From Pseudomonas alloputida (GTDB lineage: Bacteria > Pseudomonadota > Gammaproteobacteria > Pseudomonadales > Pseudomonadaceae), in assembly GCF_021283545.2 (NCBI RefSeq), contig NZ_CP128540.1:2453501-2517500 (forward strand): DNA of 64,000 nt, given 5' to 3'. Positions 1 through 64,000 of the stretch are shown piece by piece. The first letter of the stretch is position 1; every line of letters starts with the position of its first letter. The notes below the pieces were generated by a model. It did no database searches. It was not told the origin of the DNA and worked only from the letters and a program-made list of their open reading frames with translations. A program made the translations under genes and the position numbers.

Positions 1-1
1 C

Positions 2-730
2 GAGATTCTCAAGGCCTATGACGGTCTGGCACGAGTGAGTGCCGCCGCGAAAATCATAAAACTTGGACTGCGCGAGAAGGTCAGCGTCCTCAGCCTGCCT
101 GTCCTGTCACAAACGATCTTGCCGGCCAGCCTGGCGCGGTTCATGGAGATCTACCCTGATATCAACCTCAGCCTCTCGACTCACGACTCGCCCGATATCG
201 AACCGCTGATATCCAGCCAAGCGTACGACATCGGTTTGATCGAGGGCGTGAGTGCCCCGATGGGGACCACCACTGAACACTTGACGGATGTGGATGAAGT
301 CTGTGTTCTTCCACCGGGCCATCCACTGTCAGCGTTTACCCACATCGACCCTCGGCAGTTAAGCCAATACCCCTTCATTCACTTGGCACCGAATGACCCT
401 TATCGACACCAGCTGGACAGTGTATTCGCGCAGTTAGGCGTTTCGCGCAGCAGTATCATTGAAGTGGATAATGCTGCCACTATCTGTCAGATGGTGCTGA
501 GCGGTATCGGCGTATCGATCATTAATCCGCTCGTGGCCAATACCTATGCCAGTCAGGGCCTCACCATCCGGCGCCTCACGGTCTCGGTGCCTTTCAGTAT
601 CAGCCTGGTTCGCCCGCTTCAGCGTGGGGCCTCGTTAGTTGTCGACCATCTTGTGGAATGCATACGCAGTACCTCGCACGCGCTATGTATGCAATACCGC
701 TCGGATATACGTCTGGCTGAATCCGTATAG
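2..730 (+). CDS. LysR-family transcriptional regulator, 5' end outside window
   Basis: Only the C-terminal part is present: the reading frame is open from base 2, so the DNA-binding winged helix lies left of the window. The visible part begins in the linker helix and continues through a whole LysR substrate-binding domain with its typical opening (LREKVSVLSLPVLSQTILP) and two periplasmic-binding-protein-like lobes; it stops with TAG at 728-730. LysR proteins bind a small effector in this domain and usually control adjacent genes. The neighbours on the same strand are a P5C-reductase-like enzyme, methyltransferase, exporter and flavin oxidase, so it is a plausible regulator of that set. Effector unknown. 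The 200-bp gap to the next gene may hold the controlled promoter. Confidence 0.85.
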   Translation, partial: EILKAYDGLARVSAAAKIIKLGLREKVSVLSLPVLSQTILPASLARFMEIYPDINLSLSTHDSPDIEPLISSQAYDIGLIEGVSAPMGTTTEHLTDVDEVCVLPPGHPLSAFTHIDPRQLSQYPFIHLAPNDPYRHQLDSVFAQLGVSRSSIIEVDNAATICQMVLSGIGVSIINPLVANTYASQGLTIRRLTVSVPFSISLVRPLQRGASLVVDHLVECIRSTSHALCMQYRSDIRLAESV

Positions 731-931
731 GTGAAGGCGACCGTTTTTTGCGACGCTGTGTGATGTGCACGGGGGTGATATCAAATGATGCGTGTTTCAT
801 TCGAATCGGATATGCATTGACAGTTTTTTTTGCTAGGGATTATGTTCTGTAACTGTCCTGCCTTGATCCAGTCTGCGGGCATCCGCAGCAGCGTCTTATC
901 GCTGCTGCTTCAATTCATAAAAGGGAATTAT

Positions 932-1726
932 ATGAAAACCATCTACATGGTCGGTGCGGGCCACATGGGCGGGGCAATCCTGCTGGGGTTGAAAGCGTAT
1001 TTCAAAAGTGCCACCGACTTGCGTGTGATTGAAATTGATACGCAGCGGTCGAACGATTGGCGTGCGAAGGGATTTGAGACGTCTTCACGGATTCAAACAC
1101 TGCAACCTCAGGATTGTGTGGTGCTCGCCGTGCCACCGCAGCAGTTCGAAAACATGCTCGCGGCAAATCCGGTGCTTTGTCGCCACCGTGGGCCGGTCGT
1201 TTCGGTGATGGCGGGCATCACACATGCCACGCTGGTTCGCCTGCTAGGGCATGACGCCGTCGTGCGAGCCATACCCAATACGCCCTCGGAAGTCGCCCAA
1301 GGCGTCACGATGTATTACGCACCCTCGGATGCCGATGCGGCGCTGATCGACAGTGCTCGGCAGATTTTCGACGTGATCGGGCTCTCGCTGAGGGTCAATG
1401 ACGAAAGGCAAATCGACACTGGAACGGCTTTGGCCGGCGGTGGGCCTGCATTGGTCGCGCACTTTGCCGATGCGCTTCAGGACTACGGGCTTCACATGGG
1501 GCTGGACAGCGAGCAGGCCGCGGTCGTCGCCCTGCAGCTACTCAGTGGCACAGCAGCGTTGATCCAGGCGAGCGGTAAGCCGGCAAGCCAGATCTGCCAG
1601 GAGGTGCAAACGGCCGGAGGCACTACCGAACGCGCTATCCGTGCCTTGGACGCAGCTGGCTTCAAAGGGCTGGTAAATGCGGCACTGGATGCGGCAGCCA
1701 GGCGTTCTGCAGAGTTGGGTCAGTGA
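932..1726 (+). CDS. pyrroline-5-carboxylate reductase family protein (ProC-like)
   Basis: 264 residues, normal length for the family. The N-terminal Rossmann fold has GAGHMGGAILLGL; then comes the RAIPNTPSEV loop, and the C-terminal dimerisation domain carries ALAGGGPALVAHF (usually SGSGPAY) and TAGGTTERAIRAL. ProC reduces 1-pyrroline-5-carboxylate to L-proline with NAD(P)H. The start at 932 follows an AAAGGGA ribosome-binding site; an upstream in-frame extension has none. The gene lies among a LysR regulator, methyltransferase, exporter and sarcosine-oxidase-like enzyme rather than in the usual yggS-proC setting, which suggests a secondary paralogue acting on a cyclic imine in specialised metabolism. 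The changed GGGPAL segment fits a shifted substrate. Family membership is clear; the actual substrate is inferred. Confidence 0.8.
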   Translation: MKTIYMVGAGHMGGAILLGLKAYFKSATDLRVIEIDTQRSNDWRAKGFETSSRIQTLQPQDCVVLAVPPQQFENMLAANPVLCRHRGPVVSVMAGITHATLVRLLGHDAVVRAIPNTPSEVAQGVTMYYAPSDADAALIDSARQIFDVIGLSLRVNDERQIDTGTALAGGGPALVAHFADALQDYGLHMGLDSEQAAVVALQLLSGTAALIQASGKPASQICQEVQTAGGTTERAIRALDAAGFKGLVNAALDAAARRSAELGQ

Positions 1727-1743
1727 TTCCAGGAGGATGAGGC

Positions 1744-2583
1744 ATGACAACTATGACCGCGCCCGGAAGTGTTCACACTGACCTGGCGGCCTATAACCTG
1801 TACTTCGGCATGGGGCAGCGGATTACGTTGATCGACAACCCGAAGGTGTTCAGGGTGAGCCCTGCCGGAGAAGCGTTCGGGTCATTGATTGCTAGGCGTT
1901 TCGGGGGGCGTGACAGAGATGCCCGTTTTCTTGACGTGGGGACGGGGAGTGGTGTGCACGCCTTACTGCTGCGACAGTTAGGCATGCGGCATATCACCGC
2001 CTGCGACATTTCTGTTGACGCGGTTCAAGCGGCCCGTGCCAATGAGCTGGTCAACCTGGGCGAATCCTGTATCGAATTCGTACAGGGAGATCTGTTCGAC
2101 GCAATGCCTGCGGCAGAGGACGGATACGATGTGATCCTATTCAATCCGCCAGGGTGGCAGACGCCCTCGGATGGCTTCCTCGATGCACTACAGCGCATCG
2201 AGGCTGCCCAAGGGCTGTCGCTGGAAGCGATGTTCTATGGCGAGCGGACCTTGCGCAGGTTTTTCGAACGGGTGCCGAGCTACCTGAAGCCCGGAGGCAA
2301 GCTGATCATCGGGCTGAATTCGTTGGTCGGCATTGCCGGTGTCATGCGTGACCTCTATGACATGCATGAGGCGCGTTTCAAGATCGATTGGTCATTGCTC
2401 GAGCGCCATGAGATTCCCTTGGTGCTATATACCGAGCAATGGCGTGCTCTGCAGGGGTTGTTGCATGAGGAGATTGAACGTTGGACCCGCCAGGGCCGCG
2501 CGCACTGCCGTTTTGACGACGCCGGCGTGCTGCACTGGTCCTACGAGATCATCGAGTTCTCATTCACGCCGTTAGCCGAGTGA
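1744..2583 (+). CDS. SAM-dependent methyltransferase, HemK/PrmC-like NPPG type
   Basis: 279 residues. A class I methyltransferase core starts near residue 60 with the SAM-binding motif FLDVGTGSGVHALLL, an acidic loop (ACDISVDAV), GDLFD and then ILFNPPG near residue 130. The NPP(F/Y/W/G) signature is typical of enzymes methylating a planar nitrogen, as in HemK/PrmC and adenine-N6 methyltransferases, but the flanking domains do not look like PrmC. AGGAGG at 1731-1736 is well placed for the ATG at 1744. It is 17 bp after the P5C-reductase-like gene and its stop overlaps the next start, so it is in the operon. Likely a small-molecule methyltransferase; substrate unknown. Confidence 0.75.
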   Translation: MTTMTAPGSVHTDLAAYNLYFGMGQRITLIDNPKVFRVSPAGEAFGSLIARRFGGRDRDARFLDVGTGSGVHALLLRQLGMRHITACDISVDAVQAARANELVNLGESCIEFVQGDLFDAMPAAEDGYDVILFNPPGWQTPSDGFLDALQRIEAAQGLSLEAMFYGERTLRRFFERVPSYLKPGGKLIIGLNSLVGIAGVMRDLYDMHEARFKIDWSLLERHEIPLVLYTEQWRALQGLLHEEIERWTRQGRAHCRFDDAGVLHWSYEIIEFSFTPLAE

Positions 2584-3503
2584 CCACCATGGCCGGAAAA
2601 ACCTTCGACGCGGCAGCGGGATTATCTGCCGCGCTGGCATCGAACTGCCTGCTGGGGCTGTCTTCACTGTACTGGAAGGCCCTGGCGGCATTGCCAGCGC
2701 TGGCGTTGCTCGGCTGCAGGGTGTTGATGTCATTGCTCTGTGTCACCTTGCTGCTTGCTGCACGCAAGGAGTTAGTCCCTTTGTTGTGTGTGCTGAAGCG
2801 ACGCGACATTGCCCTTCACGGTGCGGCGGCGGTGCTGGTCGCCGGCAATTGGGGAACGTTCATATGGGCTTCGATTCATGGACACGTTCTTGAAAGCGGG
2901 TTGGGGTATCTGATCGCGCCGGTATTGGGGATCTCGTTGGGCTTGCTGCTGTATCAAGAGCGCTTGTCCGTGCCTCGCGGGTTGTCATTGACAATGGTAA
3001 TCGGCAGCGTCGTCTACCTGCTGTTCGAAAAAGGCGGGCTGGACAGCCGAGTGTTCCTGGTCATTGGCGTGACCTGGGGCACTTACACCTGGCTCAAGAA
3101 GCTGGCTCGACTGCCTCCGTGGTCGGGCCTGTTTCTGGAGTCGCTCGTGCTGGGCGTGCTGCTGATGCCGCTGATCCTGTGGGTGAGCACGCCTGTGGCG
3201 GGTATCGCCGCCCTGGGCTCCGCTGACACGGCGCTGCTGCTGCTTTGCGGCGCAGTTTCCCTATTGCCGCTGGCGCTCTTTTCGTTCGCTGCACGGCGGC
3301 TGCCTCTGAGTGTCATGGGGCTGATGCAGTTCGTGCTGCCGCTGACACAATTTTTCGTCGCTTTGATGTTCTATGGCCAGATACCTTCCCATGGCGCAAT
3401 GTTGGCATTTGCGCTGATCGCCCTGGCTATGCTGCTGGTCATACTCGAGCCGTTGCTCACTACTATTTTCTTCAAGGCAAAAGGAGTTGTCGAAGATGCA
3501 TAA
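2580..3503 (+). CDS. EamA/RarD-family membrane transporter
   Basis: About 307 residues with around ten hydrophobic segments arranged as two EamA repeats; the start of the first (SNCLLGLSSLYWKALAALPA) resembles RarD. EamA proteins of this kind export metabolites across the inner membrane. The start may be GTG at 2580, overlapping the TGA of the methyltransferase gene as GTGA, or ATG at 2589. The gene overlaps the next one by 8 bp, so translation is probably coupled. Position between biosynthetic-looking enzymes suggests efflux of the pathway product or an intermediate, which is inference. Confidence 0.75.
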   Translation: MTTMAGKTFDAAAGLSAALASNCLLGLSSLYWKALAALPALALLGCRVLMSLLCVTLLLAARKELVPLLCVLKRRDIALHGAAAVLVAGNWGTFIWASIHGHVLESGLGYLIAPVLGISLGLLLYQERLSVPRGLSLTMVIGSVVYLLFEKGGLDSRVFLVIGVTWGTYTWLKKLARLPPWSGLFLESLVLGVLLMPLILWVSTPVAGIAALGSADTALLLLCGAVSLLPLALFSFAARRLPLSVMGLMQFVLPLTQFFVALMFYGQIPSHGAMLAFALIALAMLLVILEPLLTTIFFKAKGVVEDA

Positions 3504-4644
3504 GTCCTACACGGCAGTGGTTGTCGGCCTGGGGGTGGTGGGCAGTGCCACGCTGTGGCGCTTGGCTCAGCAGCAGCAGGATGTTCTGGGGCTCGAGGCC
3601 GGCGCGCCGATCAATCTGCAGGGAAGTTCCTATGGTGGCTCGCGGATATTTCGCCAGGCGTACTGGGAAGGTTCGGATTACTTATCACTTCTGGCGGAAG
3701 CGGATCTGGGCTGGCGAGAGCTGCAAGCGACTAGCCACCGGCCATTGCTGCATTACAGCGGGGGGCTTTTCATCGGGCCCATTCGCTCTGGAGTTGTTTC
3801 AGGCAGTGCGGCATCCGCGAAGGCTGGCGGTATTGCTCATCAACGACTGACCGCTGCTGAGGTCGAGGCCAGGTTCTCGGTCTTCCGTGCAGATGAAAAC
3901 ATGGAGGCGGTATTTGAACAAGGAGCGTTTACCATCGCTGCGGACGATGCTCGGCTGCAGATGCTGAACCAGGCGGTGGCGCATGGTGCGCAGATGCGTT
4001 TTGGAAGCCACGTGCAGGACATCACCCGTGTCGAAAGCGAATTCCTGCTACGCCTGAGCGATGGTCAATCGGTGCTCGCGCAAAAGGTGGTGTTGGCGAC
4101 GGGCGCTGGACTTGCTGGCTCTCTCATACCCGACCTGTCCGGGTTGCTGAGGCCTCGCAGCGTGCCGATTTACTGGTGCGCCTTCAAATCGGGTGCCGAG
4201 CAATTGTTCGCGAACTTTCCGGCGTTTCTCTACGAACTCGAGGATGGCCGCCTGTTGTATGGCACACCGCAAATCGATAATGCCGAGCCTGGCATCAAGA
4301 TTGGCTTCCACAATCACCAGCAATCGGCGCTGGATCCGCGCACGCAACTGGAGCCGGCCAGCGACGCGCAGATCGAGGAAATATCAGCCTGTGTAAGTCG
4401 CGTGTTTCCTGATTTGATCGCTCGTCCCTATGCTTCACGCAAGTGCGTATACACCATGACCCCGGACGAAGCGTTCATCATAGGGGAAAGCAAGGAGCTC
4501 CCAAGTGTATTCTATGTCTCGGCCTGTTCCGGCCATGGTTTCAAGTTTGCGCCGGCATTGGGTAGTTGCCTGGCCCGCGCTTTAGCGGGCCAGTCGTTGG
4601 CCTTACAGGTTCCTGCCTTCAGCCGGGAGCGGTTTTCCCACTAG
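3496..4644 (+). CDS. FAD-dependent amine oxidase, monomeric sarcosine oxidase/SolA type
   Basis: 382 residues. The N-terminal dinucleotide-binding motif is VVVGLGVVGSATLWRLA, followed by the family segment GSSYGGSRIFRQAYWEG. Near the C-terminus KCVYTMTPDEAF supplies Cys317, matching the cysteine to which FAD is covalently bound in monomeric sarcosine oxidase, and SACSGHGFKFAPALG is the flavin-binding end of the family. These enzymes oxidise N-methyl or cyclic secondary amino acids to imines with release of hydrogen peroxide. ATG 3496 is chosen because AAAGGAG at 3480-3486 is well spaced for it and too close to a TTG at 3487. Last gene of the packed run; with the P5C-reductase-like gene it may interconvert a cyclic amine and imine (inference). 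Confidence 0.8.
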   Translation: MHKSYTAVVVGLGVVGSATLWRLAQQQQDVLGLEAGAPINLQGSSYGGSRIFRQAYWEGSDYLSLLAEADLGWRELQATSHRPLLHYSGGLFIGPIRSGVVSGSAASAKAGGIAHQRLTAAEVEARFSVFRADENMEAVFEQGAFTIAADDARLQMLNQAVAHGAQMRFGSHVQDITRVESEFLLRLSDGQSVLAQKVVLATGAGLAGSLIPDLSGLLRPRSVPIYWCAFKSGAEQLFANFPAFLYELEDGRLLYGTPQIDNAEPGIKIGFHNHQQSALDPRTQLEPASDAQIEEISACVSRVFPDLIARPYASRKCVYTMTPDEAFIIGESKELPSVFYVSACSGHGFKFAPALGSCLARALAGQSLALQVPAFSRERFSH

Positions 4645-4759
4645 CGTGCGCGGGTCACAGTCTACCTATCCTGAAACAGGAATCGGTGCTGGCTAGTATG
4701 GTGTTTTGGAAATACAACCAAAAAGCGCCACGAGTTATGGTCGTTATTTGTGAAACACC

Positions 4760-5095
4760 TAGTCGGCTATACCTACGCCAGTCAGCACCGGGCGCGCGCG
4801 GCGTACCGGTGGGCGGTAGATGTGACGGTGTATGTCGGAAGGGACAGCGCCGCAACGGGATTGCTCGGCAGCTCTATGATGTGCTGCTGCCGGTTCTGAA
4901 GCGTCTTGGATATCGCTCGGCGTATGCCGGCATTGCCTTGCCGAATGAAGGCAGTATCGGGCTGCACGAGCGACTCGGTTTCTAGCACATCAGTACGTTT
5001 CCGCAGGTCGGATTCAAGCTCGATGCTTGGCATGATGTGGGGTATTGGCGGTTTGATTTCGGAGACGAAGGCTATCGCCCCGAGGCTCCAATAAG
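4760..5095 (+). pseudogene. decayed phosphinothricin-type GNAT acetyltransferase
   Basis: Three pieces of one GNAT protein are readable but not joined. From about 4762 one frame gives GYTYASQHRARAAYRWAVDV; around 4830-4850 the match moves to another frame giving NGIARQLYDVLLPVLKRLGY and AYAGIALPNEGSIGLHERLGF; an in-frame TAG at 4983 interrupts it, after which the same frame resumes with QVGFKLDAWHDVGYWRFD. These are the conserved blocks of phosphinothricin/methionine-sulfoximine N-acetyltransferases. No start codon with a ribosome-binding site or N-terminal third is visible. The gene is therefore broken by at least one frameshift and one stop. It ends against a transposase-less IS110-like element. 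Confidence 0.85.
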
Positions 5096-5121
5096 CTTCC
5101 TATCCCAAATCCCAATGCCAC

Positions 5122-5478
5122 ATGAGAGATTACCCAGCCCTTCCAGGCTGCGCTGTCGCACAGCAAACAGGATGCGCATGACGTCAGATCTGCACTGACA
5201 TCGAGATCTAGAAAAGCATTCGCCGACTGATCCGGGTAGGTCAGCCGCCGAATACTTTGCTATGGTTCCCAATGCGCGGGAAAGAGGCCGTAGACCGCAC
5301 TGGTGTGCTGCTTTGCTCCCGAATGAGAGAGTGGTCCAAATGGCATCGGAGTTAATCCCTGTCGGCACAGCTTGCTGTGACCACGTATAGAAGAGTGAAC
5401 ACTTCGCCGCCATTGACCCCGCGCGCCTGTTTTTTCGCTAGAAAGAACAGTGGGTTATCTTTTGTTTGATAGAAGCGG
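5122..5478 (+). repeat. transposase-less IS110-type element, copy 1
   Basis: A 357-bp unit nearly identical to 27384-27741 (four substitutions and one indel by eye). It starts like the left end of the IS110-family element at 25691 (GAGATYACCCAGCCCTTCC) and ends like that element's right end (a TAGAAA, TGGGTT, TTTTGTTTGAT series). Between them is noncoding DNA homologous to the leader just upstream of the IS110 transposase (25857-26010), including CACTGGTGTG, a hairpin at 5366-5379 and GTGACCACGTAT. It therefore looks like left end joined to right end with no transposase. No convincing protein is encoded. The 3' junction (AAGCGGTCTGCCGCG) resembles a degenerate REP. Confidence 0.8.
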
Positions 5479-6287
5479 TCTGCCGCGACGGGCTGCTATC
5501 GACCCAGAGCGGCCATTTGCCGAGGCCTAAGAACGGTCATAGTCGCCATGCGCGTTCACCGAAGACGCTCTTTCGCGGGTAGGCAGCCAGAAGTCAAATG
5601 GTTACCCCAGCATGATTGAATGCGCCCAGCTAAGAGCTGAAGTCGCTGAAACTGGCTGAACCCTATTAGACAGGCCAGATGCTCAGGCCGCTTGCGGTGC
5701 GATCTGAGGCTAGATTCCCACGCTACTGCTGCATTGCCGGGATGTGCTGGATGGACGTACAGCCGGCGCGTACCAATTTTAGTACCAATAGTGGGATGCA
5801 GTTCAGCGAAAGGTCCCGGTATTGAGGTTCTCGCCCGTGTCCGGTGATCTGATATAAAACCTTTCTGGACAGGGTAAGCGCACACTTGATGTAGCTCAGA
5901 GCTTCTGAGGATTGAGAGGTGCGTATGACCATAGATAGGGATGGAATGGATTGTGATCAGCAGGTTAGCAGGCCGGCTGAAAACAATGGTCCGCCAGGCG
6001 GTCAATACTCGGAAGGTAAACGGGAGCAGCCCGAGGATCACGACGATTCCGCACATAATCGGCCCTTTCGAGGCAGGCAGAGATCAGGCCCGCCGGACCC
6101 ATCGCGGGCATCCAATGCCGAGCGTTATAGTTATCACAAGCGCCCACTGGAGTAACTTCCAGTACAGTGTGTAAAGGCTGGCGGAAGTACTGTTCAGCCC
6201 AGCTGATAGAAGCCCAGCCCCGCGCTGGGCTTTTTGCATTCATGCGACGCCCTGAGGGGTTTTGATAGCAGGGCTGGGCATCGACGT
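5479..6287. other. about 800 bp with no supportable gene
   Basis: Both strands have short open frames here but none has a recognisable domain, a convincing ribosome-binding site and plausible composition together. On the minus strand around 5960-6140 two overlapping frames encode hydrophobic stretches (for example IVVILGLLPFTFRVLTAW), possibly a frameshifted remnant of a small phage membrane protein. On the plus strand a hydrophilic 77-codon frame begins at 5925 after a weak GAGG and is followed by the terminator at 6211. Neither is called as a gene. The stretch is probably decayed DNA between the IS-like element and the phage-derived island. Confidence 0.5.
6211..6235 (+). terminator. rho-independent terminator, plus orientation
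   Basis: Eight-bp stem AGCCCAGC/GCTGGGCT with a five-base loop, followed by TTTT on the plus strand. It lies 50 bp beyond the stop of the minus-strand lyase gene but its T-run faces the other way, so it would stop rightward transcription before it reaches that gene. Confidence 0.65.
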
Positions 6288-6962
6288 TCAGCGATGGATG
6301 AGCGAGAGCTCGCTGATGATGCAGATCGAGCCGTCCTCGGCGGGGGTTGCGTCGGTGTAGTCGACCTGGTTGTAGACCCCGCCGTGGAACTCGAACAGGC
6401 GTGAAGCCCAGGTACTGTCGAGCTGCAAATCGCCCGACGAAGCGGATACCCCGTTGCATTCGGCCGTCACGGTTACCACGCCTTCAGACGTGGTGTGAAT
6501 GCTGATGTTGAACGTCGCACCCAGTGGCACCCCCTTCAGGACTGTGGAATTCACCGGGTCGGTCTGGTTGAAGGTGCGCCGAAACCCCAGGGTGATGTTG
6601 CCCTTGTTCCAGAACACCTTTACCGGCGGGCCGTCGTCCCCGCGTACGTGCATCTGGGCGATGACCACCTTCTGCGCCGAGTTGACCTTGGTCAGCGTCA
6701 TTGTCTGGCGATTCCAGTGATCCTGGGCGCTGGCCAGCGTCCAGTCTTGCGTTTCCGTCCATTCGCAGCGTGTCCTGTGGGTGCTTTTGCTCGAAGCCCC
6801 TTTGGTTGGGGCTGAGAACTGGATCGAGCCATCGCTGAGCACCGTCACGATGCTGGGAAAGCGGGCAATCGCTTCAGCACCGTTCAGCTCCAGAGCAACA
6901 GGGTTGGTTGAGGAGACGGCTACCGGCGTGGCGATGGTGAGGTGGCTGATATCTACGGCCAT
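6288..6962 (-). CDS. PL7-type (alginate lyase 2 family) polysaccharide-lyase-like protein
   Basis: 224 residues forming a single jelly-roll domain. SDGSIQFSAP near residue 43, AQMHVRGDD with Gln103 and His105 (the QIH motif of PL7), VKVFWNKG, TLKGVPLG-like and FEFHGGVYNQ with Tyr197 (usual YFKAGxYxQ) follow PL7 order. The usual RxELR strand is replaced by RTRCEW at 63-68, so an arginine/glutamate pair appears exchanged; activity is uncertain. No signal peptide is visible, unlike exported alginate lyases. ATG 6962 is preceded by AGGAG at good spacing. Palindromes matching those at the nearby CI-type repressor gene lie 65-106 bp upstream. In this phage-like setting it may be a depolymerase or tail-associated protein (inference). 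Confidence 0.7.
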   Translation of the reverse strand: MAVDISHLTIATPVAVSSTNPVALELNGAEAIARFPSIVTVLSDGSIQFSAPTKGASSKSTHRTRCEWTETQDWTLASAQDHWNRQTMTLTKVNSAQKVVIAQMHVRGDDGPPVKVFWNKGNITLGFRRTFNQTDPVNSTVLKGVPLGATFNISIHTTSEGVVTVTAECNGVSASSGDLQLDSTWASRLFEFHGGVYNQVDYTDATPAEDGSICIISELSLIHR

Positions 6963-7026
6963 GGGGAACTCCTGGCGAAAAGGTTTGAGTGGCATAGCCG
7001 CCGTACAAGCGACGGCTGAACGCAAA

Positions 7027-7068
7027 CTTAGCCTCAAGCTAAATCTAGGTCAATAGCTTATGGCTAAA
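7027..7068. promoter_or_regulatory. two palindromic operators of the TTTAGC-N5-GCTAAA type
   Basis: CTTAGC-N5-GCTAAA at 7027-7043 and AATAGC-N5-GCTAAA at 7052-7068, centres 25 bp apart, in the divergent region between the lyase gene and the DUF1654 gene. The same palindrome occurs twice, plus a half site, in front of the CI-type repressor gene at 8383, so this repressor is the obvious candidate ligand. An inverted pair AATTTCGC/GCGAAATT follows at 7071-7107. Confidence 0.65.
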
Positions 7069-7164
7069 ATAATTTCGCTTCACGGGAAATTACCTACAGG
7101 CGAAATTTTCCCCAGCGGGGGGCTTTACGCAGGATTTGGCGATGAGATAAGCTTTTGTTGAGTA

Positions 7165-7180
7165 CTGTACGAATATACAG
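7165..7180 (+). promoter_or_regulatory. LexA (SOS) box
   Basis: CTGTACGAATATACAG fits the LexA consensus CTGT-N8-ACAG with an AT-rich centre. It lies 17-32 bp upstream of the ATG of the DUF1654 gene at 7197, where it would block the promoter until DNA damage. Confidence 0.75.
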
Positions 7181-7196
7181 CTATCAGGATGAGAAT

Positions 7197-7520
7197 ATGG
7201 CAAGCCACATGAAGTCGGAACCCCATCAGCGCCAGGAAATGACCGGAATAGAGCGGCTTAGCCTGCGGGTATCGTCAATGATCAACCACCCGCTCGCACA
7301 GACGCAGCGCTGGGTAGTGGTGCACCGTCTGGATAGCGACGGTGAAGCGGAATGGGAGGAGGTGATGGGCCAGCTGCTGGAAATGCCCGAGTTGCAGCTG
7401 ACGTTCAATGATGACGCTAGCGTGACAGTGCGATGGGCGCGCAGTAGCGTGGAAGAGCGTGATGATTTTATCGTCGAGCGCGACTGCGAGGCTCAGGTCG
7501 AGGAGGCTGCACCGTTCTGA
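7197..7520 (+). CDS. DUF1654-family small protein, probable SOS gene
   Basis: 107 residues, acidic and soluble. ERLSLRVSSMINHPLAQTQR followed by WEEVMGQLLEMPELQLTF and VTVRW matches the pattern of DUF1654, a family restricted largely to Pseudomonas and its phages, with no established function. ATG 7197 has AGGA at 7187-7190. The LexA box just upstream predicts induction by DNA damage. It is the first gene to the right of the divergent region carrying the CI-type operators and converges on the repressor gene across a shared terminator. Function not known. Confidence 0.75.
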   Translation: MASHMKSEPHQRQEMTGIERLSLRVSSMINHPLAQTQRWVVVHRLDSDGEAEWEEVMGQLLEMPELQLTFNDDASVTVRWARSSVEERDDFIVERDCEAQVEEAAPF

Positions 7521-7530
7521 GCTTTAGCAA

Positions 7531-7554
7531 AAGCCCGCTGGTCAGGGCGGGCTT
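7531..7554. terminator. bidirectional terminator between DUF1654 and repressor genes
   Basis: AAGCCCGC and GCGGGCTT arms separated by eight bases lie between the convergent genes ending at 7520 and 7559. On the minus strand the hairpin is followed by TTTTGC, on the plus strand by a weaker CGGTTTA. Confidence 0.6.
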
Positions 7555-7558
7555 CGGT

Positions 7559-8383
7559 TTATACAAGGTGGGCATTCCACACCAGCAGGACCCTGGCCTG
7601 TATGTAGGTCTCTTCCCGACGAATCATGCGGTCTTTGTGCCGCGAGTTGTCGGAGATCATCTCGAAGTGGTCCTCGTCCGCGATCTGTAGCCGCTTGATG
7701 TAGATGTGGTCGCCCCAGGAAAAGAAGTAGATACCATCACCGACGAATTCGCGGATGCTGACGTCGACGATCAGCGGGTCGCGGTGCCTGATGGTCGGCT
7801 CCATCGACTGGCCCCAGCCAGTCACCATCTTCAGGTGATGGTGCTCGCTGAACGTCACGCCCAGTTCGCGCAGGTGGCTGGGGCTGACGCGAACGTCCTT
7901 GAACATCTCGGGGTAGTCGTGGGGGATCTGGCCGCCACCCATGGCTGCCCGCACGTCATAGTGGGCGATCCACACTTCGTCACCGACCAGGCCGGGGCGA
8001 AGCGGCTCGGCCTCCAGCAGCGTGGCATCTGCAGGCTCTTGCGCCGCTGCCAGCAGCCTTTGCCGGGTTTCTTCGGAGATACCTTTGCCGCTTCGGGCCA
8101 GCATCTGTTTGACCAGGTCGGCTGCAGAGAGCTTGTTGTCACCTGGCTCGACAGCCGCTTGTGCGTGTTCGCCTGGCGACAGCGCGTCGAACCAGCCCCG
8201 TGGCAAGCCTTCGATGCCCTCGATGCGGCGGGCCACGTCATCGCCCAGGTTTTTCACGGTCTTGTCGGAAAGGATCTGGCTAAGGTGTGCAGGCGCCATC
8301 CCCCAGCGCTCTGCGCAGGTGCCCTTTCTCTGGCTGCCGATCAGCTTCACCAGGTTGTGCTTGCGAATTTGGTAGATGTCCAT
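7559..8383 (-). CDS. phage CI-type repressor with S24 (LexA-like) peptidase domain
   Basis: 274 residues. The N-terminal helix-turn-helix spans about residues 20-45 (CAERWGMAPAHLSQILSDK). The C-terminal S24 domain has GQSMEPTI with Ser193 and IYIKRL with Lys230, the Ser-Lys dyad of LexA, CI and UmuD. No ordinary Ala-Gly cleavage site is evident; the region near 147-151 (AAMGGG) occupies the position, so self-cleavage is uncertain. The start is taken at 8383 where family members usually begin (MDIYQIRKHN); in-frame ATGs at 8395 and 8428 exist and none has a strong ribosome-binding site. Palindromes TTTAGC-N5-GCTAAA at 8403 and 8453 suggest autoregulation. Other prophage structural genes are absent. 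Confidence 0.85.
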   Translation of the reverse strand: MDIYQIRKHNLVKLIGSQRKGTCAERWGMAPAHLSQILSDKTVKNLGDDVARRIEGIEGLPRGWFDALSPGEHAQAAVEPGDNKLSAADLVKQMLARSGKGISEETRQRLLAAAQEPADATLLEAEPLRPGLVGDEVWIAHYDVRAAMGGGQIPHDYPEMFKDVRVSPSHLRELGVTFSEHHHLKMVTGWGQSMEPTIRHRDPLIVDVSIREFVGDGIYFFSWGDHIYIKRLQIADEDHFEMISDNSRHKDRMIRREETYIQARVLLVWNAHLV

Positions 8384-8402
8384 GGGGTGAAGCATGCCAG
8401 TG

Positions 8403-8469
8403 TTTAGCTTGCTGCTAAATGTGCGCATAGCTAAATCTACTCTTGTGGTGTGTTTAGCTGTAGGCTAAA
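8403..8469. promoter_or_regulatory. repressor operator cluster TTTAGC-N5-GCTAAA
   Basis: Exact palindromes at 8403-8419 and 8453-8469, centres 50 bp apart, with a half site GCTAAA at 8430-8435 between them. They fill the divergent region between the repressor gene (minus) and the small membrane-protein gene (plus, 8548), the geometry of a phage genetic switch. The same sequence recurs at 7027-7068. Confidence 0.75.
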
Positions 8470-8547
8470 TTAAGCGTGCGAACAAAGAAAGCTAGCGAGA
8501 CATTTTTCTCCAGGGCTGATCACATCATCATCTGTAATGAGGTTCAC

Positions 8548-8862
8548 ATGGATCCGACCGACCTCGGCCCGGGCACCGTCACTTGGCTGGGCGGTACGGG
8601 GACTGTACTGCTGGGTGCGTTTCTGTGGCTGCGTAAATGGTTGTCGAGGGATGCAGTCGACCGCGCGATGGACAACGCTGAAATTGCCGTCATCCGCCAC
8701 CTGACAGAGCTGCTGGACATTGAACGGGATGCCCGAAGGGAGGCGCAGGCAAAAGCTGATCTGCTCGCCAAGGAACGAAACGAACTGGTGATGACCGTAG
8801 GCCGGCTGCAAGGCAAGGTCATGGTGCTGACCAGTAAGCTGGGCAGTAGCGGCCAAACGTAG
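8548..8862 (+). CDS. small phage-type membrane protein with coiled coil (holin/spanin-like)
   Basis: 104 residues. One N-terminal hydrophobic segment (TVTWLGGTGTVLLGAFLWLR, about residues 9-28) is followed by a charged helix of roughly 60 residues rich in Ala, Glu, Arg and Leu that would form a coiled coil. GAGG at 8539-8542 supports ATG 8548 rather than an upstream in-frame start. Proteins of this shape occur beside repressor genes in Pseudomonas pyocin and prophage loci and are often called holin or spanin-like, but no specific signature is visible. It is divergent from the repressor gene and its promoter region contains the repressor-type palindromes. Function is inferred from shape and context only. 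Confidence 0.6.
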   Translation: MDPTDLGPGTVTWLGGTGTVLLGAFLWLRKWLSRDAVDRAMDNAEIAVIRHLTELLDIERDARREAQAKADLLAKERNELVMTVGRLQGKVMVLTSKLGSSGQT

Positions 8863-8888
8863 GGGGGCAGCCCGGGCAATCCGCGAAG

Positions 8889-8915
8889 AAAAAAAAGCCC
8901 GCCAAATTGGCGGGC
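8889..8915 (-). terminator. rho-independent terminator for the 60-residue gene
   Basis: Nine-bp perfect stem GCCCGCCAA/TTGGCGGGC with a one-base centre; on the minus strand it is followed by eight T residues. It lies 38 bp past the stop of the minus-strand gene at 8953. Confidence 0.8.
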
Positions 8916-8952
8916 GACAAGGGCGTAGGGAGCAACGCACAACAAATTCGGT

Positions 8953-9135
8953 TCAGGCAACCAAAGTGCCTGGTTGCAACTGTTCGGCCAGTGCCTGGGC
9001 TGAGGCGCGGGTCGGCATCGGGCCGCTCACGGCTTCGCCGTTGCGAACCAGGTACCAGCACGCCAGCAGGCCTTGCTCACGCAGTGAGGCGGGAACGGCG
9101 CTACCGACAACGGACATGATCTGGATAGTGGCCAT
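8953..9135 (-). CDS. conserved small protein, 60 residues
   Basis: A very strong ribosome-binding site (AAAGGAGG, six bases before ATG) and a clean terminator at 8889 make this a convincing small gene. The protein starts MATIQIMSVVGSAV and contains CWYLVRNGEAVSGPMPTRAS, a compact likely beta segment. No signal peptide, metal motif or known domain is recognised. It is a stand-alone transcription unit between the phage-like island and a small exported protein. Confidence 0.75.
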   Translation of the reverse strand: MATIQIMSVVGSAVPASLREQGLLACWYLVRNGEAVSGPMPTRASAQALAEQLQPGTLVA

Positions 9136-9229
9136 GGGGACCTCCTTTAAAACATGGCTCTACCATACGCAGCAGCCGGATCTGTTTGAAATCAACTTCC
9201 TCGATAGTGATCATTGGTCCTGTCAACCT

Positions 9230-9583
9230 TTACCAGCGCGGTGGCCCGTAATACACCGGCGGCGGCCCATAATAGGTGCGGTAGCCCGGTGGCGGCGGGG
9301 GAGGCGCGTAGTAGGGCTGGTAGTACAGCGGCTGTGGAGGCGGTTGTACGTACACCGGCGGCGGCGCGTAATAGACCGGCTGGCGCTCGACATACACCGT
9401 ACGGTCATGGCCGCCATAAACCGTCGCCCCCACCACGGCGCCGACCACTGCCGCACCTAGAAGTGGTCCCGGCCCATACCAACCACCATGCCCATGGCCG
9501 CCATAGCCGCCGTGCGCTGCTGCAGGCCCGCTGATGGCCAGGGCACCGACCAGCAGGACGATTCCGGGAATGAGACGGTTCAT
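9230..9583 (-). CDS. exported Gly/Pro/Tyr-rich small protein
   Basis: 117 residues. A signal peptide (basic start MNR, hydrophobic core, AAA-HGG cleavage region near residue 24) precedes a Gly/His-rich stretch, a short hydrophobic segment (LLGAAVVGAVVGATVYGG, possibly membrane or surface associated) and a tail of about 60 residues made of YYAPPP and YYGPPP-like repeats. GAGG lies seven bases before the ATG. Proline/tyrosine tails of this type are found in small envelope proteins of pseudomonads without known function. Monocistronic. Confidence 0.75.
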   Translation of the reverse strand: MNRLIPGIVLLVGALAISGPAAAHGGYGGHGHGGWYGPGPLLGAAVVGAVVGATVYGGHDRTVYVERQPVYYAPPPVYVQPPPQPLYYQPYYAPPPPPPGYRTYYGPPPVYYGPPRW

Positions 9584-9744
9584 AAAACAACCTCGCAGGA
9601 AAACCCCACGTCCGGGGCCCTGTTACTATGACTCCGGCCTCTGTCAGCTGAGCACAGGGGAACGGTAAAGGTTGTGTAAGGGACGACCAGTGGCTGACTC
9701 TGTTACGCTGAATAAACGTTTCAGTCATGACCAAGGAGCCTGTT

Positions 9745-10566
9745 ATGCCGACAACTCCCAGCCGGGACACCGTGCTTTGCATCTCTCTGGCCGGTCGCCC
9801 CGGCACCTTCGGCGTGCGCTTTCACAACCACCTGTACCAGCAGTTGGGCCTGGACTTCTACTACAAGGCCATGCGCACCGATGACCTGCCGGCGGCGGTG
9901 GCAGGGATCCGCGCCCTGGGTATTCGCGGCTGCGGGGTGTCGATGCCGTACAAGGAAGCCTGCATGGCCTTGGTCGACGAAATCGATCCCTCGGCGGCGG
10001 CCATCGAGTCGGTCAATACCCTTGTCAATTGCAATGGCCACCTCAAGGCGTACAACACCGATTACCTGGCCGTGCGCCAATTGCTGGCTCAGCATCAGGT
10101 CGATCCGGGCACGGCCTTTGCCCTGCGAGGCAGCGGTGGCATGGCCAAGGCCGTGGCCAGCGCCTTGCGCGATGCCGGGTTTGCCGAAGGCATCATCGTT
10201 GCACGCAACGAGCAGGCCGGGCGTCAGTTGGCGGATGTCTGTGGTTATCGCTGGGTGCCTGAGCCAGGCGACATTTGCCCGCCCATGCTGGTGAACGTGA
10301 CGCCGATCGGTATGGCAGGCGGGCTGGAGGCAGAAGAGCTGGCGTTTCCCGAGCACGCCATCGCGGCGGCGGAACGGGTGTTCGATGTGGTGGCGATGCC
10401 GGCGCAGACGCCGTTGATTCGCCGGGCTCAGGCGTTGGGCAAGCCGGTGATCACTGGGCTGGAGGTCATTGCGCTGCAGGCGCTGGAACAGTTCGTGTTG
10501 TACACCGGGGTAAGGCCGACGCGGGAGCAGGTGGATGCGGCGGTGGCATACGCGCGGGCTACCTAG
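9745..10566 (+). CDS. shikimate dehydrogenase family protein lacking the usual substrate serines
   Basis: 273 residues, usual AroE length. It has the catalytic lysine (SMPYKEAC, Lys70), the partner aspartate (AYNTDYLAV, Asp106), the dinucleotide-binding stretch ALRGSGGMAKAVASAL and the LVNVTPIGM segment. The N-terminal shikimate-binding SxS motif of AroE is replaced by GRPGTFGVRFHN, so the substrate is probably not shikimate in the ordinary sense; this fits divergent AroE-like groups such as Ael1 or RifI. ATG 9745 is preferred over 9727 because AAGGAG lies six bases before it. It stands alone, far from the visible aromatic-pathway genes. Confidence 0.75.
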   Translation: MPTTPSRDTVLCISLAGRPGTFGVRFHNHLYQQLGLDFYYKAMRTDDLPAAVAGIRALGIRGCGVSMPYKEACMALVDEIDPSAAAIESVNTLVNCNGHLKAYNTDYLAVRQLLAQHQVDPGTAFALRGSGGMAKAVASALRDAGFAEGIIVARNEQAGRQLADVCGYRWVPEPGDICPPMLVNVTPIGMAGGLEAEELAFPEHAIAAAERVFDVVAMPAQTPLIRRAQALGKPVITGLEVIALQALEQFVLYTGVRPTREQVDAAVAYARAT

Positions 10567-10576
10567 TTAATACTAC

Positions 10577-10608
10577 CCCCCCTTCGCAGCTCCGGTGGCG
10601 AAGGGGGG
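10577..10608. terminator. strong hairpin between convergent genes
   Basis: Perfect 11-bp arms CCCCCCTTCGC and GCGAAGGGGGG around a ten-base loop, located between the AroE-like gene (plus) and the small minus-strand gene. There is no T-run, so it may act as a transcription barrier or 3'-end stabiliser rather than a classical terminator. Confidence 0.5.
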
Positions 10609-10624
10609 TACAGGCGAAACCGGA

Positions 10625-10867
10625 TCAGAACACCTCGTGCCCGTTATCCAGCTGTTTGTCGACCAGTGCGCGGCCATGGGCCAGCGACACACGCTGCGCA
10701 TTTTCAAGGTCGGAGAAGAATTGCATGGGCATCGACATACGCTTGCTGGTGTGCCCGTCAGGTGCCGTGATCAGGCAGCCGGCGGCATAGGGCAGGGGTG
10801 AGTCGGGATGGGGCATCACGCTGGCAGTGATGGTGTGCTCGCGGTATTCACAGTGAAGAGATTGCAT
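10625..10867 (-). CDS. conserved hypothetical protein, 80 residues
   Basis: Begins MQSLHCEYREHTITASVMPH at 10867, preceded by GAGG and AAGG within ten bases. The composition is soluble, with a beta-rich first half and a helical end (FSDLENAQRVSLAHGRALVD). No known domain is recognised. It ends against the hairpin at 10577 shared with the AroE-like gene. The region upstream holds the glyoxalase terminator, so this gene has its own promoter. Confidence 0.65.
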   Translation of the reverse strand: MQSLHCEYREHTITASVMPHPDSPLPYAAGCLITAPDGHTSKRMSMPMQFFSDLENAQRVSLAHGRALVDKQLDNGHEVF

Positions 10868-10921
10868 CGTCCTTACCTCGCTGTGGTATGTGAAGCAGTT
10901 ACCTTCATATACCACAGCAAG

Positions 10922-10941
10922 AGGCCGGGAGTTCCCGGCCT
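10922..10941 (-). terminator. terminator downstream of gloA
   Basis: Perfect nine-bp inverted repeat AGGCCGGGA/TCCCGGCCT with a two-base spacer, 23 bp past the gloA stop and followed on the minus strand by CTTGCTGTGG, a weak T tract. Confidence 0.6.
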
Positions 10942-10964
10942 GACGAGCGCGCCGCGACGAACGC

Positions 10965-11492
10965 TTAGCCTTCGAGCTCGGTTGGCTGGATCACTTCGAC
11001 CCAATAACCGTCCGGGTCCTTGACGAAGGCCAGGTGGTTCATGCGGCCGTCCTGCAGGCGTTTCTGGAACGGCACTTCCAGTTCCTCGAAGCGCGCGCAA
11101 GCGGCGCGGACGTCGGGTACCGAAATGCAGATGTGGCCAAAGCCGCGTGGGTCGGTGTTGCCATTGTGGTAGGCAAAATCGGCATCGTTTTCGGTGCCAT
11201 GGTTGTGGGTCAGCTCCAGCACGCCAGGGATCGACTTCATCCACTGGTGGCGGGCGGTGTCATCAGCGGGGATCTGGGCAGGGTCGACCAGGGCCAGGAA
11301 GTACAGGCTGAAAGCGGCTTCAGGGAAGTCACGCTTGTCCACCAGGCGGAAGCCCAGCACGCGGGTGTAGAAGTCCAGCGACTTCTCGATGTCCTTGACC
11401 CGCAGCATGGTGTGGTTGAAGACGAACTGGGCGGTGGCGGCGTCAGGTTGCGCGGTGACGCCAGGCAGGGTTTGCAGATCGTGCAGGCTCAT
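10965..11492 (-). CDS. gloA: lactoylglutathione lyase (glyoxalase I)
   Basis: 175 residues, the length of the zinc-type proteobacterial and eukaryotic-like long glyoxalase I. Metal ligands are all in place: His27 (FNHTMLRV), Glu93 (VLELTHNHG), His120 (GFGHICI) and Glu166 (YWVEVIQP). The enzyme isomerises the methylglyoxal-glutathione hemithioacetal to S-lactoylglutathione in the cytoplasm. ATG 11492 has AGGAG six bases upstream. Flanked by its own terminator and by the terminator of turB, so transcribed singly. Confidence 0.95.
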   Translation of the reverse strand: MSLHDLQTLPGVTAQPDAATAQFVFNHTMLRVKDIEKSLDFYTRVLGFRLVDKRDFPEAAFSLYFLALVDPAQIPADDTARHQWMKSIPGVLELTHNHGTENDADFAYHNGNTDPRGFGHICISVPDVRAACARFEELEVPFQKRLQDGRMNHLAFVKDPDGYWVEVIQPTELEG

Positions 11493-11581
11493 GGGAACTC
11501 CTGAGACGGGGCCGGGCGCAGGGCGCCGGCAAAACAGACAGGCTGGCCATGATACGGCAGTGCGCCGATTGCGCAAATGAA

Positions 11582-11605
11582 AGCGCCCTGCAAAGGCAGG
11601 GCGCT
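11582..11605 (-). terminator. terminator downstream of turB
   Basis: Ten-bp perfect stem AGCGCCCTGC/GCAGGGCGCT with a four-base loop, followed on the minus strand by TTTCATTT. It separates turB from gloA. Confidence 0.8.
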
Positions 11606-11716
11606 GAAATTAGAGGCCCGCATGTGCGGGCGCGTGATGGGGTCGCTAGTCCTTTAGCTGTTTCGATACTGAGCCAGTCCTTGTGAAAAAAGTGTGAAGC
11701 CTATGTGGGCATTTCA

Positions 11717-12076
11717 TCAGCGTACCCAGCTTTCTACCGTGGCGGCCCCATACTGTTCTTTCCAGGCCTTGAGGCCACGGTGGTTGCCACCTTTGGTCTC
11801 GATGCGTTCGCCGGTGTGCGGGTTCTGATAGACCTTGACCACCCGCGGGCGGCGTTGTTGCTTGGGGGGTGTGCTGGACGCGCGGGCCACAGCCTTCGGG
11901 TCGAGGATGGCGATGATATCGCGCAGGCTCTTGTCATAGCTTTTCATCAGGCCGACTAGTTTCTGCTCGAATTCGATTTCGCGTTTGAGGCCGGCATCCT
12001 TTTTCAACGCTTCCAGTTGCGCCATCTGTTCCTGGAGCGCTTTTTCGGCAGCACGAAACTCTGCAAGTCTGGACAC
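11717..12076 (-). CDS. turB: MvaT-family H-NS-like nucleoid protein
   Basis: 119 residues. A coiled-coil oligomerisation helix fills residues 1-60 (EFRAAEKALQEQMAQLEALK), then a basic linker (PPKQQRRPRVVK) and the C-terminal DNA-binding domain KVYQNPHTGERIETKGGNHR ending WKEQYGAATVESWV, characteristic of MvaT/MvaU. Such proteins bind AT-rich DNA and silence horizontally acquired genes. The start is GTG 12076 with AGGAG eight bases upstream. P. putida has several paralogues (TurA-E); the neighbourhood (gloA, OprD porin, cobF) points to TurB, a placement from memory of KT2440 gene order rather than from the sequence itself. Confidence 0.85.
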   Translation of the reverse strand: MSRLAEFRAAEKALQEQMAQLEALKKDAGLKREIEFEQKLVGLMKSYDKSLRDIIAILDPKAVARASSTPPKQQRRPRVVKVYQNPHTGERIETKGGNHRGLKAWKEQYGAATVESWVR

Positions 12077-12425
12077 TGTAATCACTCCTGTACGTCGGTC
12101 GTGGCAGGGCGTGACGAACATTGAAGACGCGTAAAAACGCCGGCCACGCAGTTGGGTTTCACTGTTCGCTGATATCGAGTGTAGTCATTCATGGCTACTG
12201 GGTAAACTGCTAACTTTTTGCAAGTAAGGCGGGAACTTTCCTAGTTTTGCGCACGGTATTTTGCGTTTTTTCTGCGGTTGCACGACAGGGGGCCTAGACC
12301 ATGGTCCAATGGCCCGCGCCAGAGCCTTTGCGCGATCATTTCAGATGATGGCCGACTCATGTTCGGACCTGCCGCAGTACCGTGGCCAACACGTGCCACA
12401 GGTTGTTAACTCGTCTTCATTCTGG
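12077..12425. other. intergenic region turB-oprD
   Basis: About 350 bp between divergent genes. It must hold the turB promoter and the porin promoter. An inverted repeat centred on GACCATGGTC (12297-12306), flanked by GGGCC and GGCCC, is visible; no confident promoter or operator was assigned and no small gene is supported. Confidence 0.4.
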
Positions 12426-13727
12426 ATGTTTCCTCGCATGTTTTCCCCTTTCCCCCTCGCCCCCGGGCGCCGTGTTACCGGCCTGTTTCTATTGTGTGCC
12501 GGTGTCAACGCCCAGGCTGCCGGGTTTCTTGAAGACGCCAGTGCCAAGATCGAAGCACGCAATGTCTATTTCAACCGCGACTTCCGGGACGGTTACAGCA
12601 GTTCCAGCCAGGGCGCATCCAAGCGCGAAGAGTGGGCACAAGGCTTCATCCTCAATGTGCAATCGGGTTATACGCAAGGCCCGGTAGGTGTTGGTGTGGA
12701 TGCGCTGGGCATGTTCGGCTTCAAACTGGATTCCAGCCCGGCCGACAGCAACAGTGGATTGCTGCCCTCGTCTGGCCACGACCCCCGGCGCTCGGCCGAC
12801 CAGTATGCGAAGATGGGCCTGGCGGCCAAGGTCAAGGTGTCCAATACCGTGCTCAAGTACGGTTCGATGATGCCGGATGTGCCGTTGCTCAAGTACAACG
12901 ATGGCCGTCTGCTGCCGACCCTGTTCCATGGGGCCATGCTCACCTCTGAAGAACTGCACGACCTGAAGTTCACCCTGGCTCGCCTGGACAAATACACCGC
13001 TCGGGATTCCACCGACCGCCAGGACATCCGCGTGCACTGCAAGAACAAGCGTTATGCCTGCGATACCGAAGCCGACCACTTCGACCTGGCCGGTGTCGAC
13101 TACCGTTTCAACGAGCGTTTCAGCGCCCAGTACCAAGTGGCCAAGCTGGAGAATATCTACCGCCAGCACTTCCTCGGCCTGGTGGCCAGTCAGCCGCTGC
13201 CGGTGGGCAGCCTGTCGGCTGACATGCGCCTGATCAAGAGTGATGACATCGGCAATGCCCGTGCGGGCGAAATCGACCATCGCGCCTTCAGCGGCATGCT
13301 TGGCTACAGCCTCGGTGGCCACAAGCTCAGCGCCGGCTGGCAGCGCATGTATGGCAACAGTGCCATGCCGTACCTGGATGGCAGCAACCCGTACTTGGTC
13401 AACTACGCCCAGGTCAATGATTTTGCCGCTGCACAGGAGCGCTCCTGGCAAGTGCGCTATGACTACGACTTCAAGGCGCTGGGTGTACCCGGCCTGACCT
13501 TCTTCACCCGTTATATCAACGGCGACAATATCAAGGTGCCGGGTAGCAGTGTCGAAGGCAAGGAGTGGGAACGCGACACCGAGTTCAAATACCAGGTGCA
13601 AAGTGGCACCTTCAAGGATGTCAGCGTACGCCTGCGTAATTCCACTTACCGCAGCAACTATGAACGGTGGGCGCGTGACATGGATGAGACGCGGGTCATT
13701 GTCAGCTACAACTTCTCGATCTTCTAA
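12426..13727 (+). CDS. OprD-family outer-membrane porin
   Basis: About 433 residues. A signal peptide (GRRVTGLFLLCAGVNAQA, cleaved before AGFLEDAS) leads into the OprD opening RNVYFNRDFRDGY, then EEWAQGFILNVQSGYTQG, GLAAKVKVSNTVLKYGSM and PLLKYNDGRLLP. The protein ends in YNFSIF with a C-terminal aromatic as needed for BAM recognition. Two cysteines in a predicted loop (HCKNKRYAC) could form a disulfide. OprD channels form 18-stranded barrels taking up amino acids or carboxylates; this substrate is not evident. The start is uncertain: ATG 12426 or 12438, neither with a strong ribosome-binding site. cobF follows by 67 bp. Confidence 0.85.
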   Translation: MFPRMFSPFPLAPGRRVTGLFLLCAGVNAQAAGFLEDASAKIEARNVYFNRDFRDGYSSSSQGASKREEWAQGFILNVQSGYTQGPVGVGVDALGMFGFKLDSSPADSNSGLLPSSGHDPRRSADQYAKMGLAAKVKVSNTVLKYGSMMPDVPLLKYNDGRLLPTLFHGAMLTSEELHDLKFTLARLDKYTARDSTDRQDIRVHCKNKRYACDTEADHFDLAGVDYRFNERFSAQYQVAKLENIYRQHFLGLVASQPLPVGSLSADMRLIKSDDIGNARAGEIDHRAFSGMLGYSLGGHKLSAGWQRMYGNSAMPYLDGSNPYLVNYAQVNDFAAAQERSWQVRYDYDFKALGVPGLTFFTRYINGDNIKVPGSSVEGKEWERDTEFKYQVQSGTFKDVSVRLRNSTYRSNYERWARDMDETRVIVSYNFSIF

Positions 13728-13794
13728 GCAGCTGCTTTGCCAAATACCGGTAACCGCCCGACAATGGTCGCGGGTTCCCGCAAAGGGCAGGGCA

Positions 13795-14544
13795 ATGAAA
13801 GACCTGTTGTTGATCGGTATCGGCGCGGGTGACCCGCGCCAGGTCACCTATGAAGCGGTCGATGCGCTGCGCAGTGCCAGCGTGTTCTTCGTGCTCGACA
13901 AGGGCGACGACAAAGATGAACTGGTGCGCCTGCGCAAGGCCATTCTGCAGCGCTACCGCCCCGAGGGTGGTTATCGCCTGGTGCCGGTGGTCGACCCGTT
14001 GCGCGATGCGCAGGCGCAAGACTACCTGGGCGCGGTGCAGAACTGGCACCGGCAGCGTGCTGCGCTGTATGCGCGCCTGATCGAGGAGGAAATTGGCGAC
14101 GGTGAAACGGGGGCCTTCCTGCTGTGGGGCGAGCCCACCCTGTACGACAGCACCCTGCGCATACTCGACCTGGTTCGCGAACAGGGCGTGACGCTGCGCT
14201 TGCAGGTCATCCCTGGCATCAGCAGTGTGCAGGCGCTGGCGGCGCGGCACCAGGTGCCGCTCAACCGCATCGGCGAGCCCCTGACCGTGTTGCCGGGGCG
14301 ACGCCTGGCCGAGCAGGGGGCTGTCGATAATGTGGTGGTGATGCTCGACGGGCAGTGCGCCTTTGCCGGGCTCGATGACCCGGCGTTGACCATCTACTGG
14401 GGCGCGTACCTGGGGACCGAGGATGAAGTGCTGATTGCCGGGCCGTTGCAGGCGGTGAAGGCGCAGATACTGGAAGTGCGCGAGCGGGAGCGGGCGCGTA
14501 AGGGGTGGATCATGGATACCTATCTGCTGCGCAGAGAGCTGTGA
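13795..14544 (+). CDS. cobF: precorrin-6A synthase (deacetylating)
   Basis: 249 residues with the tetrapyrrole methylase fold: LLLIGIGAGDPRQVTYEAVDAL at the N-terminus carries the glycine-rich SAM loop, LLWGEPTLYDSTLRIL and VIPGISSVQALAARH the second and third motifs, and WIMDTYLLRREL the usual end. CobF methylates C1 of precorrin-5 and removes acetate in the aerobic cobalamin pathway. A purine-rich AAAGGGCAGGG precedes ATG 13795. It is isolated from other cob genes in this window and followed by a REP sequence that probably ends the transcript. Confidence 0.9.
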   Translation: MKDLLLIGIGAGDPRQVTYEAVDALRSASVFFVLDKGDDKDELVRLRKAILQRYRPEGGYRLVPVVDPLRDAQAQDYLGAVQNWHRQRAALYARLIEEEIGDGETGAFLLWGEPTLYDSTLRILDLVREQGVTLRLQVIPGISSVQALAARHQVPLNRIGEPLTVLPGRRLAEQGAVDNVVVMLDGQCAFAGLDDPALTIYWGAYLGTEDEVLIAGPLQAVKAQILEVRERERARKGWIMDTYLLRREL

Positions 14545-14559
14545 GGTGGGTTGCCTGTG

Positions 14560-14590
14560 TCGGCCTCTTCGCGGGCACGCCCGCGCCTAC
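14560..14590. repeat. REP palindrome
   Basis: CGGCCTCTTCGCGGGCACGC followed by CCGCGCCTAC is the P. putida REP type with a GCGGGC/GCCCGC stem. It sits between the convergent cobF and receiver genes. Confidence 0.85.
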
Positions 14591-14613
14591 GAGCGAAACA
14601 GGCGCGGCCGTGC

Positions 14614-14964
14614 TCAAGGGGTACCCAGAATACCCACCACCGTGTCCCGCAACTGGTCGATGCTGAACGGCTTGCCGATCAAGTGCATGCCCTCCGGCAC
14701 ATTGAAACTGTCGGCGTAGCCGCTGGCAAACAGCACCGGTAACAGTGGCCGCAGTTCGCGCGCTTTTCCCGCCAGCTCCTCACCTCGCATGTCCGGTAGA
14801 CCCACGTCGGTCATCATCAGTGCCAGTGCCTGGCTGGGGTCTTCAAGTACGCGCAGGGCGGCTGTGGCGTCTTCTGCCTCGATGACCTTGTAGCCCAAGT
14901 CGTCGAGCACTTCGACCATCAGCATGCGTACGATGTCGTCGTCTTCGACTACCAGAAGGTGCAT
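14614..14964 (-). CDS. single-domain response regulator
   Basis: 116 residues consisting only of a receiver domain: acidic pocket VVEDDD (residues 5-10), phosphoacceptor Asp53 in MMTDVGLPDM, switch residue in FASGY and conserved lysine in LIGKPFS. There is no output domain, so it likely shuttles phosphate or binds a partner protein. It is divergent from the large hybrid kinase gene at 15212, across a 247-bp gap in which no operator was recognised, and is a likely phosphorylation partner. Confidence 0.9.
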   Translation of the reverse strand: MHLLVVEDDDIVRMLMVEVLDDLGYKVIEAEDATAALRVLEDPSQALALMMTDVGLPDMRGEELAGKARELRPLLPVLFASGYADSFNVPEGMHLIGKPFSIDQLRDTVVGILGTP

Positions 14965-15211
14965 GGTTCAAATCCTGTACAAATGAGTGTCTTTAATCTG
15001 TGTACCGCGCGGCATCAGAAGTTCCCGAGGATACCGCTCCATGCAAATAGATGGAACGATTGCCGAACGCTACCTTCAAATACTGGCTCAATGCCCTGCC
15101 AGACCCGTCAAAGCTGGTTAGACTCGCATATCAGGACAGGCAGTGGCAGATAACAACAACGACGGATCGGCCACTCTTTTCAATGGACTTTTCTAGCTCG
15201 GGCGTTTTCTC

Positions 15212-18200
15212 ATGATTCAAGCAGCCTCGATGGACCAGCGAAGCTTTCGCAAGCTGTTGAGCCGTAACATCGGCCTCCCCCTGGGGGTTGGCCTGCTCGG
15301 GGCCGTGGCCTTCGTCGCGGTGATCAACTACCTGCTTTCGGCCATGCAGTGGGTCGAGCACACCGACCGGGTGATCGGCAATGCCAACGAAACGGTCAAG
15401 CTGTCGATCGACATGGAAACGGGCATGCGCGGTTTCCTGATCACGGGCGACGAGCGCTTCCTTGACCCTTACGAGGTGGCCAAGCCACGCATTCTCGGCA
15501 GCCTGAAAAGCCTGCGCAGCATGGTCGAGGACAACCCGCAGCAGGTTGACCGTATTGACCGGCTGATGGCCTTGCAGCAGGCCTGGAACGACTTCGGTAA
15601 CGAGATGATCAGCCTGCGCCGCAGCCAGGGCGATTACCAGGCCTCGATCGGCAATGGCCGGGGCAAGCGCATCACCGATGAAATCCGCAAGGAGTTCGAT
15701 GACCTGATCATTACCGAACAACAATTGCGCATGGCCCGTAACGAAAAAGTCAGTACCGTCACCGTGACGGCGATTTCGGCGTTCGTGCTGTTCATTGTCG
15801 GCCTCAGTGCATTGCTGGCCTACCTGGGCCGTCGTGACCTGCTGGCACTTTCGGCCAACTACGCTGAAAACCTGCAAGCCCAGCAACGCTCGGCGCAGCG
15901 CCTGGAGCACCAGGCCTGGTTGCGCACCGGCCAGACCCAACTGGCGCAGCAGGTACTCGGGCAACTGACCTTGCCCATGCTTGGCGAGAACATCCTGCGC
16001 TTCTTTGCCTCTTATCTGGGCAGCGTGGTGGGCGCCGTGTACGTGCGCGACGAGCATGGCCGGCTGGTGCGTGTGGCCTGTTATGGCCTGAGTACCGAAG
16101 AGCAGGCCCGCGAGCAGATCGAGTCGGACCACCATGGCCTGTTGGCCCAGGCGGTCCGCGAAGGCCGCTTGCTGCGCCTGGAGGAACTGCCCGAGGATTT
16201 CTATCGCCTCAGTTCCGGCCTGGGCAGCGGCTTGCCGCGCAGCGCACTGCTGATGCCGGCGACCGAAGACGGGCAGATCAACGGGGTGATCGAGCTGGGT
16301 TTCCTGCGCCCCTTGCAAGAACGGGATGAAGAGCTGCTGGAGCGGGTCGGCGGCAATCTGGGCATGTCCATCGAGAGTGCCCGTTATCGCCAGCGCCTGC
16401 AGGAAGTGCTGGCCGAAACTCAGCAACTCAATGAAGAGCTGCAGGTGCAGCAGGAAGAGCTCAAGACTGCCAACGAAGAGCTCGAAGAGCAGTCACGGGT
16501 GCTCAAGGAGTCGCAGGCCCATCTGGAAACCCAGCAGGCCGAACTCGAGCAGACCAACGAGCAGTTGTCGGAACGCACCGAAGCGCTGGACCGCAAGAAC
16601 GATGAGCTGAGCCAGGCGCAGCTGGAGCTGCAGGCCCGTGCCGACGACCTGCAGCGATCGAGCAAGTATAAGTCCGAATTCCTCGCCAACATGTCCCATG
16701 AGCTGCGCACGCCGCTCAACAGCTCGCTGATCCTGGCCAAGCTGTTGGCAGAAAACGCTGAAGGCAACCTCAGCGAGGAGCAGGTCAAGTTCGCCGAATC
16801 CATCTACTCGGCCGGCAACGATCTGCTCAACCTGATCAACGACATTCTCGATATCGCCAAGGTCGAGGCCGGCAAGCTTGAAGTACGGCCCGAAACCACC
16901 CAGGTCGAGCGCCTGGTCGAAGGCTTGCGCGGCATGTTCCAGCCGCTTGCCGGTCACAAGGGGCTGGCCTTCGAGGTCAAGGTCGAGCCGCAGGTACCGG
17001 TCACGCTGTTCACCGACCGTCAGCGCCTGGAGCAGATCCTCAAGAACCTGTTGTCCAACGCCATCAAGTTCACCGAGCGTGGCCAGGTCAGCATGAACGT
17101 CAGCTTCCAGGCTGACAGCGGTATCGTGTTCGCAGTCCGTGACACCGGCATCGGCATTGCGGCCGATCAGCAGCAGGCGATCTTCGGCGCCTTCCACCAG
17201 GTCGATGGCACCAGCAATCGCCGTTATGGTGGCACTGGCCTGGGTCTGTCGATCTCCCGTGACCTGGCGCATTTGCTCGGAGGCCAGATCAATGTCGACA
17301 GCAGCCCCGGGCAAGGCAGCGTGTTCAGCCTGATTCTGCCGGAGCGCTATGCTGCCGAGGCCGAAGACGTCGAACCGCAAAGCCTGCGCCCGGCCGTCGA
17401 TGCGTTGCCGCCTGCACCGCAAGCGCCGCTGGCCGCCGCTGTCACGCGCCCGGCGCCGGCCTTTGCCGACGACCGCGAGCGGGCCCCTTTCGATACCCGC
17501 TGCATTCTGGTAATCGAAGACGAGCCCAACTTTGCCCGCATCCTCTTCGACCTGGCCCATGAGCTGGGCTATAGCTGCCTGGTGGCCCATGGCGCCGACG
17601 AAGGCTTCGAGCTGGCAGCCCAGTACATTCCGGATGCGATCCTGCTGGACATGCGCCTGCCCGACCACTCGGGCCTGACTGTCCTGCAGCGCCTCAAGGA
17701 GCAGGCCAGCACCCGCCATATCCCGGTGCACATCATTTCGGTGGAAGACCGCGTCGAGGCGGCCATGCACATGGGGGCGGTGGGGTATGCGGTCAAACCC
17801 ACCAGCCGCGAGGAGCTCAAGGAGGTGTTCGCTCGCCTGGAAGCCAAGCTCACGCAAAAGCTCAAGCACATCCTGCTGGTGGAAGACGACGACCTGCAGC
17901 GCGAGAGCATCGCCCGGCTGATCGGTGACGACGATGTCGAGATCACGGCCGTCGCCATGGCCCAGGATGCACTGGCGCTGTTGCGCCAGAACATCTACGA
18001 CTGCATGATCATCGACCTCAAGCTGCCAGACATGCTCGGCAACGAGCTGCTCAAGCGCATGACCGCCGAGGATATCCGCGCCTTCCCGCCGGTGATCGTG
18101 TATACCGGCCGCAACCTCACCCGCGAGGAAGAAGCCGACCTGCTCAAGTATTCACGCTCGATCATCATCAAGGGCGCACGTTCGCCGGAGCGCCTGCTGG

Positions 18201-18679
18201 ACGAAGTGACGCTGTTCCTGCACAAGGTCGAATCGCAGCTGTCCAACGAACGTCAACGCATGCTCAAGACCGCGCGCAGCCGCGACAAGGTGTTCGAGGG
18301 CCGCAAGGTGCTGCTGGTGGACGACGATGTGCGTAATATCTTTGCCCTGACCAGCGCCCTGGAGCACAAGGGCGCCATTGTCGAAATCGGCCGCAACGGG
18401 CGCGAAGCCATCGAGCGCCTGGAGCAGCACGACGATATCGACCTGGTGCTGATGGACGTGATGATGCCGGAGATGGACGGCTTCGAGGCCACCCGCCTGA
18501 TCCGCCAGCAACCGCGCTGGCGCAAACTGCCGATCATCGCCGTGACCGCCAAGGCCATGAAGGATGACCAGCAGCGTTGCCTGCAAGCCGGTGCCAATGA
18601 TTACCTGGCCAAGCCGATCGACCTGGACCGCCTGTTCTCGTTGATCCGTGTCTGGCTGCCGCAACTGGAGCGAATTTGA
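15212..18679 (+). CDS. CHASE3-GAF hybrid histidine kinase with three receiver domains
   Basis: 1155 residues in the inner membrane. Order: transmembrane helix about 24-45; CHASE3 periplasmic sensor about 46-180 (NANETVKLSIDMETGMRGFL); transmembrane helix about 188-210; GAF about 245-395; long Glu/Gln-rich coiled coil about 395-485; HisKA with His496 (FLANMSHELRTPLN); HATPase with NAIKFTE, DTGIGIA and YGGTGLGLSI; receivers with phosphoacceptors Asp813, Asp935 and Asp1082. The last receiver (VLLVDDDVRNIFAL to LAKPIDLDRLF) is the best conserved. Three receivers suggest several phosphate outputs. The CheR gene overlaps its stop, and CheB and a receiver-kinase follow, so they form one signalling operon. 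The CHASE3 ligand is unknown. Start ATG 15212; ATG 15230 is an alternative. Confidence 0.92.
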   Translation: MIQAASMDQRSFRKLLSRNIGLPLGVGLLGAVAFVAVINYLLSAMQWVEHTDRVIGNANETVKLSIDMETGMRGFLITGDERFLDPYEVAKPRILGSLKSLRSMVEDNPQQVDRIDRLMALQQAWNDFGNEMISLRRSQGDYQASIGNGRGKRITDEIRKEFDDLIITEQQLRMARNEKVSTVTVTAISAFVLFIVGLSALLAYLGRRDLLALSANYAENLQAQQRSAQRLEHQAWLRTGQTQLAQQVLGQLTLPMLGENILRFFASYLGSVVGAVYVRDEHGRLVRVACYGLSTEEQAREQIESDHHGLLAQAVREGRLLRLEELPEDFYRLSSGLGSGLPRSALLMPATEDGQINGVIELGFLRPLQERDEELLERVGGNLGMSIESARYRQRLQEVLAETQQLNEELQVQQEELKTANEELEEQSRVLKESQAHLETQQAELEQTNEQLSERTEALDRKNDELSQAQLELQARADDLQRSSKYKSEFLANMSHELRTPLNSSLILAKLLAENAEGNLSEEQVKFAESIYSAGNDLLNLINDILDIAKVEAGKLEVRPETTQVERLVEGLRGMFQPLAGHKGLAFEVKVEPQVPVTLFTDRQRLEQILKNLLSNAIKFTERGQVSMNVSFQADSGIVFAVRDTGIGIAADQQQAIFGAFHQVDGTSNRRYGGTGLGLSISRDLAHLLGGQINVDSSPGQGSVFSLILPERYAAEAEDVEPQSLRPAVDALPPAPQAPLAAAVTRPAPAFADDRERAPFDTRCILVIEDEPNFARILFDLAHELGYSCLVAHGADEGFELAAQYIPDAILLDMRLPDHSGLTVLQRLKEQASTRHIPVHIISVEDRVEAAMHMGAVGYAVKPTSREELKEVFARLEAKLTQKLKHILLVEDDDLQRESIARLIGDDDVEITAVAMAQDALALLRQNIYDCMIIDLKLPDMLGNELLKRMTAEDIRAFPPVIVYTGRNLTREEEADLLKYSRSIIIKGARSPERLLDEVTLFLHKVESQLSNERQRMLKTARSRDKVFEGRKVLLVDDDVRNIFALTSALEHKGAIVEIGRNGREAIERLEQHDDIDLVLMDVMMPEMDGFEATRLIRQQPRWRKLPIIAVTAKAMKDDQQRCLQAGANDYLAKPIDLDRLFSLIRVWLPQLERI

Positions 18680-19497
18680 CTAGCGAACGCAACACCGACA
18701 TCGAGATCCGACTGCTGATCGAGGCGATCTACCTCAAGTACAGCTACGATTTCCGCAATTATTCCGGCGCTTCGATCAAGCGCCGGATTCTCCACGCGCT
18801 GCGTCAGTTCGATTGTCTGACGGTGTCTGCGTTGCAGGAGCGCGTCCTGCACGACCCGGGCATGTTCATGCAGTTGCTGCAGTACCTGACGATCCCGGTC
18901 AGCGAGATGTTCCGTGACCCTGACCACTTCCTTGCCGTGCGCAACGAAGTGGTGCCGCTGCTGCGCACCTGGCCGTCGATCAAAGTCTGGATCGCGGGCT
19001 GCAGCACGGGGGAGGAGGTGTATTCCATGGCCATCCTGTTGCGTGAGGAAGGGCTGCTTGAACGCACCATCATCTACGCCACCGACATCAACCCGCATTC
19101 GCTGGACAGGGCCAAGCAGGGCATCTACTCGATGCAGAGCATGCGCGAGTACGAGGAAAACTACCGCCTGGCCGGTGGCCGCCGTGACTTCGCCGAGTAC
19201 TACACCGCCGCCTATGGCAACGCCATCATGGACAGCAGCCTGCGCGACAACGTGACCTTCGCCGACCACAGCCTGGCCACCGACAGCGTGTTCTCCGAGA
19301 CCCAACTGGTGTCCTGCCGCAATGTGCTGATCTACTTCAACAAGGACCTGCAGGATCGGGCGCTGGGCCTGTTCCATGAGTCGCTCTGCCACCGCGGTTT
19401 TCTGGTGTTGGGTAGCAAGGAGTCGGTGGACTTTTCGGCCTACAGCGATCGTTTCGAGCCGCTGGTCAAGCCCCAACGGATCTTCCGTAAATCATGA
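18676..19497 (+). CDS. CheR-type protein methyltransferase
   Basis: 273 residues. An all-helical N-terminal CheR domain (IKRRILHALRQFDCLTVSAL) is followed by the SAM-binding core VWIAGCSTGEEVYSMAILL, YATDINPHSLDRAKQGIYS and the VSCRNVLIYFN motif. CheR methylates glutamates, classically on chemoreceptors. No chemoreceptor, CheA or CheW gene is in the cluster, so the substrate may be one of the kinases. The apparent start is TTG 18676 overlapping the kinase stop as TTGA, which implies translational coupling; no better start lies before the conserved region. Overlaps cheB by ATGA. Confidence 0.88.
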   Translation: MTSERNTDIEIRLLIEAIYLKYSYDFRNYSGASIKRRILHALRQFDCLTVSALQERVLHDPGMFMQLLQYLTIPVSEMFRDPDHFLAVRNEVVPLLRTWPSIKVWIAGCSTGEEVYSMAILLREEGLLERTIIYATDINPHSLDRAKQGIYSMQSMREYEENYRLAGGRRDFAEYYTAAYGNAIMDSSLRDNVTFADHSLATDSVFSETQLVSCRNVLIYFNKDLQDRALGLFHESLCHRGFLVLGSKESVDFSAYSDRFEPLVKPQRIFRKS

Positions 19498-20069
19498 GCG
19501 GCGTACGCGCAGTGGTGATCGGCGCCTCGGCCGGTGGCGTGGCGGCATTGTTCCAGGTGCTCGGCACGCTGCCATCGGCGTTCGCCATACCGGTGCTCTG
19601 CGTGCTGCACCTGCCGGACGACCGCCACAGCCAACTGGCTGGCGTGCTGCAGCGGCGGCTGCATCGGCCGGTATGCGAGGCACGCGACAAGGAGAGCATC
19701 AGCAGCGGGCAGATCTATGTGGCGGGGCCGGGTTACCACTTGTCGGTGGAGCGCGACCTGACGCTGTCGCTGAGCCAGGAAGAACCCGTGCACTTCTCGC
19801 GCCCGGCGATCGATTTCCTGTTCATCTCGGCGGCCGATGCCTATGGCGATGGCCTGCTGGGTGTGCTGCTCACCGGGGCCAACGAAGACGGCGCCAGGGG
19901 CCTTGCCTACATCAAGAACAATGGGGGGCGCACGATCGTCCAGGACCCTCGTGACGCACAGGTTGCCCTGATGCCGGAGGCCGCCCTGGCCCTGCACCAG
20001 CCCGACCATATCCTTACTCTGAGCGGTATCGGGCAGTTGCTCGCGACCCTGGAATACAGCGCATGCTAA
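19494..20069 (+). CDS. CheB-type protein-glutamate methylesterase without receiver domain
   Basis: 191 residues, corresponding only to the catalytic domain of CheB. The catalytic triad is recognisable: Ser12 in VIGASAGGVAAL, His in CVLHLPDD and Asp in LTGANEDGARGL. The N-terminal receiver of chemotaxis CheB is missing, so activity must be controlled in another way, perhaps by the adjacent receivers. Together with the CheR-like gene it would set a reversible glutamate-methylation state. ATG overlaps the cheR stop and its own end overlaps the next gene by 7 bp. Confidence 0.88.
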   Translation: MSGVRAVVIGASAGGVAALFQVLGTLPSAFAIPVLCVLHLPDDRHSQLAGVLQRRLHRPVCEARDKESISSGQIYVAGPGYHLSVERDLTLSLSQEEPVHFSRPAIDFLFISAADAYGDGLLGVLLTGANEDGARGLAYIKNNGGRTIVQDPRDAQVALMPEAALALHQPDHILTLSGIGQLLATLEYSAC

Positions 20070-21289
20070 GCCACACCACCGCCAAACTGCTGATTGTCGA
20101 CGACTTGCCGGAAAACCTGCTGGCGCTCGATGCCCTGATCCAGGGCGAGGACCGCGAGGTGCACCAGGCACAGTCTGCCGAGGCTGCCTTGTCGTTGCTG
20201 CTGGAGCACGAGTTCGCACTGGCCATTCTCGATGTGCAGATGCCGGGCATGAACGGTTTCGAACTGGCCGAGCTGATGCGCGGTACCGACAAGACCAAGC
20301 ACATCCCGATCGTCTTCGTCAGCGCGGCGGGCCGCGAGATGAATTATGCCTTCAAGGGCTACGAGAGCGGGGCCGTGGACTTTCTGCACAAGCCGCTCGA
20401 CACCCTGGCGGTAAAAAGCAAGGTCTCGGTGTTCGTCGACCTGTTCCGCCAGCGCAAGGTGCTTGGCCGGCAGCTGGAAGCCCTGGAGCAGAGCCGCCAG
20501 GAACAGGAGCTGCTGCTCAGCCAGCTGCAGGTGGCACGGTGTGAGCTGGAGCACGCCGTGCGCATGCGTGACGACTTCATGTCGATCGTCTCCCACGAGG
20601 TGCGTACGCCGCTCAATGGCCTGATTCTGGAAACCCAGTTGCGCAAGATGCACCTGGCACGGGGCAACCTGGACGCGTTCAGTGTCGACAAGCTGCAGGC
20701 CATGGTCGAGCGCGACGAACGGCAGATCAACAGCCTGATCCGGTTGGTCGAGGACATGCTCGATGTTTCGCGCATCCGGACCGGTAAACTTTCGCTGCGG
20801 CCCAAACTGTTTGACCTGGGCCAGCTGGTGCGTGGGCTGGTGGAAAACTTCACGGCGCAGGCCATGGCCCTGGAAACACACATCGAATTGCAGCGTTGCG
20901 AAGCACTGAAGGGGGAGTGGGACGAATTCCGGATTGAACAAGTAGTGGCCAACCTGTTGTCCAATGCAATGCGTTACGGCGAGCGCAATCCGGTGCAGGT
21001 GCGGGTGTTCGAGCAGGGCGGCATGGCCTGGGTGCAGGTGCAGGATCACGGTATCGGTATCAGCGCCGCCAACCAGCAGCGGATCTTCCAGCAGTTCGAG
21101 CGGGTCGCTGCCCAGCAGGCCAGCGGAGGTCTGGGCTTGGGGCTGTACATCTCCGAGCAGATCGTCCAGGCGCACGGTGGCCGGATACAGGTTGAAAGCG
21201 AGGAGGGCAAGGGTGCCACATTCACCCTGCAATTGCCGCTGGCAACATTCAAAGAACAAAACGACCAGGCGCGGGCAACCTCTGTGTAA
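20063..21289 (+). CDS. receiver-histidine kinase hybrid (REC-HisKA-HATPase)
   Basis: 408 residues, cytoplasmic with no membrane segment. The receiver comes first: IVDDLPENLLAL, Asp57 in LAILDVQMPGMNG and HKPLD. A coiled-coil linker (about 130-165) precedes HisKA with His178 (MSIVSHEVRTPLNGL), followed by HATPase with VANLLSNAMRYGE, DHGIGISAA and GGLGLGLYISEQ. Kinases with an N-terminal receiver are controlled by phosphorylation from another kinase, here most likely the triple-receiver hybrid three genes upstream. It overlaps cheB. Confidence 0.9.
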   Translation: MLSHTTAKLLIVDDLPENLLALDALIQGEDREVHQAQSAEAALSLLLEHEFALAILDVQMPGMNGFELAELMRGTDKTKHIPIVFVSAAGREMNYAFKGYESGAVDFLHKPLDTLAVKSKVSVFVDLFRQRKVLGRQLEALEQSRQEQELLLSQLQVARCELEHAVRMRDDFMSIVSHEVRTPLNGLILETQLRKMHLARGNLDAFSVDKLQAMVERDERQINSLIRLVEDMLDVSRIRTGKLSLRPKLFDLGQLVRGLVENFTAQAMALETHIELQRCEALKGEWDEFRIEQVVANLLSNAMRYGERNPVQVRVFEQGGMAWVQVQDHGIGISAANQQRIFQQFERVAAQQASGGLGLGLYISEQIVQAHGGRIQVESEEGKGATFTLQLPLATFKEQNDQARATSV

Positions 21290-21333
21290 GCCTGGGGTCT
21301 GATGGCCAACTGTAAGTATTTCAAGGCGTTAAC

Positions 21334-21711
21334 ATGAGTGAAGATGCACAAGATGTGGTTCTGGTCGTCGAGGATGAACCGGCGATTCGCATGATTTTGC
21401 GCGATTACCTGGCGGGTGAGGGGTACCACGTCCTGGTGGCTGAGGATGGCGAGCAGGCGTTTGCCATCCTGGCCAGCAAACCGCACCTGGACCTGATGGT
21501 GACGGACTTCCGTTTGCCGGGGGGGATCTCGGGAGTGGATATTGCCGAGCCCGCGGTGAAGTTGCGGCCCGACCTGAAGGTGATTTTCATCAGCGGCTAC
21601 CCGGCGGAGATTCTCGAATCTGGCAGCCCGATCACCCGCAAGGCCCCTATCCTGGCCAAGCCGTTTGACCTGGATACCTTGCACGAGCAGATCCAGTCGC
21701 TGTTGCGCTGA
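21334..21711 (+). CDS. single-domain response regulator
   Basis: 125 residues, a lone receiver: VVEDEPAIRMIL, Asp58 in LMVTDFRLPGGISG, ISGYPAE and LAKPFDLDTLHEQIQ. The FRLPGG and SGYP motifs are those of receivers partnered with hybrid kinases of the FixL/PAS type. It begins 44 bp after the receiver-kinase gene and is probably its phosphorylation target or the end of the relay. A REP hairpin immediately follows. Confidence 0.9.
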   Translation: MSEDAQDVVLVVEDEPAIRMILRDYLAGEGYHVLVAEDGEQAFAILASKPHLDLMVTDFRLPGGISGVDIAEPAVKLRPDLKVIFISGYPAEILESGSPITRKAPILAKPFDLDTLHEQIQSLLR

Positions 21712-21717
21712 GGCATC

Positions 21718-21750
21718 CGGCCTCTTCGCGGGGCAAGCCCGCGCAGAGGC
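21718..21750. repeat. REP palindrome, probable transcript end
   Basis: GGCCTCT and AGAGGCC arms enclose the REP core TTCGCGGGGCAAGCCCGCG. It lies between convergent genes ending at 21711 and 21760. Confidence 0.85.
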
Positions 21751-21759
21751 CCTGGCAGG

Positions 21760-22341
21760 CTACCGCAGCGTCCGCTCAATGCCCCCGACCAGCAAGTTTT
21801 CCATCAGCTCCAAGCCCTGCTCTTCAGGCATTGCTTTGAGCAGCCCCGGCAGCTGGTTGAGAAGCGTCGCCAGTACATGCGCTGTGGCGTCCAACGCTTG
21901 CCCCGGCAGTTTCGCTTGCGGTGCGATCAGGCGCAGCAAACCCGCCTCATAGCGCTTGCGCAACGATGCCAGGTGCGCCTGTTGCGCCTCACTCAAACAA
22001 CACAAATCCCGTTCGGCCAGCCGGAACTGCAGCGGCCGCTCGGCATGCAGCTGCCAGTGCGCAGCAATCAGGCAGCTCAACGCCGATGCCCCACGGGCCA
22101 TGGCCCGGCGGGCCTGGTCCAGGGTGGCCTGCAGCTCTTCGTACAACTCTTCGATCAAGTCGTACAGCAGGTCCTGCTTGCTGGGAAAGTGATGGTACAG
22201 CGAGCCGGCGGTAAGCCCCACATGGGCCGCCAGCTCGCGCATGCTGACCTGGCCAAAGCCCTTTTCGGCAAACAATGCCATGGCCCGGTCACGTCGCTCC
22301 TCAAAGTTGGCACAGCGCATTGCGGCATTGACCGGGGGCAT
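21760..22341 (-). CDS. TetR-family regulator
   Basis: 193 residues. The N-terminal helix-turn-helix is ALFAEKGFGQVSMRELAAHV followed by GLTAGSLYHHFPSKQDLL, the textbook TetR pattern. The C-terminal ligand domain is helical (AAHWQLHAERPLQFRLAERD). The gene lies 12 bp after the 3-hydroxyacyl-CoA dehydrogenase gene with GAGGAG nine bases before ATG, so it is the last gene of the bktB-dehydrogenase operon. By analogy with FadR/PsrA-type TetR proteins a CoA thioester is a possible effector (inference). Confidence 0.88.
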   Translation of the reverse strand: MPPVNAAMRCANFEERRDRAMALFAEKGFGQVSMRELAAHVGLTAGSLYHHFPSKQDLLYDLIEELYEELQATLDQARRAMARGASALSCLIAAHWQLHAERPLQFRLAERDLCCLSEAQQAHLASLRKRYEAGLLRLIAPQAKLPGQALDATAHVLATLLNQLPGLLKAMPEEQGLELMENLLVGGIERTLR

Positions 22342-22353
22342 GGCGCTTGCTCC

Positions 22354-23202
22354 TCAGTAGGTGAAGAAACCGCGACCGCTCTTGCGCCCCAGCCAGCCGG
22401 CCGCGACCATTTCCTTGAGCAGTGGAGCAGGGCGGTATTTGCTGTCGTTGAAGCCTTCGTGGAAGGCCTCCATGATTGCCAGCAGGGTGTCCAGGCCGAT
22501 CAGGTCGGCCAAGGCCAGCGGGCCGATCGGCTGGTTGCAGCCCAGGCGCATGCCGGTGTCGATGTCCTCGGCACTGGCCAGGCCTTCCTGGCGCACGAAG
22601 ATCGCCTCGTTGATCATTGGCACCAGGATGCGGTTGACCACGAAGCCCGGGCGGTTGCCGGCGGTGATCGGGGTCTTGCCGACTTTTTCGGTCACCATCA
22701 GCGCCTGGGCGTAGGTGGTGTCGCTGGTCTGCAGGCCACGAATGATTTCTACCAGCGCCATCATCGGTACCGGGTTGAAGAAGTGCACACCAATGAAGCG
22801 CTCGGGGTGCTCGATGCTGGCGGCCAGTTGGGTCACCGACAGCGACGAAGTATTGGTGGCAATCAGGCAGTCGGCGGCGACGTTGGCTGCCACCTGCTGC
22901 AGGATGCGCTGCTTGAGCTGCAGGTTCTCGGTAGCCGCCTCGATCACCAGCTGTGCAGCGCTGAGCTGGGTGTAGTCGGTGCTGGTACGGATGCGGGCTT
23001 TGGCGGCTGCGGCCTTGTCGGCGTCGAGAGTGCCCTTGCTGACCTGGCGCTCGAGGTTCTTGCTCAAGGTGGCCACACCGCGCTCGAGCGCTGCGTCGGA
23101 AACATCCACCAGCAGCACCTGGTAGCCGGCAATGGCGCACACCTGGGCAATGCCGTTGCCCATGGTGCCCGCGCCGATCACGGCGATCTTTTCAATGCTC
23201 AT
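22354..23202 (-). CDS. 3-hydroxybutyryl-CoA dehydrogenase family protein
   Basis: 282 residues. The N-terminal Rossmann motif is IAVIGAGTMGNGIAQVCA; the substrate region contains the family pattern GVHFFNPVPMMALVEII, with the catalytic His in HFFNP, and the C-terminal helical domain has GFVVNRILVPMINEAIF and LGCNQPIGPLALADLIGLD. It oxidises short-chain (3S)-hydroxyacyl-CoA with NAD, as Hbd or PaaH do. It is 13 bp downstream of the thiolase gene, so the two give the last two steps of beta-oxidation of a short or substituted chain. Confidence 0.92.
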   Translation of the reverse strand: MSIEKIAVIGAGTMGNGIAQVCAIAGYQVLLVDVSDAALERGVATLSKNLERQVSKGTLDADKAAAAKARIRTSTDYTQLSAAQLVIEAATENLQLKQRILQQVAANVAADCLIATNTSSLSVTQLAASIEHPERFIGVHFFNPVPMMALVEIIRGLQTSDTTYAQALMVTEKVGKTPITAGNRPGFVVNRILVPMINEAIFVRQEGLASAEDIDTGMRLGCNQPIGPLALADLIGLDTLLAIMEAFHEGFNDSKYRPAPLLKEMVAAGWLGRKSGRGFFTY

Positions 23203-23215
23203 GTGTCAGCCTCCC

Positions 23216-24400
23216 TCAGACGCGCTCGAACACGACGGCGATGCCTTGGCCACCGCCGATACACATCGTGGCCAGGGCGTAGCGGCCCTGGATGCGCTGC
23301 AGCTCATGGATGGCCTTGGTGGCGATGATCGCACCGGTGGCACCCACCGGGTGGCCCAGGGAAATGCCCGAACCGTTGGGGTTGACCTTTTCCGGGTCGA
23401 AGCCCAGCTCGCGGGCAACGGCGCAGGCCTGGGCAGCGAAGGCTTCGTTGGACTCGATCACATCCAGGTCTTGCAGGTTCAGGCCGGTTTTTTCCAGCAC
23501 TTTGCGGGTGGCCGGGATCGGCCCAAGGCCCATCAGCTCAGGTTCCACCCCGGCATGGGCATAGCCCACCAGGCGTGCCAGTGGCTTCAGGCCCAGGCGG
23601 CGCACCGCGTCACCGGTGGCCAACACCAGGCCGGCGGCGCCATCGTTGATACCGCTGGCGTTGCCGGCAGTGACGGTGCCGTCTTTCTTGAACACCGGCT
23701 TCATGCCGGCCAGTTGTTCGGCGGTCACATCAGCGCGCACATGCTCGTCGACACTGAACTGCACGCTGCCCTTGCGGGTTTTCAGCTCCAGCGCAACGAT
23801 CTGGCTGGCGAAGCGGCCCTCGGCAATCGCACGAGCGGCGCGGCGCTGGCTGGTCAGTGCCAGTTCGTCCTGCATTTCGCGGGTAATGCCGTACTTGGCC
23901 GAAACGTTCTCGGCAGTGATGCCCATGTGGAAGTGCTGGAACGGGTCCTGCAGCACGCCGACGGTATAGTCGATGCCTTGCAGGTCACCCATGCGTGCAC
24001 CCCAGCGCGCCTGTGGCAGCAGGTAAGGGCCACGGCTCATGGACTCGGCGCCGGCCGCGACGGCCACATCGGTGTCGCCCAGCAACAGGCCCTGGGCCGC
24101 AGAGACAATAGCCTGCAGGCCAGACCCGCACAGGCGGTTGACGTTGAATGCCGGCGTTTCCTTGGGGATGCCAGCGTTCATTGCCGCTACCCGTGCCAGG
24201 TAGGCGTCACGCGGTTCGGTGGGGATTACCGTGCCCATCACCATGTGGCCGACTTGCTCGGCGGCCAGGCCCGAACGCTCGATGGCGGCGCGGGTCACGG
24301 CGCTGGCCAGGTCGGCCAGCGGCAGGTCCTTGAGGGAACCGCCAAAGCCACCAATGGCTGAACGGACGGCACTGACGACGTAGATTTCTGCGCTGCTCAT
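23216..24400 (-). CDS. bktB: beta-ketothiolase / acetyl-CoA acyltransferase
   Basis: 394 residues with all thiolase landmarks: Cys91 in NRLCGSGLQA (acyl carrier), GAESMSRGPYLLPQARWGAR, NASGINDGAAGLVLAT, NEAFAAQ, NPNGSGISLGHPVGATGA and the second catalytic cysteine in MCIGGGQGIA. It cleaves or condenses 3-ketoacyl-CoA; the sequence is closest to the BktB group acting on C4-C5 and longer chains. ATG 24400 is preceded by GGAG. First gene of the bktB-dehydrogenase-tetR operon, divergent from the AraC regulator gene. Confidence 0.9.
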   Translation of the reverse strand: MSSAEIYVVSAVRSAIGGFGGSLKDLPLADLASAVTRAAIERSGLAAEQVGHMVMGTVIPTEPRDAYLARVAAMNAGIPKETPAFNVNRLCGSGLQAIVSAAQGLLLGDTDVAVAAGAESMSRGPYLLPQARWGARMGDLQGIDYTVGVLQDPFQHFHMGITAENVSAKYGITREMQDELALTSQRRAARAIAEGRFASQIVALELKTRKGSVQFSVDEHVRADVTAEQLAGMKPVFKKDGTVTAGNASGINDGAAGLVLATGDAVRRLGLKPLARLVGYAHAGVEPELMGLGPIPATRKVLEKTGLNLQDLDVIESNEAFAAQACAVARELGFDPEKVNPNGSGISLGHPVGATGAIIATKAIHELQRIQGRYALATMCIGGGQGIAVVFERV

Positions 24401-24568
24401 AAGGGCTCCGATTGCGAAGGCGTGGCGGGACCGGGCCAGGCTCTGCGAGAATGGTTGGCGGCCCCGAAGTGGGATCGAGTCTAGGCAAAGGCTCTGTTGC
24501 AGCCTATGCCGAATCTGTTCAAACAACCTGGCACTTTTTGCCACTCAGCATAGACAGCGAAAACCGCC

Positions 24569-25657
24569 ATGCGCGAAAGCGATTCAGTCGCCGTGTACTT
24601 CCTCAACGCCATGCTCCACGCCCTGCGCGACACGCCCGCCGAGCGTGATGCCCAGCTGCTTGCGGTGGGCATCGCCCCGCAGCTGCTCGATCAGCCTCTG
24701 GCGCGGGTGCCGGCCAAGGCGTTCGCCCAGCTGTGGCTGGCGTTGATCCAGCGCCTGGACGATGAGTTCTTTGGCCTCGACAGCCATGGCATGCCGCTGG
24801 GCAGTTTTGCCCTGATCTGCCGGGGGTTGATCCTCGAGCCGAACCTGGAAAAGGCCTTGCGCCAGTGCATGGGGGGCTTCGGCCTGTTCCTGCGTGACCT
24901 GCGTGGCAGCCTGACGGTACGTGGCGGGCGGGCGGTGATCAGCGTGCAGTCGAACATTGCCGACCCCTTGACCCGGGTCTATGCCGAGGAAACCTACCTG
25001 GTGCTGATGATCGGCATGCTGTGCTGGCTGGCCGGGCGGCGGATTGCCATCGACCGCACGGAGCTCGCGGTGTCGCGCCCGGCCCAGGAGGACGACTTGC
25101 TGCTGTGGGGGCCGGACCTGCGGCTGGGCAGCGGACGCACCGAGGTGGAGTTCGACAGCGCCTACCTGCGCCTGCCGGTGGTGCAGGATCGGGCAGCCCT
25201 GAAGACCTTTCTGCGCAGTGCACCTCAAGGGCTGGTGATCCGCTTTCGCAATCAGAACGGGCTGGTGGCTGAGGTGTATCGGCACCTGCGGGCATTGCGC
25301 TATGGACAGTGGCCGACATTGGCCGCACTGGCGCAGCAACAGGGGATCAGTGCCAGTACCTTTCGCCGGCAGTTGGAGCGGGAGGGGCGTTCGTACCAGC
25401 AGATCAAGGATGAAGTGCGCCGGGCCATGGCCTTCGAGCGGCTGCGCGAAGGCGCGTTGAGCATTGCCGAAATTGCCGAGCAGGCGGGGTTTCAGGAACC
25501 GAGTGCCTTCCACCGGGCGTTCAAGAAGTGGACCGGGCAGAGCCCAGGGAGCTACCGGGCGCGGCTGGTCGGCCTGCGTTCTACCTGTAGGAGCGGGCAT
25601 GCCCGCGAAGAAACCACCGCGGTGGATGGCACCGGCTCTGCCGGTGTTCGCGGGTAA
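24569..25657 (+). CDS. AraC-family regulator whose C-terminus runs into a REPIN
   Basis: 362 residues. The N-terminal half is the arabinose-binding-like domain of the OruR/ArgR-type AraC group (LNAMLHALRDTPAERDAQLL); the C-terminal domain has two helix-turn-helices (LAQQQGISASTFRRQLEREG and IAEIAEQAGFQEPSAFHRAF) ending KKWTGQSPGSYRARL, where such proteins normally finish. About 30 further residues (from STCRSGHAREET) are read from the REPIN at 25586-25670 and the TAA stop at 25655 lies inside its second arm. Divergent from bktB with 168 bp between, so it likely regulates that operon. Confidence 0.88.
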   Translation: MRESDSVAVYFLNAMLHALRDTPAERDAQLLAVGIAPQLLDQPLARVPAKAFAQLWLALIQRLDDEFFGLDSHGMPLGSFALICRGLILEPNLEKALRQCMGGFGLFLRDLRGSLTVRGGRAVISVQSNIADPLTRVYAEETYLVLMIGMLCWLAGRRIAIDRTELAVSRPAQEDDLLLWGPDLRLGSGRTEVEFDSAYLRLPVVQDRAALKTFLRSAPQGLVIRFRNQNGLVAEVYRHLRALRYGQWPTLAALAQQQGISASTFRRQLEREGRSYQQIKDEVRRAMAFERLREGALSIAEIAEQAGFQEPSAFHRAFKKWTGQSPGSYRARLVGLRSTCRSGHAREETTAVDGTGSAGVRG

Positions 25658-25670
25658 ACCCGCTCCTACA
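25586..25670. repeat. REPIN (two inverted REPs)
   Basis: TGTAGGAGCGGGCATGCCCG at the left and CGGGTAAACCCGCTCCTACA at the right form an inverted REP pair around a 35-40 bp centre. The left arm and most of the right arm are translated as the tail of the AraC regulator. Confidence 0.85.
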
Positions 25671-25784
25671 GGGCACGCCCAGAATTGTAGGAGATCACCC
25701 AGCCCTTCCGGGCTGCGCTGTCGCGCAGCAAACATGAGGTGTACGGCTTCAGTTCCGCAGCGACGCTGACATTTTGAAAAAGAA

Positions 25785-25818
25785 AAGGCGGTTGGCCCGG
25801 TAGGGCCAGCCGCCTTTT
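25785..25818 (+). terminator. terminator hairpin inside the IS left end
   Basis: AAGGCGG-T-TGGCCC, loop GGTA, GGGCCA-G-CCGCCTT then TTTT. It would stop readthrough from the AraC gene into the element, leaving the next 200 bp with its own transcription. The short elements lack it. Confidence 0.7.
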
Positions 25819-25856
25819 GCTTTGTTAGGGTTCGTGTGCGCGGGACAGAGATCGTA

Positions 25857-26015
25857 GCCAGCACTGGTGTGTGTCTGCACACCCGCGTAGGAGAGTGATC
25901 CGCACGGTATCGGCGTGAAGTCCCTGTAGGCATCAGCTGATTCAGCTGTGACCACGTATGAGAGAGTGAACCCTTTCGCCACCGTGTGCCCCGCGCGCCC
26001 TTTATCCTGCGAGGA
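25857..26015 (+). ncRNA. candidate IS110 bridge-RNA region
   Basis: IS110 elements encode, in the noncoding end next to the transposase gene, a structured bridge RNA that pairs with donor and target DNA. Here the segment between the hairpin at 25785 and the transposase start has blocks shared with both transposase-less elements (CACTGGTGTG, GAGAGTG, GTATCGGCGT, CCCTGT, GTGACCACGTAT, CCCCGCGCGCC). A stem at 25934-25948 (CAGCTG-ATT-CAGCTG) is replaced in the short elements by CACAGC-TT-GCTGTG at the same place, a compensated change. The precise RNA ends are not visible; the assignment is by position and conservation. Confidence 0.45.
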
Positions 26016-26021
26016 TTCATC

Positions 26022-27350
26022 ATGGCGCGCAAGCCTTCCAAGCAACGCTTTACCGTCGTCCATCCCGATTGCGCGGCGATCGATGTCGGTGGTCGAGAGC
26101 ATTTCGTGGCGGTCGATCCCCGGCACGAAAATCCCGTCCAGTCGTTCACGTCCTTTACTGACGACCTGCTCAAGATGGCTAACTGGCTTGAAAGCCTGGG
26201 GATCAAGGTCGTTGCCATGGAATCCACGGGGGTTTATTGGATTCCAATTTACGAGATTCTCAGCGAGCGCGGTTTTGACGTTTATCTCGTCAATGCCAGA
26301 GCAACTCGGCAAATCACGGGCCGTAAATCAGATGTGCTGGATTGCCAGTGGATCTGGCAGCTGATGACTCATGGACTGCTCAGAGGCGCATTCCGCCCCG
26401 ATGATCTGACCTGCTGCGTCCGGTCATTGGTCAGGCAGCGTGCTTCCAAAGTGAAAGACCAGGCGCAGACGCTGAACCGGATGCAAAAGGCCATGAGCCA
26501 AATGAACATCCAGCTGGCCAATGTCATCAGTGATATTTCCGGTGTAACTGGCATGAAGATTTTGCGGGCCATCTGCGCAGGTGAACGGGACCCAGTGCAA
26601 CTGGCTGAACTAACCGACCGCCGCATCAAGGCAGGCAAGGAGGCTGTCGCTCGGAGTCTTCATGGCAATTGGCGGCGCGAGCATTTGCATGCGCTAACTC
26701 AGGAATTGGCTGCCTATGACTTCCTGGAGCAGCAAATTGCAGATTGTGACGACGCCATAAAAGCCGCGTTAGAGCAGTTGCCGGTGCTGCAAAACAAGCC
26801 AGAGCCATCCAAGAAGCCTTTACGGAGCCCACACCGAAACGGCGCCCAACAGACTGTATTGCATCAGACTTTGTGGAAAGTTCTTGGCGTGGACCTAACC
26901 GCAATTCCAACCATTGGGGTGGACACTGCATTAGTGCTGGCAGGGGAGATCGGTACAGATCTATCACGCTTCCCGTCCTCACAGCACTTCTGCTCTTGGT
27001 TGGGACTGGCTCCCCCTACCCGAATTTCCGGCGGTCATCGACTGGCAGGTGGTGGGCCCAAAATAGTCAATCGAGCAGCGCAAGCACTCAAGCAGGCTGC
27101 ATCCAATGCCCGTAACGACAAGGGTTTCATTGGCGCATCGCACCGAGCCAGACTGACTCGAATGGATACCAGCTGCGCCATCAAGGCCACTGCGCATCAG
27201 TTGGCACGTCTGGTGTACAACCTGTTAACCAAGAAGCAGGCTTATGTTGAACAAGGTCTTGAGGAGTTCGAAACCAGAAGCCAAGACCGGCAGGTCCGGG
27301 CTTTGCTTCGCAAAGCCCGGAAACTGGGGTATCAACTGGTGGCCGCTTGA
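26022..27350 (+). CDS. IS110-family DEDD transposase
   Basis: 442 residues. The N-terminal DEDD/RuvC-like domain has Asp21 (AIDVGGREHFVAVD), Glu67 (VVAMESTGVYWIP), Asp104 and Asp107 (TGRKSDVLDCQWI), all in place. A coiled-coil region in the middle leads to the C-terminal Tnp domain with IPTIGVDTALVLAGEIG, FCSWLGLAPPTRISGG with the likely catalytic serine, and NRAAQALKQAASNAR. The frame is intact, so the element is probably active. GAGG is seven to eight bases before ATG 26022. Confidence 0.93.
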   Translation: MARKPSKQRFTVVHPDCAAIDVGGREHFVAVDPRHENPVQSFTSFTDDLLKMANWLESLGIKVVAMESTGVYWIPIYEILSERGFDVYLVNARATRQITGRKSDVLDCQWIWQLMTHGLLRGAFRPDDLTCCVRSLVRQRASKVKDQAQTLNRMQKAMSQMNIQLANVISDISGVTGMKILRAICAGERDPVQLAELTDRRIKAGKEAVARSLHGNWRREHLHALTQELAAYDFLEQQIADCDDAIKAALEQLPVLQNKPEPSKKPLRSPHRNGAQQTVLHQTLWKVLGVDLTAIPTIGVDTALVLAGEIGTDLSRFPSSQHFCSWLGLAPPTRISGGHRLAGGGPKIVNRAAQALKQAASNARNDKGFIGASHRARLTRMDTSCAIKATAHQLARLVYNLLTKKQAYVEQGLEEFETRSQDRQVRALLRKARKLGYQLVAA

Positions 27351-27383
27351 GTGCTTAGAAAACAATGGGTTGCATTTTGTTTG

Positions 27384-27741
27384 ATGAGAGATCACCCAGC
27401 CCTTCCGGGCTGCGCTGTCGCACAGCAAACAGGATGCGCATGACGTCAGATCTGCACTGACATCGAGATCTAGAAAAGCATTCGCCGACTGATCCGGGTA
27501 GGTCAGCCGCCGAATACTTTGCTATGGTTCCCAATGCGCGGGAAAGAGGCCGTAGACCGCACTGGTGTGCTGCTTTGCTCCCGAATGAGAGAGTGGCCCA
27601 AATGGCATCGGCGTTAATCCCTGTCGGCACAGCTTGCTGTGACCACGTATAGAAGAGTGAACACTTCGCCGCCATTGACCCCGCGCGCCTGTTTTTTTCG
27701 CTAGAAAGAACAGTGGGTTATCTTTTGTTTGATAGAAGCGG
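27384..27741 (+). repeat. transposase-less IS110-type element, copy 2, abutting the IS
   Basis: 358 bp, almost identical to 5122-5478 and in the same orientation. It starts where the right end of the IS110 element stops, so complete and short elements are in tandem, and finishes with its own right end (TAGAAAGAACAGTGGGTTAT, TTTTGTTTGATAGA) directly on the REP arm AGCGGGCTTGCCCGCG. The interior is more like copy 1 than like the adjacent IS, so it derives from a sister IS110 and not from a deletion of its neighbour. No gene inside. Confidence 0.8.
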
Positions 27742-27760
27742 GCTTGCCCGCGAATAGGCC
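27737..27760. repeat. REP arm interrupted by the IS tandem
   Basis: AAGCGGGCTTGCCCGCGAAT is the right part of a REP whose TGTAG beginning is at 25686-25690, on the other side of the insertion. Confidence 0.75.
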
Positions 27761-27781
27761 AGCACAGGCCACCCGAAAGGA

Positions 27782-28219
27782 TCAGGCCGGCACCATGGCA
27801 AAGCCGACGCCGAACCGGTTCCAGGCATTGATGGTGGCAATTGCCAAGGTCAGGTTGGCCACCTCGCCCGGCTCGAAGTGTTCCTGCAGGGCTTCATATT
27901 GCTCTTGCGGCGCACCCCGTTCAGGCAAGCGGGTCAGGCTCTCGACCCAGGCCAGGGCAGCACGTTCACGCGGCGTGAAGTAGCTGGTGTCCTGCCACAC
28001 GCACAAGGTCTGCAGGCGTGCTTCGGTCTCACCGGCCTTGCGCGCATCGTTGGCATGCAGGTTGACGCAGTAGGCGCAGCCGTTGATCTGCGAAGCGCGC
28101 AGGCGTATCAGCTCCAGCAGCGAGTGTTCAAGGCCGCTGTTGGCCAGCGCCTGCTCCAGGCCGACCATGGCTTGATAGGCTTGCGGCGCGTGTTTGGCCC
28201 ATTCGATACGGTTGTGCAT
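27782..28219 (-). CDS. AhpD-like carboxymuconolactone decarboxylase family protein
   Basis: 145 residues. The family redox motif is GCAYCVNLHANDARKAG with Cys48 and Cys51 and the downstream His, as in alkylhydroperoxidase AhpD; the sequence WQDTSYFTPRERAALAWVES is the second conserved block. Proteins of this group remove peroxides or similar electrophiles with a disulfide relay; the physiological substrate is not evident. ATG 28219 follows GGAG at seven bases. It is divergent from the MFS gene at 28420. Confidence 0.88.
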   Translation of the reverse strand: MHNRIEWAKHAPQAYQAMVGLEQALANSGLEHSLLELIRLRASQINGCAYCVNLHANDARKAGETEARLQTLCVWQDTSYFTPRERAALAWVESLTRLPERGAPQEQYEALQEHFEPGEVANLTLAIATINAWNRFGVGFAMVPA

Positions 28220-28248
28220 GTCAGTCTCCAAGCGTGTGGGGTGGATAT

Positions 28249-28291
28249 GGCGCTACTGTAGCGCCGCTTATTGGCCACCCCGATAGCCAAT
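28249..28291. promoter_or_regulatory. palindromes in the divergent AhpD-like/MFS control region
   Basis: GGCGCTAC-T-GTAGCGCC at 28249-28265 (perfect 8-bp arms) and ATTGGC-N10-GCCAAT at 28270-28291. They lie about 30-70 bp upstream of the AhpD-like gene and could be operators for the MocR regulator encoded at 29609, which is only a guess from proximity. Confidence 0.4.
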
Positions 28292-28419
28292 TTTGCGCAT
28301 AAGCGGGAGGCCAATCGTCCATTCAGGTGGCCACTGACCTGCATCCAATCTCTTCATTTCTGCCAGGCCAGCCGAGCCGGGATAATGGCCAGTTCCTGTT
28401 ACAAGAGAACCGACTCACA

Positions 28420-29616
28420 ATGAGCGCTGTACTGAACCTGTTGCTGGTGATCCTGCTGGCGTTGAACCTGCGGCCGATCCTGACCAGTATCGGCCCGTTA
28501 CTCGAACCCATGCGCGCCAGCACCGGCCTGGGTTACCAGCAGGCGGCCTTGCTGACGGCGCTACCGGTGCTGTGCATGGGCCTGGTGCCCCTGTTGCAAC
28601 CGTGGCTGCGACGCTGGGTCAGCGAGCATGGCGGCATGCTGGGGGGCCTGGCCGCGATTGCCCTGGCCTGCCTGTGGCGCCTGCAGCTGGACAGTGCCTG
28701 GGCGCTGATCGCCAGTGCGCTGGTGGCTGGCCTGGGCGTGGCGGTGGTTCAGGGCATGATGCCGGGGCTGGTCAACCGCTGGTTCCCTGGGCGTCTGGCC
28801 GGGGCGATGGGGCTGTACTCGGCGGCGCTGATGAGCGGCGGCGGCCTGGCTGCAGTACTCGGGCCACACATCAGCGGCCATTTCGGCTACTGGCAGGCGG
28901 GCCTGGGCGTATGGGCGGTCCCGGCCGTGCTGGCGGTGCTGGCCTGGGCCGTGCTGCGGCCAAGGCAGGAGGCGCCGAAGCTGTCTGGGGCCGCAGGCGG
29001 GCACTGGTTCGGCACCCGCCGGGCATGGTTGCTGGCCCTGTACTTCGGCCTGATCAACGGCGGCTACACCAGCATGGTGGCCTGGTTGCCGGCTTACCAC
29101 ATCGAGCATGGCGGCAGCGCTCAGGGCGGTGCCGACCTGGTGGGCCTGATGACCGTCTTCCAGGTGCTCGGTGCGCTCGGCCTGCCGCTGCTGCTGCGAC
29201 GTTGGGCAGACAGGCGCCCGGGTTTGTGGCTGGCGCTGGCGATCCAGCTGGCGGGCTTCCTGGGGCTTTTGCTGGCACCTGCGGCGGCTTCCGGGCTTTG
29301 GGTCGCCATGATCGGCTTTGGCTTGGGTGCCTGCTTCAGCCAGTGCCTGACGTTGACCCTGGAACACCTGAAAACGCCTGCCGAAGCCGGCAGCCTGGCG
29401 GCGTTCGTACAGGGTATCGGCTTCATCATCACCGGCATCGTGCCGTATATCACGGGTTGGCTGCGGGATGTCAGTGGCGACTTCCAGGCTTCGTGGACGC
29501 TGTTGACCGTGACCGTGATGGCAATGCTGCTGGTGACCGCGTGCTTCAACCCGCGCGGCTATGCGGCGGCTATCGCCCGGCCGGCCGCCACCGGCAAGGC
29601 CGCACCGATCAACTGA
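28420..29616 (+). CDS. MFS transporter, CynX (cyanate permease-like) family
   Basis: 398 residues with twelve predicted transmembrane segments. The opening LLLVILLALNLRPILTSIGP with the conserved LNLRP, and the loop PGLVNRWFPGRLAGAMGLYS, are typical of the CynX/NimT subfamily. Members transport cyanate, nitroimidazoles or small anions, and the substrate here cannot be assigned. ATG 28420 begins the first helix directly; upstream in-frame sequence is polar. Its 3' end overlaps the end of the convergent MocR gene by 8 bp. Confidence 0.82.
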   Translation: MSAVLNLLLVILLALNLRPILTSIGPLLEPMRASTGLGYQQAALLTALPVLCMGLVPLLQPWLRRWVSEHGGMLGGLAAIALACLWRLQLDSAWALIASALVAGLGVAVVQGMMPGLVNRWFPGRLAGAMGLYSAALMSGGGLAAVLGPHISGHFGYWQAGLGVWAVPAVLAVLAWAVLRPRQEAPKLSGAAGGHWFGTRRAWLLALYFGLINGGYTSMVAWLPAYHIEHGGSAQGGADLVGLMTVFQVLGALGLPLLLRRWADRRPGLWLALAIQLAGFLGLLLAPAAASGLWVAMIGFGLGACFSQCLTLTLEHLKTPAEAGSLAAFVQGIGFIITGIVPYITGWLRDVSGDFQASWTLLTVTVMAMLLVTACFNPRGYAAAIARPAATGKAAPIN

Positions 29617-31042
29617 GGCGTTGCAGGGTATCGCGTACCCGGTCCAGCGCCGGGTCGATATCCAGCAGTTCGATGGCGCCGAAGCCCATCAATAGCCCCG
29701 GCCGTACCGGTGCCTCGCTGAAGAAGGGTGCCAGTGAATACAGGCCTACCTCTACCTTACGCGCGAGGTTGGCCAACAGCTCCACATCCACCCCGGGGGT
29801 GGCCAAGGCACTGAGGTGGAAGCCTGCGCTGGCGGGGATGGCGCTGAACCACGGTGCCAGATCGCCGCCCAGGCGCGCCAGGATGCGCTCGCGGCGTGCG
29901 CTGTAGACCTCGTGGCAGCGGCGGATGTGCTTGTTCAGGTGGCCTTCGCCAAGGAAGCGCGCCAGCGCCCACTGCAGCAGGGTAGGGCTGTGCCAGTCGC
30001 TAAGGTGCTTGGCCACGCAAGCGGCCTGCAGTACGGCAGGCGGTAATACGGCATAGCCCAGGCGCAGCTCGGGCAGCAAGGTCTTGGAGAAGGTCCCGAC
30101 GTAGGCGACCAGCCCATGCCGGTCCAGACGCTGCAGCGCGTCCGAGGCTGGCCCGTGGTAGCGGAACTCACAGTCGTAGTCGTCTTCGATGATCAGTGCA
30201 CCCAGCTCGGCGGCCCGCGCAAGCAGGGCATGCCGGCGTGGCTCGCTCATCGGCATGCCCAGCGGGAACTGGTGCGAGGGTGTGACGTAGATCAGCCGGG
30301 TGCCGTCGGCGATCTGTTCCACGCACAGGCCCTCATCATCCACCGGCACCGATTGCAGGCGTGCACCCAGGGCCAGGAACAATTGCCGTGCCGGCGGGTA
30401 GCCAGGATCTTCCATGGCCACCTGGCAGCCCGGTTCGACCAGCACCCGGGCGATCAGGTCCAGCGCCTGCTGGGCGCCGTTGCACACCAGCAGGTCGGCT
30501 GCGCTGCAGTGCACCCCGCGCGAGTAGGCGATGTGGTGGGCAATGGCTTCGCGCAGTTCCGGCAAGCCCTGGGCCGGGAATTGGCGCTCGGGGTGGCGCT
30601 GGCTGCGGCGCAGTGCGTAGTTCAGGCAACTGCGCCACTGGTCGAAGGGGAACTGTGCCTTGCTCGAAGCACCCCCGACGAAGTCATAGCGCGATGGCGC
30701 CTGCAACTGGCGTTGGCTGAGCACGGTGGCGCGTTGCTGCCAGCGCTCGAGGGAGGCGGCGCCGGCCAGGGGGAGGGTGGCTGATTCGTTGCTGCGCAGC
30801 GGATGGCGTGGGGTGACGAATGTGCCACGGCCGACCACGCCGCTGAGCAGGTTATCGTAGGTCAGCCGCGAATAGGCCTCGGCCACGGTCTTGCGCGATA
30901 CGCCCAGTTGTTCAGCCAGCAGACGGGTAGGCGGCAGTTGGGAGCCGGCGGCCAGGTGGCCGCTGTCGATACCATCGCGCAATTGCTGGTAAAGCTGATC
31001 GGCCAGGCCTTTGCGGCCCTCCAGGCGAATGTGCAGTTCCAT
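29609..31042 (-). CDS. MocR-type regulator (GntR helix-turn-helix fused to aminotransferase fold)
   Basis: 477 residues. The N-terminal GntR winged helix (LYQQLRDGIDSGHLAAGSQL, TRLLAEQLGVSRKTVAEAYS) is joined to a class I aminotransferase domain containing EDDYDCEFRY and the PLP-lysine segment YVGTFSKTLLPELRLGY. MocR/PdxR regulators sense PLP together with an amino compound. The gene is convergent with the MFS gene, and the palindromes at 28249 are candidate targets. Normal length; no defects visible. Confidence 0.9.
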   Translation of the reverse strand: MELHIRLEGRKGLADQLYQQLRDGIDSGHLAAGSQLPPTRLLAEQLGVSRKTVAEAYSRLTYDNLLSGVVGRGTFVTPRHPLRSNESATLPLAGAASLERWQQRATVLSQRQLQAPSRYDFVGGASSKAQFPFDQWRSCLNYALRRSQRHPERQFPAQGLPELREAIAHHIAYSRGVHCSAADLLVCNGAQQALDLIARVLVEPGCQVAMEDPGYPPARQLFLALGARLQSVPVDDEGLCVEQIADGTRLIYVTPSHQFPLGMPMSEPRRHALLARAAELGALIIEDDYDCEFRYHGPASDALQRLDRHGLVAYVGTFSKTLLPELRLGYAVLPPAVLQAACVAKHLSDWHSPTLLQWALARFLGEGHLNKHIRRCHEVYSARRERILARLGGDLAPWFSAIPASAGFHLSALATPGVDVELLANLARKVEVGLYSLAPFFSEAPVRPGLLMGFGAIELLDIDPALDRVRDTLQRLS

Positions 31043-31133
31043 GGGCGGGTCCGGAGCGGAGGATTGCTCAGGATAGCGGATTGGCTGCGACTCAGGTGCT
31101 TGTCACAGGCTACCAAGAGGCCGAGCCAACCGC

Positions 31134-31472
31134 TCAGAGCCGAGCGGTGCTGACGGTGATATAGCCTTTTTCTGCCAGGGCAATGCGTATCACGGTTTCG
31201 TCTTCCGGCGCGTTGCGGTTGCGCTTGATGCGCACGCCTTCAACCGTCGAAGCTTTCATATGCTCTGAAATGGCCCGCCCGTTCGCGTCGAAGAACACCT
31301 CGCTGGCCAGCAACTCGATGCGTTCGATCAATTGCCGGGAATGTTCATCGGTGGCGCAGAAGAACATGACCCCCGACAAGTGCGGGTCGTTGTCGGGGTT
31401 GGTCATGTCATGGGCCAGCATTTCGCGCAGGCTGCTGCGCAGTTCGGCGATGGGGCGGGCGTACGGGTGCAT
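31134..31472 (-). CDS. conserved hypothetical protein downstream of glcG
   Basis: 112 residues, soluble, starting MHPYARPIAELRSSLREMLA at 31472 after a strong AGGAGG. It has a helical first half and a beta-rich C-terminal half (VRIKRNRNAPEDETVIRIAL). No known domain is recognised. It lies 139 bp beyond glcG on the same strand and may be co-transcribed with glcDEFG or have its own promoter; a role in glycolate metabolism is not shown by the sequence. Confidence 0.7.
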   Translation of the reverse strand: MHPYARPIAELRSSLREMLAHDMTNPDNDPHLSGVMFFCATDEHSRQLIERIELLASEVFFDANGRAISEHMKASTVEGVRIKRNRNAPEDETVIRIALAEKGYITVSTARL

Positions 31473-31611
31473 GCGGAGCCTCCTCTGGATCGCGACCTTG
31501 CGTCCTCCAGTGCCGATCATGTTTTCTGTGGGCAGAGGCAGCAAGTAGGGCGCTTCTGAGGGCGGCGTAGGAAACGTCTTAAGATGCTGGGCGGTGGTCG
31601 AACCCCAGGGT

Positions 31612-32010
31612 CTACAAGGCAGCAGCCCCCGCCTTGGCCACCTGGGCATCCTGTTCGGATTTGACGCCGGATACACCAATGGCGCCCACCACCTGGCCTT
31701 CCACCCGCAGCGGCACGCCACCTTCAAGGCTGGTCAGCAGGGGGGCGGTCACGAATGCCGTACGGCCACCATTGACCATCTCTTCATAATCCCGCGTCTC
31801 TTTGCGCCCCAGTGCGGCGGTGCGGGCCTTTTCCAGCGCGATGTAGGCACTGGCCGGCGCGCAGCCGTCCAGGCGTTCCAGGGCCAGTGGGTGGCCGCCG
31901 TCGTCGACCACGGCGATGGTCACGCTCCATTGTCGGGCCTGGGCTTCCTGGCGGGCGGCGGTCAGTACGCGGGCGATTTCGGTCTGGCCGATAACGAACT
32001 TGCTAAGCAT
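31612..32010 (-). CDS. glcG: GlcG, HbpS-like protein of the glycolate operon
   Basis: 132 residues with the GlcG/HbpS/PduO-C fold: VLTAARQEAQARQWSVTIAV, DDGGHPLALERLDGCAPAS, AYIALEKARTAALGRKE and GGVPLRVEGQVVGAIGVSG. HbpS relatives bind heme or cobalamin; the role of GlcG in glycolate oxidation is not established. It overlaps glcF by 8 bp and is the usual fourth gene of the operon. No signal peptide is seen. Confidence 0.9.
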   Translation of the reverse strand: MLSKFVIGQTEIARVLTAARQEAQARQWSVTIAVVDDGGHPLALERLDGCAPASAYIALEKARTAALGRKETRDYEEMVNGGRTAFVTAPLLTSLEGGVPLRVEGQVVGAIGVSGVKSEQDAQVAKAGAAAL

Positions 32011-33238
32011 GGGCGGGCTCCGGGTTCAAGGCTGCTTCGACGATTTCGACCCAGTGGCGCACGGGCGTGCGTCCAGCTCCGTCGAGGTGGGCCTGGCAGC
32101 CTATGTTGGCTGTGGCAATGAGGTGCGGTTTACCGCTTTCCAGCGCATTCAGACGATTGTCGCGTAGTTGCAGTGACAGTTCTGGCTGGGTCAGCGAATA
32201 GGTGCCTGCCGAGCCGCAGCACAGGTGGCCATCGGGCACCGAGGTCAGGGTAAAGCCAAGCCGTGTCAGCAACGCCTCTACCGCGCCGCCCAGCTTCAGT
32301 GCGTGCTGCAGGGTGCATGGACAGTGGAAGGCCAGGCGCTGTTCGGCGCACAGGGCCAATTGTTCGATCGGCTCATCGCGCAGGATTTCCACCAGATCGC
32401 GGGAAAGGGCGCTGACCCGGGCGGCCTTGGCAGCGTAATGGGGGTCTTTTTCCAGCAGGTGGCCATAGTCGCGGACAAACGCACCGCAGCCGCTGGCGGT
32501 CTGCACGATAGCCTCGACACCCGCTTCGATGGCGGGCCACCAGGCGTCGATATTGCGCCGTGCCCGCTGCAGGCCTTGCTCCTGGGCATTCAGGTGATAG
32601 TCCACCGCGCCACAGCATCCGGCCTGCCGGACCGGTTGCACACTGATACCCAGGCGGTCGAGCAGCCGCGCAGCAGCGGCATTGGTATTGGGTGACAGGG
32701 CCGGCTGCACGCAGCCTTCCAGCATCAGTATCCGGCGTGCATGGCGCACTGCCGGACGCTGGCCCGGTGTGGTGACTTGCGCCGGCAACTTGCGTTTGAC
32801 TGAGGCCGGTAGCAGCGGGCGCAGCACCTGGCCGCTGCGGGTCAGGGCCTTGAACAGTGCCGGGCGCGGCACCACCGCACGCAGGCCCAGGCGCAACAGG
32901 CGCTGGCCGAGCGGGCGTGGCACCTGCTGCTCGACCACTGCGCGGCCGATGTCCAGCAGATCGTGGTACTTCACCCCCGATGGGCAGGTGGTTTCGCAGT
33001 TGCGGCAGGTCAGGCAGCGGTCCAGGTGCAATTGGGTGCTGGCGGTGACCGGCTCGCCTTCGAGCATCTGCTTGATCAGGTAGATGCGCCCGCGCGGGCC
33101 GTCCAGTTCGTCGCCCAGCAACTGGTAAGTGGGGCAGGTGGCGGTGCAGAAACCGCAATGTACACAGGTGCGCAGGATGCGCTCGGCTTCGTCGGCGCGG
33201 GCCAGGCGGCGCGATGTTTCGCTAAGGTTGGTTTGCAT
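32003..33238 (-). CDS. glcF: glycolate oxidase iron-sulfur subunit
   Basis: 411 residues. Two 4Fe-4S motifs at the N-terminus (CVHCGFCTATCPTY near residue 26 and CLTCRNCETTCPSGVKY near residue 76) are followed by two CCG domains, each ending in the expected CCG (CCGAVDYHL and CCGSAGTYSL). With GlcD and GlcE it forms the membrane-associated glycolate dehydrogenase passing electrons from glycolate to quinone. It lies 9 bp after glcE. Confidence 0.95.
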   Translation of the reverse strand: MQTNLSETSRRLARADEAERILRTCVHCGFCTATCPTYQLLGDELDGPRGRIYLIKQMLEGEPVTASTQLHLDRCLTCRNCETTCPSGVKYHDLLDIGRAVVEQQVPRPLGQRLLRLGLRAVVPRPALFKALTRSGQVLRPLLPASVKRKLPAQVTTPGQRPAVRHARRILMLEGCVQPALSPNTNAAAARLLDRLGISVQPVRQAGCCGAVDYHLNAQEQGLQRARRNIDAWWPAIEAGVEAIVQTASGCGAFVRDYGHLLEKDPHYAAKAARVSALSRDLVEILRDEPIEQLALCAEQRLAFHCPCTLQHALKLGGAVEALLTRLGFTLTSVPDGHLCCGSAGTYSLTQPELSLQLRDNRLNALESGKPHLIATANIGCQAHLDGAGRTPVRHWVEIVEAALNPEPAHA

Positions 33239-33247
33239 GGGCTGGCC

Positions 33248-34300
33248 TCACAGGTCCGGGTACAGGCGACCAGGGTTGAACACCCCCTGGGGATCGAGCT
33301 GCTGCTTGAGGGCGCGGTGGTAGCGCATCAGTGCAACCGGCAGCGGCGGGCTGCTGGCTGCACCGGGGGCGTAGCAGGTGGCGTGGCCGCCCACCCTGGC
33401 GACCTGGTCGCGAATGGCCTGCGCCGACGCGCAGGTCTTGAGCCAGCGCTGGGCCCCCCCCCAGTCGAGCAGTTGCTGGCCGGGCAGGTCCAGCTCGCCG
33501 GTAACGGTGGGTACGGAAAGGCGCCACAGGGGGGCGGCGTCGGCAAAGAACGCCAGGCGCTGTTCGCGCAGGTCGCTCCAGAAGCGGTTATCGAGCGTGT
33601 CGCCCCCCAGCCGCTGGCGTGCCGACTGCACCGACCCTTCGCCGCCTTCCAGGCGCAGGTACAGCGTTTCGCCTTCATGGCAGGCGGCGCTGATTGGCAG
33701 CGATTGCTGACCCCATTCGGCCAGCTCGGCCAGCGCTTCATTGCGGCCCATCGCCAGGCGCAGGCTCAGGCATAGGCGAGGCCGTGGCAGCACTTTCAGC
33801 GAAACCTCGGTCAGCAGCCCCAGGCATCCGAAGCTGCCCGCCATCAGGCGTGACACATCGTAGCCGGCGACGTTCTTCATCACCTCGCCACCAAAGCGCA
33901 GCAGCTTGCCGTGGCCGGTGATCACCCGTGTACCCAGTACAAAGTCGCGCACCGACCCGGCCCACGGCCGTCGCGGGCCAGACAACCCGGCCGCAACCAT
34001 GCCGCCCAAGGTGGCCTCGGGGCCCAGGTGAGGTGGTTCGCAGGGCAGCATCTGGCCGGCCTCGTGCAGGGCTGCCTCGATCTCGCGCAGGGGGGTACCG
34101 GCGCGGGCCGTGAGTACCAGCTCGGTGGGGTCGTAGCTGACGATGCCGCGGTGCTTGCGGGTGTCGAGTACTTCGCCAGCCACCGGGTTGCCGAGCATCG
34201 CTTTGCTGTTGCTGCCCTGGATACGCAGCGGCGTACCTTCGTTCAGCGCCTGGTTGACCTGCTCCAACAGCGTTTGGCTCATGTCGCGGTCCATGCTCAT
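33248..34300 (-). CDS. glcE: glycolate oxidase FAD-binding subunit GlcE
   Basis: 350 residues, one FAD-binding PCMH domain: LRIQGSNSKAMLG, LTARAGTPLREIEAALHEAG, LPCEPPHLGPEATLGGMVAA and GKLLRFGGEVMKNVAGYDVS. It resembles GlcD but lacks the long cap domain, as expected for GlcE. ATG 34300 overlaps the glcD stop as ATGA, and an in-frame open frame further upstream lies entirely inside glcD. Partner of GlcD and GlcF. Confidence 0.95.
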   Translation of the reverse strand: MSMDRDMSQTLLEQVNQALNEGTPLRIQGSNSKAMLGNPVAGEVLDTRKHRGIVSYDPTELVLTARAGTPLREIEAALHEAGQMLPCEPPHLGPEATLGGMVAAGLSGPRRPWAGSVRDFVLGTRVITGHGKLLRFGGEVMKNVAGYDVSRLMAGSFGCLGLLTEVSLKVLPRPRLCLSLRLAMGRNEALAELAEWGQQSLPISAACHEGETLYLRLEGGEGSVQSARQRLGGDTLDNRFWSDLREQRLAFFADAAPLWRLSVPTVTGELDLPGQQLLDWGGAQRWLKTCASAQAIRDQVARVGGHATCYAPGAASSPPLPVALMRYHRALKQQLDPQGVFNPGRLYPDL

Positions 34301-35799
34301 CAGAAGCGCTCCAGCTCGGGGAAGGGCAGTTGCCCCTGGTGCACGTGCAGGGCGCCGAATTCGGCGCAGCGGTGCAGGGTGGGAATGTTCTTGCCGGGGT
34401 TGAGCAGGCCCTGGGGGTCGAAGGCGGCCTTCACCGCGTGGAACAGGGTAATTTCGTCGCTGTTGAACTGCGCGCACATCTGGTTGATCTTCTCGCGCCC
34501 CACGCCGTGTTCACCGGTGATGCTGCCGCCCACTTTCACACACAGCTCCAGAATCTTGCCGCCGATCGCTTCGGCACGCTCCAGCTCGCCGGGCAGGTTG
34601 GCATCGAACAGGATCAAAGGATGCATGTTGCCGTCGCCGGCATGGAACACGTTGGCCACCCGCAGGCCGTACTCCGCGGACAGGTCGCTGATGCCCTTGA
34701 GCACCCGTGGTAACTCGCGGCGCGGGATGGTGCCGTCCATGCAGTAGTAGTCCGGGGAGATGCGTCCCACGGCCGGGAAGGCGTTCTTGCGCCCGGCCCA
34801 GAAACGAGCGCGCTCGGCTTCGTCGCAGGCCAGGTGCACCTCGCGGGCCCCGGCTTGCGTCAGCACGGCGGCGACGCGCTCGCAGTCGTCGTAAACATCG
34901 GCTTCCACGCCATCCAGTTCGCACAGCAGGATCGCCGCCGCGTCCACCGGGTAGCCGGCATGGATGAAGTCTTCAGCGGCGCGGATCGCCAGGTTGTCCA
35001 TCATCTCCAGGCCGCCGGGAATGATGCCGGCAGCGATGATGTCGGCGACTGCCCGGCCGGCGTCCTCGACGCTGTCGAAACTGGCCAGTATCACCCGCGC
35101 CACCTGGGGCTTGGGCAGCAGCTTGACGGTGACTTCGGTGACGATACCGAGCATGCCTTCGGAGCCGATGAACAATGCCAGCAGGTCGAAGCCGGGGCTG
35201 TCCAGGGCATCGCTGCCCAGGCTCAGGCGTTCGCCCTCGACCGTAAGGATGTCCACCTTGAGCACATTGTGTACGGTCAGGCCGTACTTGAGGCAGTGCA
35301 CGCCACCGGCGTTTTCGGCGACGTTGCCACCGATCGAGCAGGCAATTTGCGAGGAAGGGTCGGGTGCGTAGTACATACCATGGGGTGCGGCGGCCTGGGA
35401 GATGGCCAGGTTGCGTACGCCCGGTTGCACGCGGGCGTAACGCCCCTGCGGGTTGACCTCGAGGATACGGTTGAAGCGCGCCATCACCAGCAGGATGCCC
35501 TTGGCCAGCGGCAGGGCACCACCAGACAGGCCGGTACCGGCGCCACGCGCAACCACCGGTACGCCGCGCTGGTGGCAAAGCTTCAACAGCGTCTGCACCT
35601 GCTCCAGGCGCTCGGGCAGCGCCACCAGCAGTGGCACGGTGCGGTAGGCCGACAGGCCGTCGCATTCGTACGGTTTGAGGTCTTCATCGCGGTGCAGGAT
35701 TTCAAGATCCGGCAGGGCATCGCGCAGCGCCTGCAACAGGGCGGCCAGGTCCACGTTGGGCAGCGCGCCATCGACGCGTTCGTCGTACAGGATATTCAT
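34300..35799 (-). CDS. glcD: glycolate oxidase FAD-linked catalytic subunit GlcD
   Basis: 499 residues, equal to the E. coli protein. The FAD domain has VVARGAGTGLSGGALPLAKG, VQPGVRNLAISQAAAPHGMY and CSIGGNVAENAGGVHCLKYG; the C-terminal cap domain ends with SITGEHGVGREKINQMC, the His-containing active-site segment. It oxidises glycolate to glyoxylate. ATG 35799 matches family starts; a longer frame from 35844 is possible. First gene of glcDEFG, divergent from glcC, with two GlcC-type palindromes between. Confidence 0.96.
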   Translation of the reverse strand: MNILYDERVDGALPNVDLAALLQALRDALPDLEILHRDEDLKPYECDGLSAYRTVPLLVALPERLEQVQTLLKLCHQRGVPVVARGAGTGLSGGALPLAKGILLVMARFNRILEVNPQGRYARVQPGVRNLAISQAAAPHGMYYAPDPSSQIACSIGGNVAENAGGVHCLKYGLTVHNVLKVDILTVEGERLSLGSDALDSPGFDLLALFIGSEGMLGIVTEVTVKLLPKPQVARVILASFDSVEDAGRAVADIIAAGIIPGGLEMMDNLAIRAAEDFIHAGYPVDAAAILLCELDGVEADVYDDCERVAAVLTQAGAREVHLACDEAERARFWAGRKNAFPAVGRISPDYYCMDGTIPRRELPRVLKGISDLSAEYGLRVANVFHAGDGNMHPLILFDANLPGELERAEAIGGKILELCVKVGGSITGEHGVGREKINQMCAQFNSDEITLFHAVKAAFDPQGLLNPGKNIPTLHRCAEFGALHVHQGQLPFPELERF

Positions 35800-35891
35800 C
35801 GGCTCACTCGCAACGGTTTTTGTTGTTGTTGGCGAAGCGGTCACCGATGCAGCGTGCGCGTGCTAGTGTTTGGGGTCGAGTGAGATGTTGA

Positions 35892-35979
35892 CTGGTCCTA
35901 CCAGTTTCTTCGGGCAGTACTGTCTATTCACGGTTCTGTCTGGCTAGATTGGCGATATAAGTCAAAGTGGTCCTACCAG
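35892..35979. promoter_or_regulatory. two GlcC-type operators
   Basis: CTGGTCCTACCAG at 35892-35904 and GTGGTCCTACCAG at 35967-35979 share TGGTCCTACCAG and fit the FadR-subfamily GntR consensus TGGT-N3-ACCA. They are 75 bp apart, one near the glcD promoter side and one 15 bp before the glcC start, consistent with control of both genes. Confidence 0.75.
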
Positions 35980-35993
35980 CAGGAGTGTGCGCA

Positions 35994-36758
35994 GTGGGTA
36001 CTGAAGGCAAGGCCAAGGTCGCCGACCAGGTGGCCGAACGGGTTGAGCGGCTTATCGTCGAAGGCGTGCTCAAGGTGGGCCAGGCACTGCCGTCGGAGCG
36101 GCGGCTGGTGGAAAAGCTTGGCTGTTCACGTTCGGCCTTGCGCGAGGGCCTGCGCGTTCTGCGTGGGCGCGGCATCATCGACACCGAACAGGGGCGGGGT
36201 TCGTTCGTCGCCGATCTCACCGGGCAGGCGGGTGCTACGCCTTTGATGCACCTGTTCAGTTCGCAACCGCGCACTCTGTTCGACCTGCTGGAGGTCCGGG
36301 CGTTGCTGGAGGCTGAGTCGGCGCGGCTGGCGGCGTTGCGGGCTACCGACGTCGACCGCCTGCTGATCCGCCGGCGCTACGAAGAAATGCTGGCTGCGCA
36401 CGAGGCTGCGCAGGCGCTCGATGCCCGTGAGCATGCCCGCCGTGACCATGCCTTTCACCGGGCCATCAGTGAGGCGTCGCATAACCCAGTGCTGGTGCAT
36501 ACCCTGCAATCGCTCAGTGACCTGACGTTGAGCACGGTGTTTGCGTCGGTCAACAACTTGTACTGCCGGCCAGCGCAGAAACGCCAGATTGATCGGCAGC
36601 ATGCGCGGTTGTACCGCGCAGTCATGGAACAACTGCCCGAGCAGGCGCAGCGGGCGGCGCGTGAGCATATCAACGGCATACGCGACAGTTTGCGGGAGAT
36701 CGAGCAGGAAGAGCAGCGCCTGGTCAGGGCGACCATGCGTATGGATGGCTGGGGGTGA
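35994..36758 (+). CDS. glcC: glycolate-responsive GntR/FadR-type regulator
   Basis: 254 residues. The winged helix (AERVERLIVEGVLKVGQALP, LVEKLGCSRSALREGLRVLR, ERGRGSFV-like QGRGSFVADL) is followed by an FCD domain with the metal-binding His/Asp pattern (RRDHAFHRAISEASHNPV, ARLYRAVMEQL). GlcC activates glcDEFG in response to glycolate. GTG 35994 is used because AGGAG lies eight bases upstream. The gene is divergent from glcD, with palindromic sites in between. Confidence 0.92.
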   Translation: MGTEGKAKVADQVAERVERLIVEGVLKVGQALPSERRLVEKLGCSRSALREGLRVLRGRGIIDTEQGRGSFVADLTGQAGATPLMHLFSSQPRTLFDLLEVRALLEAESARLAALRATDVDRLLIRRRYEEMLAAHEAAQALDAREHARRDHAFHRAISEASHNPVLVHTLQSLSDLTLSTVFASVNNLYCRPAQKRQIDRQHARLYRAVMEQLPEQAQRAAREHINGIRDSLREIEQEEQRLVRATMRMDGWG

Positions 36759-36770
36759 AGCGGCCTTGTA

Positions 36771-36813
36771 TCGGCCCTCTCGCGTCGAACCGCCGCGAAA
36801 GGGCCGGTACAGG
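36771..36813. terminator. long imperfect hairpin between glcC and the DUF2388 gene
   Basis: TATCGGCCCTCTCGCG pairs with CGCGAAAGGGCCGGTA around a GCGGCGG/CGAACCG centre. It lies between convergent genes and probably terminates both; no long T-run. Confidence 0.55.
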
Positions 36814-36818
36814 TTTAC

Positions 36819-37136
36819 TCAATGGTCAGCCACAGGGTCATCTTGCGACAGGATGGCCCGGGCCAGCTCTTCGTCGTTGGCCTGCAGCCCAGGATGGTCC
36901 TTGCGGGCCTGTTCAAGCGCCGACTCCACATAGGCGCCGCGGATGGTACCGCCGCTGGCGACGAACGCTGAAAGTTCGTCACGGGCAGGGATGATCCGTT
37001 TGTCGTCCTTGAAGGTCGAATACAGCGAAGCGGAAATACCGGCCGAGGTGGCGACGTCGCCCGCATCGACGCGGGCCAGGGCAGCACCGGCAGGCATCAG
37101 GAGCAGCAGCGCAGGGGCGAGCAGTAGGTGGCGCAT
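36819..37136 (-). CDS. DUF2388 family exported protein
   Basis: 105 residues. A clear signal peptide (MRHLLLAPALLLLMPAGAAL, cleavage ALA-RVDA) leads to a mature domain with SAGISASLYSTFKDDKRI, ARDELSAFVASGGTIRGAYV and LQANDEELARAILS, the pattern of DUF2388, a family of small Pseudomonas periplasmic proteins of unknown role. GGAG lies eight bases upstream of ATG 37136. Monocistronic and convergent with glcC. Confidence 0.8.
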   Translation of the reverse strand: MRHLLLAPALLLLMPAGAALARVDAGDVATSAGISASLYSTFKDDKRIIPARDELSAFVASGGTIRGAYVESALEQARKDHPGLQANDEELARAILSQDDPVADH

Positions 37137-37417
37137 GTCGTGTTCTCCAGTAGCGTGAAGCACAGGGAAATAAACCACTCAGTATCTAAGACGGCGGGGG
37201 CGTTGGGGTAGTTCCCTTATCCTGGCTGGAGGGTGTCGGGGACAAGGTGCACCTGTCGCTGACGAGGTGGCTGAACTCGCGGGTTGCAAGCTGGCGACGG
37301 ATCGCGTCTTGGATTGACCGCGTCGGGACGCGCGTGATTTGCTTGGGTGGATGGTGCTTCGCGGGCAAATCCGCAGAGGGCCCTGCCGATCATTCAAAGG
37401 AAACTGAAGGTTCGCCC

Positions 37418-38044
37418 ATGTCCGACTACAAGCTGCACTGCTTCGCCGAATCCGGTAACGCCCACAAGGCTGCGCTCATGCTTGAACTCACCGGCCAGAA
37501 CTGGCAGCCGGTGTTCGTCGACTTCTTCCATGGCCAGACGCGTGAGCAAACCTGGCGCGATGAGGTGAACGAGCAGGGCGAGGTGCCGGTGATGGAACAC
37601 GCTGGCAAGCGCATCACCCAGTCTGCGCTGATCCTCGAATACCTTGCCGAACAGACCGGCCAGTTCGGGCCTCGCGATGAAGATGAAAAGCGCGAGATCT
37701 GGCGCTGGATGCTGTTCGACAACCATAAGTTCACCAGCTATTACGCTGCGCTGCGCTTTTTGTTTTGCCTGAAGAACACCGGCGAAACCGATGTGACGCG
37801 GTTCCTGCGCGAGCGTGCCACGGCGGCTTACCGTATTGTCGACGCGCACCTGGCGAAGACGCCATTCATGGTCGGTGGCCGGTTGACCATCGCCGACCTG
37901 TCGTTGGCCGGGTATGTGTTCATGCCGGAAGACACCGGTATCCCGTTGGCAGTGTTCACGCACATCGAGGCGTGGAAAGCCCGCATCCAGGCACTGCCGG
38001 GGTGGAAACACCCGTATGAGCTGATGCCGCGCACGGCATCCTGA
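37418..38044 (+). CDS. glutathione S-transferase
   Basis: 208 residues. The N-terminal thioredoxin-like domain has LHCFAESGNAHKAALMLELT with a serine at the active-site position, the cis-proline segment GEVPVMEHAG and the glutathione-contact ITQSALILEYLAE; the C-terminal helical domain holds FMVGGRLTIADLSLAGYV, the N-capping box. It conjugates or otherwise uses glutathione; substrate unknown. ATG 37418 has AAGG upstream. The 280 bp before it contain a half-REP-like stretch near 37365 and no gene. Confidence 0.88.
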   Translation: MSDYKLHCFAESGNAHKAALMLELTGQNWQPVFVDFFHGQTREQTWRDEVNEQGEVPVMEHAGKRITQSALILEYLAEQTGQFGPRDEDEKREIWRWMLFDNHKFTSYYAALRFLFCLKNTGETDVTRFLRERATAAYRIVDAHLAKTPFMVGGRLTIADLSLAGYVFMPEDTGIPLAVFTHIEAWKARIQALPGWKHPYELMPRTAS

Positions 38045-38086
38045 CCCATTCGCGGCAAAAACCGGCACCACGGCGGCCCGGCGAAA

Positions 38087-39982
38087 TCACGTGTGTGGCA
38101 CACCCCGAGTGGGTGCGCCGCCCGCATACTCCGGCTTCAGGTGCCCTTGCTCGTCCAGCAGATAAGCATCCATCACCTCCCGCACCACCGGCCCTGCGAC
38201 CCGGCCTCCAGCCTCACCGTTCTCGATCATTACCGCCACCACCACACTGGGGTGCTCAGCCGGAGCAAAGCCGACAAACAGGGCGTTGTCGCGGTGGCGC
38301 TCAAGGGTCTTGTTGCGGTTGTAACGCTCACCCTGCTTGATCGCCACCACCTGCGCGGTACCGCTTTTGCCGGCAATTCGGTACTGGGCACCGGCGGCCG
38401 CGGCGCGAGCAATGCCGCGCGGGTCGTGCATGACCATCTGCATGCCCTGGCTGACCTGGTCCCAGGCATGCTTGTCGTGCAGCACGATGTCGGGCATGGG
38501 GTTTGGGTCGATCGGCGTATCGCCGCCCACGGTCATGGCCAGGTGCGGGCGGTGCCACACGCCCTTGCTTGCCAGCAGGCTGGTGGCCTGGGCCAACTGC
38601 AGGGGGGTGACCTGCATGTAACCCTGGCCAATGCCAAGGATCAGCGTCTCGCCGGGGAACCAGGCCTGGCGTCGTGTGGCGCGCTTCCACTCGGCCGAGG
38701 GCATCAGCCCGGAGGCTTCCTCGAACATGTCCAGCGACACCTTCTGGCCCAGGCCGAACTCGGCCATGTAGTCGTGCAGCCGGTCGATGCCCAACTTGTG
38801 CGCCAGGTCGTAGAAGTAGGTGTCGTTGGAACGCATGATGGCGGTGTACATGTCCACCCAGCCGTCGCCGCTGCGGTTCCAGTTGCGGTACTTGTGGTCA
38901 TAGTTGGGCAGTTCGTAGTAGCCCGGGTCGAACACCCGGCTGCCAGGGGTGATCACCCCGCTGTCGAGGCCAGCGATGGCCACTTCAGGCTTCACGGTCG
39001 AGCCGGGCGCATACAGGCCGCGCAGGACACGGTTGAACAGTGGGCGGTCGATGGAGTCGCGCAGCGCGGCATACTGCTTGAAGCTGATGCCCTTGACGAA
39101 CAAGTTGGGGTCGAAGCTGGGGTTGCTGACCATCGCCAGTACGTCACCATTGGCCGGGTCCAATACCACCACCGAGCCACGGCGGTCACCCAGCGCTTTT
39201 TCTGCGGCTATCTGCAAATGGGCGTCGAGGGTGAGGACTATATCCTGCCCGGGGGTCGGGTCCTTGTGGTTGAGCACGCGCATCACCCGCCCCTGAGCGT
39301 TGGTCTCGACCTCTTCGTAGCCCACGTGGCCATGCAGTTGGCTTTCGTAGAAGCGCTCGATGCCGGTCTTGCCAATCGATTGGGTGCCGCGGTACTCAGT
39401 GCTGTCGAGCGTTTTGGCTTCTTTCTCGTTGATGCGCCCCACATAGCCCACTGAATGCGCGAAATGCCCGGCCAGTGGGTACTCGCGGATGAACTGCGGC
39501 TCCACCTCCAGGCCCGGCAGGCGGAACTGGTTCACCGCTACCAGGGCGATCTGCTCCTCGCTCAGGCCCACCATAAGGGTTACGGGCTCGAACGGTTTGC
39601 GGCCACGGCGCAGGTCCTTGTCGAACTGCTTACGGTCGTCTTCGGTCAGGCCCAGCACCTGCGTCAGGGTGTCGAGCACCTTGGCCGAGTCGCCGCCGGC
39701 CCGCTCCCGGGTCATGGTCAGGTCGAAGCTGGGCTTGTTGTCGGCCAGTACCACGCCGTTGCGGTCGTAGATCAGCCCGCGTTCGGGGGCGATGGGCAGC
39801 ACGTGCACGCGGTTGTTTTCCGACACGGCCGTTTGCTGGTCGTGCTGCAGCACTTGCAGTACATAGAGCCGGCCCACCAAGACGGCACACAGGCTGAACA
39901 CCATGGCAGCGCAGGCCAGAAGCCGACGGTTGACCAGGTGCTTTTCCTTTTCGTGGTCCTTTAGCGGGATGGGTTGCGGCAT
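38087..39982 (-). CDS. mrdA: penicillin-binding protein 2 (transpeptidase MrdA), paralogue
   Basis: 631 residues. One N-terminal membrane anchor (about 19-40), a PBP dimerisation domain, then the transpeptidase domain with Ser328 and Lys331 in APGSTVKPE, the SxN motif at 385 (MRSNDTYFY) and KSGT at 539 (IAGKSGTAQ). PBP2 crosslinks peptidoglycan of the lateral wall with RodA. No rodA, lytic transglycosylase or dacA gene is adjacent, so this is a copy outside the usual rod cluster; KT2440 is remembered to have two mrdA genes. Convergent with the glutathione transferase gene. ATG 39982 has AGGAT upstream. Confidence 0.9.
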   Translation of the reverse strand: MPQPIPLKDHEKEKHLVNRRLLACAAMVFSLCAVLVGRLYVLQVLQHDQQTAVSENNRVHVLPIAPERGLIYDRNGVVLADNKPSFDLTMTRERAGGDSAKVLDTLTQVLGLTEDDRKQFDKDLRRGRKPFEPVTLMVGLSEEQIALVAVNQFRLPGLEVEPQFIREYPLAGHFAHSVGYVGRINEKEAKTLDSTEYRGTQSIGKTGIERFYESQLHGHVGYEEVETNAQGRVMRVLNHKDPTPGQDIVLTLDAHLQIAAEKALGDRRGSVVVLDPANGDVLAMVSNPSFDPNLFVKGISFKQYAALRDSIDRPLFNRVLRGLYAPGSTVKPEVAIAGLDSGVITPGSRVFDPGYYELPNYDHKYRNWNRSGDGWVDMYTAIMRSNDTYFYDLAHKLGIDRLHDYMAEFGLGQKVSLDMFEEASGLMPSAEWKRATRRQAWFPGETLILGIGQGYMQVTPLQLAQATSLLASKGVWHRPHLAMTVGGDTPIDPNPMPDIVLHDKHAWDQVSQGMQMVMHDPRGIARAAAAGAQYRIAGKSGTAQVVAIKQGERYNRNKTLERHRDNALFVGFAPAEHPSVVVAVMIENGEAGGRVAGPVVREVMDAYLLDEQGHLKPEYAGGAPTRGVPHT

Positions 39983-40183
39983 CTGTGAATCGATCCTGAG
40001 GGGTGGCAATACGCGCGCGATCGGGCCGCGGATGCTACGCAACCCGTACCGCACCCTCAAGACGAGCCCCGGCTGCCCGCTGGCTGGCATCGGCTGTGTG
40101 CCCCATGATCAGGGCGCTGAGGGGGAATATGAAGATTTGTTCATTGCGGAGTCATGATGACGAGTCAGGGGTGGTTTTTTATA

Positions 40184-40201
40184 ATTTGTGGATCCACAAA
40201 T
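40184..40201. promoter_or_regulatory. VanR-type operator, perfect 18-bp palindrome
   Basis: ATTTGTGGATCCACAAAT is fully symmetric around TGGATCCA, the core shared with sites at 40350, 46163 and 46252. The Caulobacter VanR operator (ATTGGATCCAAT) has the same core. Confidence 0.75.
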
Positions 40202-40349
40202 CGATTCTGTTCGGTAACCGAACATCAGTTTTCGTTGGTTGTGAATTTATAAACTATTGAATTTATTTATAAAAAATATGATTTTTACTGGCAATGAACT
40301 GAAATTGGTCGCGCCTGATAGTTAGGCAGTGGTTTCGTCACGTTGTCTG

Positions 40350-40357
40350 TGGATCCA
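40350..40357. promoter_or_regulatory. VanR-type operator core near vanK
   Basis: TGGATCCA with flanks TCTG and TTAT, 186 bp upstream of the vanK start and closer to the gene than the 18-bp palindrome. Confidence 0.6.
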
Positions 40358-40542
40358 TTATCTGGTTGATTAGCGCCTGACAACGGCCGGAGCCCTCCTG
40401 CCGTATGCGATAACAATTACAAAAAGGGTCCAGTCATGAATGGCTATCCAGCGGCACTGAACCGTCAGGGTTCCTCCCGTTGCGCCTGCGCGTGCGCATC
40501 GTTCCTCTCGCCTTTGGCCAAGCCTGGCCGGCAGGTGACCCC

Positions 40543-41883
40543 ATGAATACCGATCTCAAGCAACGTCTGGACAACGACCCGATGGGTCGCTTTCAGTGCC
40601 TGGCCATTGGTATTTGCATCATCCTCAACATGATCGATGGCTTCGACGTGCTGGTCATGGCCTTCACCGCCGCCTCGGTGTCTGCCGAGTGGGGCCTGAA
40701 TGGGGCGCAGGTTGGGCTTCTGCTCAGTGCCGGCTTGTTCGGTATGGCGGCCGGGTCATTGTTCATCGCGCCGTGGGCTGACCGCTTTGGCCGACGTCCG
40801 CTGATCCTGCTGTGTCTGGCGCTGTCCGGTATCGGCATGCTGCTCTCTGCACTGAGCCAGAGCCCGCTGCAACTGGCGCTGCTGCGCGGCCTGACCGGGC
40901 TGGGCATCGGTGGCATCCTGGCCAGCAGCAATGTGATTGCCAGTGAATATGCCAGCAAACGCTGGCGCGGCTTGGCGGTGAGCCTGCAGTCCACTGGCTA
41001 TGCGCTGGGTGCGACCCTTGGCGGTTTGCTGGCGGTATGGCTGCTGGGGCATTGGGGCTGGCGATCGGTATTTCTGTTTGGCGGCGTCGTCACCGTACTG
41101 GTGATCCCGCTGGTACTGCTGTGGTTGCCAGAGTCGCTGGACTTTCTGCTGGCACGCCGGCCGGCCAATGCTCTGGCCCGGGTCAACCGCCTGGCCGTGC
41201 GCCTTGGCCAGCCGGCATTGGCGCAACTACCGGCTGTTGCCGCAAGGGCAGAGGGTGCCAAAACCGGGTTCAGGCAGCTGCTGGCGCCGGCCATGCGCCG
41301 CACCACGCTGGTGATCTGGTTGCTGTTCTTCCTGGTCATGTTCGGCTTCTACTTCGTGATGAGCTGGACGCCGAAACTGTTGGTGGCCGCCGGCTTGTCG
41401 GCCCAGCAAGGCATCACCGGCGGCGTGCTGTTGAGCGTGGGCGGCATCGTTGGCGCGGCGCTGATCGGCGGCCTGGCTTCGCGCTGGCCACTGACTCGCG
41501 TGCTGGCGTTGTTCATGCTCATCACCGCCGCGCTGCTGGTGCTGTTCGTGGCCAATGGTGCCTCGGTCACTGCGGCGCTGGCGTTGGGCCTGCTGATCGG
41601 GCTGTTTTCCAACGGCTGCGTGGCTGGGCTGTATGCCTTGTCGCCGGTGGTCTATGACGCATCGGTACGCGCCACCGGTGTGGGTTGGGGGATCGGCATC
41701 GGCCGCATGGGCGCGATTCTGTCGCCGACCGTGGCTGGCGTGCTGCTCGATGGTGGCTGGCAACCCCTGCATCTGTATGGCGTGTTCGCCAGCGTGTTCG
41801 TGCTTGCCGCAGGTTGCCTGCTGCTGTTGCGCCCAACGGCCAAGCCTGCGTCTGCCTTGCCTGCTGATGCACTGAGCCACTGA
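40543..41883 (+). CDS. vanK: MFS aromatic-acid:proton symporter, vanillate transporter VanK
   Basis: 446 residues with twelve transmembrane segments. The first helix carries NMIDGFDVLVMAF, the charged motif of the aromatic-acid (AAHS) family, and the loop between helices 2 and 3 has the MFS signature PWADRFGRRPLIL. AAHS proteins import benzoates and related acids. ATG 40543 follows AGGTGA at six bases. It begins the vanK-porin-vanR run facing the vanAB genes, with VanR-type sites upstream. Confidence 0.88.
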   Translation: MNTDLKQRLDNDPMGRFQCLAIGICIILNMIDGFDVLVMAFTAASVSAEWGLNGAQVGLLLSAGLFGMAAGSLFIAPWADRFGRRPLILLCLALSGIGMLLSALSQSPLQLALLRGLTGLGIGGILASSNVIASEYASKRWRGLAVSLQSTGYALGATLGGLLAVWLLGHWGWRSVFLFGGVVTVLVIPLVLLWLPESLDFLLARRPANALARVNRLAVRLGQPALAQLPAVAARAEGAKTGFRQLLAPAMRRTTLVIWLLFFLVMFGFYFVMSWTPKLLVAAGLSAQQGITGGVLLSVGGIVGAALIGGLASRWPLTRVLALFMLITAALLVLFVANGASVTAALALGLLIGLFSNGCVAGLYALSPVVYDASVRATGVGWGIGIGRMGAILSPTVAGVLLDGGWQPLHLYGVFASVFVLAAGCLLLLRPTAKPASALPADALSH

Positions 41884-41985
41884 GTGTAACCCGGCCTGGC
41901 CGGGTATCTGAATGCAACTTACTGCTCCGGGTCATGCTGGCCTGGGGCGGTCTGCTGCGCCTATTGAACGTGGAGAACAATAATA

Positions 41986-43239
41986 ATGATGGACACAACT
42001 TGCACGCTGGCCCGTTCGGTCCTGGCTGTTTCGCTGGCGTTTGGCCTTGGTTTGCCGGCCTGGGCGCAAGAGGGGGGCTTCTTGGAAGATGCCAAGGGTG
42101 GGCTGACATTGCGCAACTACTACTTCAACCGCGATTTCCGCGACCCGGGGGCCGCCAAGGGCAAGGTTGAAGAGTGGGCCCAGGGTTTCATCTTCAAGTT
42201 CAGCTCTGGCTACACCCCGGGGCTGATCGGTTTTGGCCTGGATGGTATCGCCCTGTTCGGCGTGAAGCTGGACAGCGGCGGCGGTACCAGCGGCTCAGAA
42301 CTGTTGCCGGTGCACGATGACGGGCGAGCGGCCGACGACTACGGTCGGGCCGGGCTGGCGGCGAAGCTGCGTATGTCCGCGACCGAGCTGAAGGTGGGGG
42401 AGTTGTTGCCGGATATTCCGCTGTTGCGTTACGACGATGGCCGCCTGCTGCCGCAGACCTTCCGTGGTGCCATGCTCGACTCGCGGGAAATCGAAGGCCT
42501 GAGCCTGCAGGCCGGCCAGTACCGCGAGGTGAGCCTGCGCCACTCTTCGGACATGCAGGACCTATCTGCCTGGGCCGCGCCCGGGGTCACCTCGGACGGC
42601 TTCAACTACGCCGGCGCCGAGTACCGCTTCAACCAGCAGCGAACACTGATCGGCGCCTGGCACTCGCAATTGGAGGACATCTACCAGCAAAGCTACTTCA
42701 ACCTGCTGCACAGTCAGCGGGTAGGGGAGTGGACGTTGGGGGCCAACCTTGGCTACTTCATCGACCGGGATGACGGACAGGCGCGCATCGGCGACATCCA
42801 GAGCCGCACCGGTTACGCTTTGCTGTCAGCTTCGCACAGTGGCCACACGCTGTACCTGGGGTTGCAGAAGGTCAGTGGCGACAGTCAGTGGATGTCGGTT
42901 TACGGCAGCAGTGGGCGAACCCTGGGCAACGACATGTTCAACGGTAACTTCAGTAATGCTGACGAGCGTTCGTGGCAAGTGCGTTACGACTACAACTTTG
43001 CCGCGCTCGGTGTGCCAGGGCTGCTGGCCATGGTGCGGTACGGGCATGGCGAGAACGCCACCACGGCTGCGGGCAGCAATGGCAAGGAGTGGGAGCGCGA
43101 TGCCGAGGTGAACTACACCTTCCAGAGCGGGGCTTTGAAGAACCTCAACATCCGGCTGAACAACGCGACCAACCGGCGCAGCTTCAACAGTGATCTCGAC
43201 CAGACGCGCCTGATCGTCAGCTATCCGCTGACCTTGTAG
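41986..43239 (+). CDS. OprD-family porin for vanillate (OpdK-like)
   Basis: 417 residues. Signal peptide ending LPAWAQ-EGGFLED, then the OprD pattern LRNYYFNRDFRDP, EEWAQGFIFKFSSGYTPGLI, AGLAAKLRMSATELKVGEL, PLLRYDDGRLLPQ; the C-terminus is SYPLTL. It is clearly paralogous to the porin at 12426 but more compact. Location between vanK and vanR implies outer-membrane entry of vanillate, as for OpdK and the P. putida GalP-type porins. GGAG precedes the ATG. The TAG stop at 43237 is formed by the first bases of a REPIN. Confidence 0.88.
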   Translation: MMDTTCTLARSVLAVSLAFGLGLPAWAQEGGFLEDAKGGLTLRNYYFNRDFRDPGAAKGKVEEWAQGFIFKFSSGYTPGLIGFGLDGIALFGVKLDSGGGTSGSELLPVHDDGRAADDYGRAGLAAKLRMSATELKVGELLPDIPLLRYDDGRLLPQTFRGAMLDSREIEGLSLQAGQYREVSLRHSSDMQDLSAWAAPGVTSDGFNYAGAEYRFNQQRTLIGAWHSQLEDIYQQSYFNLLHSQRVGEWTLGANLGYFIDRDDGQARIGDIQSRTGYALLSASHSGHTLYLGLQKVSGDSQWMSVYGSSGRTLGNDMFNGNFSNADERSWQVRYDYNFAALGVPGLLAMVRYGHGENATTAAGSNGKEWERDAEVNYTFQSGALKNLNIRLNNATNRRSFNSDLDQTRLIVSYPLTL

Positions 43240-43319
43240 GGGCGGGTTCACCCGCGAACACCGGCGCAGCCGGTGCCATGTTCCGCGTTGCCTGCTTCGC
43301 GGGTGAACCCGCTCCTACA
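43235..43319. repeat. REPIN following the porin gene
   Basis: TGTAGGGGCGGGTTCACCCG and CGGGTGAACCCGCTCCTACA arms in inverted orientation around a centre that includes CACCGGCGCAGCCGGTG. The porin stop codon is inside its first six bases. Confidence 0.88.
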
Positions 43320-43363
43320 ACAGGCCTGCAGCAACCCCTCGGCTTGCGCTAAGATGCCCGCTC

Positions 43364-44098
43364 ATGTCTTTGGAAGTCGCCTGGATGAGCAAACCCGGTC
43401 AGATGGTGCTGGTTGCGTTGCGCAAGATGATCGCTTCAGGCGAGTTGGCGGCCGGCGAGCGCTTGATGGAAGTCCCAACCGCTGAACTGTTCGGCGTTTC
43501 ACGCATGCCGGTGCGCATGGCATTTCGCACCCTCGAACAGGAAGGCCTGCTGGTGCGCTTTGGTGGCCGGGGGTTTCAGGTGCGCTCGGTCAGCGCCGAT
43601 GACATCGCGGGTGCGGTCGAGGTGCGCGGTGTGCTGGAGGGGTTGGCGGCGCGTCAGGCTGCAGAACGTGGCTTGTCGGTGCAAGCACGCGCTGCGTTGC
43701 AACAATGCCTGGTCGACGGCGATCAGCTGTTCGACAAGGGCTTTGTGAGCGAAGACGACTTGCAGGTCTATCACGACCTGAACATGCGCTTTCATCAGGT
43801 GATCATCGACGCCAGCCACAACCCGGCCATTGCCGTTGCCCTGGCGCGCAACGATCACCTGCCATTCGCCTCGGTCACCGCACTGGCGGTGGACCGCCAT
43901 GATCTGGCTCGCGAATACCGGCGCTTCAACTTCGCCCATATGCAGCACCACGCCGTGTTCGACGCCCTGGTCAACCGCCAGGGTGCCCGCGCCGAAGCGA
44001 TCATGCGCGAGCACGCCAATGCCACCTTGCGCTATGCCGAAACCTTTGGCGGGGCTGCGGCAGACGCGGGCATGAAAGTCATCCTGCCCTCGTCGTAA
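43364..44098 (+). CDS. vanR: GntR/FCD regulator of vanillate genes
   Basis: 244 residues. Winged helix KPGQMVLVALRKMIASGELA, LFGVSRMPVRMAFRTLEQEG and GRGFQVRSV; FCD domain with HDLNMRFHQVIIDASHNPA and HAVFDALVNR holding the metal ligands. VanR represses vanAB and transport genes until vanillate is present; the TGGATCCA palindromes at both ends of the locus are the expected sites. The start is 43364 or ATG 43385. The REPIN separates it from the porin, so vanR may be transcribed partly on its own. Convergent with vanB, 6 bp apart. Confidence 0.9.
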   Translation: MSLEVAWMSKPGQMVLVALRKMIASGELAAGERLMEVPTAELFGVSRMPVRMAFRTLEQEGLLVRFGGRGFQVRSVSADDIAGAVEVRGVLEGLAARQAAERGLSVQARAALQQCLVDGDQLFDKGFVSEDDLQVYHDLNMRFHQVIIDASHNPAIAVALARNDHLPFASVTALAVDRHDLAREYRRFNFAHMQHHAVFDALVNRQGARAEAIMREHANATLRYAETFGGAAADAGMKVILPSS

Positions 44099-44104
44099 GA
44101 CGGG

Positions 44105-45055
44105 TCAGATGTCCAGCACCAGCAGCGGCGTCTTCGAGCGCGAGCAGCAGGGCGTGAACTGATCGTTCAGGGCCTGTTCCTCTTCGGTGAGAAACAGATC
44201 GCGATGGTCCGGTGTGCCCTGCAGCACGCGTGTCAGGCAGGTGCCGCAAATACCCTGCTCGCACGACATGGCGATCTCGATACCATTCTCTTCCAGCACC
44301 TGCACCACGGTCCGGTCGGCTGGCACCTCGAACACCTGTCCCGTGCTGCCCACCTGCACCGCGAAACTGCCATCGTTGCTGGCATCCACCGGTGCTGCGG
44401 CGAAGTACTCGCGGTGCAGGTTGGCCTCCTGCCAGCCCAGCCCCTTCGCGCTGTCCAGCACATGCTGCATGAACCCGCCGGGCCCGCATACATACAGGTG
44501 CACATCATCTTGCGGGTTGCCCAGCACCTGGGCGATGTCCAGCGCCGTTTCCGGCTGCTCGTCAAAATGCACGAACAGCCGATCAGCGAACGGCGCGCTG
44601 CGGATCCGCTCGACAAACGCCGCACGCTCGCTGGAGCGGGCACAGTAGTGCAGCTCGAAGGCCTGGCCGCTGTCGGACAGCTGCTCGGCCATGCACAGGA
44701 TTGGGGTAATGCCGATACCGCCAGCAAACAGCAAACTGCGCTGCGCACCCTCGGCCAGCGGGAACAGGTTGCGCGGCGCACTGATACGCAGCCGGGCACC
44801 GGCTTGCACCTGTTCGTGCAGGCTACGAGAACCGCCCCGCGAAGCCGGGTCGTTGAGTACGCCAATCAGATAGCGATGGCGTTCTTCGGGGTGGTTGCAC
44901 AGCGAATACTGGCGCACCAGCCCGTCGGGCAGGTGCACGTCGATATGGGCGCCGGCGCTGAACGCCGGCAGCAGGCTGCCATCTGCCGCGGCCAGCTCGA
45001 AGCTGCAGATACCCTGCGCTTCATCGTTACGGGATACCACTACGGCATCGATCAT
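44105..45055 (-). CDS. vanB: vanillate O-demethylase reductase subunit
   Basis: 316 residues of the phthalate-dioxygenase-reductase class IA type: flavin domain (VRQYSLCNHPEERHRYLIGV), NAD domain (LLFAGGIGITPILCMAEQL, VYVCGPGGFM-like YVCGPGGFMQHVL) and C-terminal plant-type 2Fe-2S domain with SCEQGICGTCLTR and the distant fourth cysteine in FTPCCSRSK. It takes electrons from NADH to the VanA oxygenase. 12 bp downstream of vanA. Confidence 0.95.
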   Translation of the reverse strand: MIDAVVVSRNDEAQGICSFELAAADGSLLPAFSAGAHIDVHLPDGLVRQYSLCNHPEERHRYLIGVLNDPASRGGSRSLHEQVQAGARLRISAPRNLFPLAEGAQRSLLFAGGIGITPILCMAEQLSDSGQAFELHYCARSSERAAFVERIRSAPFADRLFVHFDEQPETALDIAQVLGNPQDDVHLYVCGPGGFMQHVLDSAKGLGWQEANLHREYFAAAPVDASNDGSFAVQVGSTGQVFEVPADRTVVQVLEENGIEIAMSCEQGICGTCLTRVLQGTPDHRDLFLTEEEQALNDQFTPCCSRSKTPLLVLDI

Positions 45056-45067
45056 GTCGGCTGTTCC

Positions 45068-46135
45068 TCAGGCAGGGTTGGCGCTGGTGGCGATCAGTTG
45101 CGGCTGCGGCGCACGCTCTTGGGCGATGATCCGCTCCAGCACTTTGCGTGACTGCACGCCGCCGGCGTCGATATTCAGCTTCAGCAAGTTGCGCTCGGGG
45201 TGGGCCAGCAGGTTCTGCTGCTGGCGTTCGAGCATTTCCAGGTCTTCGCTGAAAATCTTGCCCTGGCCCTCACGAATGTTGTCGGTCAGGGTCTGGTCGT
45301 GCGCAGCGAAGTTGCGCGCCATGCCCCAGAAGTACCAGATAGAGGTATCGCTCTCAGGGGTGATGAAGTCGACCACGATGCTCGACGCCTTATGCTGTGC
45401 CTCGGCGTGGTAGCCGCCCTTGCCGGCATGCGCTACACCCACTTCGATCAGCACATGGCTAGGTGGGGTGAAACGGCAGATCTGCCAGCGGTCCACTGGT
45501 ACATCGTCGGCCAGGCCATTGCCACGCAAGGCCATGCGCCAGAACGGTGGCGCCATGATGTTTTCCATGTGCCGGGCGGTGACCACTTCGTCGCCGGTGA
45601 CGGTGGTGACCGGCGGTGCCTCGTCGATCTCCTTCTGGCCGATGCTGGAGGCGTGCACATAGGTTTCATGGGTGAGGTCCATGAGGTTGTCGATCATCAG
45701 GCGGTAGTCGCAACCGATGTGGAACAGCCCGCCGCCGTAGGCCCACTCATCACTCACCGCCCATTCCAGATGCGGAATCAGCGCCGGGTCGGCCTGCGCC
45801 TGGTCACCGGGCCAGACCCAGATGAAGCCATAGCGCTCGACGGCCGCAAAGGTCTTGTTGCAGGGGAAGCCACGCACCCGTTGGCCCGGCATCGACACGG
45901 TCTTGCCGTCGCAACCCATCACCAGGCCGTGGTAGCCGCACACCAGGTTGCCGTCCTCGACATAGCCCAACGACAACGGTGCGCCGCGGTGCGGGCAGAA
46001 GTCCTCGACGGCGGCTACTTGGTTCTCGCGGGCGCGGTAGAACACGATTTTTTCCCCGCAGATCTGCCGGCCCAGGGGTTTGGTGGCGATCTCATCGGGG
46101 GTGCAGGCGACGTACCAGGTGTTTTTGGGGTACAT
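45068..46135 (-). CDS. vanA: vanillate O-demethylase oxygenase subunit
   Basis: 355 residues. The Rieske centre ligands are Cys47, His49, Cys66 and His69 (FCPHRGAPLSLGY and LVCGYHGL). The mononuclear iron site lies in DNLMDLTHETYVHASS. It demethylates vanillate to protocatechuate with release of formaldehyde. A perfect VanR-type palindrome (46163-46178) lies 28 bp upstream of the start and overlaps a plausible -10; TTGACC on the minus strand at 46198-46203 is a candidate -35. GGAG precedes the ATG. Confidence 0.96.
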   Translation of the reverse strand: MYPKNTWYVACTPDEIATKPLGRQICGEKIVFYRARENQVAAVEDFCPHRGAPLSLGYVEDGNLVCGYHGLVMGCDGKTVSMPGQRVRGFPCNKTFAAVERYGFIWVWPGDQAQADPALIPHLEWAVSDEWAYGGGLFHIGCDYRLMIDNLMDLTHETYVHASSIGQKEIDEAPPVTTVTGDEVVTARHMENIMAPPFWRMALRGNGLADDVPVDRWQICRFTPPSHVLIEVGVAHAGKGGYHAEAQHKASSIVVDFITPESDTSIWYFWGMARNFAAHDQTLTDNIREGQGKIFSEDLEMLERQQQNLLAHPERNLLKLNIDAGGVQSRKVLERIIAQERAPQPQLIATSANPA

Positions 46136-46162
46136 GGGAGGCTCTCCGGGTTTTGTTTTTAT

Positions 46163-46178
46163 TTAATGGATCCATTAA
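46163..46178. promoter_or_regulatory. VanR-type operator at the vanA promoter
   Basis: TTAATGGATCCATTAA, a perfect 16-bp palindrome around TGGATCCA, 28 bp before the vanA ATG and downstream of a TTGACC hexamer, hence positioned to repress. Confidence 0.8.
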
Positions 46179-46249
46179 GGCTGCGGTCGGCGTGGTAGGT
46201 CAATGCATTTTGTTCGGTAGGTGCGGATTCTGTGCGATTATCGGTTTTT

Positions 46250-46263
46250 AGTGGATCCATTGA
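46250..46263. promoter_or_regulatory. second VanR-type site upstream of vanA
   Basis: TAGTGGATCCATTG contains TGGATCCA at 46252-46259, centred 85 bp from the palindrome at 46163, about eight helical turns. Confidence 0.65.
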
Positions 46264-46416
46264 TGGGGCGCCCTCTGCGATTCGAGGGGGCGGCTGCAGC
46301 GGCACGTCGTCTGAACAGGAAGGCACCGGCGAGATCGATCAATGCGGCCGGTGCGGGAGCAGGCCTGGCCGAACCTGCTATGCCTAAAGGGACACCCAAC
46401 CCATCAAGGCCACTCG

Positions 46417-47082
46417 ATGCTAGCCATCGAACAACTCTACAAATCATTCCCCACCCCCCAAGGCCCGCTCCCCATTTTGCAGGGGGTGGACATGCGCCTG
46501 GCGCGGGGCAGCAGCCTGGCGCTGATGGGCGAGTCGGGCAGCGGCAAGAGTACTTTGCTGCACCTGGTGGCTGGCCTGGACCGAGCGGACAGTGGCCGTA
46601 TTCTGATCGACGACGTTCCGCTCGATGGACGTTCGGAAGCGTCGCTGGCGCAGTGGCGACGGGAGGGGATCGGCCTGGTGTTTCAGCAGTACAACCTGAT
46701 CAGCAGCCTGGACGTGGGCCTGAACCTTACCTTCCAGGCCCGTCTCGCCGGGCGGCATGACCCGCATTGGGCGGCTTACCTGGCGCAGCGCCTGGGCCTG
46801 GCGGACCTGCTCGGGCGTTACCCGGAACAACTGTCTGGCGGCCAGCAGCAGCGCGTCGCGATCGGCCGTGCGCTTGCCGGGCGCCCGGCCTGGCTATTGG
46901 CTGACGAACCGACCGGCAGCCTCGATGAAGCCAGCAGTGACGAGGTGCTGAGTTTGTTGCTGCAGTTGGTCGCCGAAGCCGGCAGCGGGGTACTGATGGT
47001 GACCCACAGCCCGCGGCTGGCGGCGCGTTTGCAGCACCGTTGCTACCTGCAGGCCGGCCGTGTGCGGCCCGAGCAGGGCTGA
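46417..47082 (+). CDS. ABC transporter ATP-binding protein, LolD/MacB type
   Basis: 221 residues. Walker A GESGSGKSTLLHLVAG, Q-loop VFQQYNLI, signature QLSGGQQQRVAIGRALAG, Walker B WLLADEPTGSLD and the H-loop VMVTHSPRL-like MVTHSPRLA are intact. This subfamily serves extracytoplasmic lipid or lipoprotein extraction systems rather than solute uptake. ATG 46417 has AAGG at eight bases. The stop overlaps the start of the permease gene, and the lipoprotein gene overlaps that, making a three-gene unit. Confidence 0.92.
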   Translation: MLAIEQLYKSFPTPQGPLPILQGVDMRLARGSSLALMGESGSGKSTLLHLVAGLDRADSGRILIDDVPLDGRSEASLAQWRREGIGLVFQQYNLISSLDVGLNLTFQARLAGRHDPHWAAYLAQRLGLADLLGRYPEQLSGGQQQRVAIGRALAGRPAWLLADEPTGSLDEASSDEVLSLLLQLVAEAGSGVLMVTHSPRLAARLQHRCYLQAGRVRPEQG

Positions 47083-49541
47083 TGAAGCTTTTGTCGCTGG
47101 CCCTGTTGGCGCTGCTCAGCCACTGGCGGCGCCATCGTGTGCAGTGCTTCAGCATCTTCACTGGCCTGTGGCTGGCCACGGCGTTGTGGACCGGCGTGCA
47201 GGCGTTGAACAGCCAGGCACGCAGCGACTATGCCCGGGCCAGCGCGGTATTGACCGGGCCGTTGCAGGCGCAACTGATCGCGCGCAATGGCGAGCGCTTC
47301 GATCAGGCGTTGTACGTGCAACTGCGCAGGCTGGGCTGGGCTGTTTCGCCGGTGCTGGAAGGGCGCTTGCGCTTGCCGGGCGAGCCCGCACGCAGTGTGC
47401 GACTGATCGGCATCGAGCCGTTGAGCCTGCCACCTGCCAGTAGCATTGCCGGGGTGCAGGTGCAGGCATTCGATCTGCAAGCGTTCGTCGGCTCGCCCGG
47501 GCAAGCCTGGGTTGGACCAGACACCTTGCGTCAACTGAACACAAGCCCCGGATCGCCGACCCGCGACAGTGAAGGGCAGTTGCTGCCGCCTATGGTTTTG
47601 CAGCCTGCGTTGGCACCCGGGGTCATCGTGGTGGACATCGGCCACGCGCAGACGTTGCTGAACGCACCGGGGCAGTTGTCTCGTCTGCTGCTGGCCGATA
47701 CCCCCGGGCCGTTGCCTGCGGATATCGCCCGCTATCTTGAACTGCAGCCGCGGCAGGACGATGGTGGCTTGCAGCGCCTGACCGACAGTTTCCACCTCGA
47801 CCTGACCGCGCTCGGCCTGCTGGCGTTCGTCGTCGGCTTGTTCATTGCCCACGCCGCAATCGGTCTGGCGCTGGAGCAGCGCCGTGGGCTGATCCGTAAC
47901 CTGCGCGCGTGCGGCGTCAGCCTGAAGACCCTGCTGTGCGCCCTGGTGCTGGAGCTGGGCTTGTTCGCGGCACTGGGTGGGCTGGCCGGGGTGGCCAGTG
48001 GTTACGCATTGGCCGCGTGGCTGCTGCCCGACGTGGCCGCCAGCCTGCGTGGCCTGTATGGCGCCCAGGTCGCCGGCACGTTGAGCCTGCCGGCGGGCTG
48101 GTGGCTGCTGGGTGTGCTGGTGAGTGTCCTCGGTGCATTGCTGGCCGGCTTGGAGAGTGTAATGCGCGCTGCCCGGTTGCCTTTGCTGGCGCTGGCGCAA
48201 CCCCAGGCCTGGCGACTGGCGCAGGGGCCATGGTTGCAACGGCAGGCTTTGCTAGCGGGCCTGCTGCTGTTGCTGGCCTTGGGCTGTGGTGTCTTCGGGG
48301 CTGGCTTGCTTAGCGCGTTCGCCATGCTGGCAGGGTTGCTGCTGGCGGCGGCGCTGCTGTTGCCGGCCTTGCTCGATCAGGTACTGGCCTGGCTGGCGCG
48401 TCGTTGCCACCGGCCATTGGCGCAATGGTTCGTGGCTGACAGCCGCCAGCAGCTGCCAGCCCTGAGCCTGGCGTTGGTCGCCCTTTTGCTGGCCCTGGCT
48501 GCCAGTGTTGGCGTGGGCAGCATGACCGAGGGTTTTCGCAAGACGTTTGTCGGTTGGCTTGACCTGCGCCTCTCCGCCGACCTGTATGTCACCCCGCGGG
48601 ACACGGCCCAAGGCTTGCAGATAGTCGAGTGGCTCAAGCAGCAGCCCGGGGCCAGCGTGGTCATGCCCGGCTGGCGCGCAGACATGCAGCTGCAAGGTTG
48701 GCCGGTGCAAGTGCAGGGCATTGTCGATCACCCTGCCTATCGTACGCGCTGGCCATTGCTGGAACAGCATTCGCGCGCCTGGCAGCAACTGGCCAGCGGA
48801 CAAGCCGTGATGCTCAGTGAGCAGTTGGCCAGGCGATTGAACCTGCAACTGGGTGACAGCCTGAAGCTGCCCGCAGGCACGCCAGCCATGCCCGTGGTGG
48901 GGATCTATGCCGATTACGGCAACCCCAAGGGGCATGTACTGGTCAATGCCGGCTGGTTGCGCGCCCACTGGCCACAGGCAACCCTGGCCGGCTTGAGTGT
49001 CGACCTGAACGCTGAAGGGGTGGCATCGCTCAAGGCCGCGCTGCAACAGCACTTTGCCCTGGATGACAGCCGGGTGGTCGAGCAGGCGCGCCTGAAACGC
49101 TGGTCGACCGACGTCTTCAACCGCACCTTTGCCGCCACCGCAGCTCTCAACAGCCTTACCCTTGGCGTGGCCGGTGTGGCGTTGTTCATCAACCTGCTGA
49201 CCCTGGGCCAGGCGCGGCTGGGCCAGTTGGCACCGCTGTGGGCACTGGGGGTGCGGCGCATGCAACTGGTCTGGTTGAGCCTGGGGCAGACACTCATGCT
49301 CAGCGGCTTCACCGTACTGCTGGCGATTCCGCTTGGGCTGTTGCTGGCCTGGTGCCTGGTCGCAGTGGTGAACGTGCAGGCCTTCGGCTGGCGTTTACCG
49401 CTGTATGTGTTCCCCGTGCAACTGCTGCAGTTGACCGTGCTGGGCATGCTCACCAGCCTGCTGGCCTGCGCCTGGCCGCTGTGGCAGCTGGCGCGCCGCC
49501 CGCCGCGCGAACTGTTGAGACCGTTGTCCGATGAAGCTTAG
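47082..49541 (+). CDS. FtsX-like ABC permease with two FtsX domains
   Basis: 819 residues. One N-terminal membrane helix (about 20-40), a periplasmic domain, a block of transmembrane segments about 240-470, a second periplasmic domain about 475-690 and three final helices. This is the tandem-FtsX arrangement (DUF214 type) seen in AttFG-like and lipid-related transporters. It would use the preceding ATPase and probably delivers a substrate to the following lipoprotein. Overlaps both neighbours (TGATG at the start; 11 bp at the end). Confidence 0.88.
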   Translation: MKLLSLALLALLSHWRRHRVQCFSIFTGLWLATALWTGVQALNSQARSDYARASAVLTGPLQAQLIARNGERFDQALYVQLRRLGWAVSPVLEGRLRLPGEPARSVRLIGIEPLSLPPASSIAGVQVQAFDLQAFVGSPGQAWVGPDTLRQLNTSPGSPTRDSEGQLLPPMVLQPALAPGVIVVDIGHAQTLLNAPGQLSRLLLADTPGPLPADIARYLELQPRQDDGGLQRLTDSFHLDLTALGLLAFVVGLFIAHAAIGLALEQRRGLIRNLRACGVSLKTLLCALVLELGLFAALGGLAGVASGYALAAWLLPDVAASLRGLYGAQVAGTLSLPAGWWLLGVLVSVLGALLAGLESVMRAARLPLLALAQPQAWRLAQGPWLQRQALLAGLLLLLALGCGVFGAGLLSAFAMLAGLLLAAALLLPALLDQVLAWLARRCHRPLAQWFVADSRQQLPALSLALVALLLALAASVGVGSMTEGFRKTFVGWLDLRLSADLYVTPRDTAQGLQIVEWLKQQPGASVVMPGWRADMQLQGWPVQVQGIVDHPAYRTRWPLLEQHSRAWQQLASGQAVMLSEQLARRLNLQLGDSLKLPAGTPAMPVVGIYADYGNPKGHVLVNAGWLRAHWPQATLAGLSVDLNAEGVASLKAALQQHFALDDSRVVEQARLKRWSTDVFNRTFAATAALNSLTLGVAGVALFINLLTLGQARLGQLAPLWALGVRRMQLVWLSLGQTLMLSGFTVLLAIPLGLLLAWCLVAVVNVQAFGWRLPLYVFPVQLLQLTVLGMLTSLLACAWPLWQLARRPPRELLRPLSDEA

Positions 49542-50589
49542 TGCGTGGCTGTTGCTGAGCGGGTTGTTGTTGTGCGGCTGTGATCAGCCTGCACCGCAAA
49601 GCTATGCCGGGCTCGGGCAGCAGGCTGGCGAGTTCAGCCAGGTGACCCGCGATCATCGTCTGGTCTTCCCGCATGACCACGGTCCCCACGATGGCTTTCG
49701 TATCGAGTGGTGGTATGTCACCGCCAACCTCAAGGACGCCCAGGGCCGTGACTGGGGCGCCCAGTGGACACTGTTCCGCTCGGCCTTGCGCCCCGGTCCG
49801 GAGACCAGCGGCTGGAACAGCCCGAACCTGTGGATGGGGCATGCAGCACTGACCGCGCCGGGTGGCCATCAGGCTGCTGAAACCCTGGCGCGGGGGGGGA
49901 TCGGCCAGGCCGGCGTGCAGGCCCAGCCGTTTCGCGCATGGATCAATGACTGGGTGTTGCAGGGCCAGGGCGGTATCGAACAGCTACAGATGGTCGCAAG
50001 TGGCGATGGTTTTCGCTATGACCTGCAGTTGCACAGCGATCTTCCCTTGGTGCTGCATGGTGAGCAGGGCTACAGCGAAAAATCTGGCAAGGGCCAGGCT
50101 TCGTACTATTACAGCCAGCCGTTCTACCAGGTCCAGGGGCAGGTCCAGCGTGGCAGCTTGTGCATCGCGGTTACCGGGCAGGCCTGGCTGGACCGGGAAT
50201 GGAGCAGCCAGCCGCTGGCCCCCGGGCAGACCGGCTGGGACTGGTTCTCCCTGCACCTGGACAGTGGCGCCAAGCTGATGCTGTTCCAGGTACGGGAGGC
50301 CCACGGGGAACCGTATCGCGCCGGAACCTGGGTAGGGCCACAAGGGGACGTGGTGGCACTGGACGCCGCACAGATCAAGCTGCAGGCGCTGGCCTGGTCC
50401 GCGCAGAAAAACGGCAAGCAGGTACCGACGCGCTGGCGGGTGCAAGTGCCGGAGCATGGGGTGGATGTGCAGGTCGATGCCGTTGAGCCGCAGGCGTGGA
50501 TGCAGACACGGTTCCCGTACTGGGAAGGGCCGGTACGCTTGAAGGGGAGTGCGGGCGGGCGCGGGTATCTGGAGATGACCGGCTACTAG
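49531..50589 (+). CDS. AttH/CrtC-like lipoprotein
   Basis: 352 residues. The signal sequence MKLSAWLLLSGLLLCGCDQP has a lipobox-like LCGC with Cys17 as the lipidated residue. The body has the double-lipocalin CrtC/AttH pattern: FPHDHGPHDGFRIEWWYVTA, WTLFRSALRP, GHAALTAPGG, GQAWLDREWSSQPLAPGQ, GWDWFSLHLDSGAKLMLFQV. It was once annotated as hydroxyneurosporene synthase because of CrtC, but with an ABC ATPase and FtsX permease it is better read as the AttH component of an AttEFGH-like envelope system. Substrate unknown. Confidence 0.88.
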   Translation: MKLSAWLLLSGLLLCGCDQPAPQSYAGLGQQAGEFSQVTRDHRLVFPHDHGPHDGFRIEWWYVTANLKDAQGRDWGAQWTLFRSALRPGPETSGWNSPNLWMGHAALTAPGGHQAAETLARGGIGQAGVQAQPFRAWINDWVLQGQGGIEQLQMVASGDGFRYDLQLHSDLPLVLHGEQGYSEKSGKGQASYYYSQPFYQVQGQVQRGSLCIAVTGQAWLDREWSSQPLAPGQTGWDWFSLHLDSGAKLMLFQVREAHGEPYRAGTWVGPQGDVVALDAAQIKLQALAWSAQKNGKQVPTRWRVQVPEHGVDVQVDAVEPQAWMQTRFPYWEGPVRLKGSAGGRGYLEMTGY

Positions 50590-50642
50590 TGCAACAACGT
50601 TTGAGCAAGACAGTTGTTCCCATAAAGGTCGCGCCAGACCCT

Positions 50643-51389
50643 TCAATCCTTGATCAGCCCTCGCAGCACTGCCCGCGCTTCTTCAGTACGCAAGCATTCG
50701 ATGAACAACTGGCTTTCCCGCGCCACCGTGGCCTCCAGCTCTGCCCGCTGGCTGTCCTTGAGCAGCCGCTTGCTGATACGCAGTGCCGCCTGCGGGTAGC
50801 CTTGCAGCTGCCGCGCCAGCGTGCGGGCAGCTTCCAGGCACTGTTCGCCGTTTTCATGCAGCTCATTGGCCAGCCCCCAGGCCAGCATCTGTTCGCCATC
50901 CAGCAATGCATTGGTCAGCAGCAAGCGTGCCGCCCGGGCCTGGCCAAGCACACGCGGCAGCAGCAGGCTGGAACCAAACTCCGGGCACACACCCAGCGGC
51001 GCGAAAGGCATGCGCAGCTTGGTCGAGCGGCTGACCAGCACCTGGTCGCAGTGCAGCAACAGGGTGGCCCCGATGCCGATCGCCGCACCACTGACCGCTG
51101 CGATCAGCGGCTTGTCCAGGCCCATGACCACCCGCATCAGGCGGAACACTGGGCTGTCCAGGTCGCTGGGCGGGTTGTCGAGGAAGTCGCGAAGGTCGTT
51201 GCCAGCGCTGAAGCAGTGCGGCCCACCGGTGATGATGATGGCATCGACAGCGGGGTCTTCACCTGCCGCCAGCAACAGGTCACCCAGCAGCTGGTACATG
51301 GCAGTGTTCAGGGCATTGAGCTTGTCGGGGCGGTTGAAGGCCAGGGTCAGCAGGCCTTGGTCCAGCTCGCGTGTGATCAGGTCGTTCAT
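50643..51389 (-). CDS. enoyl-CoA hydratase/isomerase family protein
   Basis: 248 residues, crotonase fold. Oxyanion-hole segment ITGGPHCFSAGNDLRDFLD and AVSGAAIGIGATLLLHCDQV are present; the glutamate at the second catalytic position is in GVCPEFGSSLLL, as in the isomerase/hydratase-like group. The usual first glutamate of hydratases is not obvious, so isomerase or related activity is possible. It stands alone on the minus strand and is divergent from a TetR-family gene, which may control it. Confidence 0.85.
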   Translation of the reverse strand: MNDLITRELDQGLLTLAFNRPDKLNALNTAMYQLLGDLLLAAGEDPAVDAIIITGGPHCFSAGNDLRDFLDNPPSDLDSPVFRLMRVVMGLDKPLIAAVSGAAIGIGATLLLHCDQVLVSRSTKLRMPFAPLGVCPEFGSSLLLPRVLGQARAARLLLTNALLDGEQMLAWGLANELHENGEQCLEAARTLARQLQGYPQAALRISKRLLKDSQRAELEATVARESQLFIECLRTEEARAVLRGLIKD

Positions 51390-51505
51390 GGCAGCCGCTT
51401 TTGTTGTTGTGAGAGGGCCCTGCCGGGCAGTGGTGCTTAGGGTTTATCACGCAGTCCGGCTTGTTGTACAGTCGTTCAGTCCAGCCCCTAACCAGAGACC
51501 CACCG

Positions 51506-52150
51506 ATGACTCAGGAAGCCCGCTACCACCGCATGCTGCCGGAATTGCGCAAAGCCAACCTGGTCGAGGCGACCCTGGTGTGCCTCAAACGCCATGGTTT
51601 CCAGGGGGCGTCGATCCGCAAGATTTCGGCCGAGGCCGGGGTCTCGGTCGGGCTGATCAGCCACCATTACGCGGGCAAGGACGAACTGGTGGCAGAGGCT
51701 TACATGGCCGTCACCGGTCGGGTGATGGGCCTGTTGCGTGAGGCCATGGCCCAGGCCGCGCCCAATGCCCGCGAGCGGCTGTCCGCGTTCTTTCGTGCCT
51801 CGTTCTGCGCCGAGCTGCTCGACCCGCAATTGCTCGATGCCTGGCTGGCTTTCTGGGGGGCGGTGAAGACCGCCGACGCGATCAACCAGGTGCACGACCA
51901 CTCCTACGGCGAGTACCGCAACGAACTTGGCCAGCTACTGGCCAGGCTGGCCGAGGAGGAGGGCTGGCAGGGCTTCGATGCCGACCTGGCGGCCATCAGC
52001 CTGAGCGCCTTGCTTGATGGCCTGTGGCTGGAGTCGGGCCTGAACCCCGGCACCTTCACCCCCGAGCAGGGCGTGATCATCTGCGAGGCCTGGGTCGACG
52101 GCCTGCAGGCCGGTGGCCGCAGGCGCTTCAGCCTGTCCGAGGGCTGTTGA
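51506..52150 (+). CDS. TetR-family regulator, BetI-like
   Basis: 214 residues. Helix-turn-helix LVEATLVCLKRHGFQGASIR, KISAEAGVSVGLISHHYAGK followed by the long helix KDELVAEAYMAVTGRVMGLL. The C-terminal domain (FFRASFCAELLDPQLLDAWL, AFWGAVKTADAINQVH) is that of the BetI_C group. ATG 51506 is chosen over an upstream frame because the alignment of the family begins there; the ribosome-binding site (AGAGAC) is weak. Divergent from the enoyl-CoA hydratase gene across 116 bp. Confidence 0.88.
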   Translation: MTQEARYHRMLPELRKANLVEATLVCLKRHGFQGASIRKISAEAGVSVGLISHHYAGKDELVAEAYMAVTGRVMGLLREAMAQAAPNARERLSAFFRASFCAELLDPQLLDAWLAFWGAVKTADAINQVHDHSYGEYRNELGQLLARLAEEEGWQGFDADLAAISLSALLDGLWLESGLNPGTFTPEQGVIICEAWVDGLQAGGRRRFSLSEGC

Positions 52151-52223
52151 TCGCCTGTTCAGTAACGAGTACGCTGCTGTCGCGAGTGTGTAGAACAACA
52201 CCAATAAAAAGAGACAACACGCA

Positions 52224-52940
52224 ATGACGCCTCGGGTATTGATCGTCGATGACGATCCGCTTGTTCGTGACTTGCTGCAGGCCTACCTGTCCCGGGAAGG
52301 CTACGACGTACACTGCGCCGACACCGCCGAAAGGGCCGAAGCCCTGCTTGGCAGCCAGGACGTCGACCTCGTGCTGCTGGACATCCGCCTGCCCGGCAAG
52401 GACGGCCTCACCCTGACCCGCGAACTGCGGGTGCGCTCGGAGGTTGGCATCATCCTCATCACCGGGCGCAATGACGATATCGACCGCATCGTTGGCCTGG
52501 AATGCGGCGCAGATGACTACGTGATCAAACCGCTCAACCCCCGCGAGCTGGTGTCCCGGGCGAAAAACCTGATCCGCCGCGTGCGCCATGCCCGCGAGGC
52601 GCACCCCGCCCCAGCCTGCGCGCAATCGCTGAAGCAGTTCGCCGACTGGGCACTGGATACCGACCGCCGGCGCCTGATCGACGCCTGTGGCGGGCAAACC
52701 CTGCTGACTCATGGCGAGTTCCAGTTGCTCAGTGTGTTCCTGCGCAACAGCGGCCACACCCTCAGCCGCGACCAGTTGATGGACCAGATTCGCAACCGCG
52801 AGTGGGTGCCCAACGACCGCTCCATCGACGTGCTGGTCGGCCGCCTGCGGCGCAAGCTGCATGACGACCCGGCCGAACCGCAGTTGATCATCACCATTCA
52901 CGGCACCGGCTACCTGTTCACCGCCAGCGTGGCAGCATGA
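52224..52940 (+). CDS. OmpR-family response regulator
   Basis: 238 residues. Receiver with IVDDDPLVRDLL, Asp53 in LVLLDIRLPGKDG, ITGRNDD and VIKPLNPRELV; winged-helix output domain with LLTHGEFQLLSVFLRNSGHT, LSRDQLMDQI and RSIDVLVGRLRRKL then the wing GTGYLFTA. It overlaps the binding-protein gene by ATGA and should be phosphorylated by the hybrid kinase at the end of this operon, possibly via its HPt domain. Confidence 0.93.
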   Translation: MTPRVLIVDDDPLVRDLLQAYLSREGYDVHCADTAERAEALLGSQDVDLVLLDIRLPGKDGLTLTRELRVRSEVGIILITGRNDDIDRIVGLECGADDYVIKPLNPRELVSRAKNLIRRVRHAREAHPAPACAQSLKQFADWALDTDRRRLIDACGGQTLLTHGEFQLLSVFLRNSGHTLSRDQLMDQIRNREWVPNDRSIDVLVGRLRRKLHDDPAEPQLIITIHGTGYLFTASVAA

Positions 52941-53719
52941 TTCCTCGCGCCTGGCAGTTGGCGCTGGCCTTGACGTTGCCCACCCTGCACGCCAGTGCCA
53001 GTGAGCCGGTGCGCTACTGCGACTACCCGGTGTACCCGCCCATTTCCTGGAGCGACGGCCATCAGGTGCGCGGCCTGGCCCCCACCGTGGTGCGCGAACT
53101 GTTCGCGCGCATGGGCTACGAGGTGCAAACCGTGGTGCTGGGCAACTGGAAGCGCTGCCTGATGGATGCCGCCGCCGGGCGGGTGGACGTGGTCCTGGCC
53201 TACAACAGCGACCAACGTGACCAGCGTATGCGTTTTTCCACGGAGCCGGTGATGCGCGAGGAAGTGGCCGTGTTCTACAACCGCAAGCGACCGGTGCAGT
53301 TCCAGCAGCTGGAGGACCTGGCGGGTTATCGCGGCGGCCTGCTGTACGGTGAAAGCTATGGCGCCGAGTTCGACCGCTTCGTCGCCCGCCACCAGAACAT
53401 CGAGCGGGTATCGTCCAGCCAGCAGAATTTCGGCAAGCTGATCCGCGGGCGCATCGACTATGTGATTCAGGAGCGGCGCACCGGGCTGCTGTTCATCGAA
53501 CACCTGCCCGGGGCGCAGGATATTCGCGCATTGCCCACGGCACTGAGCGTGGACTACCTGCGGGTGGCGGTATCGCGACAGTCACCCTTGAGCCAGCACA
53601 TGGCTGAAATCGACGCGCAGTTGCAGCGGATGAACCAGGCGGGCGAGATCGCGCGTTGGCTTGAGCAAAGTGAGGTCACTTACCGCGACATGATCAACCT
53701 GCCGGCAGATGCCCGATGA
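52937..53719 (+). CDS. periplasmic amino-acid-type solute-binding protein (sensor accessory)
   Basis: 260 residues. Signal peptide MIPRAWQLALALTLPTLHAS, then an SBP family 3 fold: VRYCDYPVYPPISWSDGHQV, GLAPTVVRELFARMGYEV, DVVLAYNSDQRDQRMRFS and the second lobe GGLLYGESYGAEFDRF. There are no ABC transporter genes nearby. Sandwiched with ATGA overlaps between a response regulator and a hybrid kinase, it probably binds a ligand and presents it to the kinase's periplasmic domain rather than serving uptake (inference from operon structure). Confidence 0.87.
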   Translation: MIPRAWQLALALTLPTLHASASEPVRYCDYPVYPPISWSDGHQVRGLAPTVVRELFARMGYEVQTVVLGNWKRCLMDAAAGRVDVVLAYNSDQRDQRMRFSTEPVMREEVAVFYNRKRPVQFQQLEDLAGYRGGLLYGESYGAEFDRFVARHQNIERVSSSQQNFGKLIRGRIDYVIQERRTGLLFIEHLPGAQDIRALPTALSVDYLRVAVSRQSPLSQHMAEIDAQLQRMNQAGEIARWLEQSEVTYRDMINLPADAR

Positions 53720-55968
53720 TTCGCCTGCACACCGATGGCCTGCTGCGCCGCCTGCTGCGGTTCATCCTGTTGTTCAGCCTGTGCTTTACCGTACTGGCCA
53801 GTAGCGTGCAGCTGTATTTCGAATACCGCCGCGAGATGCGCGACATCGAGGCGCGCATGGCGTTGATCCGTGCAGGCTACCTCGCCAGCCTGGAGCGCAG
53901 CCTGTGGGACTTGGACGAGGCGCAGCTGGATACGCAATTGCGCGGCCTGGTGGATTTTTCCGACGTGGCCCGGGTGCGCTTGGTTAGCGATGATTTTCAA
54001 CTGCTGCGAGGAGAGGCCGAACCCAAGGGGCCGCTGCGCATCGAGCGCTTCCCCCTGGATTATCAGCCCCCCTCGGGCCCCGCCAGGCACCTGGGTGAGC
54101 TTGAAGTGAGTATCGACTTGGGTGCGGTGCACCATCGGTTGTATGCCACCGGCCTTGCCAGCCTGCTTTGGATGGGCGTGTTCCTGTGTGGGCTGGCAGT
54201 GGCGCTGTCGGGGCTGTTCTATCGCCTGGTCACCCGCCATCTGCAAGTGATGGCCGAGTTCGCCCGCCGCATTGGCGCCGGCCAGTGGCAGGAGCCGTTG
54301 CGCCTTGGCCGCCGCCGATCATCGCGCCCCGACGAAATCGACACGGTGGCCAATGCCCTGGACGATATGCGTCGCGCCATCCTCAGCGATATCGAGCGCC
54401 GTGAGCGTGACCGCCTGGAACTACAGGACAAACGCGACGAATTGCAGGCCATGGTCGAGCGGCGTACGGCCAGCCTGGCTCGGGCCAAGGACGAGGCCGA
54501 GGCTGCCAACCTGGCCAAGTCGCGCTTTTTGGCGACCATGAGCCATGAATTGCGTACGCCGCTCAACGGTATTCTGGGCATGGCCGAACTGCTGCGCGGC
54601 GGGCGCCTGGAGGTCGCCGACCGCCAACGTGTCGAGGCCTTGTACAAGGCCGGCGAGGGGCTGTTGGCGATTCTCAACGAAGTGCTGTATTTCGCCCGGC
54701 TCGAAGAAGGCGAGAGCCGCGCCGAACGGGTGGTGTTTTCCTTGCGTCAGTTGTGCCAGGAAGTGCTGGCGTTGCTCGAACCCATGGCCATGGAGAATGC
54801 CGACACCCTGCAACTGCAGGTCGATGAGCAACTGGCCGCGTACCAGTACGGCGCAGAGCAGTACCTGCGACAGGTGCTGAGCAATCTGCTGGCCAACGCC
54901 ATCAAGTTCACTGAGCACGGCCAGGTACAGCTGACGGTACAGGTGCTTGCCAATAACGAGTGCTCGCAGCGCTTGCGGCTGTCGGTCCGTGACAATGGTA
55001 TCGGTATCGAGCCCGCCGTTCAGGCGAAGATCTTCGACCGTTTCGTCCAGGCCAGCGAAGCTGTGACCCAGCGCTATGGCGGCACTGGCCTGGGCCTGGC
55101 GATCTGCAAGCACCTGGTGGAAAAACTGGGCGGTAGCATCGGCCTTGAGAGCGTTCAAGGGCAGGGCAGCTGCTTTTGGTTCGAGCTCGACATGGCTCGC
55201 GGGCAGCCTGTCTCAGCGGGGTCACCAGCTCCTTCGCCCTTGCCCAGCCTGGATATCCTGGTGGTCGAAGACGTTGCCCTGAACCGTGAGGTTGCTGGTG
55301 GCCTGCTGATGCGCGACGGTCACCGGGTAAGCTTTGCCGAAGACGCCAGCCAAGCCCTGCAGGCATGCGCGCAGCGGCGCTTCGACCTGGTTCTGCTGGA
55401 CGTGCACTTGCCGGGCATGAGCGGGGTGGCGTTGTGCCGACAGCTGCGTAGCTCGCCGGGGCCGAACCGCCACAGTCGGATCCTGGCGCTGACGGCCGGC
55501 GTGCAACCGGGCCAGGTCGCGGGTTATCTGGACGCTGGTATGCAGGGCGTACTGGCCAAGCCGTTGCGGCTGGACAGCCTGCGCAAGGCGTTGGCTGACG
55601 TAGCGCCCGGTGAAGTGGCCAGCGCTGGCGCAGACATGGACTGGTCATTGCTCGACACCCACCGTTCACTGCTGGGGGAGCAGAAGTTGCAAGGCCTGCT
55701 GAAGGTCCTGCGCCAGTCACTGCAGCAGCACGCCACGGCGCTGGCCGAGGCGCTGCCAGCCCAGGACTTCACCGAAGTGCTGCACCTGGCCCACCGCCTG
55801 GCTGGCAGTTGCGATTCCCTGGGGTTTACCGGGCTGGCGACGGTGTTGCGTGGTCTGGAGGAGGCGGCCCGGCAGCATGACGTACAGGCCATGCAAGCCC
55901 TCGGCGAGCCGTTGGCCACCCAGCTAGGTCAGGCCAGTGCCACGCTGGAACAGCTGATTCAGAGCTGA
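53716..55968 (+). CDS. hybrid histidine kinase with receiver and HPt domains
   Basis: 750 residues. Transmembrane helix about 12-33, periplasmic domain of about 120 residues (VQLYFEYRREMRDIEARMAL), transmembrane helix about 148-172, HAMP about 175-225, HisKA with His277 (FLATMSHELRTPLNGILG), HATPase (NAIKFTE, DNGIGIEPA, YGGTGLGLAI), receiver with Asp562 (LVLLDVHLPGMSG) and a C-terminal HPt with His693 (LHLAHRLAGSCDSLG). This is a complete phosphorelay in one protein, passing to the OmpR-type regulator two genes upstream. ATG overlaps the binding-protein stop. Confidence 0.93.
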   Translation: MIRLHTDGLLRRLLRFILLFSLCFTVLASSVQLYFEYRREMRDIEARMALIRAGYLASLERSLWDLDEAQLDTQLRGLVDFSDVARVRLVSDDFQLLRGEAEPKGPLRIERFPLDYQPPSGPARHLGELEVSIDLGAVHHRLYATGLASLLWMGVFLCGLAVALSGLFYRLVTRHLQVMAEFARRIGAGQWQEPLRLGRRRSSRPDEIDTVANALDDMRRAILSDIERRERDRLELQDKRDELQAMVERRTASLARAKDEAEAANLAKSRFLATMSHELRTPLNGILGMAELLRGGRLEVADRQRVEALYKAGEGLLAILNEVLYFARLEEGESRAERVVFSLRQLCQEVLALLEPMAMENADTLQLQVDEQLAAYQYGAEQYLRQVLSNLLANAIKFTEHGQVQLTVQVLANNECSQRLRLSVRDNGIGIEPAVQAKIFDRFVQASEAVTQRYGGTGLGLAICKHLVEKLGGSIGLESVQGQGSCFWFELDMARGQPVSAGSPAPSPLPSLDILVVEDVALNREVAGGLLMRDGHRVSFAEDASQALQACAQRRFDLVLLDVHLPGMSGVALCRQLRSSPGPNRHSRILALTAGVQPGQVAGYLDAGMQGVLAKPLRLDSLRKALADVAPGEVASAGADMDWSLLDTHRSLLGEQKLQGLLKVLRQSLQQHATALAEALPAQDFTEVLHLAHRLAGSCDSLGFTGLATVLRGLEEAARQHDVQAMQALGEPLATQLGQASATLEQLIQS

Positions 55969-56034
55969 CGTACAAAAAGCTTACGACTTTTTACATCTTC
56001 GATCCGTTCGTATAACGGCGCCTTACATCCGTTT

Positions 56035-56083
56035 CCAATAATCCATGGCAACCGTGTTGCACACGGTCCATGAGGCTTATTGG
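56035..56083 (+). promoter_or_regulatory. structured leader hairpin upstream of the APC permease
   Basis: CCAATAA (56035-56041) pairs with TTATTGG (56077-56083), inside which ACCGTGT pairs with ACACGGT around TGC and CATGG with CCATG. It lies 12 bases before a possible leader-peptide ATG and has no T-run, so it is more likely an RNA or operator control element than a terminator. Confidence 0.5.
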
Positions 56084-56094
56084 AGACAAGAATA

Positions 56095-56172
56095 ATGACA
56101 TGCCGTAGCGCTCAGCCCCTCATTCGAACCCTCCCACGCACCGGCCGCAATGGCGAGGTGTGCCATGACTGA
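56095..56172 (+). CDS. possible 25-residue leader peptide
   Basis: ATG 56095 follows GGAG at nine bases and opens a frame of 25 codons (MTCRSAQPLIRTLPRTGRNG then EVCHD) ending TGA at 56170-56172. The stop overlaps the first codons of the permease gene, an arrangement suited to translational coupling. Five prolines/arginine-rich codons occur but no clear run of one amino acid as in classical attenuators. Peptide production is unproven. Confidence 0.4.
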   Translation: MTCRSAQPLIRTLPRTGRNGEVCHD

Positions 56173-57571
56173 CAGCGTTGAAAAAATCCAGCTCACCCGC
56201 GCCCTGAAAAGCCGGCACATCTTCATGCTGTCGCTGGGTGGGGTTATTGGAACCGGCCTGTTCATGGGCTCGGGCGTAACCATCAATCAGGGCGGGCCGG
56301 TGGGCGCGATCCTGGCTTACCTGGTCGCAGGCTTGCTGATGTACCTGGTGATGGTCTGCCTGGGCGAGCTGTCGGTGCAGATGCCGGTGTCCGGTTCGTT
56401 TCAGGCCCACGCCACCAAATACATTGGCCCGGCCACCGGGTTCATGATCGGCTGGGTGTACTGGATGAGCTGGGCCACCACCGTAGGCCTGGAGTTCACC
56501 GCTGCCGGCATGTTGATGACCCGCTGGTTCCCGGAGGTGCCGATCTGGTACTGGTCGGCGCTGTTCGTGGTGGTGCTGTTCGGGCTCAACGCCCTGGCCA
56601 CGCGTGCCTTTGGCGAGGCCGAGTACTGGTTCTCGGGCATCAAGGTGGCAACCATCCTCGGCTTCATCGTCATTGGCCTGCTGGTGATCTTCGGTGCCAT
56701 CCCCCTGAGCAGCGGGGCACCCGCACCGATGCTGAACAACCTGGTGGGCGAGTCGCTGTTCCCCCATGGCCTGTCGGCAGTGTTCGCGGTGATGATGACC
56801 GTGGTGTATGCCTTCCAGGGCTGCGAAATCATGGGGGTGGCTGCCGGTGAGACCGAGCACCCGGAAAAGAGCATCCCGCGGGCGGTGCGCAATGTGGTGT
56901 TCCGCGTGCTGATCTTCTATGTGCTGGCGATTGCCGTGCTGTCGGCCATTGTGCCGCACGAGCAGGCCGGGCTGATGGAAAGCCCGTTCGTGCAGGTGTT
57001 CGACATGGTCGGCATCCCTTACGCCGCCGACTTGATGAACTTCGTCATCCTCACGGCCATCCTCTCGGTGGGCAACTCCGGGTTGTATGCCTCCACGCGT
57101 ATCCTCTGGGCCATGTCCAAGACTGGCATGGCACCGAAAAGCCTGTCGCCGCTGAGCAAGCGTGGCGTGCCGCTGCGGGCGCTGAGCATCACCCTGTGCT
57201 TTGCGCTGATCTCGCTGATGACCAGCTTCGTCGCGGCTGACACGCTGTTCATGGTGCTGATGGCGGTGAGCGGCATGTCCGGCACCGTGACCTGGATCGT
57301 CATCGCCCTGGCGCAGTACCGTTTCCGCAAGGCCTGGCTGCGTGACGGCGGGCAACTGCAGGACCTGAAGTACAAGGCGCCGCTGTACCCACTGGTGCCG
57401 CTGCTGTGCATCACCCTGTGCAGTTCGCTGTTCGTGTTCCTGGCGCTGGATGAAACCCAACGGCCGTCGCTGTACTGGGGCTTTGGCTTCATTGCCCTGT
57501 GCTATGCGGCGTACTTCTTCGTCAACCGCCGTCGGCAGGGGGCCTTCGCACCCAGCACACCAGGGGTTTGA
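56165..57571 (+). CDS. APC-family amino acid permease
   Basis: 468 residues, twelve transmembrane segments. The start LKSRHIFMLSLGGVIGTGLF and GSGVTINQGGPVGAILAYLV match the amino acid transporter (AAT) subfamily; further blocks are GELSVQMPVSGSFQAHATKY, GCEIMGVAAGETEHPEKSIP and STRILWAMSKTGMAPK. Relatives carry lysine, GABA, proline or S-methylmethionine. GAGG six bases before ATG 56165 sets the start. It precedes an operon that seems to catabolise basic amino acids, so lysine/arginine-type substrates are possible, but specificity cannot be read. Confidence 0.88.
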   Translation: MTDSVEKIQLTRALKSRHIFMLSLGGVIGTGLFMGSGVTINQGGPVGAILAYLVAGLLMYLVMVCLGELSVQMPVSGSFQAHATKYIGPATGFMIGWVYWMSWATTVGLEFTAAGMLMTRWFPEVPIWYWSALFVVVLFGLNALATRAFGEAEYWFSGIKVATILGFIVIGLLVIFGAIPLSSGAPAPMLNNLVGESLFPHGLSAVFAVMMTVVYAFQGCEIMGVAAGETEHPEKSIPRAVRNVVFRVLIFYVLAIAVLSAIVPHEQAGLMESPFVQVFDMVGIPYAADLMNFVILTAILSVGNSGLYASTRILWAMSKTGMAPKSLSPLSKRGVPLRALSITLCFALISLMTSFVAADTLFMVLMAVSGMSGTVTWIVIALAQYRFRKAWLRDGGQLQDLKYKAPLYPLVPLLCITLCSSLFVFLALDETQRPSLYWGFGFIALCYAAYFFVNRRRQGAFAPSTPGV

Positions 57572-57618
57572 CGCCGCAGCTCGTCGTCGGCAGGTGTTGG
57601 TCGCTGCATTTTCAGCGC

Positions 57619-57660
57619 CTGTGAGGTCGAGCGCCGCCTACGCGGTGCGCGATCTCACAG
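57619..57660. repeat. 19-bp imperfect inverted repeat (REP-like)
   Basis: CTGTGAGGTCGAGCGCCGC and GCGGTGCGCGATCTCACAG pair at 16 of 19 positions around CTAC. It differs from the GCGGGC-type REPs and lies 48 bp after the permease stop, where it can act as terminator. Confidence 0.65.
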
Positions 57661-57810
57661 GCCATAAAGCCGTCATGACGAACGCCCTTGTGTAACGCCA
57701 GACACCGAGTTGTGCGAAGTTGTAACAGCCCATCCCGCCTTGCTGAACACTCGTTTAGTATCTCCCTCATCAAGTCCTCCAACACCATCACAACAACACC
57801 GAGGCCCCCC

Positions 57811-58605
57811 ATGACCACCCCGTCGTCGTCACTGTTGAGCAAGGTCGAAGCCGGCGTTGCCTGGATCACCCTCAACCGCCCCGAGCAGCGCAACGCGCTG
57901 GACATTCCCACCCTCAAGCAACTGCACGCCTTGCTCGACAGCCATGCCGACGACCCCGCCGTACGCGTGGTGGTGCTGACCGGTAGCGGCCGCAGCTTCT
58001 GCGCTGGCGCCGACCTGGCCGAATGGGCTGCCGCCGAAGCTGCCGGCACCCTGGAAAGCTATGGCTGGACCGAAACTGCCCATGCCCTGATGCTGCGCCT
58101 GCACAGCCTCGACAAACCCACCATCGCCGCCATCAACGGCACCGCCGTGGGCGGTGGCATGGACCTCAGCCTGTGCTGCGACCTGCGCATCGCCGCCGCC
58201 TCGGCGCGCTTCAAGGCCGGCTACACCAGCATGGGCTACAGCCCCGATGCCGGCGCCAGCTGGCACCTGCCACGGCTGATCGGCAGCGAGCAGGCCAAGC
58301 GCCTGCTGTTCCTCGACGAGTTGTGGGGCGCCGATCGCGCCCTGGCCGCCGGGTTGGTCAGCGAAGTCTGCGCCGACGAGCAGTTGCCTGCCGTTGCCGC
58401 CGAACTGGCCGGGCGCCTGGCCAATGGCCCGACCTTCGCCTATGCGCAGACCAAGCGGCTGATACGCGACGGCGCCCGGCGCACCCTGGCCGAGCAGCTG
58501 GAGGCCGAGCGCCACGCCGGCCTGTTGTGTGGCCGCAGCCAGGATGGCGCCGAGGCCCTGCAAGCCTCGGTGGAACGTCGCACCCCCCGTTTTACCGGCC
58601 AGTAA
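57811..58605 (+). CDS. enoyl-CoA hydratase
   Basis: 264 residues. Crotonase motifs: WITLNRPEQRNALDIPTLKQ, LTGSGRSFCAGADLAEWAA (oxyanion hole), AAINGTAVGGGMDLSLCCDL and GYSPDAGASWHLPRLIG, where Asp replaces the second catalytic Glu of typical hydratases, as in isomerase-type members. GAGG lies six bases before ATG 57811. It opens a five-gene operon with acyl-CoA dehydrogenase, acyl-CoA synthetase, TPP decarboxylase and racemase. Confidence 0.9.
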   Translation: MTTPSSSLLSKVEAGVAWITLNRPEQRNALDIPTLKQLHALLDSHADDPAVRVVVLTGSGRSFCAGADLAEWAAAEAAGTLESYGWTETAHALMLRLHSLDKPTIAAINGTAVGGGMDLSLCCDLRIAAASARFKAGYTSMGYSPDAGASWHLPRLIGSEQAKRLLFLDELWGADRALAAGLVSEVCADEQLPAVAAELAGRLANGPTFAYAQTKRLIRDGARRTLAEQLEAERHAGLLCGRSQDGAEALQASVERRTPRFTGQ

Positions 58606-58638
58606 TCCGATACCCGACCCTCATCAGGACCTTCGCAG

Positions 58639-59799
58639 ATGAATTTCCAACTGACCCAAGAACAAGAAATGTTGGTGGAAGCGGTACGCAGCTTTGTTGC
58701 CAAGGAGCTGCTGCCCCATGAGGAAGCGGTGGACCGCGCCGACGCCGTGTCACCCGAACTGGCCGCGCAGATCCGTGGCAAGGCCATCGCTGCCGGGTTC
58801 TATGCCTTCAACATGCCCGAGGAAGTGGGAGGGGGCGGCCTGGACTACCTGTCCCAGGCGCTGATCGAACGTGAGCTGTCCAAGGTGTCCTGGGCGCTGC
58901 ATGTCTTCGTTGCACGGCCGTCGAAAATCCTCATGGCCTGCAAGGACGAACAGATCAACGACTACCTGCTGCCGTGCGTGCAGGGCGAGAAGGTCGACTG
59001 CTTCGCCCTCACCGAACCGGGCGCCGGCTCTGATGCCAACGCCATCAAGACCCGCGCCGTGCGCCAGGGCGATGACTTTGTCATCAACGGCAGCAAGCAC
59101 TTCATCAGCCACGCCGGCCACGCCGATTTCGCCATTGTCTTCGCTGTCACCGACACCTACGAGCACAACGGGCGCAAGCGCAATGCGGTCACCGCCTTGC
59201 TGGTCGACCGGGGTACGCCGGGCATGACCATCCGCCGTGGTCCCAAGTGCGTGAGCAACCGTGGTTATCACACCTACGAGCTGTTCTTCGACGACTGCCG
59301 GGTGCCGGCCAGCAAGGTGCTGGGCGAAGTGGGCAAGGGCTGGGAAGTGGCCAACGCCTGGCTTACCGCCGGCCGGGTGATGGTCGCCGCCAACTGCGTG
59401 GGCCAGGCCCAGCGCGCCCTCGACCTGTCGCTGCAATGGGCCGCCGACCGCAAGCAGTTCGGCCAGGCCATCGGCAGCTATCAGGGGGTGTCGTTCAAGC
59501 TGGCCGATATGGCCACGCAGATCCGCGCGGCCGAGATGCTCACCCTGCACACCGCCTGGAAGATGGACCAGGGCAACATGACCGACGGTGAGGCCGGCAT
59601 GGCCAAGCTGTTTGCCAGCGAGGTGCTGGGCAAGGTCGCCGACGAAGCGGTGCAGATCTTCGGTGGCATGGGCCTGATGGATGAAGGGCCGGTTGAGCGC
59701 ATCTGGCGCAACGCGCGTATCGAGCGCATCTGGGAGGGCACTTCGGAAATCCAGCGGCATATCATCGCCCGCGAACTGCTGCGCCCGCTGCTGCGCTGA
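58639..59799 (+). CDS. acyl-CoA dehydrogenase
   Basis: 386 residues. FNLxQEQ-like start (FQLTQEQEMLVEAVRSFVAK), flavin motif FALTEPGAGSDANAIKT, FVINGSKHFISHAGHADFAI, middle beta-domain, and the C-terminal DEAVQIFGGMGLMDEGPVER followed by RIWEGTSEIQRHIIAREL holding the catalytic glutamate region. It introduces a 2,3-double bond into an acyl-CoA and passes electrons to ETF. Likely follows the synthetase encoded next and precedes the hydratase encoded before it. Confidence 0.93.
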   Translation: MNFQLTQEQEMLVEAVRSFVAKELLPHEEAVDRADAVSPELAAQIRGKAIAAGFYAFNMPEEVGGGGLDYLSQALIERELSKVSWALHVFVARPSKILMACKDEQINDYLLPCVQGEKVDCFALTEPGAGSDANAIKTRAVRQGDDFVINGSKHFISHAGHADFAIVFAVTDTYEHNGRKRNAVTALLVDRGTPGMTIRRGPKCVSNRGYHTYELFFDDCRVPASKVLGEVGKGWEVANAWLTAGRVMVAANCVGQAQRALDLSLQWAADRKQFGQAIGSYQGVSFKLADMATQIRAAEMLTLHTAWKMDQGNMTDGEAGMAKLFASEVLGKVADEAVQIFGGMGLMDEGPVERIWRNARIERIWEGTSEIQRHIIARELLRPLLR

Positions 59800-59816
59800 G
59801 CGCCAGGAGAACACTC

Positions 59817-61934
59817 ATGTCGCAATCGATTCGTGACAACCTCAAGCGCCTGCTGGCGCCCCGGCACCTGGCCTTCGTTGGCGGGCGCAGCATGGCGCGG
59901 GCGCTCAAGCGCTGCGCCGAAGGCGGCTTTGCCGGTGAGCTGTGGCTGGTCAACCCGCAGCATGAAAGCCTCGAAGGCATCCCCTGCGTGGCCCGGGTGG
60001 CCGACTTGCCCTACGCCCCGGACGCGGTGTTCATCGCCACCAACCGTGAGCTGACCCTGCAGTGCGTTGCCGAGCTGGCTGCACGTGGTGCCGGTGGCGC
60101 CATCTGCTATGCCTCGGGCTTTGCCGAAAGCGGTGAGGAGGGCTGCCAGTTGCAGCAACGCCTGCTCGACGTCGCCGGCAACATGGCCTTGCTCGGCCCC
60201 AACTGCTATGGCTTGCTCGACTACCTGCACGGTGCCGCCCTGTGGCCGGTGGCGCATGGTGGCCAGCAAGTGGAGAAGGGGGTGGCGATCCTCACGCAAA
60301 GTGGCAACTTCGCCTACAACCTGTCCATGAGCGACCGCTCCCTGCCAGTGGCCTACATGGCCTCGGTCGGCAACCAGGCGCAACTGGGTGTGGCCGAGCT
60401 GATGGATGTGCTGCTCGACGACCCACGGGTAACCGCCATCGGCCTGCACCTGGAAGGCTTGAAGAACGTGCCGGGCTTTGCCCGCGCCGCTTGCAAGGCG
60501 CTGCAGCAGGGCACGCCGATCATTGCATTGAAGACGGGCGTTTCGCAGATCGGCGCTGAACTGGCGCTCAGCCACACCAGCTCGTTGTCCGGCTCCGATG
60601 CGTTGTACGACAGCCTGTTCCAGCGCCTGGGCGTGATCCGCGTCAGCGGCCCGGTGAGCTTTGTCGAAACGCTCAAGGCCGCAGCCTGCGGACGCTTGCC
60701 GGCAGATGGCGAGCTGATTGCGCTGGCCTGCTCAGGCGGCGATGCCGGCCTGATTGCCGACTACGCCGAACGCAACCAGTTGCAACTGCCGAAGCTCGAG
60801 CAAGGGCAGGTGGCGGCACTGGCCGAGGTGTTGCCGGGCTATGCCAACCTGGTCAACCCACTGGACTTCACCACTGCCATCTGGGGCGATGAAGCCGCCC
60901 TGCAACGCATGCTCGACAACACCCTGAGCGGCGCCGCGGGCGCGGCGATGCTGGTGCTGGACTACCCGGCGGCGTTTACCGGCGAACGCAAGGAATGCGA
61001 CCTGCTGCTGGGGCTGTACTGCGATGCCGTTGAACGCCACGGCAAGATCGGCTTCGTCACCTCGGCTTTCCCGGAACTGTTGCCTGCCAGTGCGCGTGAG
61101 CGCCTGCATGCGCGGGGCATCGCTGCCCTGCAGGGTGTGGAAGACGGCCTGGCGGCCTGGGGGCGCATCGTCGCTTACCAAAAGAACCGCCAGCGGTTGA
61201 TGGACCAGGGCGAGGCTGTGCGGGTACCGCTGTGCCCGCAGGCCCTCACGGGCGAAAGCCGACTGTTGGACGAATGGCAATCCAAGCAGGCCCTGCGCGC
61301 CTTCGGTCTGCCGGTGCCTGCGGGCGTGCTGAGTACGCCCGAACGCGCCGTGGCAGACGCCGCCCGCGTCGGTTACCCCTTGGTACTGAAGGCGGTCAGC
61401 GCGCAGCTGCCGCACAAGACCGAAGCTGGTGCTGTGGCGTTGAACCTGCGCGATGCCCGCGCCCTGGAAGCTGCACTGGTGCAGATGCGCCAGTGCATCG
61501 CTGACTACGCCCCGCAGGTTGCGTTTGATCAGGTGCTGCTCGAGCCCATGGCCGAGCCGCCCTTGGCCGAGCTCATAGTGGGCATCAAGCGTGAAAACAA
61601 CTTTGCCCTGGCCTTGGTGATCGGTGCCGGCGGCGTGCTGGTCGAACTGCTCAAGGACAGTGTCAGCCTGTTGCTGCCCACTACCGACAGCGCCATCCGC
61701 GCCGCACTGCTGAACCTGCGCAGTGCCAGCCTGCTGCAAGGCTTCCGTGGCCGTCCGGCCGCCAACCTCGATGCCTTGGTCTCGGCCATCCGCGCAGTCG
61801 CCGATTACGCCTGCGAAAACGCCGGGCAGTTGATGGAGCTGGATGTGAACCCATTGATGGTCGGTGCCAACGGTACCACCGCAGTCGACGCGCTGATCCG
61901 CCTTGGCCAGGCGCAAGGAGAACGACATGAATGA
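59817..61934 (+). CDS. acyl-CoA synthetase, NDP-forming (acetate-CoA ligase family)
   Basis: 705 residues as a fused alpha-beta NDP-forming CoA ligase: CoA-binding Rossmann domain (about 1-130, HLAFVGGRSMARALKRC, GPNCYGLLDYL), succinyl-CoA-ligase-like domain with His253 in ALSHTSSLSGS as the likely phosphorylated histidine, and a C-terminal ATP-grasp domain (FGLPVPAGVLSTPERAV, VLKAVSAQLPHKTEAGAVAL, GIKRENNFALALVIGAGGVL). It activates a carboxylate with ATP. Its acyl substrate would feed the adjacent acyl-CoA dehydrogenase. It ends 8 bp inside the next gene. Confidence 0.9.
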   Translation: MSQSIRDNLKRLLAPRHLAFVGGRSMARALKRCAEGGFAGELWLVNPQHESLEGIPCVARVADLPYAPDAVFIATNRELTLQCVAELAARGAGGAICYASGFAESGEEGCQLQQRLLDVAGNMALLGPNCYGLLDYLHGAALWPVAHGGQQVEKGVAILTQSGNFAYNLSMSDRSLPVAYMASVGNQAQLGVAELMDVLLDDPRVTAIGLHLEGLKNVPGFARAACKALQQGTPIIALKTGVSQIGAELALSHTSSLSGSDALYDSLFQRLGVIRVSGPVSFVETLKAAACGRLPADGELIALACSGGDAGLIADYAERNQLQLPKLEQGQVAALAEVLPGYANLVNPLDFTTAIWGDEAALQRMLDNTLSGAAGAAMLVLDYPAAFTGERKECDLLLGLYCDAVERHGKIGFVTSAFPELLPASARERLHARGIAALQGVEDGLAAWGRIVAYQKNRQRLMDQGEAVRVPLCPQALTGESRLLDEWQSKQALRAFGLPVPAGVLSTPERAVADAARVGYPLVLKAVSAQLPHKTEAGAVALNLRDARALEAALVQMRQCIADYAPQVAFDQVLLEPMAEPPLAELIVGIKRENNFALALVIGAGGVLVELLKDSVSLLLPTTDSAIRAALLNLRSASLLQGFRGRPAANLDALVSAIRAVADYACENAGQLMELDVNPLMVGANGTTAVDALIRLGQAQGERHE

Positions 61935-63534
61935 CCTTACCCTGACAGCCGGCCAGGCGCTGGTGCGGTTGTTGGCCAACTACGGCGTGGAGACCGTGTT
62001 CGGCATCCCCGGCGTGCACACCCTGGAGCTGTACCGTGGCCTGCCGGGCAGCGGCATTCGCCATGTATTGACCCGCCACGAGCAGGGCGCCGGCTTCATG
62101 GCCGACGGCTACGCGCGGGTCAGTGGCAAGCCGGGGGTGTGCTTCGTCATCACCGGCCCAGGCGTGACCAACGTCGCCACCCCCATCGGCCAAGCCTATG
62201 CCGACTCGGTGCCGATGCTGGTGATTTCCAGCGTCAACCACACCGCCAGCCTGGGCAAGGGCTGGGGCTGCCTGCATGAAACCCAGGACCAGCGCGCCAT
62301 GACTGCGCCCATCACGGCGTTTTCTGCGGTGGCCCTGCAGGGCGACGACTTGCCCGAGCTGATCGCGCGCGCCTGGGCAGTGTTCGACAGCGAACGACCG
62401 CGCCCGGTGCACATTTCGGTGCCCCTGGACGTGCTGGCGGCATCGGTCAGCCGGGACTGGAGCGGTGAGGTGGTACGCCGTCCCGGGCGTGGCCAGCCGT
62501 GCCGCGAAACCCTCGAGCAGGCTGCCCTGAAGCTTGCCGCCGCCCAGCGGCCTATGATCATTGCCGGGGGTGGCGCGTTGCACGCGGCTGAGCAGTTGCA
62601 GCAACTCAGTACACGGCTGGCAGCGCCTCTGTTCACCAGCGTGGCCGGCAAGGGCTTGCTGCCACCAGACGCGCCACTCAATGCCGGCGCCAGCCTGTGC
62701 GTCGAACCCGGCTGGCAGTTGATCAGCCAGGCTGATGTGGTGCTTGCCGTAGGCACCGAAATGGCCGACACCGACTTCTGGCGCGAGCGCCTGCCGATCC
62801 GCGGCGAGCTGCTGCGCGTCGACATCGACCCGCGCAAGTTCAACGATTTCTACCCCTGTGCCATTGCCCTGCAGGGTGATGCCCGGCAAACCTTGGACGG
62901 TTTGCTCGAACACCTGCCCGCACTTCAGCGTGACCCGGCCCAGGCCAGCGCGGCGGTGGCCACCCTGCGCCAGGCCATCCGCAATGGGCATGCCCCGTTG
63001 CAGGCCACGCACCAGGCCATTCTGGACCGTATCGCCGCCGTACTGCCTGACGATGCCTTCATCAGCAGCGACATGACCCAGCTGGCCTATACCGGCAACT
63101 ACGCCTTCGCCAGCCGGGCGCCACGTAGCTGGCTGCACCCCACCGGTTACGGCACCCTCGGCTACGGCCTGCCGGCCGGCATTGGTGGCATGTTCGCCAG
63201 CGACCATCGCCCCGGCCTGGTACTGGTGGGTGATGGCGGCTTCCTGTACACCGCGCAGGAACTGGCCACTGCCGTCGAGGAACTGCGCCGGCCGCTGGTG
63301 GTGTTGCTTTGGAACAATGACGCCCTCGGCCAGATCCGCGACGATATGCTCGGCCTGGATATCGAGCCGGTCGGCGTGCTGCCGCGCAACCCGGATTTCA
63401 TCGGCCTGGCCCGCGCCTTGGGTTGCACCGTGCACCAGCCACGCGACCTGGACGCGCTGCAGGCCGACCTGGCCAGCGGTTTCGCCACACCCGGCGTGAC
63501 GTTCATCGAACTCAAACACACCTGCGTCTGTTAA
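61927..63534 (+). CDS. aruI: TPP-dependent 2-oxoacid decarboxylase, probably 2-ketoarginine decarboxylase
   Basis: 535 residues with the three-domain acetolactate-synthase fold: Pyr domain with Glu52 (LTRHEQGAGFMADGYARVSG), central domain, and PP domain with GDGGFLYTAQELATAVEELR and LLWNNDALG binding Mg-TPP. It lacks the FAD-related features of a biosynthetic acetolactate synthase partner set, and its setting beside a basic-amino-acid racemase matches the arginine transaminase pathway, in which AruI decarboxylates 5-guanidino-2-oxopentanoate to 4-guanidinobutyraldehyde. Assignment to AruI is by family resemblance and context. Confidence 0.75.
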   Translation: MNDLTLTAGQALVRLLANYGVETVFGIPGVHTLELYRGLPGSGIRHVLTRHEQGAGFMADGYARVSGKPGVCFVITGPGVTNVATPIGQAYADSVPMLVISSVNHTASLGKGWGCLHETQDQRAMTAPITAFSAVALQGDDLPELIARAWAVFDSERPRPVHISVPLDVLAASVSRDWSGEVVRRPGRGQPCRETLEQAALKLAAAQRPMIIAGGGALHAAEQLQQLSTRLAAPLFTSVAGKGLLPPDAPLNAGASLCVEPGWQLISQADVVLAVGTEMADTDFWRERLPIRGELLRVDIDPRKFNDFYPCAIALQGDARQTLDGLLEHLPALQRDPAQASAAVATLRQAIRNGHAPLQATHQAILDRIAAVLPDDAFISSDMTQLAYTGNYAFASRAPRSWLHPTGYGTLGYGLPAGIGGMFASDHRPGLVLVGDGGFLYTAQELATAVEELRRPLVVLLWNNDALGQIRDDMLGLDIEPVGVLPRNPDFIGLARALGCTVHQPRDLDALQADLASGFATPGVTFIELKHTCVC

Positions 63535-63568
63535 GGCGCGCACTACGACAAGAACACGAGTAATCACC

Positions 63569-64000
63569 ATGCCCTTTCGCCGTACCCTTCTGGCTGCATC
63601 CCTGGCACTTCTGATCACCGGACAGGCCCCCCTGTATGCGGCACCACCGTTGTCGATGGACAACGGCACCAACACCCTGACCGTGCAAAACAGCAATGCC
63701 TGGGTCGAAGTCAGCGCCAGCGCCCTGCAGCACAACATCCGCACGCTGCAGGCCGAGCTGGCCGGCAAGTCCAAGCTGTGCGCCGTGCTCAAGGCCGATG
63801 CCTATGGCCACGGTATCGGCCTGGTAATGCCATCGATCATCGCCCAAGGCGTGCCCTGCGTGGCGGTGGCCAGCAACGAGGAGGCCCGCGTGGTCCGCGC
63901 CAGTGGCTTCACCGGGCAACTGGTGCGGGTACGCCTGGCCAGCCTCAGCGAGCTGGAAGATGGCTTGCAGTACGACATGGAAGAGCTGGTGGGCAGCGCG
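63569..64000 (+). CDS. bsr: periplasmic broad-specificity amino acid racemase, 3' end outside window
   Basis: 144 codons are present before the window ends. A signal peptide (MPFRRTLLAASLALLITGQA, cleavage near LYA-APPLS) sends it to the periplasm, unlike biosynthetic alanine racemase. The alanine-racemase-fold start AWVEVSASALQHNIRTLQAE leads to VLKADAYGHGIGL, where Lys75 forms the PLP Schiff base. The broad-specificity enzyme of P. putida interconverts L and D forms of lysine, arginine and others. 34 bp after the decarboxylase gene, so D- or L-arginine and lysine would be linked to this operon. Confidence 0.92.
   Translation, partial: MPFRRTLLAASLALLITGQAPLYAAPPLSMDNGTNTLTVQNSNAWVEVSASALQHNIRTLQAELAGKSKLCAVLKADAYGHGIGLVMPSIIAQGVPCVAVASNEEARVVRASGFTGQLVRVRLASLSELEDGLQYDMEELVGSA

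Follow-up and report, generated by a model that had tools for sequence, protein, structure and literature searches.

The analysed window, a 64,000-nucleotide stretch of the Pseudomonas alloputida chromosome, contains one complete IS110-type element and two short units related to it, and the window features for which coordinates are given below lie on the forward (+) strand. The complete element, which is ISPpu9-like and is called the helper here, occupies positions 25692..27388 (1697 bp including one core). The left half of its REP target with the core, TGTAGG[AG], is found at 25686..25693, and its right end with the core, GATGAG[AG], at 27383..27390; the right end in full is GTTTGATGAG[AG]. 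The transposase gene (26022..27350) encodes 442 amino acids with the domains DEDD_Tnp_IS110 (E 1.3e-21) and Transposase_20 (E 1.6e-12), and a bridge-RNA-like region (25834..25992, row "full" of our RNA alignment) is located in its leader. Written out, the REP-type target is TGTAGGAGCGGG and the helper-right-end-type target is ATGAGAGCGG.

From core to core the two short units measure 347 bp (unit 1, 5127..5473, one AG core counted) and 348 bp (unit 2, 27389..27736); the first-pass annotation had placed them, 22 kb apart, at 5122-5478 and 27384-27741, which corresponds to the units plus a few target bases on either side. Its estimate of about 99% identity was close to the 98.6% that we obtained (4 mismatches and 1 gap over 348 columns), and the units are indeed closer to each other than to the complete element, with which unit 1 shares 72% identity over 309 columns. 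In both units a left end, the RNA region of the leader and a right end like that of IS110 elements are present but no transposase gene, as the annotation had described. The DEDD recombinase is present in the helper and absent from the units, which, judged by their sequence, are IS110 derivatives that in the strict sense fall outside IS110-type membership. Unit 1 is an orphan copy, preceded by its left target and core, ATGAG[AG] (5122..5128; left site CCACATGAG[AG]), bounded by the ends AG-ATTACCC and GTTTGATAGA, and followed by the right AG core at 5474..5475. The left border of unit 2 is the exact right border of the helper, and its right core together with the right half of the REP target, [AG]CGGGCT, follows at 27737..27744. 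The core of the unit is AG at both ends, and comparison with a natural empty site (see below) shows an overlap of 2 bp. Inspection by eye of the unit ends ATCACCC and GTTTGATAGA revealed no terminal inverted repeats.

The bridge-RNA-like structured regions of the units are located at 5270..5427 (unit 1, alignment row solo1; RNA model match at genome positions 2458770-2458920) and 27532..27689 (unit 2, row solo2). Scanned against Rfam with gathering thresholds, the whole window gave 0 matches. In the RNA alignment, 33 pairs were present with 98.1% of the cells paired. The annotation had proposed covariation as a check of the RNA, and 14 pairs were found to have changed on both sides, compared with 6.1 in shuffles, none of the 500 shuffles reaching as high. 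One of the five covariation measures was not above the shuffles (further pair types, 21 vs 19.1; 79/500), and the single-sequence fold of the unit RNA was no better than shuffles (z -0.48). In contrast to IS621 and other IS110 elements with bridge RNA, the two left guides are both placed on the 3' side of a small hairpin in our fold. On this comparative evidence, the unit RNA is best described as a structured two-loop bridge-type RNA located in the left end.

In IS110 elements, both donor and target were reported in 2024 to be chosen by one two-loop RNA (Durrant et al., PMC11208160). IS621 and other IS110 elements resemble the elements studied here in having such an RNA, guides that match the left target and left donor, a dinucleotide core and REP targets; they differ in that IS621-type elements encode a recombinase, which the unit does not, and in that the core here is AG and not CT (PMC11208160). 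The left target guide of the helper, GCGTAGG[AG] (25885..25893), matches the REP target TGTAGG[AG] over five bases and the core, and the left donor guide, TATGAG[AG] (25957..25964), likewise agrees with the helper right end GATGAG[AG] in five bases plus the core. In both units the left target guide reads GAATGAG[AG] (5321..5329 in unit 1, 27583..27591 in unit 2) and the left donor guide TATAGA[AG] (5386..5393 and 27648..27655). The latter fits the right end of each unit, GATAGA[AG], and the former fits, for unit 2, the helper right end ATGAG[AG]. Thus, the target guide of the helper, GTAGG[AG], equals the REP target, whereas that of the unit, ATGAG[AG], equals the right end of the helper itself.

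To assess this fit more widely, 15 elements were tabulated. The left target guide equalled the left target over 5 bases, and the left donor guide the right end over five bases, in 15/15, with 8 different guide pairs represented. None of 100,000 shuffled pairings reached the observed fit of the guides, a figure that is no strict probability, because related elements are not independent, and that comes from a table typed by hand. For part of the table the guide itself served as the key for finding the left end; the same ends were seen elsewhere beside a conserved box that had been identified independently of the guide. The table leaves out near-duplicates of the same element, the distant or truncated L078 and L080-L092 (left ends of L080 and L082 unassigned), the decayed L102, L103 and L105, and the truncated L104 and L109, while the units of genome G039 were examined apart. 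Among the decayed copies, L102 (G368) has the guide GCATGAA[AG] and the left flank CCATGAG[CG], a misfit of one base and the core, and L103 (G193) has the left flank CTCATGAG[GG] and a guide altered by one base. A systematic scan for right target and right donor guides found no stretch reaching 70% of the 13 or 14 elements.

Internal deletion is the origin of many short non-autonomous elements, and the units could in principle be ordinary internally deleted IS110 copies moved by the helper bridge RNA via shared ends, as the common left end and the 72% identical leader might suggest. The guides make this very improbable. The helper RNA would direct such a copy to TGTAGG[AG], whereas the unit sites are ATGAG[AG], and the helper donor guide ATGAG misfits the unit right end ATAGA. 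The unit guides differ from those of the helper in both loops and fit the unit's own targets and right end, not the helper's. MITEs are short, multi-copy elements without a transposase that presumably use the enzyme of a relative, and they are bordered by terminal inverted repeats and do not themselves specify a target. The units are likewise short, multi-copy and transposase-less; unlike MITEs, they encode a guide RNA in which the target word has changed, and without terminal inverted repeats they are not MITEs in the strict sense.

The 6.44-Mb chromosome was found to carry 17 near-identical units and 10 complete helpers, as well as two pieces of one shortened unit and one internally deleted helper, giving 30 rows of units, unit pieces, and complete and deleted helpers. 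Consistently, the RNA model search in this genome returned 10 helper-type and 17 unit-type RNAs. The printed end words are identical on both sides across the 17 units, except that the left word of L017 is one base off (ATGGG). Thirteen of the 17 units directly follow a helper-type right end, and nine of the ten helpers, together with one deleted helper, have a unit at the exact right-end junction. The only free helper copy, L031, has the same ends within REP, REP-TGTAGG[AG]...GTTTGATGAG[AG]CGG-REP. Only 7 free ATGAGAGCGG sites, the free helper end among them, exist in the genome, and occupancy is higher at helper ends than at other sites sharing the same ten letters, an excess for which the short guide alone gives no explanation.

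This pattern raises the question of whether the units, although mobile, are mostly found in helper-unit pairs that are copies of a jointly transposing composite, rather than products of repeated targeting. The same junction in 9/10 helpers would be expected from it, as would the occupancy of helper ends out of proportion to the few free sites, and Gomez-Garcia et al. proposed movement of tnp with or without ssr9 (PMC8450116). On the other hand, a composite would combine the left target of the helper with the right end of the unit, a pairing that is fully matched by neither of the two RNAs, and unit occupancy varies among three closely related strains, each of which has seven helpers (PMC8450116). 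Joint transposition also leaves unexplained why the target guide equals the helper right end in two lineages. We consider it rather doubtful as the source of most pairs, and we infer that the helpers became occupied by targeted insertion.

Outside the helpers, ATGAG was found to the left of the unit in 7/8 rows, ATGGG in one and GTAGG in none; these eight rows were printed with a motif that demands ATG(A/G)G as the left word and are no test by themselves. The left words of the orphans in the own genome were seen without the motif filter and that of a plasmid copy came from comparison with empty sites, and L103 lies outside the eight rows. The plasmid copy, from P. aeruginosa, is identical to unit 2 (100% over query bases 1-355). 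Compared with natural empty sites, exactly 348 bp are inserted, with a 2-bp AG overlap, at AATGAG[AG], and no helper was found on the plasmid record. For the chromosomal orphan L002, natural empty sites with 100% identical flanks were present in two other genomes; here a perfect target would be one base shorter than the empty sequence, and the unit adds a net 347 bp. The right flanks of orphan L013 are common in the genus, and its left flank was not among the matches listed. The search of a phage collection gave no unit match.

An RNA of this kind is already known. Gomez-Garcia et al. (2021) described in P. putida KT2440 the RNA Ssr9, about 180 nt on Northern blots, and its orphan copies, which they read as a regulatory sponge while suggesting possible movement (PMC8450116). 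As here, ISPpu9/ssr9 in KT2440 consists of a tnp with a long 5' leader in REP and an AG core, with a second RNA-coding segment with similar ends just downstream, orphans elsewhere and strain-variable occupancy. P. putida F1 is reported to lack ISPpu9. Unit 2 RNA is the counterpart of Ssr9 by architecture. In KT2440 the 14 bases before AG are identical in the tnp and ssr9 segments (PMC8450116), whereas here the last three differ. A right end distinct from that of the helper is therefore claimed for this genome and for Pseudomonas sp. CFII64 (see below) only.

Accordingly, the unit might be a regulatory sRNA module of ISPpu9, acting as Ssr9 does as a sponge of Asr9, with the orphans being leftovers after loss of the element. 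Ssr9 anneals to Asr9 in vitro and cuts the Asr9 stimulation of tnp translation by about 30%, extra Ssr9 in KT2440 made transposition slightly lower (P = 0.04) (PMC8450116), and 13/17 units lie directly against a helper right end. However, leftovers would retain the helper left flank GTAGG, or the GATGAG end with helper sequence, and GTAGG occurred in 0/8 off-helper rows. The 348 bp on the plasmid were inserted cleanly, on a record where no helper was found, and a regulatory role leaves unexplained why the guides fit the unit's own target and end. We regard this explanation as unlikely, but the roles of regulator and transposon guide are not exclusive for the unit RNA. In the parts of PMC8450116 available to us, the RNA is a regulator, self-movement of the orphans is left open, and no bridge-RNA reading, guide-target match or empty site appears. 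A separate idea, that the unit locks the helper in place, was dropped, as an incoming ISPpu9 from which ssr9 had been removed transposed at much the same level as one that kept it (PMC8450116).

A further example was found in Pseudomonas sp. CFII64, where a tnp-less unit abuts a helper right end reading GATAGG[AG]. This unit has the target guide GAATAGG[AG], the donor guide TATGGG[AG] and the right end GATGGG[AG], and its target guide equals the right end of the neighbouring helper. When the genus-wide model search was repeated with CFII64 at its centre, apparently over the same genomes, the same 12 other matches came back and only CFII64 was added. In the RNA tree with the guides masked, 10 of 13 inner branches were left open. 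The unit types of G000/G103 and of CFII64 were grouped in 4% of the bootstrap trees, and a separate origin is therefore likely.

Taken together, we propose, with a probability of roughly 0.85, that the units are a non-autonomous IS110 satellite whose own bridge RNA guides it to the helper, with the recombinase supplied in trans. The proposal draws on the observed copies, junctions, empty sites and guide-target identity and on the RNA structure seen by covariation. The unit is a multi-copy, transposase-less element with clean junctions and empty sites, and the annotation's suggestion that it carries its own bridge RNA is supported by guides that fit its targets and right end, by the covarying structure and by the clean insertion. 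That the target guide spells the helper right end, and that Ssr9-like orphans are already in print (PMC8450116), goes beyond that annotation.

In the proposed mechanism, the unit would carry just two ends and its own bridge RNA, and would rely on a recombinase acting in trans; the most likely source would be the ISPpu9-like helper in the same genome, whose enzyme would bind the unit RNA and move the unit. The donor loop would read the unit's right end ATAGA[AG]. In the target loop, the REP word GTAGG[AG] would have given way to the spelling of the helper right end, ATGAG[AG], so that the unit would insert mainly at the right border of the helper and occasionally at ATGAG[AG] sites that occur by chance, such as the one on the plasmid. 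Since the right end of the unit is unlike that of the helper, an occupied helper would present a different word on its outer right side. Supply in trans has precedents, as bridge RNA acts in trans for IS621, ISEc11 and ISEc21 (PMC11208160, PMC11187229). For the seekRNA of ISEc11/ISEc21, a non-coding RNA region is required in cis or in trans, and ISEc11 ends carry cargo when enzyme and RNA are given in trans; that mobilisation was a laboratory construct, whereas the unit is a natural element that would depend on trans supply (PMC11187229). We lean slightly towards the more specific view that this is a natural RNA-guided satellite with a target loop rewritten to seek the attachment end of its recombinase donor, and with a right end that differs from the helper's and so creates no repeat word. 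Among the titles and abstract openings listed from a mostly open-access literature, preprints excluded, none was found on a transposase-less IS110 element carrying its own guide RNA.

With RNA and ends naturally separated from the enzyme and the target loop re-spelled, the unit, at less than 350 bp, would be a natural case of bridge-RNA reprogramming, and the same strategy in another spelling in CFII64 suggests that it may be a recurrent parasitic one. This opens the question of whether, in the widely used strain KT2440, Ssr9 acts both as a regulator and as the guide of a transposon, and the testable question of whether a small RNA alone may set the destination of a DNA segment with the enzyme coming from another element.

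The two transposase-less units of the window occupy positions 5127-5473 (unit 1, 347 bp) and 27389-27736 (unit 2, 348 bp). The complete ISPpu9-like IS110-type element, here called the helper, lies at 25692-27388, and its gene (26022-27350) encodes a 442-residue DEDD/Transposase_20 protein. The first-pass annotation had estimated the units to be about 99 percent identical and nearer to each other than to the complete element; the alignment bore this out, with 98.6% identity (4 mismatches and one gap) versus 72% between unit 1 and the complete element over 309 columns. At the DNA level, the chromosome that holds the window gave 30 rows (17 unit copies, 10 leaders of complete elements, two fragments from a single shortened unit, and a complete element with a deletion), and a covariance model detected 27 RNAs in this genome, 17 of unit and 10 of helper type. 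By tblastn, transposase residues 1-442 were matched at 99.8-100% in all seven helpers submitted (of 10). At G000:C1:1521314 (L029) a unit is still present at the right end of the internally deleted helper, and at G000:C1:6159500-6163000 (L034) the unit at 6161285-6161411 is a short version that measures 120 bp between cores, its left core being CG, not AG.

The aligned RNAs (18 regions, 16 distinct) fold into 33 pairs with 98.1% of cells paired, a share that falls to 34-50% when pairing partners are offset by 1-3 columns. A structured RNA, as suggested earlier, was supported by covariance: changes on both sides occurred in 14 pairs versus 6.1 in shuffles, with 0/500 as high. The count of further pair types in this alignment was no higher than in shuffles (79 of 500), and the single-sequence fold of the unit RNA was ordinary relative to shuffles (z -0.48). 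The helper leader carries a strong terminator-like hairpin directly before the RNA region (window 25783-25818), which is absent by eye from relatives L067-L071.

L031, the only unit-free helper, has the sequence REP-CTGTAGG[AG]ATCACC ... GTTTGATGAG[AG]CGGCTTTAGCCGCG-REP, where REP is the helper's target repeat and the bracketed dinucleotide the core. This reading gives TGTAGG[AG]CGG as the helper target and GATGAG[AG] as its right end. The remaining nine of the 10 helpers and the deleted helper read GTTTGATGAG[AG]ATCACC, i.e., a unit follows directly after the helper right end. The units themselves terminate in GTTTGATAGA[AG]; a helper-type right end precedes 13 of the 17, and four (L001, L002, L013, and L017) are sited elsewhere. 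All seven ISPpu9 copies of KT2440 are reported to be inserted in REPs (PMC1525189). Two arrays (L032, G000:C1:2627500-2631700; L033, G000:C1:827500-832200) mix helper, unit, extra units, and transposase gene pieces. These pieces are short 3' parts carrying the helper right end; they start at internal AG dinucleotides ([AG]AAGCC and [AG]CCAGACTG) and look as if they were produced by AG-AG recombination inside the gene.

Guides were named after Durrant et al. (PMC11208160), putatively assigned via sequence identity, and read as the bases 5' of an AG-AGTG motif in the first loop and again in the second; some relatives have AGACTG or AGAATG instead. The helper RNA reads GCGTAGG[AG] and TATGAG[AG] in the two loops, and the unit RNA GAATGAG[AG] and TATAGA[AG]. 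The first-loop guide corresponds to the left target and the second-loop guide to the right end; therefore, the unit's target word is the helper's donor word. Both guides fit over five bases in 15/15 tabulated elements, including eight different guide pairs, and none of 100,000 shuffled pairings equalled this fit, a figure that is not a strict probability since the rows are related. Examples of such pairs come from P. libanensis (GTGGG/ATAAG), P. zanjanensis (GAGGG/ATGAG), and a Rhodanobacter bin (GTAGG/ATGAG). A search for right-side guides in these RNAs found none.

The ten letters ATGAGAGCGG occur free seven times in the chromosome, once as the free helper's right end. Units occupy 9/10 helper ends and only rarely other sites with these letters, an excess that may reflect either recognition of a longer sequence or helper-unit pairs that move together. 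In three related strains, each with seven helpers, five, five, and six of them are reported to be occupied, together with tandem segments and differing orphans, i.e., units away from any helper (PMC8450116). These differences among strains speak for independent movement of the unit. Off helpers, the left word was ATGAG in seven rows and ATGGG in one, the eight rows including a single insertion that is counted twice, once per genome, and a remnant of 120 bp whose core is CG; a ninth, decayed copy (genome G193) has ATGAG and core GG.

The P. aeruginosa plasmid NZ_CP124659.1 carries a unit identical to unit 2 (query bases 1-355). Helper plus unit matched this record in one place, which covers 32% of the query, so no helper was found on it. 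Among 25 matches listed of 318 (to any part of flanks or unit), seven (H22-H28) had both flanks at 100%, spanning 1013 bases versus 1361 in the occupied plasmid, and in the two compared empty and occupied sequences differ by precisely 348 bp, with an overlap of 2 bp. When empty, the site reads GTCCAATGAG[AG]GCCGG, and when occupied GTCCAATGAG[AG]ATCACC ... GATAGA[AG]GCCGG. Within locus L145 (520736-521385), the plasmid unit interrupts a gene annotated as hypothetical, which has a ribbon-helix-helix/PIN pair as well as a Tn3-family transposase beside it; a relative of the interrupted gene is annotated as an antitoxin-type protein. A search of 368 genomes, in each of which 2 candidates were scored, gave natural empty sites of orphan L002 with flanks at 100% in two; in a third, G332, the two flanks are adjacent at 70-83%. 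The empty L002 site, TCTATGAGAAGCGG, exceeds a perfect target by one base, with a net insertion of 347 bp. Genome G081 (L035) shares orphan unit 1 (L001) together with 1.5 kb of left flank at 99%; the right flanks part at the unit's right core (window 5474 onward), which places the breakpoint of a rearrangement at the end of the unit.

Pseudomonas sp. CFII64 has a helper whose right end reads GATAGG[AG] and which is directly followed by a transposase-less unit containing no ORF of at least 80 aa; the covariance model found one RNA of each type in this genome. The guides of this unit are GAATAGG[AG] for the target and TATGGG[AG] for the donor, and its right end reads GATGGG[AG]CGAGG, with a flank that is REP-like by eye. 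Genome G039 has six RNA matches in transposase-less units of roughly 0.8 kb (L115, L098, L108, L112, L117, and L119), a third such kind with non-coding cargo; a search of this genome for relatives of the helper transposase gave none. The guide is GAGAGGG[AG] in 5/6; the left end, available for 3/6, reads GAGGG[AG], and the right end GATAGG[AG]CTTGC of two units fits donor guide TATAGG[AG]. Their predicted target is a REP-type site, not a helper. Across the genus, 13/398 genomes, the own genome counted, had such RNAs (strict filters, 7 candidates scored per genome).

The unit resembles ssr9 of KT2440 in architecture. Gomez-Garcia et al. (2021, PMC8450116) describe Ssr9 as a ~180-nt RNA 3' of the ISPpu9 transposase gene, with three orphan copies and boxes A and B flanking an AG, and propose a sponge role; they also raised the possibility, unclear to them, that the segment moves with help from the transposase. 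The guide reading, empty sites, and second lineage are additions of the present analysis. In KT2440, the 14 bases 5' of the AG are reported to be identical in both segments (PMC8450116), whereas here the right end of the unit finishes, before the core, in AGA and that of the helper in GAG, a three-base difference. Our guess is that, if the reported boxes hold, ssr9 and the helper may have one right end in common; this would agree with the tandem arrangement of ssr9 that is reported for two related strains (PMC8450116).

The family of transposase-less IS110 derivatives proposed in the first-pass annotation is real, with its 17 copies and, for the plasmid copy, a clean 348-bp insertion relative to natural empty sites. 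We conclude that the units are recently mobile derivatives with their own bridge-type RNA, whose target word, as read from the guides, appears re-spelled to the helper's right end, and that the helper's enzyme most likely moves them in trans.
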